Origin: an uncultured Paraprevotella sp. | Lineage (GTDB): Bacteria; Bacteroidota; Bacteroidia; Bacteroidales; Bacteroidaceae | Reading direction: 5' to 3' | Assembly (NCBI GenBank): GCA_944319925.1 | Contig: CALUFQ010000028.1 | Span: forward strand, 1 to 41,765 | DNA length: 41,765 bases | Shown: piece by piece, positions 1-41,765 of the stretch | How positions within the stretch are numbered: the stretch's first letter is position 1 | Layout of the letters: every line of letters begins with the position of its first letter | Translations under genes and position numbers: made by a program | The notes under the pieces: model-generated | Told to the model about the DNA's origin: nothing | The model's database searches: none | Seen by the model: only the letters and a program-made list of their open reading frames with translations

Positions 1-77
1 AACGGCACGTACGGTGGTGTGAGAGGTCGGAAAACGAAAGTAGGAAGAGAACTACTTCGTTTTCCTCCTACTCGATT
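1..77 (+). mobile_element. Group II intron, 3' end only (domains V/VI)
   Basis: The first bases carry the 3' half of a domain V-like element (ACGTACGGTGGTGTGAGAGG, about 8-27). A domain VI-like hairpin follows: GGAAAACGAA..GTAG at 29-43 pairs with CTACTTCGTTTTCC at 52-65, with one unpaired A. The tail CCTCCTACTCGATT ends near 77. This arrangement is typical of the last part of a bacterial group II intron. The rest of the intron and any maturase gene would lie upstream of the window. The exact 3' splice point is inferred. Confidence 0.7.
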
Positions 78-150
78 GGAGACTGTGTCCGGGAGCGGGG
101 CATTCGTTCCCTGCCAAAGGTGTACGGGATGGTTAAAGAAATGCGACTTG

Positions 151-176
151 AAAGTTACCCCGTTCGGTAACTTTTT
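151..176 (+). terminator. Intrinsic terminator upstream of the protease gene
   Basis: AAAGTTACC (151-159) pairs with GGTAACTTT (166-174) around the loop CCGTTC, and the right arm runs into a T run. This looks like a rho-independent terminator for whatever lies upstream (intron or interrupted transcript). It sits only about 20 nt before the protease start, so it could also attenuate read-through into that gene. Confidence 0.65.
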
Positions 177-194
177 CTACTTTTACGCCCGGAA

Positions 195-1853
195 ATGATC
201 AATAGATACCGATTCATGAAAAAGATGATTCTCGTTTTGTCATTGGTGCTGACGTGCACGGTGGCATTTGCAATTCCTGCCCGGCGCGGGCAGTGGAAGA
301 CCTTGAAGCTCGCCGACGGCACGGAGGTCCGGGCGGAACTTCGCGGCGACGAGTTTTGCCGCTATTGGCAGGCGGAAGACGGCCGCAAGTTTGTCATTGA
401 CCGCAAGACCGGACTTGCCGGTGAAGCCGACATGGGGGCGATGAAGGCCCGTGCGGACCAGCGGCGTGCCCGTGTCGGGAGCCAAAGGGCCAGGCGTTCG
501 CCCCAGGCCAGATTGGAGATGGGGGAATCACATTCCCCCTACGTGGGCGAGAAAAAGGGGCTGATTATCCTGGTGGAATTTGCCGACATGCCGTTCCGCG
601 ACGGGCACGACACGGAACTTTTCCACCGCATGGCCAACGAAGAAGGTTTCTCGGAAGGACATTTCCAAGGGAGCATAAAGGATTATTTCAAGGCGCAGAG
701 CTTCGGGAAGTTCGTCGTGGACTTCGACGTCAAAGGCCCCGTGAGAATGGACAAGGGCTATGCCTATTATGGGGAAAATATGGAGGACGGTTTCGAAAAC
801 CTCTTTAGGATGAGTGAAATGGTGCTTGCCGCTTGCCGGGGCATCGACGGTGAGACCGACTTCAGTGACTATGATTGGGACGGCGACGGCGTGGTGGACC
901 TGGTGTACCTCCTCTATGCCGGATATGGCGAGGCCGACAGTCATGAGGAAGCCACCATCTGGCCGCACCAGTACGCTTTGTCGTATATCTCGCAGGCGCA
1001 AGAATTCGACGGGGTGACCGTAAATGCTTACGCCTGCAGCTCGGAGCTGAACGATGCGGACGACCTCTCCGGCATAGGTGCGGTCTGTCACGAGTTTTCC
1101 CATGGCCTTGGTCTGGCCGACCTGTATGACGTCACTTACAATTACAACCACTACGGCGTGGGAAACTGGAGCCTCATGTGCAACGGCTGCTACAACGACA
1201 ACGGGTATGTGCCGGCCGGCTATACGAGCTACGAGCGTTGGTATGCGGGTTGGATAGAGCCTACGGTGTTGGCCAACGACACCGTCGTGGCCGACATGGG
1301 TTCGCTGGGCAGGACGGGGCAAGCCTACGTGATCTACAACGACGCCCACCCCGACGAGTACTATCTGTTGGAGAACAGGCAGCAGGAAGGATGGGACGAG
1401 GCGTTGCCGGAGAGCGGGATGTTGATCCTGCATGTCGATTTTGACGCCGACCTCTGGGCTGCAAACATGGTGAACGGCACGGAAGTCCAGCATTGCAGCA
1501 TTTTTCTCGCCGACAATGAAGCCGATTACGGGTCGGGCGGTTCTTACCCCTACAAGGGAAACAACAGCCTGACCGACACGAGCCTGCCCGCCGCCACGCT
1601 CCATCATCCCAACACCGACGGGAGGCGGCTGATGGGCAAGCCGGTGACCGGCATCACGCGGAACGACGACGGCACGATGGCTTTCGTGTTCCGCAACGAG
1701 ACGGTGCCGACCGGCATCGACGGGAATACCGCCGACACGAAAGCGTCTGGCGACAAGCGCATTTACAGGCTCGACGGGAGCTATGTGGGCACAGACCTGA
1801 ACGTCCTGCAGAAAGGCGTTTATATCGTCGGCGGAAAGAAGATCGTGAAGTGA
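195..1853 (+). CDS. Secreted M6-family metalloprotease with T9SS sorting tail
   Basis: This is a predicted zinc endopeptidase of the M6 (immune inhibitor A-like) family, exported to the cell surface or medium. The N-terminus is basic followed by a hydrophobic stretch ending near VAFAIPARR, a signal peptide. The zinc site HEFSHGLGLAD begins at residue 299 and fits HExxHxxGxxD. Before it lies DYDWDGDGVVDLVYLLYAGYGE-like sequence, a typical M6 block (split here into DYDWDGDGVVD and LLYAGYGE). The last ~35 residues (IYRLDGSYVG ... GVYIVGGKKIVK) resemble a type IX secretion C-terminal sorting domain. At 552 aa it is a normal length. The start could be ATG 195 or ATG 216; both leave the signal peptide intact. 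It stands alone on this strand, flanked by terminators. Substrate is unknown. Confidence 0.88.
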   Translation: MINRYRFMKKMILVLSLVLTCTVAFAIPARRGQWKTLKLADGTEVRAELRGDEFCRYWQAEDGRKFVIDRKTGLAGEADMGAMKARADQRRARVGSQRARRSPQARLEMGESHSPYVGEKKGLIILVEFADMPFRDGHDTELFHRMANEEGFSEGHFQGSIKDYFKAQSFGKFVVDFDVKGPVRMDKGYAYYGENMEDGFENLFRMSEMVLAACRGIDGETDFSDYDWDGDGVVDLVYLLYAGYGEADSHEEATIWPHQYALSYISQAQEFDGVTVNAYACSSELNDADDLSGIGAVCHEFSHGLGLADLYDVTYNYNHYGVGNWSLMCNGCYNDNGYVPAGYTSYERWYAGWIEPTVLANDTVVADMGSLGRTGQAYVIYNDAHPDEYYLLENRQQEGWDEALPESGMLILHVDFDADLWAANMVNGTEVQHCSIFLADNEADYGSGGSYPYKGNNSLTDTSLPAATLHHPNTDGRRLMGKPVTGITRNDDGTMAFVFRNETVPTGIDGNTADTKASGDKRIYRLDGSYVGTDLNVLQKGVYIVGGKKIVK

Positions 1854-1903
1854 GCGGGGCAGCCGCCTTCCCGCCCGGGACGGCTCCGGGCGTTTCCGGG
1901 CTT

Positions 1904-1934
1904 CCGCGGGGTTCCCCCGGCTTCGTTTTTTTTC
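1904..1934 (+). terminator. Probable terminator of the protease gene
   Basis: A short GC hairpin (CCG-c-GGG, loop GTTC, CCC-CGG at about 1904-1920) is followed by CTTCG and an eight-T run. It lies about 50 nt past the protease stop. The stem has a bulge, so strength is uncertain. Confidence 0.5.
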
Positions 1935-1976
1935 CATTTTGTAAGGAATGAATCCTTTGCGGTTTGCCGGGCGGTG

Positions 1977-1998
1977 CCGGCGGCTGCCACGCCGCCGG
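1977..1998. repeat. Perfect GC hairpin
   Basis: CCGGCGGC (1977-1984) pairs with GCCGCCGG (1991-1998) around TGCCAC. No T run follows, so it is not a classic terminator. It is one of several stacked hairpins in the gene-free stretch between the protease and relA. Confidence 0.5.
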
Positions 1999-2018
1999 GT
2001 GCGCGGAACGGGCTGAAT

Positions 2019-2039
2019 CCGCCCGTTCGGGCGGGTTTT
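2019..2039 (+). terminator. Second intrinsic terminator candidate
   Basis: CCGCCC pairs with GGGCGG around the tetraloop GTTC, followed by GTTTTC. This is a compact rho-independent terminator shape on the plus strand and may back up the one at 1904. Confidence 0.55.
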
Positions 2040-2067
2040 CCTGCCGTTTGGGAGAGGCGTTTTTCCC

Positions 2068-2117
2068 TCAAGCGATTCACATTTTTTTCGCTTGAGAAAA
2101 AAAAGTGAATCGCTTGA
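2068..2117. repeat. Long AT-cored palindrome with a repeated CGCTTGA word
   Basis: TCAAGCGATTCAC (2068-2080) is perfectly complementary to GTGAATCGCTTGA (2105-2117). Between them a T7 run faces an A8 run, leaving the apex CGCTTGAG. The apex repeats the end of the right arm, so the word CGCTTGA or its complement appears three times in 50 bp. The function is not known. It could be a protein-binding palindrome, a dispersed intergenic repeat or an RNA hairpin. Confidence 0.65.
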
Positions 2118-2178
2118 GAAAAGTTCTGCCGTTCCAGGCGGCGTGGAGGGAATCGCGCGGACAGGAATTTAAAATGTA

Positions 2179-2234
2179 AAAATACGCTCCCCTCCTTCCT
2201 GCGGCGAACCGCAGGAAGGAGGGGAGCGTATTTT
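2179..2234. terminator. Strong bidirectional terminator between protease and relA
   Basis: A perfect 26-bp stem (2179-2204 with 2209-2234) closes on the loop CGAA. The arm ends are AAAATACG and CGTATTTT, so a T run follows the stem on both strands. It lies 38 nt beyond the relA stop and should end relA transcription on the minus strand as well as read-through on the plus strand. Confidence 0.88.
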
Positions 2235-2272
2235 GGGCTGCTATCCCAGCCGGATGGTTTTTTTCCGGGGGC

Positions 2273-4492
2273 TTAATTGCGGGCCACTTGTTTCACGCCC
2301 TTGATGGTCTTCAGTTTCCGGACGAGTTGCTGCAACCGTCCCGTGTCGTCCAGCATGACCGTCAGGTTGCCGGAGAACAGGCCGTCGTGGGAGTCGATGC
2401 TGATGCTGCGCAGCGAGATTTTCTCTTCCTTGCTGATGATGGACGTGATGTTGTTCACGATGCCCAGGTCGTCGTTGCCGATAACCTTCAGGGTGATGGG
2501 ATATTGGCTGCCGCGCTTGCCGGCCCATTTGGCCTTCACAATGCGGTAGCCGAAGCGTTTGCGCAGCGTTTCCGCATTCGGACAGTCGCAACGGTGTATC
2601 TTGATGCCGCCGTTCACGGTGACGAAACCGAACACGTCGTCGCCATAGATGGGGTGGCAGCATTTGGCCAGCGAGTAGTCCAGTCCTTTCAGGTTCTGGT
2701 CGATGACCAGCACGTCATCGCCCGACGTGGCTTTCAGTTCGGCTTCCGAGGGCACGTTGTAGTCCTCCGCGCTGCGCACGGGCGCATGTTCGGCTTGCCC
2801 CGACTCGAATTTCTGCAAGTCCAGGTAAGTGTCAATGACATCGTTCACGTCCGTCACCTCGTCGGCGACGCTTTTATAGAAATCTGTGACGGTCTTGAAG
2901 CCGAGCTTCTTGATGACGTGCATCATGGTGGTCTCGTCATACTCTATTTTCCGGTTTTTGAACTTGCGTTCCAGCAGTTCCTTGGCGAACGAGCCTTGCT
3001 TGGCTTGTTCTTCTTTCAGGGCTTGGCGTATCTTCGTGCGCGCTTTGCCTGTCATGACGAAGTTCAGCCAGTCTTGTTTCGGGGTTTGGTTGTTGGCCGT
3101 CAGGATTTCCACTTGGTCGCCGCTGTTGAGCTGTTGGCGCAGCGGGGCGTTCTTCTCGTTGATTTTCGCCCCGATGCAGTGGTCGCCCACGTTGGTGTGG
3201 ATGGCGTAGGCGAAATCGAGCACGGTGGCCCCCTTGGGAAGTTTGAACAAGTCGCCTTTGGGGGTGAACACGAACACTTCGTCTTCGTACAAGTCCATCT
3301 TGAACTGGTCCATCAGTTGCATGTCGTCGTTGTTCTCCAGCGCGTTGCGGATGTTGTTGAGCCATTCGTCCACGCCCGATTCCCCGCTCTTGATGCCTTT
3401 GTAACGCCAATGGGCGGCCAGCCCGCGTTCGGCAATCTCGTCCATTCTTTCGGTGCGGATTTGCACTTCCACCCATTTGTTTTCGGGGCCGAGCACGGTG
3501 ATGTGCAGGCTTTCATATCCGTTGCTCTTGGGGATGGAGAGCCAGTCCCTCAGCCGCTTGGGGTTGGGTTGGTACATGTCGGTGACGATGGAATAGACTT
3601 GCCAGCATTCCATCTTTTCCCGTTCGGGGGCGGAGTCCAGGATGACACGGATGGCAAACAGGTCATAGATGCCCTCCACGCCACAGTGCTGTTTCTTCAT
3701 TTTCTGCCAGATGGAGTGGATGCTTTTTGTGCGTCCTTTGATGTGGAATTTCAGTCCGGCGGCTTCCAGCTTCTCTTTCACGGGGGTGATGAATCTTTGG
3801 ATATATTCGTCGCGCGCCTTTTTGGTCGCGTTCAGCTTCTCCTTTATTAAATAGTAGGCATCATGTTCCAGGTATTTGAGCGACAAGTCCTCCAGCTCGC
3901 TTTTCAGTCGGTACAGCCCGAGCTTGTGGGCAAGCGGGGCGTAGAGGTAGGCCGCTTCTTCCGATACCCGTTTGCGGGCTTCCTCCCTGTCTGTGTCTTT
4001 GATTTGCCGCATGACGTTCACGCGGTTGGCAATCATGATGAGGATGACGCGCATGTCTTCGGCGAACGAAAGCAGCAGGCTCCTGAAATTCTCGCTTCCC
4101 ACGCTGGGGGTCTTTTCATAAAGTTCTTGGATGCGGTTCAGGCCGCGGATGATGCCGGCCACGTCTTCGCCGAATTCTTTTTCCACGTCTTCCGGAGTGC
4201 AGTAGCCGCAACGGACGCACGTGTGCACCATCACGCCGACGATGGCTCCGCGGGTCAGCCCGATTTCCGAGGCCACGATGAGTGCGGTCTCCATGTCGTT
4301 GAGGATGGGGTTCATGCCGAACACGTTCCGTTGGATGAGGTCGCGCCGGGCGGCTTCGACGAGATATTTTTTCAGTTTTTTGCAGTCGTCCGGGCGGAGG
4401 ATATTGTCGGAAAGTTTGAGAAGTTGCTTGTAAAGTTGTGCCAATCGCACTTTTTCAGGGGTGGAAAAAAAAGGATTTGCTTCCATTGCCAT
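2273..4492 (-). CDS. relA: RelA-type (p)ppGpp synthetase, hydrolase domain degenerate
   Basis: This makes the stringent-response alarmone (p)ppGpp from ATP and GTP/GDP. Order of domains: HD-like region (~1-200), synthetase (~250-365, with GRTKSIHSIWQKM at 253, YDLFAIRVI at 276 and PKSNGYESLHITV at 321), TGS (~404-465), the conserved Cys block (AKCCHPIYGDDV, IHRCDCPN) and a C-terminal ACT domain. In the HD region the metal-binding residues are gone: the usual HP reads NP at 61, the HD pair is HT at 90-91, and the usual LADR reads IANR at ~154-157. Hydrolysis is therefore probably lost and the enzyme should be a monofunctional RelA, which requires a separate SpoT/Rel hydrolase elsewhere. Length (739 aa) is normal. 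A -7 element at 4504-4511 lies so close that ATG 4486 may be the real start instead of 4492. Confidence 0.95.
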   Translation of the reverse strand: MAMEANPFFSTPEKVRLAQLYKQLLKLSDNILRPDDCKKLKKYLVEAARRDLIQRNVFGMNPILNDMETALIVASEIGLTRGAIVGVMVHTCVRCGYCTPEDVEKEFGEDVAGIIRGLNRIQELYEKTPSVGSENFRSLLLSFAEDMRVILIMIANRVNVMRQIKDTDREEARKRVSEEAAYLYAPLAHKLGLYRLKSELEDLSLKYLEHDAYYLIKEKLNATKKARDEYIQRFITPVKEKLEAAGLKFHIKGRTKSIHSIWQKMKKQHCGVEGIYDLFAIRVILDSAPEREKMECWQVYSIVTDMYQPNPKRLRDWLSIPKSNGYESLHITVLGPENKWVEVQIRTERMDEIAERGLAAHWRYKGIKSGESGVDEWLNNIRNALENNDDMQLMDQFKMDLYEDEVFVFTPKGDLFKLPKGATVLDFAYAIHTNVGDHCIGAKINEKNAPLRQQLNSGDQVEILTANNQTPKQDWLNFVMTGKARTKIRQALKEEQAKQGSFAKELLERKFKNRKIEYDETTMMHVIKKLGFKTVTDFYKSVADEVTDVNDVIDTYLDLQKFESGQAEHAPVRSAEDYNVPSEAELKATSGDDVLVIDQNLKGLDYSLAKCCHPIYGDDVFGFVTVNGGIKIHRCDCPNAETLRKRFGYRIVKAKWAGKRGSQYPITLKVIGNDDLGIVNNITSIISKEEKISLRSISIDSHDGLFSGNLTVMLDDTGRLQQLVRKLKTIKGVKQVARN

Positions 4493-4503
4493 TGATTTTT
4501 TCT

Positions 4504-4511
4504 CAAAGTTA
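4504..4511 (-). promoter_or_regulatory. Bacteroidetes -7 element for relA
   Basis: The minus strand reads TAACTTTG, matching TAnnTTTG. No clear TTTG -33 is seen. The predicted start of transcription is only some 6-14 nt before the relA ATG candidates, so the leader would be very short. Confidence 0.5.
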
Positions 4512-4528
4512 GTGTTTTTTTTGCGGAT

Positions 4529-4564
4529 TTTGTCGGCGTTATCCCTTAAAAATTCCTATATTTG
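4529..4564 (+). promoter_or_regulatory. Promoter of the DUF4301 gene
   Basis: TATATTTG at 4557-4564 matches the -7 consensus TAnnTTTG. A TTTG at 4529-4532 is 24 nt upstream, slightly wider than usual. It drives the plus strand, divergent from relA. Confidence 0.6.
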
Positions 4565-4599
4565 GGTATTGTTTAGGACACATTTAAAAACCATTAGAT

Positions 4600-6114
4600 A
4601 TGTTGACAGCAGAAGACAAGGTCTTGTTGGCCGGGAAAGGGATTTCTGAAGAGCAGATAGCTGCTCAGTTGCAAACGTTCAAGAAAGGTTTCCCCTTTTT
4701 GAAATTGAAGGCGGCGGCTTCGGTGGGGAACGGAATATTGTCGCCTTCCGAAGAGGTGTGCAAGCAATATGTAGCCGCTTGGGAAGCCTACAAACAGTCG
4801 GGGAAGCAAGTCTGCAAGTTCGTGCCGGCCTCGGGGGCTGCCAGCCGCATGTTCAAGAACATGTTCGAGTTCCTGGACGCATCTTATGATGTGCCGACCA
4901 CGGATTTCGAGAAAGCCTTTTTCGCCGGCATCCACAAGTTTGCCTTCTTCGAGGCATTGGATGCCGCGTGTGTGGAAAACAACGGTTGCGGGGTCGATGC
5001 CTTGATGGCTGCGGGAAAATACAAGGAAGTGGTGGCTTGCATGTTGCAGCCTAAAGGATTGAACTACGGGCAGTTGCCGAAGGGACTGCTCCTGTTCCAC
5101 AAATATCCGGAAGGCGCACGGACGCCGGTGGAAGAACATTTGGTGGAAGCTGCCCTGTATGCGTCGAGCAAGGGCGAGGCCGAAGTGCATTTCACGGTCA
5201 GCGCGGAGCACGAGGTGTTGTTCAAGGCTTTGGTGGAGGAAAAGTTACCGGTGTATGAGAAGGCATACGGCGTGAAGCTGCATGTGACATTCTCGGTGCA
5301 GAAACCGGCCACGGACACCTTGGCGGCCACTATGGAGAACGAGCCGTTCCGGGTGGATGGGAAACTGTTGTTCCGTCCGGGCGGGCATGGCGCGCTCATC
5401 GAGAACCTGAATGATTTGCAGGCCGATGTGTTGTTTGTGAAGAACATCGACAACGTGGTGCCCGACCGCCTGAAAGAAGAAACGGTCGTATATAAGCAAG
5501 TGCTGGCGGGCATCTTGGTTTCATTGCAACAAAAGGCGTTTGCCTACCTGGAGAAGTTGGAAAGCGGAGACTACGGCCATGCGGACCTGGAGGAAATCAT
5601 ACGTTTCGTGCAGCAAGACCTTTGCTGCCGCAAGGAGGACGTGAAGGACTTGGAAGACGCCGACCTCGTGATTTATCTGCGCCGGAAGCTCAATCGTCCG
5701 ATGCGCGTGTGCGGCGTGGTGAAGAATGTGGGCGAACCCGGTGGCGGCCCGTTCCTGGCTTATAACAGCGACGGCACGGTTTCGCTTCAGATTTTGGAAA
5801 GCAGCCAGATAGACAAAAACAATCCCGAATATGTGGCCATGTTCAAGAACGGGACGCACTTTAATCCGGTGGATTTGGTTTGCGCGGTGAGAGACTATAA
5901 GGGCAACAAGTTCAACCTGCCGGATTATGTGGACCAGAATACGGGCTTCATCTCTTACAAAAGCAAAAACGGCAAGGAACTCAAGGCGTTGGAGCTCCCG
6001 GGCTTGTGGAACGGGGCGATGAGCGATTGGAGCACGGTGTTTGTGGAAGTGCCTTTGGGCACGTTCAATCCGGTGAAGACCGTGAACGACTTGTTGCGTG
6101 AACAGCATCAGTAA
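4600..6114 (+). CDS. DUF4301 family protein
   Basis: This is a cytoplasmic protein of 504 aa that I recognise as a DUF4301 member, a family of unknown function mainly found in Bacteroidetes. Family-like stretches include FVPASGAASRMFKNMFEFL (residues ~73-91), LFRPGGHGALIENLN (~261) and GEPGGGPFLAYNSDGTVSLQ (~382-401). The phosphate-loop-like GASR and GGG segments suggest nucleotide or sugar-phosphate handling, but that is a guess. There is no signal peptide or membrane segment. The start ATG 4600 is about 35 nt downstream of a good -7 element. It is followed after 59 nt by purT on the same strand. No pathway link is visible. Confidence 0.85.
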   Translation: MLTAEDKVLLAGKGISEEQIAAQLQTFKKGFPFLKLKAAASVGNGILSPSEEVCKQYVAAWEAYKQSGKQVCKFVPASGAASRMFKNMFEFLDASYDVPTTDFEKAFFAGIHKFAFFEALDAACVENNGCGVDALMAAGKYKEVVACMLQPKGLNYGQLPKGLLLFHKYPEGARTPVEEHLVEAALYASSKGEAEVHFTVSAEHEVLFKALVEEKLPVYEKAYGVKLHVTFSVQKPATDTLAATMENEPFRVDGKLLFRPGGHGALIENLNDLQADVLFVKNIDNVVPDRLKEETVVYKQVLAGILVSLQQKAFAYLEKLESGDYGHADLEEIIRFVQQDLCCRKEDVKDLEDADLVIYLRRKLNRPMRVCGVVKNVGEPGGGPFLAYNSDGTVSLQILESSQIDKNNPEYVAMFKNGTHFNPVDLVCAVRDYKGNKFNLPDYVDQNTGFISYKSKNGKELKALELPGLWNGAMSDWSTVFVEVPLGTFNPVKTVNDLLREQHQ

Positions 6115-6173
6115 ACATGTGCGTGTTCCGGTTTTGGAATAACGCTTAATATATATTATATATAGGTAAAGTA

Positions 6174-7343
6174 ATGACGAAAAAGATTTTGTTGTTAGGT
6201 TCCGGAGAGCTGGGCAAGGAGTTCGTGATTGCCTGCAAGCGCAAAGGGCAGTATGTGATTGCCTGCGATGCTTATGCGCATGCGCCTGCCATGCAGGTGG
6301 CGGATGAATGCGAGGTGTTCCACATGTTGGACGGGGATGCCCTCATGGCGGTGGTAGAAAAGCATAAGCCGGACATCATCGTGCCGGAAATCGAGGCCAT
6401 CCGTACGGAGAAACTTTATGATTGCGAAAAGATGGGCATACAGGTCGTGCCCAGTGCAAAGGCGGTGAACTACACCATGAACCGCAAGGCCATCCGTGAA
6501 CTGGCACATACGGAGCTGGGATTGAAAACGGCTGATTACCGTTATGCCAAGACATTCGAGGAATTGAAGGCTGCAGCGGATGCGGTGGGCTTTCCTTGCA
6601 TCATTAAGCCGTTGATGAGTTCTTCCGGCCACGGGCAGAGCAAGGTGGACACACCTGCCGACTTGGAGCATGCCTGGAAGTACGCCTGCGACGGGGCGCG
6701 CGGTGACGTGAAGGAGGTCATTGTTGAACAGTTCATCCCGTTCGACAGTGAAATCACGTTGTTGACCGTGACGCAGCAGCACGGCCCGACGCTTTTCTGC
6801 CAGCCTATCGGCCATGTGCAGAAAGGGGGCGATTACCGCGAAAGTTTCCAGCCGGCCGCAGTGTCTCCCGAGATGCTGAAAGAAGCACAGGAGATGGCGG
6901 GTAAGATCACGGCTGCCTTGACGGGGGCCGGCATTTGGGGCGTGGAGTTTTTCCTGAGCCACAAGTATGGCGTGATATTCTCCGAGCTAAGTCCGCGCCC
7001 GCACGACACTGGGATGGTGACGTTGGCCGGGACGCAGAACCTGTCGGAATTCGAGTTGCATTGCCGTGCCGTGTTGGGGTTGCCCATTCCTGAAATCACG
7101 CAAGAACGGATGGGGGCCAGTGCCGTCATCTTGTCGGGCGTGGAGACCGAAGGCGCACCGAAGTATTCCGGCGAGGAAGAGGTTTGCGCGGCCACCAACA
7201 CCTACTTGCGGATTTTTGGCAAGCCGGTAGCCCATGTGGGACGCCGCATGGGCGTTGTGGTTTGCTGGGACAAGCTGGATGCCGACCAGGTCGCTTTGCG
7301 GGATAAATGCAAGGCTCTGGCCGAAAAGGTTAAAGTGTATTAA
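6174..7343 (+). CDS. purT: Formate-dependent GAR transformylase (PurT)
   Basis: PurT performs the third step of de novo purine synthesis: formate + ATP + glycinamide ribonucleotide gives formyl-GAR without folate. The N-terminal pre-ATP-grasp fold starts with [19 protein letters not shown]. The ATP-grasp core contains [19 protein letters not shown] (~139-157), WGVEFFLSH and [20 protein letters not shown], which are close to PurT signatures. At 389 aa the length matches the family. Just upstream, AT-rich sequence (about 6148-6165) looks promoter-like but has no clear TAnnTTTG element. It may be transcribed alone or with the DUF4301 gene before it. Followed by tRNA-Gly. Confidence 0.95.
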
Positions 7344-7392
7344 CGCACTAAAAGTTTTTCGGATGCAATAGGTCGTTTTCCCTGAAAAAATG

Positions 7393-7400
7393 TACCTTTG
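7393..7400 (+). promoter_or_regulatory. -7 element upstream of tRNA-Gly
   Basis: TACCTTTG matches TAnnTTTG exactly and ends 10 nt before the first base of the mature tRNA, the expected distance for a transcription start. No TTTG is found at the -33 position. Confidence 0.65.
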
Positions 7401-7410
7401 CATTCGCTTT

Positions 7411-7483
7411 GCGACAATAGCTCAGTTGGTAGAGCATTGGCTTCCCAAGCCGAGGGTCGCGGGTTCGAGTCCCGTTTGTCGCT
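7411..7483 (+). tRNA. tRNA-Gly (anticodon CCC)
   Basis: The acceptor stem GCGACAA/TTGTCGC, D arm (AGCTCAGTTGGTAGAGC), anticodon stem TTGGC/GCCGA and T arm (loop TTCGAGT) all fold. The anticodon loop TTCCCAA puts CCC at 7444-7446, which reads the glycine codon GGG. The 73-nt gene has no encoded CCA. nhaD starts 19 nt after its end, with no terminator between. Confidence 0.96.
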
Positions 7484-7502
7484 CTCTTTTATTTGTTTTC
7501 CC

Positions 7503-8912
7503 ATGACACTTATCATTGTTGCCGTTTTGCTGTTGGGCTATTGCGCGATTGCCACGGAGCATATCACGAATGTCAACAAGGCGGCTGTAGCCATGTTTCT
7601 CGGTGTGGCCGGATGGTTGCTTTACATGATGGGCGGGCATGATTTTGTAGAGATGCGGCATGCGGCGGAGTATGCCGAGTTCCTGGACGGGAATCCTTCT
7701 TCCGTCACTTCGTTGAAAAACTTCATTGCGAACCATGTGTTCATCGCCCATGTGGCGGATATTTGCCAGATAGTGCTCTATTTGCTGGCCACGATGGCTA
7801 TCGTGGACTTGCTGAACAGCAACGGTTGTTTTGACTTCATCAGCGAATGGGTCATGACGCGCAGCAGTCGCCGCTTGTTGTGGATGGTCGCCTTGATTAC
7901 TTATTTGTTGTCGGCAAATTTGGATAATCTGACCACGGCCTTGATGATGTTTGCCATCATGCGCCAACTTTTGCCCAACAACCATTTCCGGAAGTATTAC
8001 GGTGCCGTAGTCGTGATAGCGGCCAGCGCGGGCGGATGCCTGACGGTCATTGGCGATGTCTCGACGTTGATGCTGTGGGTGAAGGGGGCGGTCACGCCGT
8101 CCGTTTTTTCGACAGCCATGTTCCTGCCTTCCATTGTGGCGTTGGTGATACCGACTTACCTGGTGTCGCGCGAACTTCCCGAGCAAATCCGCATCAATAC
8201 GCCGCGCATCCGTTATCGAGGCGATGACACGACGCTGACGCGTTGGCAACGCATCCTGATGCTTTTTGTCGGCATTGGCGGTTTGTGGTTCATTCCCACG
8301 TTCCATCATCTGACCAAGCTTCCGCCGTTTGTGGGTGCGCTGTGTGTGTTGGCTTTGTTCGGCGTGGTCAATGAATTGTGCAACCGCAAGTTGATTAAGT
8401 CCGACCAGCCGGTTTTCCGTCCCACGCCGCGTTTCATGCAGTCGGAAAGCATCCAGACCATTTTGTTTTTCATAGGCGTGAGCATGGCGATTTCCGCTTT
8501 GCAAGAGACGGGCGCGTTGGAAACTGTGGCTGTGTGGTGCGACCGGTATATCCATAATATATATATATACAGTTTGATTTTGGGGGCTATTTCTGCATTC
8601 CTGGACAACGTGGCACTCGTGCTGACTAGCATATCCATGTACGACGTGTTGGAAAACGTGGATGCCGTGGCAGGGGTGGATCCCGAATATCTCCGCTCGT
8701 TTGCCCTGAACGGGCAGTATTGGCAGTTGGTGGCCTACAGTGGCGGGATTGGCGGATGTCTCTTGTCCATTGGCTCCACGGCGGGCTACGCATTGATGAA
8801 GGGGGAGAATGTTTCCATTTGGTGGTATCTCCGCCACATTTCCGGTAAAGTCTTTGTAGGTTGGCTGGCCGGGCTGGGGGTTTATTTCTTGGTTGATTCG
8901 TTTATTCGGTAG
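7503..8912 (+). CDS. nhaD: NhaD-type Na+/H+ antiporter
   Basis: This is an inner-membrane sodium/proton antiporter of the NhaD (ion transporter superfamily) type. The protein of 469 aa is almost entirely hydrophobic helices. Family-like stretches are HVADICQIVLYLLATMAIVDLL, split as HVADICQIVLYL and LLATMAIVDLL, then LSANLDNLTTALMM (DNLTT is a known ion-site type motif), SAFLDNVALVLTS and GGIGGCLLSIGSTAGYALMKG. The open frame continues upstream through the tRNA gene, but ATG 7503 starts directly with the first hydrophobic helix (MTLIIVAVLLLGY), so I place the start there. It heads a close-packed group with a small membrane protein, ravA and viaA. No separate promoter is visible, so it may be co-transcribed with tRNA-Gly. 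Confidence 0.93.
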   Translation: MTLIIVAVLLLGYCAIATEHITNVNKAAVAMFLGVAGWLLYMMGGHDFVEMRHAAEYAEFLDGNPSSVTSLKNFIANHVFIAHVADICQIVLYLLATMAIVDLLNSNGCFDFISEWVMTRSSRRLLWMVALITYLLSANLDNLTTALMMFAIMRQLLPNNHFRKYYGAVVVIAASAGGCLTVIGDVSTLMLWVKGAVTPSVFSTAMFLPSIVALVIPTYLVSRELPEQIRINTPRIRYRGDDTTLTRWQRILMLFVGIGGLWFIPTFHHLTKLPPFVGALCVLALFGVVNELCNRKLIKSDQPVFRPTPRFMQSESIQTILFFIGVSMAISALQETGALETVAVWCDRYIHNIYIYSLILGAISAFLDNVALVLTSISMYDVLENVDAVAGVDPEYLRSFALNGQYWQLVAYSGGIGGCLLSIGSTAGYALMKGENVSIWWYLRHISGKVFVGWLAGLGVYFLVDSFIR

Positions 8913-8924
8913 TGTTCTTTCGTT

Positions 8925-9326
8925 ATGCAGCCGGCTTCGTCGTTATTTAAACAGAAAGTATTGTCGTTCACGATAATCCAGGTTGTTTTGGTGTGCTTCC
9001 TGTTGTTTGTTTCTTTGGTGGTGCATATCCTGTTCAATCCGCACAACTATCTGGAGTCTTATCCGCTTTATTCTTTGGTGGGCTTCTTTTTCCTGTTGGA
9101 GATGTTCCAATTCTTTTGGCTGACGCGCGATGAGGCTGACGACCGCGCGGCCGTGTGGAGGAAATATCGTCGTGCTTGGCTTTGGCGTTTGTGCCTGTCT
9201 GCCGTGGTGGGGTTGGTGGTTTGTTTGTGCTTGTCCGCCCAGCCCTTGTTCAGCCTGTTGCTTTTCCTGATATTCTTTTTTTCGGAATGGGCTTTTGAGG
9301 AGGTCTATTATCGTCGTTTCTTGTAG
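8925..9326 (+). CDS. Small membrane protein of unknown function
   Basis: I do not recognise this 133-aa protein. Hydrophobic segments are seen at about residues 14-36, 44-64 and 89-121, the last long enough for two helices. A charged linker (TRDEADDRAAVWRKYRRAW) lies between them. The C-terminus ends in FEEVYYRRFL. There is no lipobox or cleavable signal. It lies 12 nt after nhaD and 14 nt before the ravA ATG, so it is very likely in the same transcript and may act at the membrane together with NhaD or the RavA/ViaA pair. That role is inference from position alone. Confidence 0.75.
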   Translation: MQPASSLFKQKVLSFTIIQVVLVCFLLFVSLVVHILFNPHNYLESYPLYSLVGFFFLLEMFQFFWLTRDEADDRAAVWRKYRRAWLWRLCLSAVVGLVVCLCLSAQPLFSLLLFLIFFFSEWAFEEVYYRRFL

Positions 9327-9340
9327 GGAGGCTTGTGGAC

Positions 9341-10903
9341 ATGGCTGATAAGAACCGGCTGGCCCGTTTGCTGGAAGTCTTGTGCGAGGGGATTTATGGG
9401 AAAGACCACGTGATGGCTTTGTCCTTGCTGGCCGCAGTGGCCGGTGAGGGAGTTTTCCTGCTGGGGCCTCCGGGAGTGGGGAAGAGCATGGTGGCGCGCA
9501 GGCTGAAAATGGCTTTCGAGGGCGGGTGTTCTTTTGAGTATCTGATGTCGCGTTTCAGTACGCCCGACGAGATTTTCGGCCCGGTTTCCATTTCCGCTTT
9601 GAAAGACGAGGGGAGTTACCGCCGACTGACTGAAGGATATTTGCCATCGGCCGACGTGGTGTTCTTGGACGAAATTTGGAAGGCGGGACCCAGCATACAG
9701 AACGCCTTGCTCACCGTGCTGAACGAGAAAGTTTACCTGAACGGGAAGGAAGAGATGCGTTTGCCCCTGAAACTGGTCATGGCCGCGTCCAACGAGTTAC
9801 CCGCGCAAGGTGAGAACTTGGATGCCCTTTGGGACAGGTTCCTTGTGCGTTGCTTGGTGGGCGGCATTGAAGACAAGCATCAGTTCAATCTCATGATTTC
9901 CGGTTCTTCGCGGACGGAGACGGTTGTGCCCGCAGAGTTGCAACTTTCTGAGAAAGAATTGTCTGTGTGGAACGGCGGCATTGATGCCGTGTCGGTTGCC
10001 GATGCCGTGTTTGCGTTCGTGCATGTTTTCCGTAGTAAGATGGCCGTGGCCAATGCCGCAATCGTGGAAAATGGAGACAAACCCTTTTATGTTTCCGACC
10101 GCCGTTGGAAGAAGCTCATGCACTTGTGGCGCACGGCTGCTTTCCTGAACGGGTTTTCCGAGTTGCACTTGGCCGACACGCTTTTGTTGCAAGATTGCGT
10201 GTGGGACGAACCGTCACAAATGGAAACTTTGGAAAAGTTGCAGATAGAGGCTTTGGTGGAAACTTTTGAGGAGCAAGCCGGGATGCCGTTGCTGCGCGAA
10301 CGGCTGGCGGCTTTGCGCGAAGAACAGGCAGCCGCGTTTCCTGTCCAAGTGGCATTCAAGGTGGTGCGGGCGTTCTTTTACCAAGTCCAATCGGTTGTGG
10401 CCGGACGGATGGTGCTAATCTATATCACTGAGTATGAGGCATTGAAGCCGGGTGAGCCTGCAGCCTTTGTTTTGGTTACGGACCGGAAGAAAACCGGAGC
10501 GCAACTGTTGCGCAAGTATGAAAAAAGCCGCTATCCGAATGTGCGTCCAGAGGATTTGTTGCTGGTGGAACGCACCGATGCGGGGGTGCAGGTGAACGGG
10601 AAGTCGTATGCTTTGGTGCAGGCCGAACAGGATGCTGACGTGCAAGTTGCGGGAAGGGGAGAAGAGCCGGACGCGGCCTTGCATGCGGGTGAAATGTCGC
10701 GCCGGTTATTGGCGGAGTCGGAGGAGATGGCAAAGAAGCTGTCCCGATGGGAGCAGGAGGAGACGGCCTACGCCAAGGCACATCTCTTTTTGGATGAAGC
10801 CCGGCACAGGGATTTGCAAAACGTTTTCCGCCGGATACGGGCCGACGTGTCTTCCCTGCAAATTGATTGCCAGGAACTGAACCATGCGACAGGAAAACAG
10901 TGA
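9341..10903 (+). CDS. ravA: MoxR-family AAA+ ATPase, RavA-like
   Basis: This is a cytoplasmic AAA+ ATPase of the MoxR/RavA branch that works with a VWA partner (ViaA). Walker A is GPPGVGKS at residues 42-49, Walker B is VVFLDEIWKAGP at about 106, and the sensor region contains MAASNELPAQGENLDALWDRF. The stretch FYVSDRRWKKLMHLW is a RavA signature. At 520 aa it is close to E. coli RavA (498). In E. coli the pair affects respiratory complexes and aminoglycoside sensitivity; whether that holds here is unknown. An in-frame GTG lies at 9335, but GGGAGG at 9326-9331 is spaced correctly for ATG 9341. The 3' end overlaps viaA by 20 nt. Confidence 0.9.
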   Translation: MADKNRLARLLEVLCEGIYGKDHVMALSLLAAVAGEGVFLLGPPGVGKSMVARRLKMAFEGGCSFEYLMSRFSTPDEIFGPVSISALKDEGSYRRLTEGYLPSADVVFLDEIWKAGPSIQNALLTVLNEKVYLNGKEEMRLPLKLVMAASNELPAQGENLDALWDRFLVRCLVGGIEDKHQFNLMISGSSRTETVVPAELQLSEKELSVWNGGIDAVSVADAVFAFVHVFRSKMAVANAAIVENGDKPFYVSDRRWKKLMHLWRTAAFLNGFSELHLADTLLLQDCVWDEPSQMETLEKLQIEALVETFEEQAGMPLLRERLAALREEQAAAFPVQVAFKVVRAFFYQVQSVVAGRMVLIYITEYEALKPGEPAAFVLVTDRKKTGAQLLRKYEKSRYPNVRPEDLLLVERTDAGVQVNGKSYALVQAEQDADVQVAGRGEEPDAALHAGEMSRRLLAESEEMAKKLSRWEQEETAYAKAHLFLDEARHRDLQNVFRRIRADVSSLQIDCQELNHATGKQ

Positions 10904-12302
10904 CCATGGGGCGAAAGCGCGTTTCAAATTCCTGTCCGCTTTTTTCTTGAAACGTTTGCATGAGATTGCGGAACGCCTGTATGAGCCGTTGCTGAAGGAA
11001 GATGCCGTGCGCATGGACGAGGTGGAGGACGAAATCCAGCGTTATTACGCACAAAAGAAGTCCGGACTTCAGGATGTGTATTCCTACTATGGGGAGCAGT
11101 GGGACTATTTTTATCAGATGGCTGAGGCCGATGACGGCCATTTCCTTGGCATGTTGCAGCGTGCGCGTACTGTTTTTTCCCGTTTTTATGCAGCCACGGA
11201 ACTGGATGCGGGCTATTATGCGGAGCAGTTGGCAAGGCATGCGCGGGCTTCCGCGCGTTGGCAGGCCCTGCGCCGGCATTTCATGGAAAAATGGCAGGCT
11301 TTGCTCGAAACCCGGGAGATGGATTTCCAAGTGAAGCATATTGGCAGGCTTTGTGACGATTATTATCGCATGGTGGCCGGGAAGGTTCAGGTGTTGCAGA
11401 ACAAGGGGAGGGGAGGCAACGGTTATTCGCCGCGCCTGGCTTGGTTGCAGTTGACGTGCAGCCCGGAACTGCGGGGGAAAATCAGGCAGCTGGCCCGAGT
11501 GATGCGGAAGAGCGCGTTGGTTCGGGAACTGAATCGTGCCTTGGGGCGTAAGGAAGCCGATGAAGCCCGGCTGTACCAGGCCATGAGCGGGCGGATGCCG
11601 GTGGGATTGTTGCGTCCGGCCACGCGTTCCGACATTGTGGGGATTACCGAGGGGAATAACTTGGGGTCGCTTCTTCCTGTGGAATATTGTTATTTGTCGG
11701 ACAAGGTGTTGGAGGGGATGTTCTATCGCCGCTATGTGGAGAAGAAGTTGGCGGTGTTCGATGGAGTGTCCCGCCAGGTGGAACATGTCGAAGCTTCCTC
11801 CCGTCGCGGAAACGAGCTGGCCCGCCATGCGCAGAAGGGGCCTTTCGTGGTGTGCGTGGACACGTCGAGTTCCATGCGGGGCGAGCGGGAATTATTGGCC
11901 AAGGCGATTGTGCTTAGCTTGGCTTTGAAGGCGGACAGCATGCGCCGCCGTTGCCGCGTGGTGTTGTTCTCAGACCAGGTTGAGGTGGTCGAGTTGGAAA
12001 ATCTTTATACCGACCTTCCTTTGTTGGAGGCTTTTCTTTGCAATGCCTTCCATGGCGGGTCCGACATGACTTATGCCATGCAGGAGGCCGTGGGCGCATT
12101 GATGCGGGAGGATTTCCGTTATGCCGACTTGTTGTGGGTGTCGGACTTTGAGATGCCGGCCCTCAGTCCGACGTGGCGTCAGTATGTGGCGGAACTGAAA
12201 GAACGGGATGTGCGCGTGTATGCGGTGGCGTTCGGGAACAGGGTGGAGCCGTCTTATCTCGGCTTGGCTGACCGGGTGTGGGAATCCCATGTGGGGGAGT
12301 GA
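10884..12302 (+). CDS. viaA: VWA-domain protein, ViaA-like partner of RavA
   Basis: This 472-aa protein has an alpha-helical N-terminal part with many charged residues and a C-terminal von Willebrand factor A domain. The metal-ion site DTSSSM is at 326-331, preceded by FVVCV. GGSDMT (~395) and WVSDFEMP supply the other MIDAS elements. The arrangement and length match ViaA (E. coli 483 aa). The ATG lies inside the 3' end of ravA (20-nt overlap), which indicates translational coupling and supports a complex of the two proteins. It is the last gene of the group; a hairpin at 12576-12616 may be the end of the transcript. Confidence 0.9.
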   Translation: MRQENSDHGAKARFKFLSAFFLKRLHEIAERLYEPLLKEDAVRMDEVEDEIQRYYAQKKSGLQDVYSYYGEQWDYFYQMAEADDGHFLGMLQRARTVFSRFYAATELDAGYYAEQLARHARASARWQALRRHFMEKWQALLETREMDFQVKHIGRLCDDYYRMVAGKVQVLQNKGRGGNGYSPRLAWLQLTCSPELRGKIRQLARVMRKSALVRELNRALGRKEADEARLYQAMSGRMPVGLLRPATRSDIVGITEGNNLGSLLPVEYCYLSDKVLEGMFYRRYVEKKLAVFDGVSRQVEHVEASSRRGNELARHAQKGPFVVCVDTSSSMRGERELLAKAIVLSLALKADSMRRRCRVVLFSDQVEVVELENLYTDLPLLEAFLCNAFHGGSDMTYAMQEAVGALMREDFRYADLLWVSDFEMPALSPTWRQYVAELKERDVRVYAVAFGNRVEPSYLGLADRVWESHVGE

Positions 12303-12575
12303 ATTTTCCGCGCTCCAAATGCCGTGAGATTTCTGTATTTCCGTGCAATCCTTCAGGCGGAAGATTTTGCGCGATTCTCACGAGATTTCGTTTTGTCAAA
12401 AAGATATTGATTTTGCTTGTTTAACGGCTTTTTGATTTTTTTGTGCACAGTTTGTTGCCTGTTTGTTTGCAAAATGCAATGTAAATGCCGTGAAATGATT
12501 CGGTTTTCGTGTGCGTGGTTTTTGCTGAAATAGAAAAAATGGGTAGAAGTTTGCTGGTTTATGCTCCTTTTTCGG

Positions 12576-12616
12576 GGCAGTAGAAATTTAATGGGGATTT
12601 AATAATTTCTACTGCC
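12576..12616. repeat. 13-bp inverted repeat, possible terminator after viaA
   Basis: GGCAGTAGAAATT (12576-12588) is perfectly complementary to AATTTCTACTGCC (12604-12616). The right arm is followed by TCATTTTTCG. It could end the nhaD-viaA transcript, although it lies 270 nt past the viaA stop. The rest of the 390-nt gap (12303-12692) shows no convincing gene. Outside this hairpin, AGAAGTTT (12545) and AAACTTCT (12637) form a second inverted pair. Confidence 0.5.
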
Positions 12617-12647
12617 TCATTTTTCGCTGACCCATAAAACTTCTTGA

Positions 12648-12683
12648 GATAAAACAAGCTGCACGTCATTGGCGTACAGCTTG
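12648..12683 (-). terminator. Terminator of tRNA-Arg
   Basis: On the minus strand CAAGCTGTACG pairs with CGTGCAGCTTG (one G-T pair) around CCAATGA, followed by TTTTATC. It starts 10 nt after the tRNA 3' end, as expected for a tRNA terminator. Confidence 0.75.
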
Positions 12684-12692
12684 CTGTGAAAG

Positions 12693-12767
12693 TGATTCCG
12701 TTGGGGCTCGAACCCAAGACCCACGCCTTAGAAGGGCGTTGCTCTAATCCAACTGAGCTACGGAACC
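12693..12767 (-). tRNA. tRNA-Arg (anticodon TCT)
   Basis: On the minus strand the gene begins GGTTCCGTAGCTCAGTTGG and folds with acceptor GGTTCCG/CGGAATC (one G-T), anticodon stem ACGCC/GGCGT and a T arm with loop TTCGAGC. The anticodon loop CTTCTAA gives TCT, reading AGA. The length is 75 nt including the discriminator A, with no encoded CCA. Confidence 0.95.
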
Positions 12768-12783
12768 GACCTTAAATTGGCTG

Positions 12784-12815
12784 CAAAGTTAGGAGTTTAT
12801 TTCCAATATTGCAAA
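12784..12815 (-). promoter_or_regulatory. Promoter of tRNA-Arg
   Basis: On the minus strand TTTG (12812-12815) is followed after 20 nt by TAACTTTG (12784-12791), a textbook Bacteroidetes promoter. The expected start of transcription is a few bases before the tRNA. It sits directly after the addB stop. Confidence 0.8.
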
Positions 12816-12831
12816 TTGTAGCGTTGTTTTT

Positions 12832-15648
12832 TCATTTTCTGCACAGTTGTTTATAGTCGCAGTAGGCACACAGTTTCGGCTCGGATGTTTGGCGGAAGGG
12901 GATTTCTGGGTCGAATAGTTCATTAAGCACTTGGCGCAACGCTTTTCCGAAGTCTTCCTTGAGCTTTCCGAAATCTGTGACGTATTCTTTATTGAACCTT
13001 ACCGTCGGGTCGTAGTCCTCTGCGTGGGATTTGTGTACGAAAAACAGTGCGGGCGAGACGGGACTCCGTTGTTCCCCCGTAACGACGTATGCATAGAGGA
13101 AGATTTGGAAGATGTAGCTGGGACGTCTCTCCGATGTGGTAATGAGTTGTTCCATGTTGGAAGCCGTTTCGGGATTGCCTCCGGTCTTGTAATCCACGAT
13201 GCGCAAGGTTTCCACCGGCTGCCCTGTAGTCGTGTCGGGCAGCATGACCGTGTCAATGCGGTCTATTTTTCCGCCGATGTCAATGTGCAGGACTTTTGTG
13301 CCGGAAGCCACTTCGATGCTGTGGCGGTGCTCCTGTTCCATTTCCTTTAGGACGAGGTGTTCTCTTCGGCTGTCGTGTGCGAGCAATTGGCGCAAGTAAC
13401 TGGCCATCACCTTGCGGGCTACGAGCAGTTGGCCGTTGTAGAACACGTTTTCCGGGTGGTCTTCGAAGAAATTATGGAGGAAAGACGCATCCACGAAAGG
13501 CAGCAGGCCGGTTTCTCCTGCGTCCAGTAGCCGGTTGATGTCTTGCCGGCGGATAAGCGGGTTGCGTTCGCTCAATTTCTGATAGGCTCTTTCGGCAGCG
13601 TCGTGGAAGATGGTGCCGAAAAGTGCGCCGTCCATTCCGTCTTGCGGGTCTTGGGGACAGCGGATTTTGGCGATTTGTTGGTAGAAAAACTTCATCGGGC
13701 AGTCAATATAGGCGTTCAGCGCGGAAGGCGAAAGGGGGCGTGAGCCCGGTTGCCCGCTGGCATAGTTGCGGTACAGGATTTCGAGTATCTCGGGTGTCTT
13801 CCGCACTTCCATGTCGCCCGTGGCGGGGATGGACTGTCCGGATTGCAGGATGCGTGTGGCGATGGGGAAATCCGTTTCGGCCAGCAGTTGGCGCAGGAAA
13901 CGCGACATCTCGTTCCGGTTCATGCCGTTGGTGGCGGTGTTATATACGAAAGTGATGTGTTCCGTGCGTTGGAGCAGACGGTAGAAATAGAACGCATATA
14001 CGGCGATTTTGTGCCGGATGGTGGTCAAGCCGAAAGCTTCGCGCAGGTGATAGGGGATGAATGAGGTGTTGCTCACGGATTTCGGCAACATGCCTTCGTT
14101 GACGGAAAGCATGAGGATGTGCCGGAAATTCAGGTTGCGGGTTTCCAGCAACCCCATTACCTGCAGGCCGACGGCAGGTTCGCCATGGAACGGGATGGTG
14201 GTCGCTCCCAGCACATTGCGTAGCAACCTTTTGAGTGTGTTGGGCTGCACGTCGAGCCGGTGCTCTTCCGTCAGCCGGATAAAGCGGCACACGATTTGGT
14301 AGGCCCGGAACAAGGCTTCATGGTTGAGTTGCTGGTAAACGTCGCTCGAATGGGGCTCTTGGTTGGCGAAAAAACGCGTTAAGTGTTCGAGCATGGTGCG
14401 GAGATACACCAGTAAGGCGTGGCTTTCCGTGTGTGCACAAAATATCTCTTCTTCAGGAATGAATGCGGCGTAAGGGTGGTTGCGCACGATGTTTTCCTGT
14501 GCTGTGTTGAAACTGTGGCGTTCGCGGTCGTATCCGTCGGTTTGCAGGATGAGCAATGCGTTGACGAGCCCATAGACCGGCGTGTCGGTCATGGGGAATC
14601 CCATCGTGACGTTGGCACGGTTCACGGGATGTGGCGAACTGTCATCGGGCAAGGAGTGGAGCACGGGTTGGAGCAACGACTCGTTGCATAGCACGATGGC
14701 TGTGTCTTGTTCGGGATGTGTGAGATAAGTGTCAAGCCATTGCGGGATGTAGCGCGCCTGTGCGTTTTCCGAAGTCGTGGCGATGAAGTCGATTCGTGGC
14801 GGGCGGCGGGACAGGTTGTCATATAGCTCTTCAGGCAGGGCGTTGGGAAAGTCCTTCAGGTTCTGCCGGATGAAGATGCCGGCCTCGAAACGGTTGTCTT
14901 CGCGGCAGTACATGAGGTCGTAGTCCCAGTAAAACAGGGCTTTTCTGGCATTTTGCAGGTGGCGGAAAAGCTGTTTTTCCACGTTGTTGAGCACGTTGAA
15001 CCCGACGAACACGTATGTTGTCTCTTCCGGCAGGCGGGTCATGCGCTCTTCGAGATGCTCCACCACGTCCCTGTAAAGCGCGCCTTCATACAAGAAACCT
15101 TCCTGTTTCAATTGTTCGTTGAACGTGGTGTAAATCTCACCGAGGCGGTTCCAAAGCGACAGGAATTTTTCTTTCAACCGGCTGTTGCCCTCCAGGGAAA
15201 ACCCTTCGAAGAAATGTTTCAGGGCTTCTTCCTGTCCGGGGGTGATGAAGCGGTTGTCGTCCAGCTCTTTGATGGAATAGATGTTGCTGAACAGCTGGCG
15301 CGCGTCGGCCAGGTGTTTGTCTATGTCGTCAAAGTCGGCCAGCATGATTTCGCCCCATCCGTAGAATTGGTCGAGCGGTTCGGCATCCGGTACCAGGCGG
15401 GAATAGGCGGCATGAAGCTCGCATACGGCCTGGATGTCGTCGCAACGGGTGAAGTCCGACAAGGAGTCGAACAGTTCGCTGATGGTGCTGTACCGTGGTG
15501 CCCATACGGGACGGTCGGCTGCGGCGGCCAGTTGCTGGTTCATGAAAAGCCCGGCGCGTTTGTTGGGGAACACCACAGTGATGTCGCGCAGGTTCGTGCC
15601 GAAACGGCGGATGATATCTTGTGCGGTGAGTTGGATGAATGTTTCCAT
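12832..15648 (-). CDS. addB: AddB-like PD-(D/E)XK nuclease subunit
   Basis: This is the probable second subunit of an AddAB helicase-nuclease that resects double-strand breaks for RecA. The 938-aa protein has an N-terminal helicase-like part (VVFPNKRAGLFMNQQL near 25) and a C-terminal RecB-type nuclease: GTIFHDAAERAY, GKIDRID and IVDYKTGG (V818-K821). Cysteines in YIDCPMKFFYQ and the terminal KLCAYCDYKQLCRK fit the iron-sulfur staple known in AddB. It lies 16 nt after addA on the same strand. Sequence divergence from the Firmicutes AddB is large, so the name rests on domain order and the addA neighbour. The stop is followed closely by the tRNA-Arg promoter. Confidence 0.85.
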   Translation of the reverse strand: METFIQLTAQDIIRRFGTNLRDITVVFPNKRAGLFMNQQLAAAADRPVWAPRYSTISELFDSLSDFTRCDDIQAVCELHAAYSRLVPDAEPLDQFYGWGEIMLADFDDIDKHLADARQLFSNIYSIKELDDNRFITPGQEEALKHFFEGFSLEGNSRLKEKFLSLWNRLGEIYTTFNEQLKQEGFLYEGALYRDVVEHLEERMTRLPEETTYVFVGFNVLNNVEKQLFRHLQNARKALFYWDYDLMYCREDNRFEAGIFIRQNLKDFPNALPEELYDNLSRRPPRIDFIATTSENAQARYIPQWLDTYLTHPEQDTAIVLCNESLLQPVLHSLPDDSSPHPVNRANVTMGFPMTDTPVYGLVNALLILQTDGYDRERHSFNTAQENIVRNHPYAAFIPEEEIFCAHTESHALLVYLRTMLEHLTRFFANQEPHSSDVYQQLNHEALFRAYQIVCRFIRLTEEHRLDVQPNTLKRLLRNVLGATTIPFHGEPAVGLQVMGLLETRNLNFRHILMLSVNEGMLPKSVSNTSFIPYHLREAFGLTTIRHKIAVYAFYFYRLLQRTEHITFVYNTATNGMNRNEMSRFLRQLLAETDFPIATRILQSGQSIPATGDMEVRKTPEILEILYRNYASGQPGSRPLSPSALNAYIDCPMKFFYQQIAKIRCPQDPQDGMDGALFGTIFHDAAERAYQKLSERNPLIRRQDINRLLDAGETGLLPFVDASFLHNFFEDHPENVFYNGQLLVARKVMASYLRQLLAHDSRREHLVLKEMEQEHRHSIEVASGTKVLHIDIGGKIDRIDTVMLPDTTTGQPVETLRIVDYKTGGNPETASNMEQLITTSERRPSYIFQIFLYAYVVTGEQRSPVSPALFFVHKSHAEDYDPTVRFNKEYVTDFGKLKEDFGKALRQVLNELFDPEIPFRQTSEPKLCAYCDYKQLCRK

Positions 15649-15664
15649 GAGGTGTGCGAGGAGA

Positions 15665-18600
15665 TTAAATGGTTACTTCTTCCAGCCGGTTGTCGAGGAT
15701 GTACCACAGGTAGCCTTTGATGTGTCGGTGCGGCTCCATTTGGCTGAGCAGATTCATGTATCCGGCCACTTGGTCGCGGTATTCAGGGCGTGGTGCCCCA
15801 AACTTGAAGTCGGTCACGATGGCCTCATCTGTGGCAAACATGACGCGATCCGGGCGGTAAGTGCCGTATTTTCCGCTTTCTTCGCGGTATTCTTGGGTCA
15901 GGATGGGGCATTCGTTGTAGAGTTTCATCGTGCCGTCGAACCAACGTGCCACTTCCGGGTGTTTGAATGCTTGTTCCACTTGGCGTTTCAAATCCTCTTT
16001 TTCTTCCAATGTGCCGATTTGTCCTTCCGTTTCCAACCTCCGCAATGCCTTTTCCACGTCGGCACGTGTGTAGATGGTAGAGAAGATGGAGTGCATGAGG
16101 AGGCCCAGCCTTCTTTTGCCTTGTCGTGTGGATGCGTCGTTTTGGGGCTGTCCGGACATGGATTCCAAGAAATCTTCCGCCCGGTTGGATTGGCAAAATT
16201 CGATGCGGGCTTTGTAGGAGTGCATGTTTACTTCCATGGGAAGATAGTTGATTTCCATGCGGTTGTCTGTTTCTTTTTGCTTTTGGATGTATTGGGTTGC
16301 CGGTGTCCCGTATGCGAAACGGGCGATTTGTCCGTTTTCCCCATTTTCCGTTTCTGTCCCTTCCAGTTGGTGCGGGAGGGCTTCATGGATCAGGTCGCCT
16401 ATGGTGCTTCTTTCGTCCATCGTGTAGCGTGTGCGGCACCAGGCAAACAGGTTTTTTTCCGCCCGCGTGAAGGTGACATATAGCAAGTTGAGTGCGTCCA
16501 CCCTCCGTTGCAAATGTTCTTTTTCGTATGGGGCGCGGAAAATGGAATCGCGCATGCGTTTCTCGATGGTGACGGGGATGACCGGCAACATGTCATAGGG
16601 GGCTTCGTGCGTTTCGCACCATAACAGATTGTTGTTGCGGTTGCCTGTGTTGTCTTGTTCGATTTCCCAATCACAGTAAGGGGCGAAAACGGTGTGGAAC
16701 TGCAGGCCTTTGGATTGGTGGACGGTGAAGATGCGGATTCCCTCTATTTCGCCCGACGGGATGGGGAAGTTGCAAAGACGTTCATCCCAAAACTTGAGGA
16801 ATGAAGGCAAGTCGGACGGATTGTCTTGTACGTATGCGGTCAGTTGGTCGAAATAGGCAAAGAGATAAGCGTCTTCCCCGGTGATATGGCTTAGCCCGAA
16901 GATTTCATAGAGCTTTTCTTGCAATTCGTATAACGGGAGCAGTTTCAGTTCTTCCGTGTGCTTGATATATTCTTCCGCCACCATGTGTTCCAAGGGCTGT
17001 TCTGCCAGGCTGCGGGCGTCGGTTTGGGGCGGTGTGCCAAGGCCCGCATGCAAGGCAAGGAAGGCCAGCGACACTTTGTCTTCCGGATTGGCCATGTAGC
17101 GCATGGCGGCAATCAGAGTGTTGATGGCCAGCGAACTGGAAAGGAGGAAGGCTTCGTCCGAAACGATTTTCACGTCCGGGAGCCGCGTGGCGAAATGCCG
17201 GATGATGGGGTCGGCAAATTTCCGTTTGCGCAACAGGATGGCCATTTTTCCGTATGGAAGCCCTTCGCGGTGCAGCCGTTCCACCTGTTGGCATAGTTCA
17301 TCCAGCATTTGGATTTCGTTCGTTTTGTCTTTTTCGTCATAGAACCGTATGCAGACATGGCCGTTGTCCGCTTTCTGTGGAGGGCATTGCTGTGCCACGT
17401 CGGCATAGATTTCCGCCAGTTTGGTGGAAGCTTCCGGGGCTATGTCGTCGAGGGCGGCTGCGGCTGCGGGGAAAAAGGCGTTGTTGAAGGCGATAAGTTG
17501 GCGTTCGCTGCGGTGGTTGGTGTCCAGGTTGCGGATGTCGGGCCGGTAGGCGGCCATTTCTTTGTCGATATGGTTCAGGATGCTCCAGTCTCCGTTCCGC
17601 CAACGGTAGATGCTTTGTTTCACGTCGCCCACGATGAGGTTGCCGTGTCCCGAAGCCATGCCTTCCTGCAGCAGCACTTTGAAGTTTTTCCACTGCATGG
17701 CCGACGTGTCCTGGAATTCATCAATCATGATGTGGTGGACGTATGTGCCCATCTTTTCGTAGATGAACGGCGCATCCTGGTCTTCAATCAAGTCATGCAG
17801 GAGAATGGGGGTCTTAGCCAGCAGGAAACGGTTGTTTTCGTGGTTCAGCCGGGCCACTTCTTCGTCAATGACCTCCAGTAGCCGCAAGGGGTTGAGATGT
17901 TTCAGGGACAGTTTTGCGCTGTTGTGGCGTATGAGGCATTTCTGTTGGAAGCCGCGCAGGTCGGACAACAAGCCGCTGAAATGCGTGGTAGCTTCGCATA
18001 GTTCCGGCACGTTGCGGTCGGCTTTCCTGAGCATGTCGGACGGATTGTCGATGTACTTTTGCAGCGTGTCGCCGAATTCGGCTTCGAAAAGCCCGCCGGC
18101 CAGGCGTTTGAGGTAGGTGTCGAGTGTGCTGCCCCGGCTGAAGGTGGCGCATGTGAGCCCGCGTTGTTCCAATTCGTCGCGGAAGTTGCCCACGGCGCTT
18201 TGTATGATGTCTTCGGATTCTTGCAGGATTTGATTCAATGCCTTCCTTAGTTCTGCGATTTTCTGGTTTTCCTTCAATACGTTCCTGATTTCCTGCTCGT
18301 GGGTCAGGTAAGCTTCTTTGAAAATCCAGCTGGCGAAGTTTTTCACTTCCTTGGCGATGTCCCAGCGTTGATTGTTGGCAATCCGGTCTTCCACATATTC
18401 TTGCACCCAGTTCAGGATGACCGGTGTCAGATGCAGGCGTTCCATGATGCGGTCCACTGCGGCATCGAGCACTTCGCCATCGTTGAGGTCAACTTTCAGG
18501 TTGGCGTTGAGGTTCAGCTCATGGGCGAGGTTTTTTACGACCGACTGGAAAAAGGCGTCGATGGTTTCCACCCGGAAACGGTCGTAGTCGTGCAGGATGC

Positions 18601-18910
18601 GGCATAAGGCGCGCCCCGCACGGTGGCGGATGTCCTCTTCCGGTATTTCGATGCCGTCTGTGCGCATTTCTTGTTGGAGCACGCGAAGATAGCTTTCAGA
18701 GGACGGAAGCCCTTTCCAGATGCCGAACAATTGTTGGAGGATGCGGTCTTTCATTTCGGCGGTAGCCTTGTTGGTGAATGTCACGGCCAAGATGTGGCTA
18801 TAGGCATTCCCGCTTTCTTCCCCGATGAGATGTTTGATGTATTGGACGGCCAAGGTGAATGTCTTGCCGGAGCCAGCCGAAGCTTTATAGACGGTCAGCG
18901 TCTGGTTCAT
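15665..18910 (-). CDS. addA: AddA-like UvrD/RecB helicase-nuclease
   Basis: This is a superfamily 1 helicase with a C-terminal nuclease, the motor subunit of AddAB. Walker A ASAGSGKT is at residues 10-17, followed by VTFTNKATAEMKDRI (motif Ia), DEFQDTSAMQW (motif II), VGDVKQSIYRWRNGD (motif III), VHQSKGLQF and LLYVTFTRAEK (motifs V/VI). The nuclease domain keeps LGLLMHSIFS, RPDRVMF and VTDFKFG (~1032-1038), so it looks active. ATG 18910 gives 1081 aa. An in-frame TTG at 18919 would overlap the upstream stop, but ATG 18910 places the P-loop at the usual distance. It lies 5 nt after the acyl-CoA synthetase gene and 16 nt before addB. Confidence 0.92.
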   Translation of the reverse strand: MNQTLTVYKASAGSGKTFTLAVQYIKHLIGEESGNAYSHILAVTFTNKATAEMKDRILQQLFGIWKGLPSSESYLRVLQQEMRTDGIEIPEEDIRHRAGRALCRILHDYDRFRVETIDAFFQSVVKNLAHELNLNANLKVDLNDGEVLDAAVDRIMERLHLTPVILNWVQEYVEDRIANNQRWDIAKEVKNFASWIFKEAYLTHEQEIRNVLKENQKIAELRKALNQILQESEDIIQSAVGNFRDELEQRGLTCATFSRGSTLDTYLKRLAGGLFEAEFGDTLQKYIDNPSDMLRKADRNVPELCEATTHFSGLLSDLRGFQQKCLIRHNSAKLSLKHLNPLRLLEVIDEEVARLNHENNRFLLAKTPILLHDLIEDQDAPFIYEKMGTYVHHIMIDEFQDTSAMQWKNFKVLLQEGMASGHGNLIVGDVKQSIYRWRNGDWSILNHIDKEMAAYRPDIRNLDTNHRSERQLIAFNNAFFPAAAAALDDIAPEASTKLAEIYADVAQQCPPQKADNGHVCIRFYDEKDKTNEIQMLDELCQQVERLHREGLPYGKMAILLRKRKFADPIIRHFATRLPDVKIVSDEAFLLSSSLAINTLIAAMRYMANPEDKVSLAFLALHAGLGTPPQTDARSLAEQPLEHMVAEEYIKHTEELKLLPLYELQEKLYEIFGLSHITGEDAYLFAYFDQLTAYVQDNPSDLPSFLKFWDERLCNFPIPSGEIEGIRIFTVHQSKGLQFHTVFAPYCDWEIEQDNTGNRNNNLLWCETHEAPYDMLPVIPVTIEKRMRDSIFRAPYEKEHLQRRVDALNLLYVTFTRAEKNLFAWCRTRYTMDERSTIGDLIHEALPHQLEGTETENGENGQIARFAYGTPATQYIQKQKETDNRMEINYLPMEVNMHSYKARIEFCQSNRAEDFLESMSGQPQNDASTRQGKRRLGLLMHSIFSTIYTRADVEKALRRLETEGQIGTLEEKEDLKRQVEQAFKHPEVARWFDGTMKLYNECPILTQEYREESGKYGTYRPDRVMFATDEAIVTDFKFGAPRPEYRDQVAGYMNLLSQMEPHRHIKGYLWYILDNRLEEVTI

Positions 18911-18915
18911 GTCGG

Positions 18916-20577
18916 TCAACTGTTCATGTTCTGGTAAAGATAGCGTTTGATGCTTTTCTTTGCGGTTTTCTCAAATTCCTCGTTTTGCAGCTGCACTTTC
19001 GTGATTTGCGAGTAGGGCGGCAGTTCTTTATTCAGTTCTTGCCGGGCCAGGTCTATTTTGTGGAACAGTTCCTTGTCGTTCAGGCCGTCTTTCATGCTTT
19101 CTCCCAAGTCGGGATAAATCAGTGCCACCAACTTGTCGTTGCTCATGATGACCAGCGACTCGTTCACGTAAGGCAGGTTGTTGAGTTTCGACTCGATTTC
19201 TTCGGGGTAGATGTTTTGTCCGCTTGCGCTCAACAGCATGTTTTTGCAGCGTCCTTTGATATACACGTCGCCTTGTTTGTTGATGATGGCCATGTCCCCG
19301 GTGTGGAGCCAGCCGTCGGCTTCGAAAATCTGGGCGGTGGCTTCTTTGTTCTTGTAGTAGCCCAGCATGGTGTTGCGTCCCCGGCAAAGCAGCTCGCCGG
19401 CAATCCGTTCGGGGTCGGAACTCAGGACTTTCAGCTCCATGCCGTCGGCGGCTCTTCCGCATGACATGTAGGCCGTCTCGTTCCAAGGGCTGTGGCAAAT
19501 GATGGGGCCGCACTCCGTCATGCCGTAGGCAATGGAGTAGGGGAAGTGGATGGAGCGCACGAAAGCTTCCACTTCGGCATTGAAGGGGGCGCCGCCGATG
19601 ATGACTTCCTTGATGTTCCCGCCAAACAGTTTCAGGCTTTCCTTGAGCGTCTTTTCCCGGATGGCATCGTTGATGATGGGAATGCGCATCAGGAGCTTTT
19701 CCAGCTTGTGGTCTATCCTCGGGATGATTTCTTTCTTGAAAATCTTTTCGATGACCAGCGGGACGCAGGAGATGATGCGCGGGTGGATTTCGGCCACGGT
19801 TGTCATGATAATCTTGGGCGAGGGCATGCGGGTCAGGAAATACAGGTGGGCGCCGTAGCTCACGCCATAGAGGAAGTCATAGACCAATCCGAACACATGC
19901 CCCATGGGGAGCATGGACACGATGTTGTCGCCTGGCTGGATGCCGATGGTGCGGTTGCAGAACAGCACGTTGGACAACAGGCTGCGGTAGGGCAGCATCA
20001 CTCCCTTGGAAAATCCGGTGGTGCCGGATGTGTAATTGATGACCGCCAGGTGTTCCGGAGAGGGTTCCGGGGCATACCGCACGTCTTCGCTGGTGAACAT
20101 CATGGGATATTTTTTCCCGAACAACGCATTGAGGTTTTCCCGCGCGTAAGTGAGTTTCTTCGAACGGCTGTTGACCAGGGTGAAGTCTTTCACGCAGATG
20201 ATGCCTTGCAAGCCCGGCATTTGTTCTTCGTTGAGGTTTTCCCATACTTGGTCGCCCACGAACAATAGTTTTGCTTCGCTGTGGTTGACGATGTGGTGCA
20301 CGTTGTCGGGCTTGAACTCGTGCAGGATGGGGACGATGACAGCCCCGTATGTGATAGTGGAAAGGAACGCCACGCACCAGTTTCCGCTGTTCCGTCCGCA
20401 CAGTGCGATTTTGTCGCCGGGTTTGATGTTGGTCGCTTTGAACATCAGGTGGATTTTGGCAATCTTCCGTGCCACGTCTTTATATTGCAGGCTTTCCCCG
20501 TTGAAGTCCGTGAAAGCCTTGCGGTCCCAGTTTGTTTTGATACTGGTTTCAATGAGTTCGATTAATTTCGGTTCCAT
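18916..20577 (-). CDS. AMP-binding acyl-CoA synthetase (long-chain type)
   Basis: This is an ANL-superfamily enzyme that activates a carboxylic acid with ATP to an acyl-AMP and then acyl-CoA. The P-loop YTSGTTGFSKG is at 182-192, followed by MLPMGHVFGLVYDFLYG, AYGMTECGPII (A5), GWLHTGDMAIIN (A7) and GRCKNMLLSASGQNIYPEEIE (split as GRCKNML and GQNIYPEEIE; A8). The length (553 aa) and motifs resemble long-chain fatty acyl-CoA ligases. An in-frame TTG at 20610 extends the frame, but ATG 20577 fits a promoter at 20608-20640 and the natural N-terminus. It is the first gene of a tight operon with addA and addB, a combination with no obvious shared pathway. The substrate is not determined. Confidence 0.9.
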   Translation of the reverse strand: MEPKLIELIETSIKTNWDRKAFTDFNGESLQYKDVARKIAKIHLMFKATNIKPGDKIALCGRNSGNWCVAFLSTITYGAVIVPILHEFKPDNVHHIVNHSEAKLLFVGDQVWENLNEEQMPGLQGIICVKDFTLVNSRSKKLTYARENLNALFGKKYPMMFTSEDVRYAPEPSPEHLAVINYTSGTTGFSKGVMLPYRSLLSNVLFCNRTIGIQPGDNIVSMLPMGHVFGLVYDFLYGVSYGAHLYFLTRMPSPKIIMTTVAEIHPRIISCVPLVIEKIFKKEIIPRIDHKLEKLLMRIPIINDAIREKTLKESLKLFGGNIKEVIIGGAPFNAEVEAFVRSIHFPYSIAYGMTECGPIICHSPWNETAYMSCGRAADGMELKVLSSDPERIAGELLCRGRNTMLGYYKNKEATAQIFEADGWLHTGDMAIINKQGDVYIKGRCKNMLLSASGQNIYPEEIESKLNNLPYVNESLVIMSNDKLVALIYPDLGESMKDGLNDKELFHKIDLARQELNKELPPYSQITKVQLQNEEFEKTAKKSIKRYLYQNMNS

Positions 20578-20607
20578 TTCGTTTTGGAGAATCTTCGTTG
20601 TGAAAAA

Positions 20608-20640
20608 CAAAAATACAAAAATTCTTGTATATCAAACAAA
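20608..20640 (-). promoter_or_regulatory. Promoter of the acyl-CoA synthetase-addA-addB operon
   Basis: On the minus strand TTTG (20637-20640) is followed after 21 nt by TATTTTTG (20608-20615), matching the -33/-7 consensus. The predicted leader before ATG 20577 is about 25 nt. Confidence 0.75.
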
Positions 20641-20673
20641 GTTTGGCTTAAAAATAGAAACTGTTTTGAGGAG

Positions 20674-20852
20674 GAGGGTGTATTAAAACCTGCGAGAAGC
20701 AACTGCTCCGCCTTGTAGGGGAGCTGGCCCAACGGGCCTGAGGGGTTTCACACCCACGGACACATAAAGTATGTCTTTGTGGACGTGTGACCCCTCCGTC
20801 GCTTCACGCCACCTCCCCTACAAGGCGGAGCAGTTTATTTTGCTACACCCTC
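20674..20852. repeat. Large composite inverted repeat
   Basis: A perfect 23-bp pair (20701-20723 with 20813-20835; ends AACTGCTCCG / CGGAGCAGTT) encloses a second inverted pair GAGGGGT-tt-CACAC (from 20740) / GTGTG-ACCCCTC (to 20796) with further pairing inside. Outside lies a third pair, GAGGGTGTA (20674-20682) and TACACCCTC (20844-20852). A further direct copy of GAGGGTGTA is at 20895. The whole folds as one long stem. It resembles in style the CTCCCC..TACAAG..GGGGAG intergenic repeats known from several Bacteroidetes genomes. It sits between two divergent promoters. Confidence 0.85.
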
Positions 20853-20969
20853 ATTTCCGCACTATTCCGTATGCCTGTGGCATATCTTGCGGGTGAGGGT
20901 GTATGCCGGATATACTGATGGCCATCGAAGTATCTCTTCTTTTTTCAAGGCCGGTTTGAAGCTTTTTCT

Positions 20970-20977
20970 TAACTTTG
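20970..20977 (+). promoter_or_regulatory. -7 element of the HAD phosphatase gene
   Basis: TAACTTTG matches TAnnTTTG. The expected -33 position holds only a T-rich stretch. A purine-rich AAAAAGGA (20993-21000) lies 6 nt before ATG 21007 and may help ribosome binding. Confidence 0.6.
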
Positions 20978-21006
20978 CACGGTGAATTTACGAAAAAGGA
21001 TTGTTT

Positions 21007-21657
21007 ATGGAAGCAGGCAAACAGGCGGCAGCATTGTTCGATTTGGACGGCGTGGTGTTCGACACCGAGCCGCAATACACCGTGTTTTGGGGAGAAATGG
21101 GGCGTAAGTACCATCCCGAAGTGGAACATTTTGAGCAACGGATCAAGGGGCAGACCTTGGTGCAGATTTTTGAGAAGTGGTTTCCGGGGCAGGAGGCTTT
21201 GCAGCGCGACATCACGGCGGGTTTGGACGCTTTCGAGCGCAACATGGACTACCTGTATGTTCCGGGTGTGGAGGCTTTTCTCAGGGAATTGCGCGACAGG
21301 GAGATACATACCGCCGTGGTGACAAGTTCCAACAAGGAGAAAATGCGCAATGTCTATCGGAAGCATCCGGAATTTGAAGGCTATTTCGATCGGATCCTGA
21401 CCTCGGAGGATTTCGCACGTTCCAAGCCCGAGCCGGACTGCTACTTGCTGGGCGCGGAAGTGTTTGGCTTGCCCGTGTCGCGCTGCGTGGTGTTTGAGGA
21501 CTCGTTCAATGGACTGAAGGCGGGACGTGCGGCAGGCATGAAAGTGGTGGGGCTTTCGACGACGAACGAGCCGGGAAAGATTCGGGAGTTGTGCGACTCC
21601 GTGATGCCGGATTTTTGCAGGTTTGGCGTAGAAAAGATGCTGGACTTGCTGGTTTGA
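21007..21657 (+). CDS. HAD-superfamily phosphatase (phosphoglucomutase/phosphatase-like)
   Basis: This 216-aa cytoplasmic enzyme has the HAD motifs in order: FDLDGVVFDTE (catalytic Asp12 and Asp14), VVTSSN (motif II), ARSKPEPDCYLLGAE (motif III Lys) and CVVFEDSFNGLKAGRAAGM (motif IV). A helical cap sits between motifs I and II, the C1 type shared by beta-phosphoglucomutases and small phosphosugar phosphatases. The substrate cannot be told from the sequence. A TTG at 21001 is in frame, but ATG 21007 has the better spacing. It is followed by panB, which has its own -7 element in the 46-nt gap. Confidence 0.88.
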   Translation: MEAGKQAAALFDLDGVVFDTEPQYTVFWGEMGRKYHPEVEHFEQRIKGQTLVQIFEKWFPGQEALQRDITAGLDAFERNMDYLYVPGVEAFLRELRDREIHTAVVTSSNKEKMRNVYRKHPEFEGYFDRILTSEDFARSKPEPDCYLLGAEVFGLPVSRCVVFEDSFNGLKAGRAAGMKVVGLSTTNEPGKIRELCDSVMPDFCRFGVEKMLDLLV

Positions 21658-21678
21658 GAAATAAAATGATTAATTTTG
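21646..21678 (+). promoter_or_regulatory. Promoter of panB
   Basis: TAATTTTG at 21671-21678 matches TAnnTTTG. A TTG at 21646-21648 is 22 nt upstream and could be the -33. The leader before ATG 21704 would be about 20 nt. Confidence 0.6.
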
Positions 21679-21703
21679 CGTCCGTTTACGAAAATTAAGT
21701 ATT

Positions 21704-22525
21704 ATGGCAGGGTATTTGGTAGAAGATGCGCGCAAGGTGACCACGCACAGGTTGGCTGAGATGAAGCTGCAAGGCAAGAAGATTGCCATGTTGACTTCCT
21801 ACGATTATACGATGGCCCGCATCGTGGACGGGGCGGGCGTTGATGTGATTTTGGTAGGTGATTCTGCGTCCAATGTCATGGCCGGCCATGCGACGACGTT
21901 GCCTATCACGTTGGACCAGATGATTTACCATGCCGCCTCGGTGGTGCGCGGCGTGAAGCGGGCGTTGGTGGTGTGCGACATGCCGTTTGGTACTTATCAT
22001 GTCAGTCCCGCCGATGGCGTGGCCAATGCCGTCCGCGTCATGCGCGAAAGCGGTTGCGATGCCTTGAAGCTGGAAGGCGGGGCGGAAATCATAGACACCG
22101 TGAAGGCCATTCTTGCGGCCGGCATCCCTGTGATGGGGCATTTGGGGCTGACTCCGCAAAGCATCAACAAGTTTGGCTCCTATGCCGTCCGTGCCAAGGA
22201 AGAAGCCGAGGCGGAAAAATTGGTGGCCGACGCACGTTTGCTTGAAGAGGCCGGATGTTTTGCCGTGGTGCTGGAGAAAATCCCGGCTGCCTTGGCCGGG
22301 CGCGTGGCTGCCGCGCTGAGGGTGCCGGTCATCGGCATCGGTGCCGGGCACGAGGTGGACGGCCAAGTGCTGGTGGTACACGATATGCTGGGCATGAACG
22401 ACGGCTTTTCGCCTAAATTCCTTCGTCGGTATGCAGACTTGCATACGGTGATGACGGATGCGGTGGGACGCTATGTCGCCGATGTGAAAGAGACGCGTTT
22501 CCCCAACGAAAGCGAACAGTATTGA
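21704..22525 (+). CDS. panB: Ketopantoate hydroxymethyltransferase (PanB)
   Basis: PanB transfers a hydroxymethyl group from methylene-tetrahydrofolate to 2-oxoisovalerate, the first committed step to pantothenate and CoA. Motifs seen: [33 protein letters not shown] (metal and substrate site, ~46-64), [26 protein letters not shown] and [20 protein letters not shown]. The length (273 aa) is standard. The stop TGA overlaps the ATG of the following permease gene (TGATG), which indicates translational coupling. No other pan genes are in the window. Confidence 0.96.
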
Positions 22526-23637
22526 TGGTGGCCGGGCTGGGGGAACGCAAACCGTTGTGGCATGCGGGTTTCGTGAAAATCCTGCTGGCGGACTTCTTGG
22601 TGTGCGTTTCGCTCTACATGTTTCTCCCTGTGGCGTTTTTGTATGTGGCGGGAAACGTGTGGGCCGCAGCGTTGGCTTTTTTTGTGGGAATGTGTCTAGC
22701 CGGGCCTTTTTGCAATTATTGGTTGGATACATTCCGCCGCAAACACGTGGCGTTATGGGGCGTGGCTGGCGTGATAGCCACCACGGGGCTGTTCCTTTTC
22801 GACCTGGGCGCAATGGGCTTTTGCATGGCACGGTTGGTGCAAGGGGCGGCCTACGGGGTGTTCCAGATTGCTGTGGGAAGCACCTTGTTGCTGGACCTGT
22901 CCGATTCCGGGAAGCGCACGGAGGCGGCGCATGTCTATTATTGGTTCACTCGTTTGGCGTTGGCCTTCGGCCCGTTGGCGGGCATGGTGGTGATTCATGA
23001 TTTCGGGCCGCGCTTGTTTGTCGTTTCTTCGCTTCTCCTTAGTCTTTGCGCCGGTGGGATTTTGTGGACGCTGCGGGTTCCGTTCCGTGCTCCGCTCAAT
23101 CCGTCGTTATGCTCCTCCGACCGGTTCTGGCTGCGTCGCGGCTGGCGGGTTTTTGTGCCGCTTTTTCTGGTGGTGTTTGCTTCGGCGTCCTTGTTGGGCG
23201 GTTTTCGTGGGGCGTTGCCTTATTTGTGTCTGTCTTTGGGCTTTTGGCTGGCTTTGACATTCCATGTCTTGTTTTTCAAGGAACGCCTGCAGGCGGAATT
23301 GGCTGCTGGCTTTTTGGCGATGTTCCTTTCCTTTATATTATATGGTTGCGGGGAAGGGTGGGCCGCAGTGGCACTCGGTTGCGGGGTAGGGCTGGCCACT
23401 AGCCGTTACTTGTTGTCCTACATCCGCATTTGCGCCCATTGCGAGCGGGCTACGGCGCAGACTTCCTACCTGTTGGCTTGGGAACTGGGGCTGTTGTCGG
23501 GTTATGCCATGTCAACCACGGCGTTGAAAAATATGGAATGTTTGCCGCTTTGCGCAGGCTTCATCTTGCTCGGCACGGCCGCCTTGTTCCATGTTGTTTT
23601 TGTGCGGAAATGGTATGCCGCGCACAAGCGGAAGTAG
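22525..23637 (+). CDS. MFS-type permease, coupled to panB
   Basis: This 370-aa inner-membrane protein has about 11-12 hydrophobic helices and the look of the major facilitator superfamily: the first helix starts at FVKILLADFLVCVSLYMF. A basic cytoplasmic loop DTFRRKH follows helix 2-3, as in the MFS motif A position. MARLVQGAAYGVFQIAVGS resembles the fourth to fifth helix region. The ATG overlaps the panB stop by one base, so it is likely co-translated. It might move pantoate/pantothenate or a related metabolite, but only position suggests that. An in-frame TTG three bases upstream is not needed. A 400-nt gap follows, which carries the promoter and leader of the next operon. Confidence 0.82.
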   Translation: MVAGLGERKPLWHAGFVKILLADFLVCVSLYMFLPVAFLYVAGNVWAAALAFFVGMCLAGPFCNYWLDTFRRKHVALWGVAGVIATTGLFLFDLGAMGFCMARLVQGAAYGVFQIAVGSTLLLDLSDSGKRTEAAHVYYWFTRLALAFGPLAGMVVIHDFGPRLFVVSSLLLSLCAGGILWTLRVPFRAPLNPSLCSSDRFWLRRGWRVFVPLFLVVFASASLLGGFRGALPYLCLSLGFWLALTFHVLFFKERLQAELAAGFLAMFLSFILYGCGEGWAAVALGCGVGLATSRYLLSYIRICAHCERATAQTSYLLAWELGLLSGYAMSTTALKNMECLPLCAGFILLGTAALFHVVFVRKWYAAHKRK

Positions 23638-23737
23638 TTTTTCCGGCGGAAAAGGACCGGAAAACGGTGGCGTAACCGTTTTGTGATGCCCTTGAAACAT
23701 GTTTTTGAGCAAAAAAACACAAAAAAATTAGATTTTA

Positions 23738-23769
23738 TTGTGTGTTTCTAAAGATTTGTTGTACTTTTG
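23738..23769 (+). promoter_or_regulatory. Promoter of the FAS1/SusCD operon
   Basis: TACTTTTG (23762-23769) matches TAnnTTTG, and TTG at 23738-23740 is 21 nt upstream. No other good promoter is seen up to the first gene at 24038, so the leader would be about 260 nt long. Confidence 0.65.
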
Positions 23770-23781
23770 ATAATCGTTTGG

Positions 23782-23803
23782 CGGTGTGACGCGCACCGTT
23801 TTT
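23782..23803 (+). terminator. Hairpin plus T run just after the predicted transcription start
   Basis: CGGTGTG (23782-23788) pairs with CGCACCG (23792-23798, one G-T) around ACG and is followed by TTTTT. It has the shape of an intrinsic terminator and lies within about 10 nt of the predicted +1, so it could be an attenuator or simply protect the RNA 5' end. A further self-complementary ACGCATGCGT lies at about 23934-23943. Confidence 0.45.
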
Positions 23804-23851
23804 AGAAAATATTGAATAATTAACCTAATAGAGTGTAAAGTGCATAATATC

Positions 23852-23953
23852 ATGAAACCTACATTCTGTCACGGAAGAAGTCTTCTGCGCCTCATGAAAG
23901 GGCGGCACACGGGGATGGAACCCCGGGGAGATGACGCATGCGTTTTCCCCTGA
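23852..23953 (+). CDS. Possible 33-codon leader ORF
   Basis: ATG 23852 opens a 33-codon frame (MKPTFCHGRSLLRL ... DDACVFP) that stops at 23951-23953, inside the long leader of the FAS1/SusCD operon. It is too short to judge by composition and has no clear ribosome site. It could be a regulatory leader peptide or chance. Confidence 0.2.
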   Translation: MKPTFCHGRSLLRLMKGRHTGMEPRGDDACVFP

Positions 23954-24037
23954 CTGGGGCACGGGTGCGGATTTGTGCGGGCGGATTTCGGAAAGAAAAA
24001 TAAAACAAGAGTATTAAAATAGAAACCTAATGGAGAT

Positions 24038-26878
24038 ATGAAAGGCAGTAACATTAAACGTAAACTTTGTCGTTTTACTTATTCTGCTTGTGCTTTGTCT
24101 TTTGCCATGGGGATGTTTGTCTCGTGTGAGGACGAGTTGCTCACGGGGACACCGGATTGGCTGGGCAGCAGTATCTATGAGGAGCTGCAAAAGCGCGGGA
24201 ATTACCAAACGACGTTGAGCTTGATTAGTGATCCGGCCATCAATCAACAGACGGTCTTGAGCCTTACGGGGAGCAAGACGCTGTTTGTGGCCAACGACGA
24301 GGCCTATGACCGGTTCTTCAAGAACAATTCCTGGGGGGTGCGGAGCTTTGCCGAATTGAGCGAGGCGCAGAAAAAGCTTCTGTTCAATTCGTCCATGGTG
24401 AACAGTGCTTACCTCATCGAGTTGATGTCGGACTTGAGCAGTGAGGATGAGAATACCGAGGCGGGGGCCTGCATGCGGCGGGCCACGGCGCACGACGTTT
24501 TCGACTCCATTCCCGTCCTGCGCGCCGGCGACATGCCCGATAATCCGTATTGGGCGAAATTTCGCGAGCAGTATCCCGACGGGGGAAATGAGGGCATGCT
24601 TGTCTTGCGCGACAACACGAGTGCCTGGATGGCGCATTTCTTGCCGGCCTTCATGAGCAACAACGCCATTACCGACGACGACTTGTCGTTCCTGACCAAC
24701 GGGGCTTGTGACAACACGAATGAGTCTTACATTAACGGGCAACGTCTGACGGAACAGGACATCACGTGCCAGAACGGCTACATCCAGGTCGTGGAGAACG
24801 TGATGGAGCCGTTGCCGAACATGGCCGAGGTCATCCGTCAAGACCCCGAGCTGTCCATCTTCAGCGGCTTGTTGGACCGCTTCTGTGTGCCGGTGTTGGA
24901 TGAGGGGAATACGGAACGGTATAATCAATACAACACGGGCGAAACGAAGCCGGTGTATGTGTGGCGTTATTTCAATAGCGGTTTCGATCTCGGCGCCAAT
25001 GGCAATGCGCTGACGGCCACCGATGACGGCGTGGCGGCAGACAATTTGTTGCCCTACGATCCGGGATGGAACCAGTATCGTAATGCGACCGCTTCCACCA
25101 CGGCGGAAGACATGGCCGTCATCATCGCGCCCACCGATGATGCCTTCAACCGTTTCTTCACGGAGTCGGGTTCCGGAAAGTTCCTGATGGAGCAGTATGA
25201 AGATGTGGAGCACATTCCCGACCACATCGTGGTGGATTTGTTGGAGAACTTCATGAAAACCTCGCTGGTGGCTACGGTGCCCAGCAAGTTCGAGACCGTG
25301 ACGAATTCGGCGGGACATAAAATGAAACTTTCCAAGGGCGAACCGGGTGGAAAGACAGGCATCGGGTCTTGCCTCATGGCCAACAATGGCATGGTCTATA
25401 AGTCCAATGAAGTCTATGTGGTGCCCGAGTATCAGTCGGTGGCTTTCCCTGCCTCCTTGGACGATGACATCCGGATTATGCGCACCATCATCGAGGAACT
25501 GAACTACGATGCCTATCTGAACTCCATGGATAGCGAGTTCATGCTGATCCTGCCTACGGACGAGGCATTGTCCCATTACGTGGACCCTGTGGACTACCAG
25601 ACCAATTCGCCCACTGTGACCCGCTTCTATTATAATGACGACCCCGACCGTAAGCCGGAGGATAATCTTATTAAGTGCTATCGTTTCCGGGCTACCAGGA
25701 ATCCCGATGGCTCGCTGAGCTATCCTGACGTGATGAATGAGGATTTGGCGATGGCTAATCCGTGGGATAAGTATGCCACCGGTACGGACGAGGAACGGGA
25801 AAATGATTATGTGGAGAACCGCCTGAAGGACGTGTTGGAAAATTCCATCATTGTGAAAGACCGGGCGGCGAGTGCCGCCGCAGGGCGCGACGTGTGGGTG
25901 ACCAAGGGCGGATGCCCCCTGATTTTGTCCGGTTCGGGCGAGGGGCTGCGGATAATCACTCCTTATAATAAGGAAGTGGCCGAAAACGGAGGAGGTTCGC
26001 CCGATGAGCTTGTTGTGCGCCAAGGAGGTTATTACAACATGGGCACCAACCCGAACGGAAACGGCGAGACTTTCGTGGTGGACGAGGATGTGGTCAATCC
26101 GTCCAGCAAGTCTGTGCATACCCTGCTGGAGGAACTGGCAGAGAAAGACCCGCGTTACAGCGAGTTTTTGAATATATTGGATTTCAGTTCCTTGCGTGTA
26201 CTGTTGTGCGACCGCAAGGGGACGGGGTCTTCCTATAAATCTATAGGAAACGGTTATACGCTGAGTGTGATGCAGAACTATAATTATACGGTGTATGTGC
26301 CCACGACGGAGGAAATCCAGAAATTATATGATGAAAACCTCCTTCCCACGCGGGAATTTGTCGAGGAGAAGAGGGAAGAGTTGGAGAATGCTTCCATTGC
26401 AGAAAAGGAAAAGTTGCAAAATGAGGTGGATAGCTTGGAGGCGTTGATAGACAACTTCATCCGGTATCATATCCAAAGCCGTGCCGTATATTTGGGCGGG
26501 CCGAATGGTTCCGCGACCTATGAGACGACTTATTTGTCGGGTGGACGTTTTTCTACGTTGAGGGTGGACAACAACAGCTCTTATGACGGGAATACGCTTC
26601 AGTCTGGAGGCAGCCTTACGATACAGGCGTTGAATCGTGCCAATGAGCCGGTAGGCGATGAATGTCGCGTGTTGGAGGGCAATTATTTTGCCCGTGAATA
26701 CCATTTCCGTGCAGACCGTAGTGCGTTGGATGTGGACAGAGACACAAATAATGACCCCGTGATAGCAAGGATTGAACAGGCCACCCGCATCTATAACTCT
26801 GCTACGGCAGTGGTACATCTGATCGACAAGCCTTTGCCTTACTATGAGATCATGGGACTGGAGGCCACACAGAATTAA
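24038..26878 (+). CDS. Surface lipoprotein with about four FAS1 (fasciclin) domains
   Basis: First gene of the seven-gene operon. The signal peptide ends in the lipobox-like FVSC with Cys30, followed by EDE, an acidic pattern typical of Bacteroidetes lipoproteins sent to the cell surface. The FAS1 core strand recurs four times: TLFVANDEAYDRFF (~81), VIIAPTDDAFNRFF (~361), MLILPTDEALSHY (~502) and TVYVPTTEEIQKLY (~751). FAS1 domains are known from adhesion proteins; in Bacteroidetes they are often found beside SusC/SusD. At 946 aa it is the largest of the three FAS1 proteins here. A charged helical stretch (residues ~775-805) may form a coiled coil. The SusC gene follows after 28 nt. The ligand is unknown. 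Confidence 0.82.
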   Translation: MKGSNIKRKLCRFTYSACALSFAMGMFVSCEDELLTGTPDWLGSSIYEELQKRGNYQTTLSLISDPAINQQTVLSLTGSKTLFVANDEAYDRFFKNNSWGVRSFAELSEAQKKLLFNSSMVNSAYLIELMSDLSSEDENTEAGACMRRATAHDVFDSIPVLRAGDMPDNPYWAKFREQYPDGGNEGMLVLRDNTSAWMAHFLPAFMSNNAITDDDLSFLTNGACDNTNESYINGQRLTEQDITCQNGYIQVVENVMEPLPNMAEVIRQDPELSIFSGLLDRFCVPVLDEGNTERYNQYNTGETKPVYVWRYFNSGFDLGANGNALTATDDGVAADNLLPYDPGWNQYRNATASTTAEDMAVIIAPTDDAFNRFFTESGSGKFLMEQYEDVEHIPDHIVVDLLENFMKTSLVATVPSKFETVTNSAGHKMKLSKGEPGGKTGIGSCLMANNGMVYKSNEVYVVPEYQSVAFPASLDDDIRIMRTIIEELNYDAYLNSMDSEFMLILPTDEALSHYVDPVDYQTNSPTVTRFYYNDDPDRKPEDNLIKCYRFRATRNPDGSLSYPDVMNEDLAMANPWDKYATGTDEERENDYVENRLKDVLENSIIVKDRAASAAAGRDVWVTKGGCPLILSGSGEGLRIITPYNKEVAENGGGSPDELVVRQGGYYNMGTNPNGNGETFVVDEDVVNPSSKSVHTLLEELAEKDPRYSEFLNILDFSSLRVLLCDRKGTGSSYKSIGNGYTLSVMQNYNYTVYVPTTEEIQKLYDENLLPTREFVEEKREELENASIAEKEKLQNEVDSLEALIDNFIRYHIQSRAVYLGGPNGSATYETTYLSGGRFSTLRVDNNSSYDGNTLQSGGSLTIQALNRANEPVGDECRVLEGNYFAREYHFRADRSALDVDRDTNNDPVIARIEQATRIYNSATAVVHLIDKPLPYYEIMGLEATQN

Positions 26879-26906
26879 GCGAATAACCCTTAAACGAAGG
26901 AAAACG

Positions 26907-29900
26907 ATGAAAAATTTAAGATATTATCTTTTGGTTTGCTGCCTGGCGGTGGCCTTGGCGGTGAACGCACAGGGGATTACGAGCGTGAGCGGAACCGTGT
27001 CCGATTCTTTCGGGCCGGTGGCGGGGGCTGCTGTGGTCGAGGTGGACGCGTCCAACCGTAACATTTCAGCCACGGTGACCGATTTCAACGGTAATTTCAC
27101 CCTGAAAATCAAAAGCCCGCAAAACAAACTGAAGTTCAGCTATGTGGGCATGAAGCCACAGACCCTTCCCATCAACAAGCGGGTCTATAACATTACTTTG
27201 GAAGACGCCATGGTGCTCAAGACCGTGGAAATCAAGGCCAAAAAGCGCGTGGAGTCTTCCGGCTTGGCCATCCCCGAACGTGAATATTCGGGTGCCATGC
27301 AGACCATCAGTGCCAAGGAGTTCGAAGGCTTGGGCCTGACTTCCGTGGACGAGGCCCTGCAGGGACGTATCGCCGGTTTGGACATCGTGATGAATTCCGG
27401 AAACCTGGGTTCCGGCACGACGATGCGCCTGCGTGGTGTGACCTCCATCTCCACGCTGACCAGTTCAGATCCCTTGATTGTGGTGAACGGCGACGTGTGG
27501 AATGTCGATCAGACGGATTTCGATGTGAACACGGCCAACGACGAGCGTTTCGCCCAGTTGTTGAACATCAACCCCGAGGACATCGAGAGCATCAGCGTGT
27601 TGAAGGATGCCGCCGCGACGGCCATCTGGGGGTCCCAGGGTGCCAACGGTGTCATCGAAATCAAGACCAAGCGCGGTTCGCGCGGGGCACCCCGCCTGTC
27701 TTACTCGTTCCGTCTGACGGCGAACTACCAGCCCAAGGGCGTGGATTTGCTGACGGGCGACCAATACACCATGATGTTGAAGGAAGCCTACTTCAACCCC
27801 CGTCTGAGCGACGAGGCCGCCAACATTCCCGAGTTGAACTACATCACCGACCGCAGACAGTTCTCCGAGTGGCAGATGTTCAACAACAATACGGACTGGG
27901 TGGACGAAGTGACGCAGGTCGGCTGGCGGCAGAACCACTTCATTTCTATTACCGGTGGCGGCGAGAAAGCCACGTTCCGCATCTCCGGTGGGTACGACCA
28001 TGAGACGGGTTCTGTCATCGAGCAGCGGCTCGACCGCTTCACGACTCGCATGATGTTGGACTACTACGTGAGCGACCGCATCAAGATTATCAGTGACTTC
28101 TCCATGACCTACACGAAGAACCGCCGCAACTCGGACGACCTCTTGTCCATCGCCTACCGCAAGATGCCGAACCTGGCGATTTTTGAGGAAGACGAGCAGG
28201 GCAATTCCCTTGGCCGTTACTACGAGATGTTGCAGGGAGTGGAAGGCGACCGTTTGGGAGACCAGCGAGGATTGGTCAACCCGATTGCCAGCGCGAAATA
28301 TGCCAAGAACGACTACACGACGTATGCCATTGATCCCAAATTGGAGCTGCAGTATGACCTTCTCGGCGTGGATGCCAACTCCCACCGGCTGACCTATAAC
28401 GGAAAGGTCGTGATGAATGTGTTCAATGCTTATACAGACACTTATTATCCGCGCGACCTGTCCACGCGTGAGTGGAACAACGGCGTGAGCAGTGCGTCGA
28501 GTGCCAGTTCCAAGAGCTTGGCGTTCACCACGACGCATACCCTGACGTTCCAGCCCCATTTCCTGAACGAGGACCATTCCCTCATGGCGATGGGACGCTT
28601 CCAGCTGGTGTCCGGCACGTCGAGCGACCAAAGCACGAACGTGGCCGGCCTGCCCCATGGCATCGAGGCGCCGAGCGCGGGCGGCATCAATCCGGGCATG
28701 TCCAGCAACTTCAACCGTTGGCGCAGCCTTTACTACACCTTCTCCGCCCACTATGCTTATAAGGAAAGGTATATTTTCGACGTGTCTGCCCGTGTGGACG
28801 GCACCACCAAGTTCGGCCCCGGCAGCCGTTGGGGTGTGTTCCCTGCCGTGTCCGGCCGTTGGAACATCATTGATGAACCTTGGATGGAAGGCACCCGCAA
28901 GTGGTTGTCCATGTTGTCCATCCGTCCGGGTTGGGGTATGACGGGTAACCAGCCCCGTGAGGACTACCTTTATGTGAACCAGTATGTGTCGGCGAACACT
29001 TATTTGGGCACGTCCGCCATGGCACCGGGCAACTTGAAGATGAACACTCTCAAGTGGGAGCGGAAATACAGTTGGAATGTCGGTTTCGACCTCGGCTTTT
29101 GGGACAACCGGCTCACGGCGGACATCAACCTCTATTGGCAGACCACGAAAGACATGTTGATGGGCAACGTCCGGGTGCCGAGCATTTCCGGTTTTGTGAA
29201 TTATCCTTATCGGAACGCCGGCGACATGCAGAACAATGGTTGGGAATTCAACATCCAGACCAACCGCCTGGTGCAGAAAGGCAAGTTCTTCATGGACGTG
29301 AACGTCACGTTTGCCAACAACCGGAACGTCATCACGCGGATGGACCCGAACATCCTGGCCACGTTGAACACCGACTGGGAGCCTGCGAACGCTAAGTTGT
29401 TGCAGCGGGTGCAGGTGGACAATCCCTTCGGCGCGATTTACGGCTACCGTTCCAAGGGGGTCTATATGTACAACTATGAGACTTACCTGAAGAATTACCG
29501 GGCGGCGCACCCGACGAACCCGACGACCAACCCGGATCCCGAGGCCGTGCAGTGGCTGGCCGATTTCAACAACAACGGTTTTACGGCTCCCATCGTCTAT
29601 GACGCGAACGGACAGGTGGTGAAGGACATGAACGGCGACCCCTTGCAGATGAAATTCAACTACACCTCGGGTAACATCACCAGCGGCACGAACTTCAAAG
29701 GTGGCGATGCCATTTATGAAGACGTGAACCACGACGGCAGCATCAACCAGCTTGATGTGGTTTACCTAGGCAACTCCCTGCCGAAGCTGACGGGTGGTTT
29801 TGGCTTCCGTTTCACTTACGACCGGTGGAGCCTGAACGCGCAGTTCAACTATCGTATCGATTACGACATCGTGAACATGGCGCGGCTGAACATGGAGAGC

Positions 29901-30281
29901 ATGAGCAGCAACAACAACCAAAGCCAGGCCGTGAACTATCGTTGGCGTAAGGAGGGTAATCAGACCACCATCCCGCGTGCCATGATCAATTCGGAAAATG
30001 TGCCCAATTTCAACACGATGATTAGCGACCGTTTCGTGGAGGACGGCACGTTCCTGCGCCTGAACTACCTGCAGCTCTCCTACAGCTTGCCGGAAAAGAT
30101 GGCCAAGAAAATCGGGTTGCGCGGCTTGCGTTTCTATGCCAGCGGCAACAACCTGTTCTGCCTGACGAAGTATTCGGGCGTGGATCCCGAGTTGGGTTAC
30201 GGCGGTTACAGCGTGACGACGGACAACGCGCAGACTCCGCGTGCCAAGTCATATACCTTGGGTGTCACGATTGATTTCTAA
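26907..30281 (+). CDS. SusC-family TonB-dependent outer-membrane transporter 1
   Basis: This 1124-aa protein has a signal peptide (KNLRYYLLVCCLAVALAVNA), a carboxypeptidase-regulatory-like domain (SVSGTVSDSFGPVAGAAV, ~25-100), a plug domain with the SusC signature ISVLKDAAATAIWGSQGANG, and a 22-strand type beta barrel ending in TLGVTIDF. No STN domain is present, so it should not signal to an anti-sigma factor. A short acidic turn, DVNHDGSINQLD, resembles the calcium-loop-like segment common in SusC proteins. The open frame extends upstream to 26844, but ATG 26907 begins exactly at the signal peptide. It works with the SusD lipoprotein encoded 21 nt downstream to import a ligand across the outer membrane. 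Confidence 0.95.
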   Translation: MKNLRYYLLVCCLAVALAVNAQGITSVSGTVSDSFGPVAGAAVVEVDASNRNISATVTDFNGNFTLKIKSPQNKLKFSYVGMKPQTLPINKRVYNITLEDAMVLKTVEIKAKKRVESSGLAIPEREYSGAMQTISAKEFEGLGLTSVDEALQGRIAGLDIVMNSGNLGSGTTMRLRGVTSISTLTSSDPLIVVNGDVWNVDQTDFDVNTANDERFAQLLNINPEDIESISVLKDAAATAIWGSQGANGVIEIKTKRGSRGAPRLSYSFRLTANYQPKGVDLLTGDQYTMMLKEAYFNPRLSDEAANIPELNYITDRRQFSEWQMFNNNTDWVDEVTQVGWRQNHFISITGGGEKATFRISGGYDHETGSVIEQRLDRFTTRMMLDYYVSDRIKIISDFSMTYTKNRRNSDDLLSIAYRKMPNLAIFEEDEQGNSLGRYYEMLQGVEGDRLGDQRGLVNPIASAKYAKNDYTTYAIDPKLELQYDLLGVDANSHRLTYNGKVVMNVFNAYTDTYYPRDLSTREWNNGVSSASSASSKSLAFTTTHTLTFQPHFLNEDHSLMAMGRFQLVSGTSSDQSTNVAGLPHGIEAPSAGGINPGMSSNFNRWRSLYYTFSAHYAYKERYIFDVSARVDGTTKFGPGSRWGVFPAVSGRWNIIDEPWMEGTRKWLSMLSIRPGWGMTGNQPREDYLYVNQYVSANTYLGTSAMAPGNLKMNTLKWERKYSWNVGFDLGFWDNRLTADINLYWQTTKDMLMGNVRVPSISGFVNYPYRNAGDMQNNGWEFNIQTNRLVQKGKFFMDVNVTFANNRNVITRMDPNILATLNTDWEPANAKLLQRVQVDNPFGAIYGYRSKGVYMYNYETYLKNYRAAHPTNPTTNPDPEAVQWLADFNNNGFTAPIVYDANGQVVKDMNGDPLQMKFNYTSGNITSGTNFKGGDAIYEDVNHDGSINQLDVVYLGNSLPKLTGGFGFRFTYDRWSLNAQFNYRIDYDIVNMARLNMESMSSNNNQSQAVNYRWRKEGNQTTIPRAMINSENVPNFNTMISDRFVEDGTFLRLNYLQLSYSLPEKMAKKIGLRGLRFYASGNNLFCLTKYSGVDPELGYGGYSVTTDNAQTPRAKSYTLGVTIDF

Positions 30282-30302
30282 TTTTTGAAAAAGCAAACTG
30301 AT

Positions 30303-32015
30303 ATGAAAAAGATATGGTTTAAATCTGTGTGCGTGGCCTTGGCGGGGTTGTCCTTGGCTTCTTGCGGCGATTTCCTGCAAATCTATCCTCTGACCATGGT
30401 CTATGAGGACAACTATTGGAACGAGAAGAAGGATGTGGACCAGATTGTGGCCGGATGCTACACCCGCATGCAGGATGACGATTTCATGCGCCGGGTGTTC
30501 CTGTGGGGCGAAGTGCGTTCCGACAACGTAATCTATTCCGGTTCTAGACTTAGGAATGCTAATTCCGAATCGGATGAGGCGAAGTTCGTGAACGAGAACA
30601 TCCTGTCCACCAATATCTATACCACTTGGGACGCGTTCTATTCGGTCATTGACCGCTGCAACCTGGTCATTGCGAAGATTCCCGAGGTGGCGGCTGCCGA
30701 CCCGAGCTACCTGGAGAGCGACCAGCTGGCCACGATTGCCGAAGTGTCCGCGCTGCGTGCCTTGTGTTACTTCTATTTGGTGCGTACGTTCAGGGACGTG
30801 CCTTACTATACGTATGCCATCACCAATGACGAGCAGCCGCTTAATTTGCCGGTTACGCGTGGCGAAGAAATCCTGCAGAACCTGATTGCCGACTTGGAGT
30901 CGGTGTGGTCCAACGCCTTGACGGCCTGGCCGGCGCAAGATGGGGTCGATGTGAGTTATGGGCGCATCACGCAAAATGCCATTTTCGCCCTGTTGGCCGA
31001 CATGCACCTGTGGCTGGGCAATTTCACGCAAGCGGCGGACTACGCCGAGCGGGTCATAAAAGCCAAGAGAGAGTATTTCGAAAACAACCGCTCTTATCCT
31101 TCCTTGAGGTTGAACGGGGAGACTTGGCCGTTGATACCGGATAATGGGCCGACTTATCCTGTGGGCTATGCTTATCAGTATAATTTTGGAAATGGAGCAG
31201 TGGTTTACGGTCCCGAAACGGCAAGCCCTGAGAGCGTCTTTGAGTTGAATTTCTCGAATAACATTGAGGATGCTACGGCAAAGGGCAACCCGATTGTGCC
31301 AAGCTTGTTCCGAAATTTGTGGGGAGAAACGGATTGGGGGTGCTATTCGCCGGCTGCGTCTTTGGAGACGGAATTCAATTCGCCGTCATTGTTTCCTGCG
31401 AATGATTCCCGCATTCGTGAATCTATGAGGAATGAATCCGGAGGCTTGTCGATAGCCAAATATGTGTATCCTAGTATTACGGAACCGGTAGATGACGATG
31501 ATGATGGCTACGGTTTGTCTATTTCCCAACGCAATGTGGCTAACTGGATATTTTACCGCGTGAGTGAGATCATGCTTATCAAGGCGGAAGCGTTGATTTA
31601 CCAGATGTCTGATGACGGATCTGAACGTGATGAGGAATTGCGGAGCGAGGCGTTCGCCCTTATCAATGCCGTGGAGACACGTTCCGCCGACGAGGGGCAA
31701 TCTTCCTTGAGTTCTGCTGAATATTCGACAAAATCCACCATGATTGAGTTGGTTTATCAGGCGCGTCGCCGGGAATTGATGTTTGAAGGCAAGCGCTGGT
31801 TCGACCTCGTGCGCCGCAGCATTCGCGATGGGAACACGACTTATCTCAGAAGCCAGGTGCAAAACAAATACAACAGCGCAACGACCGCCAACAAGTTTGG
31901 GGATTTTAACGCCGTTTATTTGCCTTACAATCATAACGAGGTCGTGGTGAATGAAAACTTGCAGCAGAACCCGGCTTATCCGGAGGAAGGGGAATCTTAC
32001 GAGTCAACGAATTAA
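30303..32015 (+). CDS. SusD/RagB-family surface lipoprotein 1
   Basis: This is the ligand-capturing lid of the SusCD pair. The lipobox is LSLASC with Cys21 in the 570-aa protein starting at ATG 30303, followed by GDFLQIYP, the usual SusD N-terminal pattern. ALRALCYFYLVRTFRDVPYYT is the typical TPR-like helix (given here as ALRALCYFYLVR and FRDVPYYT), and the C-terminal REL.FEGKRWFDLVRRS block is classic. An in-frame TTG at 30285 is unlikely to be used. It follows SusC 1 after 21 nt. Part of the middle (about 31150-31660) is more AT-rich with different codon preferences than its flanks. The ligand cannot be predicted. Confidence 0.94.
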   Translation: MKKIWFKSVCVALAGLSLASCGDFLQIYPLTMVYEDNYWNEKKDVDQIVAGCYTRMQDDDFMRRVFLWGEVRSDNVIYSGSRLRNANSESDEAKFVNENILSTNIYTTWDAFYSVIDRCNLVIAKIPEVAAADPSYLESDQLATIAEVSALRALCYFYLVRTFRDVPYYTYAITNDEQPLNLPVTRGEEILQNLIADLESVWSNALTAWPAQDGVDVSYGRITQNAIFALLADMHLWLGNFTQAADYAERVIKAKREYFENNRSYPSLRLNGETWPLIPDNGPTYPVGYAYQYNFGNGAVVYGPETASPESVFELNFSNNIEDATAKGNPIVPSLFRNLWGETDWGCYSPAASLETEFNSPSLFPANDSRIRESMRNESGGLSIAKYVYPSITEPVDDDDDGYGLSISQRNVANWIFYRVSEIMLIKAEALIYQMSDDGSERDEELRSEAFALINAVETRSADEGQSSLSSAEYSTKSTMIELVYQARRRELMFEGKRWFDLVRRSIRDGNTTYLRSQVQNKYNSATTANKFGDFNAVYLPYNHNEVVVNENLQQNPAYPEEGESYESTN

Positions 32016-32036
32016 CAGGAGAATGAACATTAGCTT

Positions 32037-34283
32037 ATGAAACGTTTGTATAAAATATTGATTTCAGCCTGCGTGGCCTTGGTGCTGGCCGTGCAAGTGT
32101 CGTGGCTGACCAGCTGTAACGACGACATGGCTGCCGAGAACTATTATACGTTCACGGGCGAGATGATGAGCGATTATTTGAACAACCGGGAGGACTTCAG
32201 CCTCTTCCGCCGCATCGTGGAGCGGAGCGGCAACATGAGCCTGTTGGCTGCCCGGGGCACGAGCACCTTCTTTCCCGCGACGAATGCGGGCGTGGAGGCT
32301 TATCTGGCCGAGGCAGGCTACGCTTCGGTGGAAGACATCCCGGTGAAGTATTGCGACACGTTGGTGAAAGCCTGTTTCATAGAGAACAAGCCGCTTTACA
32401 CCTATAACATGGAACCCGTGCAGCAGGAAAGCAATGCGTTGAGCCTCCCGATTATCATTGTGACCAGCGACACGTTGGTGGACGGGAGCGGGGTGCCCTT
32501 GAGCGTCATCAACAGCCGCGCCCGCATCATCAATTCCATGAAGAACGACTCTGTCGATAACGGCGTGATTCATCCGGTGGATCGCGTCCTGGTGCCGAAC
32601 ACCACTATCGGGAGCACGTTCCTGCAGCAGCGTTGTGCCGATTTTACGATTTATTACGAGGCCCTGCGCCGCACGAACCTTGTGAAGGCATTGGAGGAAT
32701 TCCGCGATGAGGATTACGAGGTATGGAAAAACGATTATCCGCAATTCCGTTCGGGGATTAAGAGCGGCGGCGTGTTTAATGAAGCGGATATAGGTAAGGC
32801 TGGTTATGATTACATGGCCCGCCGGCCGGATCATCTGGATGCCGGGTTCACGGTGTTTGTCGTGCCCGACAAAGTGTTGTATGAAAAATATCCGGAGTAT
32901 TTCTCTGCGTCCAATTCGCTGGACGAGAATGTGGAAGGATTGTTCGAGCTGGCCAAGACCAAGTACGACGACAACCTTTCAGCGGAGATTTTCGGGTTGG
33001 ACGATATTGATCCCAGAACGGGATTGACCAACAAGGAGGCATGCTGGAACCTGGACTCGCTGGAAAGTCCTTATAATCCGCTGCATCTCTTTATGTCCTA
33101 CCATGTCCTTGACCGGTTGTTCGAGAGCACGAATGTCATGGTGAATGCGTATGGCGTGAACTATTATACACCGAAAAATTCGACAGCTGACCGGACTGAC
33201 TACTTTGATTTGGCCAATCCGACGGAGTGGGTGAGCACGTTGCTGGACTTTACGTTGTTGAAAATCGAAAAGGTGTATTATGCGGTGGATCAGAACGTGG
33301 GGCATTCCGGCGACTTCTACCTCAATCATTGTACGGGGGTGGAGGCTTCCGACAATCCTTCGGGCGAATACCGGAAAGGTGCGCATGTGACCCAGCCGGA
33401 CAACAACTTTTCCATCAACTGCGCTTACTATTACTTGGATGACGTGATTGCCTACGATGCGGACACGCGTGACAACGTGATGAACACGCGCATCCGCATG
33501 GACATGTCCACTGTGTGGCCCGAGCTGACCAATAACCACATCCGTTTGGCAGGCGACATGCGGCAGGAATATAGTGCTGCGTTGGATAACACGGAAGAAA
33601 CGGAGAACTACTACATCCCGTCTGGCTACCTGAAGCACACGGACGTGAGTGAGAACACGATTTTCTTCGTGCAGCGTCCCAAACTGCCATGGTGGAACGT
33701 GGGTGGAGACGAGTTCAATTTCCTCGGCACGAGCTACGACATCACTTTCCGCCTGCCCGCCCTGCCGCCCAACCAGACGTATGAGGTGCGGATGGGGTAT
33801 GCCGGCATGTTGGACCGCGGTATCGCCCAAATTTACCTGGGAGTTGACGATAAAACGCCTGATCCGGTGGGCATCCCGTTGGATCTGCGTTACCAGGCTA
33901 CCGATCCGGCCGTGGGCGGAATCTTCAAAGATGACAATACCACGGATTTGAACGAAAACGAGTGGGAAGAAAATGGGCAGACCATGAAGAACAATGGGTA
34001 TTACCGTGGGCCGACATCCTTATATACGTATGGTGGGAACGTGAGCAACCTGGCAAGTCCCATTGTCACGGGCACAGCCGCCAGCCAAAGCTGGATGTGT
34101 TATAACCGCTATACCTATCGGCGGAAGTTGTGCGATGTCACTCCCGAACCGGGACGTCACAACACGTTGCGCATCCGTTCCGTGTGGGTGGCCGGCAACA
34201 GCGGATGCTTCATGATAGATTACATCGAATTTGTGCCGCATACCATCTGCGGTGTCGGAGGTTTGGGTGAAAATGGAAAGTAA
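32037..34283 (+). CDS. FAS1-domain surface lipoprotein with C-terminal beta domain (B)
   Basis: The 748-aa protein has a signal peptide with WLTSC, lipid Cys27, followed by NDD. Two FAS1-like cores are visible: TSTFFPATNAGVEAYL (~76) and FTVFVVPDKVLYEKY (~271). After about residue 560 the sequence changes to a beta-rich domain (ITFRLPALPPNQTYEVRMGY ... TLRIRSVW ... FMIDYIEFVPHT). This may be a separate binding module. It may belong to one of the DUF families that accompany FAS1 in Bacteroidetes, but I cannot fix which. It sits 21 nt after SusD 1 and 18 nt before the next FAS1 gene. It likely acts at the cell surface with the SusCD pairs. Confidence 0.75.
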   Translation: MKRLYKILISACVALVLAVQVSWLTSCNDDMAAENYYTFTGEMMSDYLNNREDFSLFRRIVERSGNMSLLAARGTSTFFPATNAGVEAYLAEAGYASVEDIPVKYCDTLVKACFIENKPLYTYNMEPVQQESNALSLPIIIVTSDTLVDGSGVPLSVINSRARIINSMKNDSVDNGVIHPVDRVLVPNTTIGSTFLQQRCADFTIYYEALRRTNLVKALEEFRDEDYEVWKNDYPQFRSGIKSGGVFNEADIGKAGYDYMARRPDHLDAGFTVFVVPDKVLYEKYPEYFSASNSLDENVEGLFELAKTKYDDNLSAEIFGLDDIDPRTGLTNKEACWNLDSLESPYNPLHLFMSYHVLDRLFESTNVMVNAYGVNYYTPKNSTADRTDYFDLANPTEWVSTLLDFTLLKIEKVYYAVDQNVGHSGDFYLNHCTGVEASDNPSGEYRKGAHVTQPDNNFSINCAYYYLDDVIAYDADTRDNVMNTRIRMDMSTVWPELTNNHIRLAGDMRQEYSAALDNTEETENYYIPSGYLKHTDVSENTIFFVQRPKLPWWNVGGDEFNFLGTSYDITFRLPALPPNQTYEVRMGYAGMLDRGIAQIYLGVDDKTPDPVGIPLDLRYQATDPAVGGIFKDDNTTDLNENEWEENGQTMKNNGYYRGPTSLYTYGGNVSNLASPIVTGTAASQSWMCYNRYTYRRKLCDVTPEPGRHNTLRIRSVWVAGNSGCFMIDYIEFVPHTICGVGGLGENGK

Positions 34284-34301
34284 TAACCTTTTAATGCAGA
34301 A

Positions 34302-36029
34302 ATGAAGATGAAACTGAAATATGGAATACGGACGGGACTGGCGGCGGTGGCTGCCGCCGTCTCCGTCATCTGTTGTACGGACACGTGGGACGAGCATTAC
34401 GGCGCGGACGGTTCGTTGGCCGGCAGCGCGGGGGCCACGTTGTGGGACAACTTGCGGCAGGACGAGGCTTTGCGTCCTTTTGCCACAGTGCTGGACTCTT
34501 GCGGCTACGCGCCGGTGTTGAATGGTTCGCAGGTGTTTTCCGTGTGGGCACCCCAAATCACGGAGCAGGAAGCCGCCGGTTGGATTGCGGCTTATCAGGA
34601 GGCCCGTGCGGGGAATGACGGGGAGAACCCGGCTTTGCATGAGTTTATCCGTAACCATATCGCGTTGTTCAACCACCAAGTGTGGGAACAGACGGATGAC
34701 ACGGTGCGGATGATGAATGGCAAGCGCATCGCGCTAACCTCTTCCAGCTTTGGCGGGGAGGCCATGCTGGGCGACAAGGTGCCTTCTTCGAATGGCATGT
34801 TGTATAAGGTGGCGGGCACCGTGCCTTTTTACCCGAACATTTGGGAACAGGTGCGCCGCGAAGCCACGGGGGGCAGCGACGGGTTGGACAGCGTGGAAGC
34901 ATTTTTCCGGAATTGGGCCTACGAAGTGTTGGACGAAGGGGCGAGTGTGCCTGGCGGCATCAAAGACGGGAAGACGGAGTATTTGGATTCCGTGATGATT
35001 TCTTATAACACGTTTTTCAACAGCTATGGCCGCATAGATTCCGAGGACAGCCTGTATTGGTTGTTGGTGCCGACCAATGCGGAATGGGAGAAAATTGTGG
35101 AGCGGAACCGTTCGTTCTTCGTTCATCATAATGACCGCTTGGAGGCGGGTGACTCCTTGCAAGACCTTTATTCCAAGTACATGTTGCTCGAAGCGTCTTT
35201 CTTCAATGCGCGTACGCAGCCGGGACGCAATTGGAACGCGGAAAATCCGGATTCCATTTGCTCGACCATGTATGATGCTAGAAATTATGGCTACAATTGC
35301 TTTGAGCGGCCTTTCGACGAGGGGGGAGTGCTCCAGGGGCTGACCCCGGTGGAATGTAGCAACGGGCGTCTCTATAAGACGGCGGAATGGAACGTGCCGT
35401 TGGAGAAATCGAGTTACATGCAAACCGTGAAGATAGAGGCAGAAAATGAACAGAATTGGGAATATGTGAACACAACCACCAGTAACACGGTGGTGGCCAC
35501 GCGCATGAAGGCCGATGCCGCTTATGCCGGTTTGGTTTCGGGGGGAGAGTTCTTGTGGGTGGAAGATAATAATACGCGTTATAACAAACGTGCGCAAATC
35601 ATCATCAAGCTGCCTGGGAATCTGTCGGGATGCCCCTACGACATCAAGGTGGTCTTTGCCTCGCCGTTGGTATTGGGGGCGGACTATTTGGAAGAAGCCA
35701 TGCTAAAACGCAGGGTGACGGCATCCGTCAATTACCATCAATCGGTGTCTGGGGGCTTTAAAACGACCGCAGATAATGTCTGCACCAACGAAGAAATTGA
35801 TGCGATGCTGATGGACACGGTGACCGTGGCGGAAGGTTTCAATGCGCGGGTCAGCGGATACAGCGGATACGGATTCCCCGTATGCGCATACGGGGAAGAG
35901 GAGGCTCGCGTGCAACTGACCTTGCAAGGCATCTTGGGGGCTAATCCGCCCAAGGGATATGCCAGCCCGTTGCTGATTGACTGTGTCCTCTTTGTGCCGC
36001 GTCCGGACTTGATTGAGGAGAACGACTGA
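34302..36029 (+). CDS. FAS1-domain surface lipoprotein (C)
   Basis: This 575-aa protein has a signal peptide ending in SVICC (Cys24/25) followed by TDTWDEHY, a start often seen in Bacteroidetes FAS1 lipoproteins. FAS1-like cores occur at VFSVWAPQITEQEAAGW (~79) and YWLLVPTNAEWEKIV (~252). As in protein B, the last ~200 residues form a beta-rich part (QTVKIEAENEQNWEYV ... RAQIIIKLPGNLSGCPYDIKV ... LLIDCVLFVPRP, with the middle part shortened to IIIKLPGNL here) that ends in a strand like the end of protein B. ATG 34302 and ATG 34308 are both possible starts. It precedes SusC 2 by 30 nt. Role inferred: surface binding or scaffold for the second SusCD pair. Confidence 0.72.
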   Translation: MKMKLKYGIRTGLAAVAAAVSVICCTDTWDEHYGADGSLAGSAGATLWDNLRQDEALRPFATVLDSCGYAPVLNGSQVFSVWAPQITEQEAAGWIAAYQEARAGNDGENPALHEFIRNHIALFNHQVWEQTDDTVRMMNGKRIALTSSSFGGEAMLGDKVPSSNGMLYKVAGTVPFYPNIWEQVRREATGGSDGLDSVEAFFRNWAYEVLDEGASVPGGIKDGKTEYLDSVMISYNTFFNSYGRIDSEDSLYWLLVPTNAEWEKIVERNRSFFVHHNDRLEAGDSLQDLYSKYMLLEASFFNARTQPGRNWNAENPDSICSTMYDARNYGYNCFERPFDEGGVLQGLTPVECSNGRLYKTAEWNVPLEKSSYMQTVKIEAENEQNWEYVNTTTSNTVVATRMKADAAYAGLVSGGEFLWVEDNNTRYNKRAQIIIKLPGNLSGCPYDIKVVFASPLVLGADYLEEAMLKRRVTASVNYHQSVSGGFKTTADNVCTNEEIDAMLMDTVTVAEGFNARVSGYSGYGFPVCAYGEEEARVQLTLQGILGANPPKGYASPLLIDCVLFVPRPDLIEEND

Positions 36030-36059
36030 TTTTGTAGAACCATATTTAGAACATGAAGA

Positions 36060-39000
36060 ATGAAAAGATATAGATTCTATTGTTTGGCTTTGTTGATGGC
36101 GGGGGCTTTGGGTGCCCAAGCACAGGAGGAGGCTGCGGCCGACACGCTGTCTGCCGCCGCACGTCCGGCCAACACGATAAAAAAGGATGTGAAGACCCGG
36201 CCGGTGAGCGGGCGGGTGTGCAGTGTGTCATCCGGAACGCCGCTGCCGGGCGCGCTGGTCAGTGTGAGCGGTTATGAGGGCTACAGTACGCTGACGGGCG
36301 AAGACGGCACTTACAAGTTCGAGGTGCCCGAGTATGCTACGGCCTTGCAGGTCGCCGCACCCGACCATAACACGGTGCGCGTGGGCATCAACAAGTCCGG
36401 TCTGTTGGGCGATGTCATCCTGTATTCCACCATGACGCGGTCGAAGTATGGCGCGGATGACAACATCATGAACACGGTGGAGGCGGACAACTTCGCTTAC
36501 AGCCCTTCTTTGAACATCACGTCGGAAATCGGGGACCAGCTCGGGGCATACGTGCGCACCATTTCGCGCGGCGGCACACCGGGCATCGGGAACTACATGA
36601 TGATGCACGGCATCAACTCCTTGAATGCCAATGCCCAGCCCTTGGTGGTCATCGACGGGGTCATTGTGGACCAGCAGTATGACCGCAGCGTACTCCACGA
36701 CGGTTTCTACAACGACATCCTGACTTCGTTCAACGTGAACGAAATTAAAAGTGTGGAGGTCGTGTCCAACGGGACGGCCCTCTACGGCGCGAAGGGTGCG
36801 AACGGTGTCATCCTCATCGAGACCAAGCGCAACACGAGCTTGGCCACCAAGATTGACGCCACGGCCTCGGTGGGCATCACCCTCCTGCCCAAGAAACTCG
36901 ACATGATGAACGGGGCGCAGTACAAGACGTATGCCTCCGACCTGTTGCAGGGGACGGGCACGAACATCACCAACTTCTCCTTCCTCTCCACCGACCCGAA
37001 GAATTACTATTACAACAAGTATAACAACAACACGGATTGGGGCGACGTGATCTATGACGAGGCTTTCTCACAGAACTACGGCATCACGGTGCAGGGTGGC
37101 GATGACATTGCCAGCTATTTCCTGGCCTTGGGCTACAACGGGGCGCACAGTGTGTTGAACGAGAACGACATGAACCGCCTGAACATTCGGTTCAACACGG
37201 ACATCAACATGTTCAAGCGGCTTTTCGTGCGCTTCGACGCGTCTTACAGTAACGTGACGCGCAACCTGAAAGACCAGGGTGCGCCGGAGGGCTATGACGA
37301 GGGTACGGTGACTTCGCTCAACTTCCTCGGATGGGCGAAAAGCCCGATGCTCAGCCCATATTCCTACGCCGCCGGGCAGATTTCCACTGCGGCATACGAC
37401 ATCACGGACGAGGATTACCTGGCCCAGGCTTTGTCGGGCATGGACAACGTGAACTACCAGTTGGCCAATCCGGCAGCCATCAATGAATACGGCACGGCGC
37501 AGAACAAAAATTATTTTGAAAATTCCTACATGAACATCGCCGTGACCCCGAAGTGGGAGTTCAACAAGCACCTTTATATCAGCTCGTTGTTCAGCTACAC
37601 GCTGACCAACACGGCCGACAAGTATTACGTGCCAATCAACGGGGTGCCGGCTTACTATGTAAGTTCGTTGGACTTGGTGCGGGAGAATGAAATCCGTTCA
37701 ATGTACGCCTCGCAGAACTCCATCACAAGCGACACGAAGCTCGTGTGGGAGAACCAGTATGGGGCGCACAGCATCGACCTGATGGGCGGCTTCCGCTACA
37801 TGAACGACCGTTACAAGGTGGACACCCAGCTGGGGTACAACACCGGCAGCGACAAGACCCCGTTCATCAACAACACGCAGAACAAGCAGACGACCGGTGC
37901 CAGCAACCGCTGGACTTCCATCACGTGGTACGGGCAGGCGCGTTACGACTACCGCAAGCGTTACTTCGTGGAAGGCAACCTGGCCGTGGAAAGCTCCTCG
38001 CGTTTCGGCAAGGAAGCCAAGGAGGGGTTCAAACTCGGCGGGGTGCGCTGGGGCGTGTTCCCGGGTATCCAGGCCGGATGGGTGTTGAGCAACGAGAGTT
38101 GGTTCGACGTGCCGGGCGTGGACTACGCGCGCTTCAGCATGGGCTTCGACGTGAGCGGCAACGACGGCATCGCGTATGATGCCACGCGTACCTATTTCGA
38201 GAGCATCCTCTACCAAGGATGGTCTAACGGCTTGGTGTTGGGCAACATCGGGAACACGGAGCTGCAGTGGGAAACGACCCGCCGTTTCAACTTCGGCGCA
38301 GACCTGAATTTCCTGAACAACCGCCTGAACGTGAAGCTCGACGTGTATAAGAGCTGGACGGACAACCTGCTGACCTACCATGAACTGAACTTCCTCACCG
38401 GCGTGGAGAACAACTGGGTGAACGGCGGTTCGCTGGAAAACAAGGGCTTCGTCCTGAGCTTCAATGCCCATTTGCTGGCCAAACGCGACTGGAACTGGGA
38501 ATTGGGGGCCAGCGTGGGCCGCTACAAGAACAAGCTGACCGCCCTGCCCGACGGGCAGCAATACGTCGATACCCCGGTGTATGGCGGCACGATCCGTTCG
38601 GAAATCGGACAGCCCGTGAACCTGTTCTACGGTTACAAGACGGGAGTGACGGAACAAGGGACTTCCGTGTATGCCACTTCCCGGGAGGCCGCAGCCGACG
38701 GGCTGTTCATCAAGGCTGAAAACGGCGACCCCATTTATTTCGGTGCGGGCGACGTGAAGTTTGTGGACAAGGACGGCAATCATGAAATCAACGAGGAAGA
38801 CATGCAGGTCATCGGCGACCCGAACCCGGACATCTTCGGCAACATCTTCACTTCCGTGAGCTGGAAACGGCTCCGCCTGGACGTGAACTTCAACTACAGC
38901 TTGGGGAACGATGCTTACAACTACCTGCGCTCGCAGCTGGAAGGTGGCAGCCGTTTCATGAACCAGACCGTGGCCATGGTGAACCGCTGGTCGTATGAAG

Positions 39001-39314
39001 GGCAGGCCACCGACATGCCGAAAGCATCGTGGGACGACCCGATGGGCAACGCCCGCTTCAGCGACCGCTGGATTGAGGATGCCAGCTACCTGCGCCTGAA
39101 GTCCATCACGCTGAGCTACGAGCTCCCGCTCAACAATGCGTTCATCCACGGGCTGACGTTCTGGGGGCAGGCCAACAACGTGTTCACCGTGTCCAAGTAT
39201 TTGGGACAAGATCCGGAGTTCTCCATGGGCAACAGTGTTTTGGAACAAGGCATCGACCGCGGCCTGTTGGCCAACAGCCGCAACTTCATGCTGGGTATAA
39301 AAATCAACTTATAA
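36060..39314 (+). CDS. SusC-family TonB-dependent outer-membrane transporter 2
   Basis: This 1084-aa protein has a signal peptide (YCLALLMAGALGAQA), a linker rich in Ala, a carboxypeptidase-regulatory-like domain (RPVSGRVCSVSSGTPLPGA, ~47-120), a plug with VEVVSNGTALYGAKGANG (a variant of the SusC signature, with SNGTALYGAKGAN in place of KDASATAIYGSRGAN) and a large beta barrel. There is no STN domain. The segment FVDKDGNHEINEED is the acidic SusC loop. It shares only general family features with SusC 1, so the two pairs are unlikely to be a recent tandem duplication. An upstream ATG at 36053 is out of frame. SusD 2 begins 12 nt after its stop. Confidence 0.94.
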   Translation: MKRYRFYCLALLMAGALGAQAQEEAAADTLSAAARPANTIKKDVKTRPVSGRVCSVSSGTPLPGALVSVSGYEGYSTLTGEDGTYKFEVPEYATALQVAAPDHNTVRVGINKSGLLGDVILYSTMTRSKYGADDNIMNTVEADNFAYSPSLNITSEIGDQLGAYVRTISRGGTPGIGNYMMMHGINSLNANAQPLVVIDGVIVDQQYDRSVLHDGFYNDILTSFNVNEIKSVEVVSNGTALYGAKGANGVILIETKRNTSLATKIDATASVGITLLPKKLDMMNGAQYKTYASDLLQGTGTNITNFSFLSTDPKNYYYNKYNNNTDWGDVIYDEAFSQNYGITVQGGDDIASYFLALGYNGAHSVLNENDMNRLNIRFNTDINMFKRLFVRFDASYSNVTRNLKDQGAPEGYDEGTVTSLNFLGWAKSPMLSPYSYAAGQISTAAYDITDEDYLAQALSGMDNVNYQLANPAAINEYGTAQNKNYFENSYMNIAVTPKWEFNKHLYISSLFSYTLTNTADKYYVPINGVPAYYVSSLDLVRENEIRSMYASQNSITSDTKLVWENQYGAHSIDLMGGFRYMNDRYKVDTQLGYNTGSDKTPFINNTQNKQTTGASNRWTSITWYGQARYDYRKRYFVEGNLAVESSSRFGKEAKEGFKLGGVRWGVFPGIQAGWVLSNESWFDVPGVDYARFSMGFDVSGNDGIAYDATRTYFESILYQGWSNGLVLGNIGNTELQWETTRRFNFGADLNFLNNRLNVKLDVYKSWTDNLLTYHELNFLTGVENNWVNGGSLENKGFVLSFNAHLLAKRDWNWELGASVGRYKNKLTALPDGQQYVDTPVYGGTIRSEIGQPVNLFYGYKTGVTEQGTSVYATSREAAADGLFIKAENGDPIYFGAGDVKFVDKDGNHEINEEDMQVIGDPNPDIFGNIFTSVSWKRLRLDVNFNYSLGNDAYNYLRSQLEGGSRFMNQTVAMVNRWSYEGQATDMPKASWDDPMGNARFSDRWIEDASYLRLKSITLSYELPLNNAFIHGLTFWGQANNVFTVSKYLGQDPEFSMGNSVLEQGIDRGLLANSRNFMLGIKINL

Positions 39315-39326
39315 AATTGGGCTTTT

Positions 39327-41258
39327 ATGAAACTGAAATCTTATATTATCATGCTTGCGGCAGCTGCGGGGACAGGTCTCTTCAGCGCCTGCGAGGACAT
39401 GCTCGAACCGACCTCGGAATATGTGCTCTATGACGACGGAAGCCACCTGACCACCCCGGCGGACACCGCCAACTCCTTGGTGGGCCTCTTCTACAAGTTG
39501 CAGGCCATCGGCGACCGCACCAACCTGCTGGGCGAGATACGGGGCGACTTGGTGAACTTGCGCTCCAATGCCAGCACGGACTTGAAGGACTTGTACAATT
39601 TCAACGTGGGCGACGACAACAAGTATAATAATCCGCGCGATTATTACGCGATTATCAACAACTGCAACTACTACGTCACTCATGCCGACATGGAGGCGTT
39701 TGACAACCGGGGCGACCGCATCTTTGAGAAGGAAATGGCACAGGTGAAAGCCATCCGGGCTTGGACTTACCTGCAACTGGCGTTGAACTACGGGAGTGTG
39801 CCTTTCTACGACCAGGCTCTGCTCACGGAGCAGGATGCAAATGCCATCGACCTCACGGCCTCCCGGAGGGATATCGTGGGCATTTGTGATTACTTTATCA
39901 ACGACTTGCAACCGTATAGCCAAACGGAATGGCCGAAATTGCACGGGGTGGGTTCTGTCGTGTTGGCCAATTGCTATTTCCCGGTGGACATGGTGCTGGG
40001 CGACCTCTATTTGTGGCGGGCTTCCTTGACAGGAAGTGTTGCAGATTACCGTTCGGCTGCGCGTTGCTATTACCGTTGGATTTTGGATGAGCGTTTAGTT
40101 GACCGTATAGGTAATTCTTCTTATATGAAGTCTATATATTATCCAAACCGGTATTCTGTTGAGTGGGGGAGTGATGGTGCTGTACTTTCTTCGTTATCAG
40201 ACTCTTATTCTGGCCTGTTCTTGATGAGTACTAATGGGTATGGGGTTTATAATGAGCCATTTACTATTATTGCAATGGACTCGGCAGCCAGCCAAGGTTA
40301 TTATAGTGAATTGCCGAGACTGTATAACACTCAAACCGCACTGAATGATGATGGTGGAATATATTTTGATACCTCTGACGGGGAATATTGCATTACGCCT
40401 TCCACTTATTTGCAGGAAATCAGCATGGCGCAGTCATATTATTTGCTGACTTCTGATGGAATACCTGTGGAGATTGAATGGGATGAGGATGCGGATCCCT
40501 TGGTGACGGGTGACCTTCGCTTGTGGAGGTTGTGGAGTTCTGGTTCATACAATACAACCATAGGTGGCGAACCTGCCACGGGTACTTTCTCCCGACTTAC
40601 GAAAAACAACCAACGTGCCATTTGGATTTATCGCCAGACCGACACGTGGCTGCGTTTGGCCGAAGCCCTGAACGGGGCCGGGTTGCCGCGCATGGCCTAT
40701 GCCATTTTGGCCACAGGCATCAGTCGTGGGGTCGTGGAGGACAGCATCAAGCCTTATTGCACCGATGCGGATTGGGCTTTCGTTGAAGAGCTGAACAGCA
40801 TGGGGACGGGCAACAGTTTTGCAAAATTCAATTCCCGGAATGGTGTACGTTCCGTACCTGATATGAATACCATAGGCATCCATTCGCGCGGAAGCGGCTA
40901 TGCAGAGTTGAATCCGGACTATGCTTACCCGATGGTGGATTCGATAGCCGCCGACGGCGTGACACCCATCAACGGCTATACGGGACAAGACACGCTGGAG
41001 TGGGCGCAGTTGCATTTGGAAGAGGAGAAACTCCGCGTGGACAGTATGTTGTTGACCGAAATGGCCTTGGAGACGTGTTTCGAAGGCAAGCGTTTCTATG
41101 ACCTGATGCGCTTCGCCAAGCGTCACCACGACAATGCCTGGCTGGCCGACCCTGTCAGCAAACGCAAGGGCGCGGAAAACCAGGATCAAGGGCTCCGCAA
41201 TCTCCTGATGACGGAGGACAATTGGTATTTGAACTGGAGAGGCCAAATCGGGCGGTAA
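39327..41258 (+). CDS. SusD/RagB-family surface lipoprotein 2
   Basis: This 643-aa SusD partner of SusC 2 has the lipobox GLFSAC (Cys22) followed by EDMLEP. The helix QVKAIRAWTYLQLALNYGSVP and C-terminal CFEGKRFYDLMRFAKR are classic SusD/RagB segments (first given here as AIRAWTYLQLALNYG). It is longer than SusD 1. Bases about 40080-40600 are clearly AT-richer and use different codons from the rest of the gene, as if that part had been exchanged. It is the last gene of the operon. Directly after the stop comes a run of eight C and hairpins, then the mobile-element scar. Confidence 0.93.
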   Translation: MKLKSYIIMLAAAAGTGLFSACEDMLEPTSEYVLYDDGSHLTTPADTANSLVGLFYKLQAIGDRTNLLGEIRGDLVNLRSNASTDLKDLYNFNVGDDNKYNNPRDYYAIINNCNYYVTHADMEAFDNRGDRIFEKEMAQVKAIRAWTYLQLALNYGSVPFYDQALLTEQDANAIDLTASRRDIVGICDYFINDLQPYSQTEWPKLHGVGSVVLANCYFPVDMVLGDLYLWRASLTGSVADYRSAARCYYRWILDERLVDRIGNSSYMKSIYYPNRYSVEWGSDGAVLSSLSDSYSGLFLMSTNGYGVYNEPFTIIAMDSAASQGYYSELPRLYNTQTALNDDGGIYFDTSDGEYCITPSTYLQEISMAQSYYLLTSDGIPVEIEWDEDADPLVTGDLRLWRLWSSGSYNTTIGGEPATGTFSRLTKNNQRAIWIYRQTDTWLRLAEALNGAGLPRMAYAILATGISRGVVEDSIKPYCTDADWAFVEELNSMGTGNSFAKFNSRNGVRSVPDMNTIGIHSRGSGYAELNPDYAYPMVDSIAADGVTPINGYTGQDTLEWAQLHLEEEKLRVDSMLLTEMALETCFEGKRFYDLMRFAKRHHDNAWLADPVSKRKGAENQDQGLRNLLMTEDNWYLNWRGQIGR

Positions 41259-41270
41259 CCCCCCCCGATT
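41246..41270. repeat. Small inverted repeat across the SusD 2 stop
   Basis: AATCGGG (41246-41252) pairs with CCCGATT (41264-41270); the loop contains the stop codon and most of a C8 run. There is no T run. It may stabilise the mRNA end. Confidence 0.4.
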
Positions 41271-41281
41271 GGCACAGACTA

Positions 41282-41316
41282 CAGCGCGCCCCGCCCACTA
41301 CAGGCGGGGCGCGCTG
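41282..41316. terminator. Strong GC hairpin ending the FAS1/SusCD operon
   Basis: CAGCGCGCCCCGCC (41282-41295) is perfectly complementary to GGCGGGGCGCGCTG (41303-41316) around CACTACA. No clear T run follows on either strand, so it may be a terminator of reduced type or a REP-like element. The same position is where the integrase fragment on the other strand loses similarity. Confidence 0.5.
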
Positions 41317-41340
41317 CGGTTGTAGAAGCGCGGAAAACGT

Positions 41341-41520
41341 GTTGCCTTTGGCTTTACCTGATGCTACGTTCCAATTATTAGGAAGGATGCTTTGCTTCGT
41401 ACTGAACTGGCATAGCTTGCCATCAATGGTGATACGTGCCCTAATCATGGCTTCACCGTTTTTCCTTTCTGAACCTTTCTTTAGGTAGAATAGTACCCAG
41501 CCTAAAACGGGTTGGCTTGA
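41341..41520 (-). pseudogene. Tyrosine integrase fragment (arm-binding domain)
   Basis: On the minus strand the frame reads VLFYLKKGSERKNGEAM, then IRARITIDGKLCQFSTKQSI and LPNNWNVASGKAKGN. This is the N-terminal arm-DNA-binding domain of Bacteroidetes tyrosine recombinases of the transposon/ICE type. After KAKGN the frame runs into the hairpin and noncoding sequence, so the core-binding and catalytic domains are missing. Upstream, the frame stays open only to a stop at 41569-41571 with no suitable ATG before VLFYLKK. The gene is therefore broken at both ends and inactive. Confidence 0.8.
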
Positions 41521-41602
41521 TTGGATTTCCTCAGCCGGGATAGTGGCAGCTTGCGCCGCCGGGATTGCCTACGCCGCCAGACGCTTTAAGGCTGGGAAGT
41601 AA

Positions 41603-41647
41603 AAACGCCCACAAAAAGCCTAAAAATGGGCATTTTTATGGGCGTTT
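41603..41647. repeat. Nested hairpin upstream of the integrase fragment
   Basis: AAACGCCCA (41603-41611) pairs with TGGGCGTTT (41639-41647), and inside lies AAAAATGGGCATTTTT (41622-41637), self-complementary at its ends. A/T runs flank the stem on both strands, so it may act as a bidirectional terminator. A second inverted pair CCCAGCCTAAAACG (41496) and CGCTTTAAGGCTGGG (41582) surrounds the region. Confidence 0.55.
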
Positions 41648-41679
41648 AATTCTTAATTCGCTGACATTCAGCGTTGGAA

Positions 41680-41703
41680 GCGGAGAGAGAGGCTCTCGAA
41701 CCT
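41680..41703 (-). other. tRNA-Ser 3'-end-like remnant, possible att site
   Basis: The minus strand reads GGTTCGAGAG then CCTCTCTCTCCGC, very like the T loop and acceptor end of Bacteroidetes tRNA-Ser genes. The rest of a tRNA is absent and the T stem does not pair well. Integrases in this group often use tRNA-Ser 3' ends, and an integrase fragment is only 160 nt away, so this may be an attachment-site remnant. From 41704 to the window end I see nothing further. Confidence 0.4.
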
Positions 41704-41765
41704 ACATATTCAAGAAATATCATAAAATTGCAAATCATTAATAATCAAGCACTATTTGGAGTACA

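Follow-up and report, generated by a model that had tools for sequence, protein, structure and literature searches.

The 41,765-nucleotide window analysed here carries, on the + strand between 24038 and 41258, seven genes in the order FAS1a-SusC1-SusD1-FAS1b-FAS1c-SusC2-SusD2. This arrangement, in which FAS1b is optional, is a conserved module with no foreign genes inside. We see about an even chance that it is a conserved two-transporter outer-membrane uptake module, with a plant cell-wall polysaccharide of pectic type as its most likely ligand. The genes are as follows:

24038..26878, + strand: FAS1a, a lipoprotein with a lipobox-like FVSC motif, an invariant D at +2 and four FAS1-like segments
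26907..30281, + strand: SusC1, a TonB-dependent SusC/RagA-type transporter (TIGR04056, 704.9 bits)
30303..32015, + strand: SusD1, a SusD-type lipoprotein (PF07980, 79.2 bits)
32037..34283, + strand: FAS1b, a lipoprotein with two FAS1 segments and a C-terminal region without recognisable FAS1 relation
34302..36029, + strand: FAS1c, a lipoprotein with two FAS1 segments and another C-terminal region
36060..39314, + strand: SusC2, a second, different SusC/RagA-type transporter (TIGR04056, 527.8 bits)
39327..41258, + strand: SusD2, a second SusD-type lipoprotein (PF07980, 30.3 bits; PF14322, 20.1 bits, which is below 27)

The start of SusC1 was set to 26907 by inspecting the signal peptide, the listed ORF from 26844 overlapping FAS1a, and that of SusD1 was taken as the ATG at 30303 instead of the listed TTG at 30285. 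With these gene calls, the intergenic gaps are, in order, 28, 21, 21, 18, 30, and 12 nt, which bears out the first-pass annotation of a seven-gene FAS1/SusCD operon with gaps of 12-30 nt.

Both SusC proteins and both SusD proteins score above the respective cut-offs (368.25 bits for TIGR04056, 23.1 for PF07980); the lipoprotein signals of SusD1 and SusD2 were judged by eye. Each SusC with its SusD is predicted to form a lidded ligand-importing complex. The domain and profile scans report no STN domain in either SusC, as had been claimed, and the earlier view that the two pairs are distinct also holds: SusC1-type and SusC2-type proteins share ~23-28% identity over long alignments and form two exclusive clades when compared with nine other SusCs (support 1.0). 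Simple tandem duplication was rejected, the union of SusC1 and SusC2 forming no clade against nine other SusCs in a tree with support of 0.18-0.48 at some deep nodes. The best solved relative of both transporters is 8aa4 ('SusC homolog'), with RagA lower down; we take 8aa4 and 5t3r to come from the dextran and levan systems.

By sequence comparison, each of the three lipoproteins carries FAS1, as first proposed, directly in FAS1a and via relatives and profiles only in FAS1b and FAS1c. Against Pfam Fasciclin (cut-off 22), FAS1a scores 42.9 bits and FAS1b 19.5, just under. FAS1c itself has no match, so its assignment needs relatives and profiles. Among family members, the same model is matched at E <= 0.5 by 12 of 12 FAS1a proteins (best 5.3e-17), 13 of 13 FAS1b proteins (best 7.4e-21), and 8 of 12 FAS1c proteins (best 3.4e-11). 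All three FAS1 profiles match structures of periostin or TGFBI (FAS1c to TGFBI at 8.6e-12), with which the module lipoproteins have tandem FAS1 in common; periostin and TGFBI are animal matrix proteins with four FAS1 domains and neither a lipid anchor nor transporter partners. Two FAS1a segments are firm, one is probable, and one is weak, hhalign on alignments of 85 FAS1a, 79 FAS1b, and 90 FAS1c sequences giving 99.0 for a1 to b1, 98.1 for a4 to b1, 88.3 for a2 to c2, and at best 62.6 for a3. The corresponding values are 97.0 for b1 to b2 (over 61 columns), 98.5 for b1 to c1, and 95.0 for c1 to c2 (over 48 columns). We do not claim that either FAS1b or FAS1c ends in a carbohydrate-binding module, the Pfam matches being weak (Endotoxin_C in 2 of 13 members, CBM-like in 1 of 13).

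The gene order is strongly conserved in a search that had been set beforehand as a test. We selected 97 further loci by a FAS1c match, a choice that lone first half-modules would escape, and the SusCD genes stand in order in 96 of them (four are cut by contig ends and counted as far as they reach). Exact matches number 71; FAS1b alone is lacking in 15, with two split or cut loci in addition, and stands at the front in one. None of the 96 loci has another ORF of at least 150 aa inside the module. Seven of the 97 loci belong to another class. Agreement extends to other families of the order, where all five loci read keep the arrangement, although in one the first gene could not be recognised as FAS1a. 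A separate comparison found the same order in the window and 12 loci. Over 67 loci, the pairwise distances of the seven proteins increase together (Spearman 0.77-0.91). The conservation of gene order rejects a chance stacking of common SusCDs. Sampling 221 genomes of the family gave a FAS1c match at 1e-3 in 154, the order having been checked only in the loci read. The Paraprevotella-like source genome, from a relative of gut species, holds four diverged copies in the same order, namely that of the window and three more. Of the 13 full-length SusC genes in this genome, these copies contain 8.

The window itself fits the earlier statement that the locus has no enzymes. A scan of 17 proteins encoded 5' of the operon revealed neither a carbohydrate enzyme nor a regulator, and, judged by strict PUL criteria, no degradative CAZyme and no sensor/regulator (HTCS, or ECF/anti-sigma with an STN-type SusC) was seen in the operon or in those upstream genes. 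As a description of this kind of module, the statement fails, for relatives have pectate-lyase-like, GH43, GH115, GH3, or GH10 neighbours. In five of the 100 stretches (L108, L183, L184, L186, and L188), the module adjoins a pectate-lyase-like gene, whose product matches PDB 9buj at 3.5e-34. It lies directly 5' of FAS1a in four of the seven shorter Bacteroidaceae-type loci (L182-L188), and one locus of another class has two such genes after SusD2. In G074, the adjoining pectate-lyase-like gene is accompanied by GH106 ~13 kb away. Rhamnogalacturonan enzymes surround two of the copies in the other class: that of G257 has GH115 next upstream, a rhamnogalacturonate lyase next downstream, and GH28 and GH106 within ~12 kb of the fetched stretch, while that of G501 adjoins GH95, followed by GH106, GH28, and two PL11 within ~20 kb. 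GH43 occurs in 13 of 95 same-strand neighbours, most of them probably supplied by one orthologous group of 11 whose single scanned member is GH43; GH115, GH67, GH3, GH10, and GH2 occur once or twice each.

Pectate lyase, GH28, or rhamnogalacturonan enzymes adjoin or lie near the module in some relatives and were not found linked in the window. Eight Paraprevotella genomes, including that of the window, yielded no pectate lyase at 1e-20; GH106 is absent from six of the seven tested, again including the window's; and L030-L041 have no pectate-lyase-like gene. Four of six genomes of the other class gave no match to GH28, PL11, or GH106 near the copy read. GH115 was rejected as a linked marker, since across 15 genomes it was seen at the copy read only in G257, besides G174 by neighbour scan. 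In the tally shown, most module neighbours belong to families other than carbohydrate enzymes. For two unassigned neighbour families, comparison with solved structures returned nothing useful.

In the mechanism that we propose, the three tandem-FAS1 lipoproteins, presumably located at the cell surface, would capture the polymer or its fragments and hand them, perhaps by direct FAS1-to-SusCD contact, to two different SusCD importers. The two pairs may import different pieces or linkages of a single glycan family, and, in the lineage of the window, the cutting enzymes would be made elsewhere or by other bacteria. The first-pass annotation had suggested binding, adhesion, or uptake of a ligand processed elsewhere. 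The last part agrees with the lack of local enzymes; as for the rest, the lyase and the GH43, GH115, GH3, and GH10 neighbours in relatives make uptake of plant cell-wall fragments likelier than plain adhesion. Counting against a glycan ligand, FAS1 domains are known chiefly for adhesion rather than for binding sugars.

Adhesion could come first, with FAS1 proteins that fix the cell to a plant or host matrix and SusCD pairs that serve as outer-membrane platforms. Tandem FAS1, with up to four segments in FAS1a, is what periostin and TGFBI display, and the FAS1 proteins evolve more rapidly than the SusCs, with mean identities of 0.30-0.37 against 0.47-0.52. Two complete, co-inherited importers would, however, be costly for mere anchoring, and degradative enzymes adjoin the module in some relatives; we therefore regard this as decidedly improbable. 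Uptake of peptides or glycoproteins in the manner of RagAB, with FAS1 binding proteins and the SusCs importing peptides, is a little less improbable. Both transporters have RagA among their solved SusC-type relatives, the window operon showed no enzyme, and FAS1 proteins of other organisms bind proteins, according to a review (PMC6032426). The recurrent adjacent enzyme is nevertheless pectate lyase, peptidases are missing from the first 25 of the 54 neighbour families tallied, and 8aa4 ranks ahead of RagA for both SusCs.

Alternatively, two independent importers might share the operon solely for co-regulation, each taking up a ligand unrelated to that of the other and without a common complex. 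FAS1b can be seen as lying between two FAS1-SusC-SusD units, it is dispensable (absent in 15 of 100 loci), and the tree does not place SusC1 and SusC2 as sisters. Yet, among the loci chosen by FAS1c, no uncut one contains only half of the module and no ORF of at least 150 aa parts the halves, and we consider independent importers unlikely. Returning to the pectic uptake module, we advance with some reserve, as a claim somewhat likelier to be wrong than right, that it represents a separate and old class of Bacteroidota uptake machine, in which two unlike SusCDs and three FAS1 lipoproteins would form one complex, bind pectic wall material, and import two types of fragment, and which enzyme-based PUL rules would miss even where it holds most full-length SusCs of a genome.

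Among known systems, the SusCD/RagAB family (the starch Sus and the levan and dextran utilisomes) shares with the module an operon that combines a SusC-type TonB-dependent barrel, a lipoprotein of SusD type, and further lipoproteins. The module differs in the fixed order of its two dissimilar SusCD pairs, in having three FAS1 lipoproteins where SusE/F-type binders would stand, and in that its operon usually lacks an enzyme. A mussel symbiont PUL of ~27 kb also has two SusCD pairs and, unlike the module, includes other metabolic genes and enzymes (PMC10199937). A Gramella (Flavobacteriaceae) PUL of hemicellulose type shares a FAS1-domain gene, labelled in a figure legend together with GH5, GH9, and GH26; the double-SusCD FAS1 order does not appear in the section consulted (PMC4891872). 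We found no description of the module and no characterised PUL of such make-up in the literature searched, outside which lay most subscription papers and all preprints. The locus thus keeps its standing as a candidate undescribed system, and it is probably a common, as yet undescribed, plant-fibre uptake system. PUL mining frequently relies on SusCD pairs with neighbouring carbohydrate enzymes. One published rule requires SusCD and, within a seven-gene window, two or more GH or PL genes (PMC10405439). It would not call the FAS1 module and would skip this enzyme-less seven-gene operon, even though the type holds 8 of the 13 full-length SusCs of one genome. Should the ligand prove pectic, the module would account for some of the uptake of plant material by gut and environmental Bacteroidota, and bacterial FAS1 domains would gain a directly testable role in nutrient capture.

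The flanks of the operon contain three features of possible regulatory relevance:

23738..23769, + strand: promoter-like site, with TTG at 23738-23740 (-33 type) and TACTTTTG at 23762-23769 (-7, TAnnTTTG type)
23770..24037, + strand: 5' leader of ~268 nt, from an alignment of six upstream regions
41282..41316, + strand: terminator-like hairpin with two perfect 14-bp arms, a 7-nt loop, and no T run

We take TAnnTTTG to be the -7 consensus. It occurs three times on the + strand and twice on the opposite strand in 23401-41300, a count near chance, and the match at 23762-23769 is the sole one on the + strand with a correctly spaced TTG; the two internal matches lack a -33 box. Among six aligned Paraprevotella upstream regions, the -7 element is retained in five (the window and L033-L036) and missing from L038, while the -33 TTG is present only in the window and L033. 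TAnnTTTG lies within 450 nt of FAS1a in 30 of 72 other loci, which speaks against this promoter type being general. The motif AACCTAATRGA occurs twice in the leader, near its start and immediately 5' of the FAS1a start codon. A structured leader RNA was rejected: the fold of 23775-24060 is weakly better than shuffles (z -1.70), with no Rfam match, and 20000-41765 has none at all.

Nothing convincing splits the cluster, in keeping with its description as a single tight operon. Internal promoters were rejected with sigma-70-type matches at shuffle level (14 versus 13.5 expected), as were internal terminators, whose 24 matches, several within genes, little exceed the 18.6 expected (sd 4.8); no inverted repeats of at least 8 nt were found in the six intergenic stretches. 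The contig ends ~500 nt past SusD2, and the window shows only the 5' surroundings of the operon. In genome G010, the next large ORF on the 3' side, which has no Pfam match, lies on the opposite strand and encodes 1252 aa. The hairpin downstream of SusD2 in the window has arms that are 100% complementary and a fold z of -4.59.

The seven-gene module, in which three FAS1 lipoproteins are interleaved with two SusCD importers, belongs to the SusCD kind, as a variant that we have not found described. A literature search linking fasciclin or FAS1 to SusC, SusD, PUL, TonB-dependent, Prevotella, Bacteroides and pectin returned no description of the module among the papers listed, and the nearest case found is a figure of a hemicellulose-type PUL from Gramella, in whose legend FAS1 appears as a label (PMC4891872). 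The PUL rule as worded in an excerpt of another paper (PMC10405439), two or more GH or PL genes together with SusCD in a stretch of seven genes, would miss it. The window is one entire contig (C28, 41,765 nt); the genome that it belongs to comprises 3.11 Mb over 105 contigs, and the nearest named FAS1c relative comes from an uncultured Paraprevotella bin (78% identity, full length). The locus is laid out as follows:

23738-23740, + strand: TTG; among the aligned Paraprevotella upstream regions, only comparison locus L033 has the same TTG besides the window
23762-23769, + strand: promoter-like element TACTTTTG upstream of FAS1a, conserved in five of the six Paraprevotella upstream regions that were aligned
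24038-41258, + strand: FAS1a, SusC1, SusD1, FAS1b, FAS1c, SusC2 and SusD2, in that order (seven genes)
41282-41316, + strand: perfect 14-bp hairpin 3' of SusD2, its fold well above shuffles (z -4.59)

Computed with start codons that suit signal peptides, the intergenic gaps are 28, 21, 21, 18, 30 and 12 nt, and the six internal gap stretches hold no inverted repeats of 8 nt or more. Across the module, sigma-70-type promoter matches show no excess over shuffles, and terminator-like matches lie slightly above them. The promoter-like element is not general, because one of the TACTTTTG type lies at most 450 nt from FAS1a in 30 of 72 other loci. The leader (23770-24037, ~268 nt) has two AACCTAATRGA blocks, one close to the 5' end and the other directly ahead of the FAS1a start; five orthologs agree in both blocks but not in the stretch between them. 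A regulatory leader upstream of FAS1a is possible. The genes farther upstream (HAD, ketopantoate hydroxymethyltransferase, MFS) are housekeeping-like, and an upstream ORF of similar length (377-390 aa) is present in the orthologs L033-L036 and L038.

The gene order is widely conserved. Three further copies in the same genome (contigs C39, C52 and C63) have the identical order, with identities among the four copies of 28-43% for the FAS1 proteins and 53-62% for SusC1. All 12 of the first loci, comprising these three, eight from other Paraprevotella genomes and one from another genus, keep it; FAS1b is doubled in L030 and L040, the module runs past the fetched stretch in L033 and L040, and L036 has a short FAS1b followed by a ~400-nt gap. 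The next 80 loci were 77 hand-picked FAS1c matches, one per genome except for two from G501 (genomes G135, G066 and G200 being among those omitted), and three controls with FAS1-domain matches only, from all of which SusCD of the module families was absent. The exact seven-gene order is found in 56 of the 77, while 12 lack FAS1b, one has it doubled, four have one gene split over two frames (one of these without FAS1b) and four end at contig ends, in order up to there (one without FAS1b). Twenty loci with weaker FAS1c matches, from 19 genomes, were added to balance the choice of strong matches: 15 have the exact order, three lack FAS1b, one (L173) has FAS1b at the front, and one (L189) has FAS1 genes without SusCD. 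Neither extra ORFs of at least 150 aa inside the module nor members on the opposite strand were found in the 96 SusCD-bearing loci. In L189 (G027:C8:59070-79069), FAS1c-, FAS1a- and FAS1b-like genes adjoin an 846-aa ORF.

FAS1c matches occur in 154 of 221 genomes and 17 of 27 genera of the family (E <= 1e-3), in 20 of 247 genomes of the taxonomic order at 1e-20, the window's included, with 12 other families represented, and in 63 of 296 genomes of the phylum at 1e-3, again with the window's. Besides the window's, the phylum matches are 6 strong (E < 1e-30) and 56 weaker, mostly of FAS1-domain length; the six strong genomes belong to another class, at a guess Flavobacteriia, and have the seven-gene order in 7/7 of their loci. 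The order is also kept in 5/5 loci read from five other families, drawn from the 19 genomes of the taxonomic order with FAS1c matches besides the window's; among these, L190 begins with an ORF of 854 aa that was not identified as FAS1a, and in L192 SusD1 is split over two frames and one FAS1b-like gene is extra. Two FAS1c matches lie ~21 kb apart in G620:C7, the contig of L190 (at 94050 and 115116), and L190 has a SusC1-to-SusD2 run with FAS1a directly after, so two modules in tandem are probable there.

The seven proteins also diverge together: across 67 loci with all seven genes, their pairwise distances rise jointly, with Spearman values of 0.77-0.91 that partly reflect common species history. 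Mean identities are 0.52 (SusC1), 0.47 (SusC2), 0.39 and 0.37 (the SusDs), 0.37 (FAS1a), 0.36 (FAS1b) and 0.30 (FAS1c); the binders diverge faster than the SusC barrels. In trees against nine other SusCs, the SusC1 sequences group to the exclusion of all others, as do those of SusC2, and the two joined form no clade. The window's genome has 13 full-length SusC frames above the TIGR04056 cut-off, plus one in two pieces, and its four modules hold 8 of the 13.

A lipobox-like signal was seen by eye in all five non-SusC proteins, and in the FAS1a, FAS1b and FAS1c families the lipobox cysteine and the aspartate two places after it are invariant, which fits the five as predicted surface lipoproteins. 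Pfam found FAS1 in the window's FAS1a, placed FAS1b below cut-off and gave no FAS1 match for FAS1c itself; among family members, Fasciclin matches were obtained for 12/12 FAS1a, 13/13 FAS1b and 8/12 FAS1c, and each family profile matches periostin or TGFBI (best E-values 1e-22 to 1e-10). In hhalign of split alignments, segments a1, a4, b1, b2, c1 and c2 each match at least one other segment at 95-99, some over a short 48-61 columns; a2 reaches 83-88, a3 only 62.6, and many pairs score low (a1 vs a4 = 19). By these scores FAS1a consists of two firm, up to four, FAS1-like segments in a row, and FAS1b and FAS1c of two each plus a C-terminal region that this comparison did not relate to FAS1.

Judged by homology, SusCD pairs take in fragments of glycans or peptides; the barrel is TonB-driven, and SusD serves as its lid. 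The FAS1 lipoproteins occupy the usual place of surface glycan-binding proteins in SusCD systems, where they would hold a polymer that would be fed to two importers of differing specificity. That two unlike SusCDs so consistently occur together suggests a single ligand yielding two fragment kinds, and we might guess at a shared complex of the FAS1 proteins and both SusCDs.

The strongest clue to the substrate is a pectate-lyase-like gene beside the module. It encodes a lipoprotein and lies immediately 5' of FAS1a in the shorter loci L183, L184, L186 and L188 (gaps of -257, 19, 29 and 10 nt, respectively, from mechanical ORF starts); L108 has two such ORFs 3' of SusD2, and a gene of this type adjoins the module in 5 of 100 stretches. 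Against the PDB, the protein matches 9buj, a pectate lyase (3.5e-34). In the other class, the module of genome G257 lies between GH115 and a rhamnogalacturonate lyase, GH28 and GH106 being nearby, and in G501 GH95 adjoins it, followed by GH106, GH28 and two PL11. Against a pectic ligand, this lyase (at 1e-20) was not found in any of eight Paraprevotella genomes examined, nor GH106 in six of seven, and in four of six other-class genomes no GH28, PL11 or GH106 match lies close to the module copy that was read. A pectic substrate is therefore best supported where the lyase is linked; for the window it is an extension only. The window's own genome gave two matches to PL11 and four weak ones to GH28, all away from the contigs that carry modules.

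Among 95 same-strand neighbours at most 600 nt from the module, GH43 occurs in 13, and GH115, GH67, GH3, GH10, GH2, a GH catalytic-core family and a SASA esterase in one or two each (tally of the first 25 of 54 families). Eleven upstream neighbours form one orthologous group, which probably supplies most of the GH43 cases; its single member scanned alone is GH43. Six related loci (L076, L077, L078, L079, L082 and L083) share an orthologous gene 3' of the module; the member scanned alone is DUF4301, of which the neighbour tally has six. The DUF4301 gene in the window (4600-6114) is probably a coincidence.

Elsewhere in the window, a citrate-transporter-like ORF listed at 7398-8912 overlaps a tRNA-Gly gene (7411-7484), and its true start therefore lies further in. 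A bpMoxR-type MoxR ATPase and then a vWA protein occupy 9335-12302, and a minus-strand pair at 12832-18919, a PDDEXK nuclease and a UvrD-like helicase with nuclease, resembles an AddAB-type recombination enzyme.
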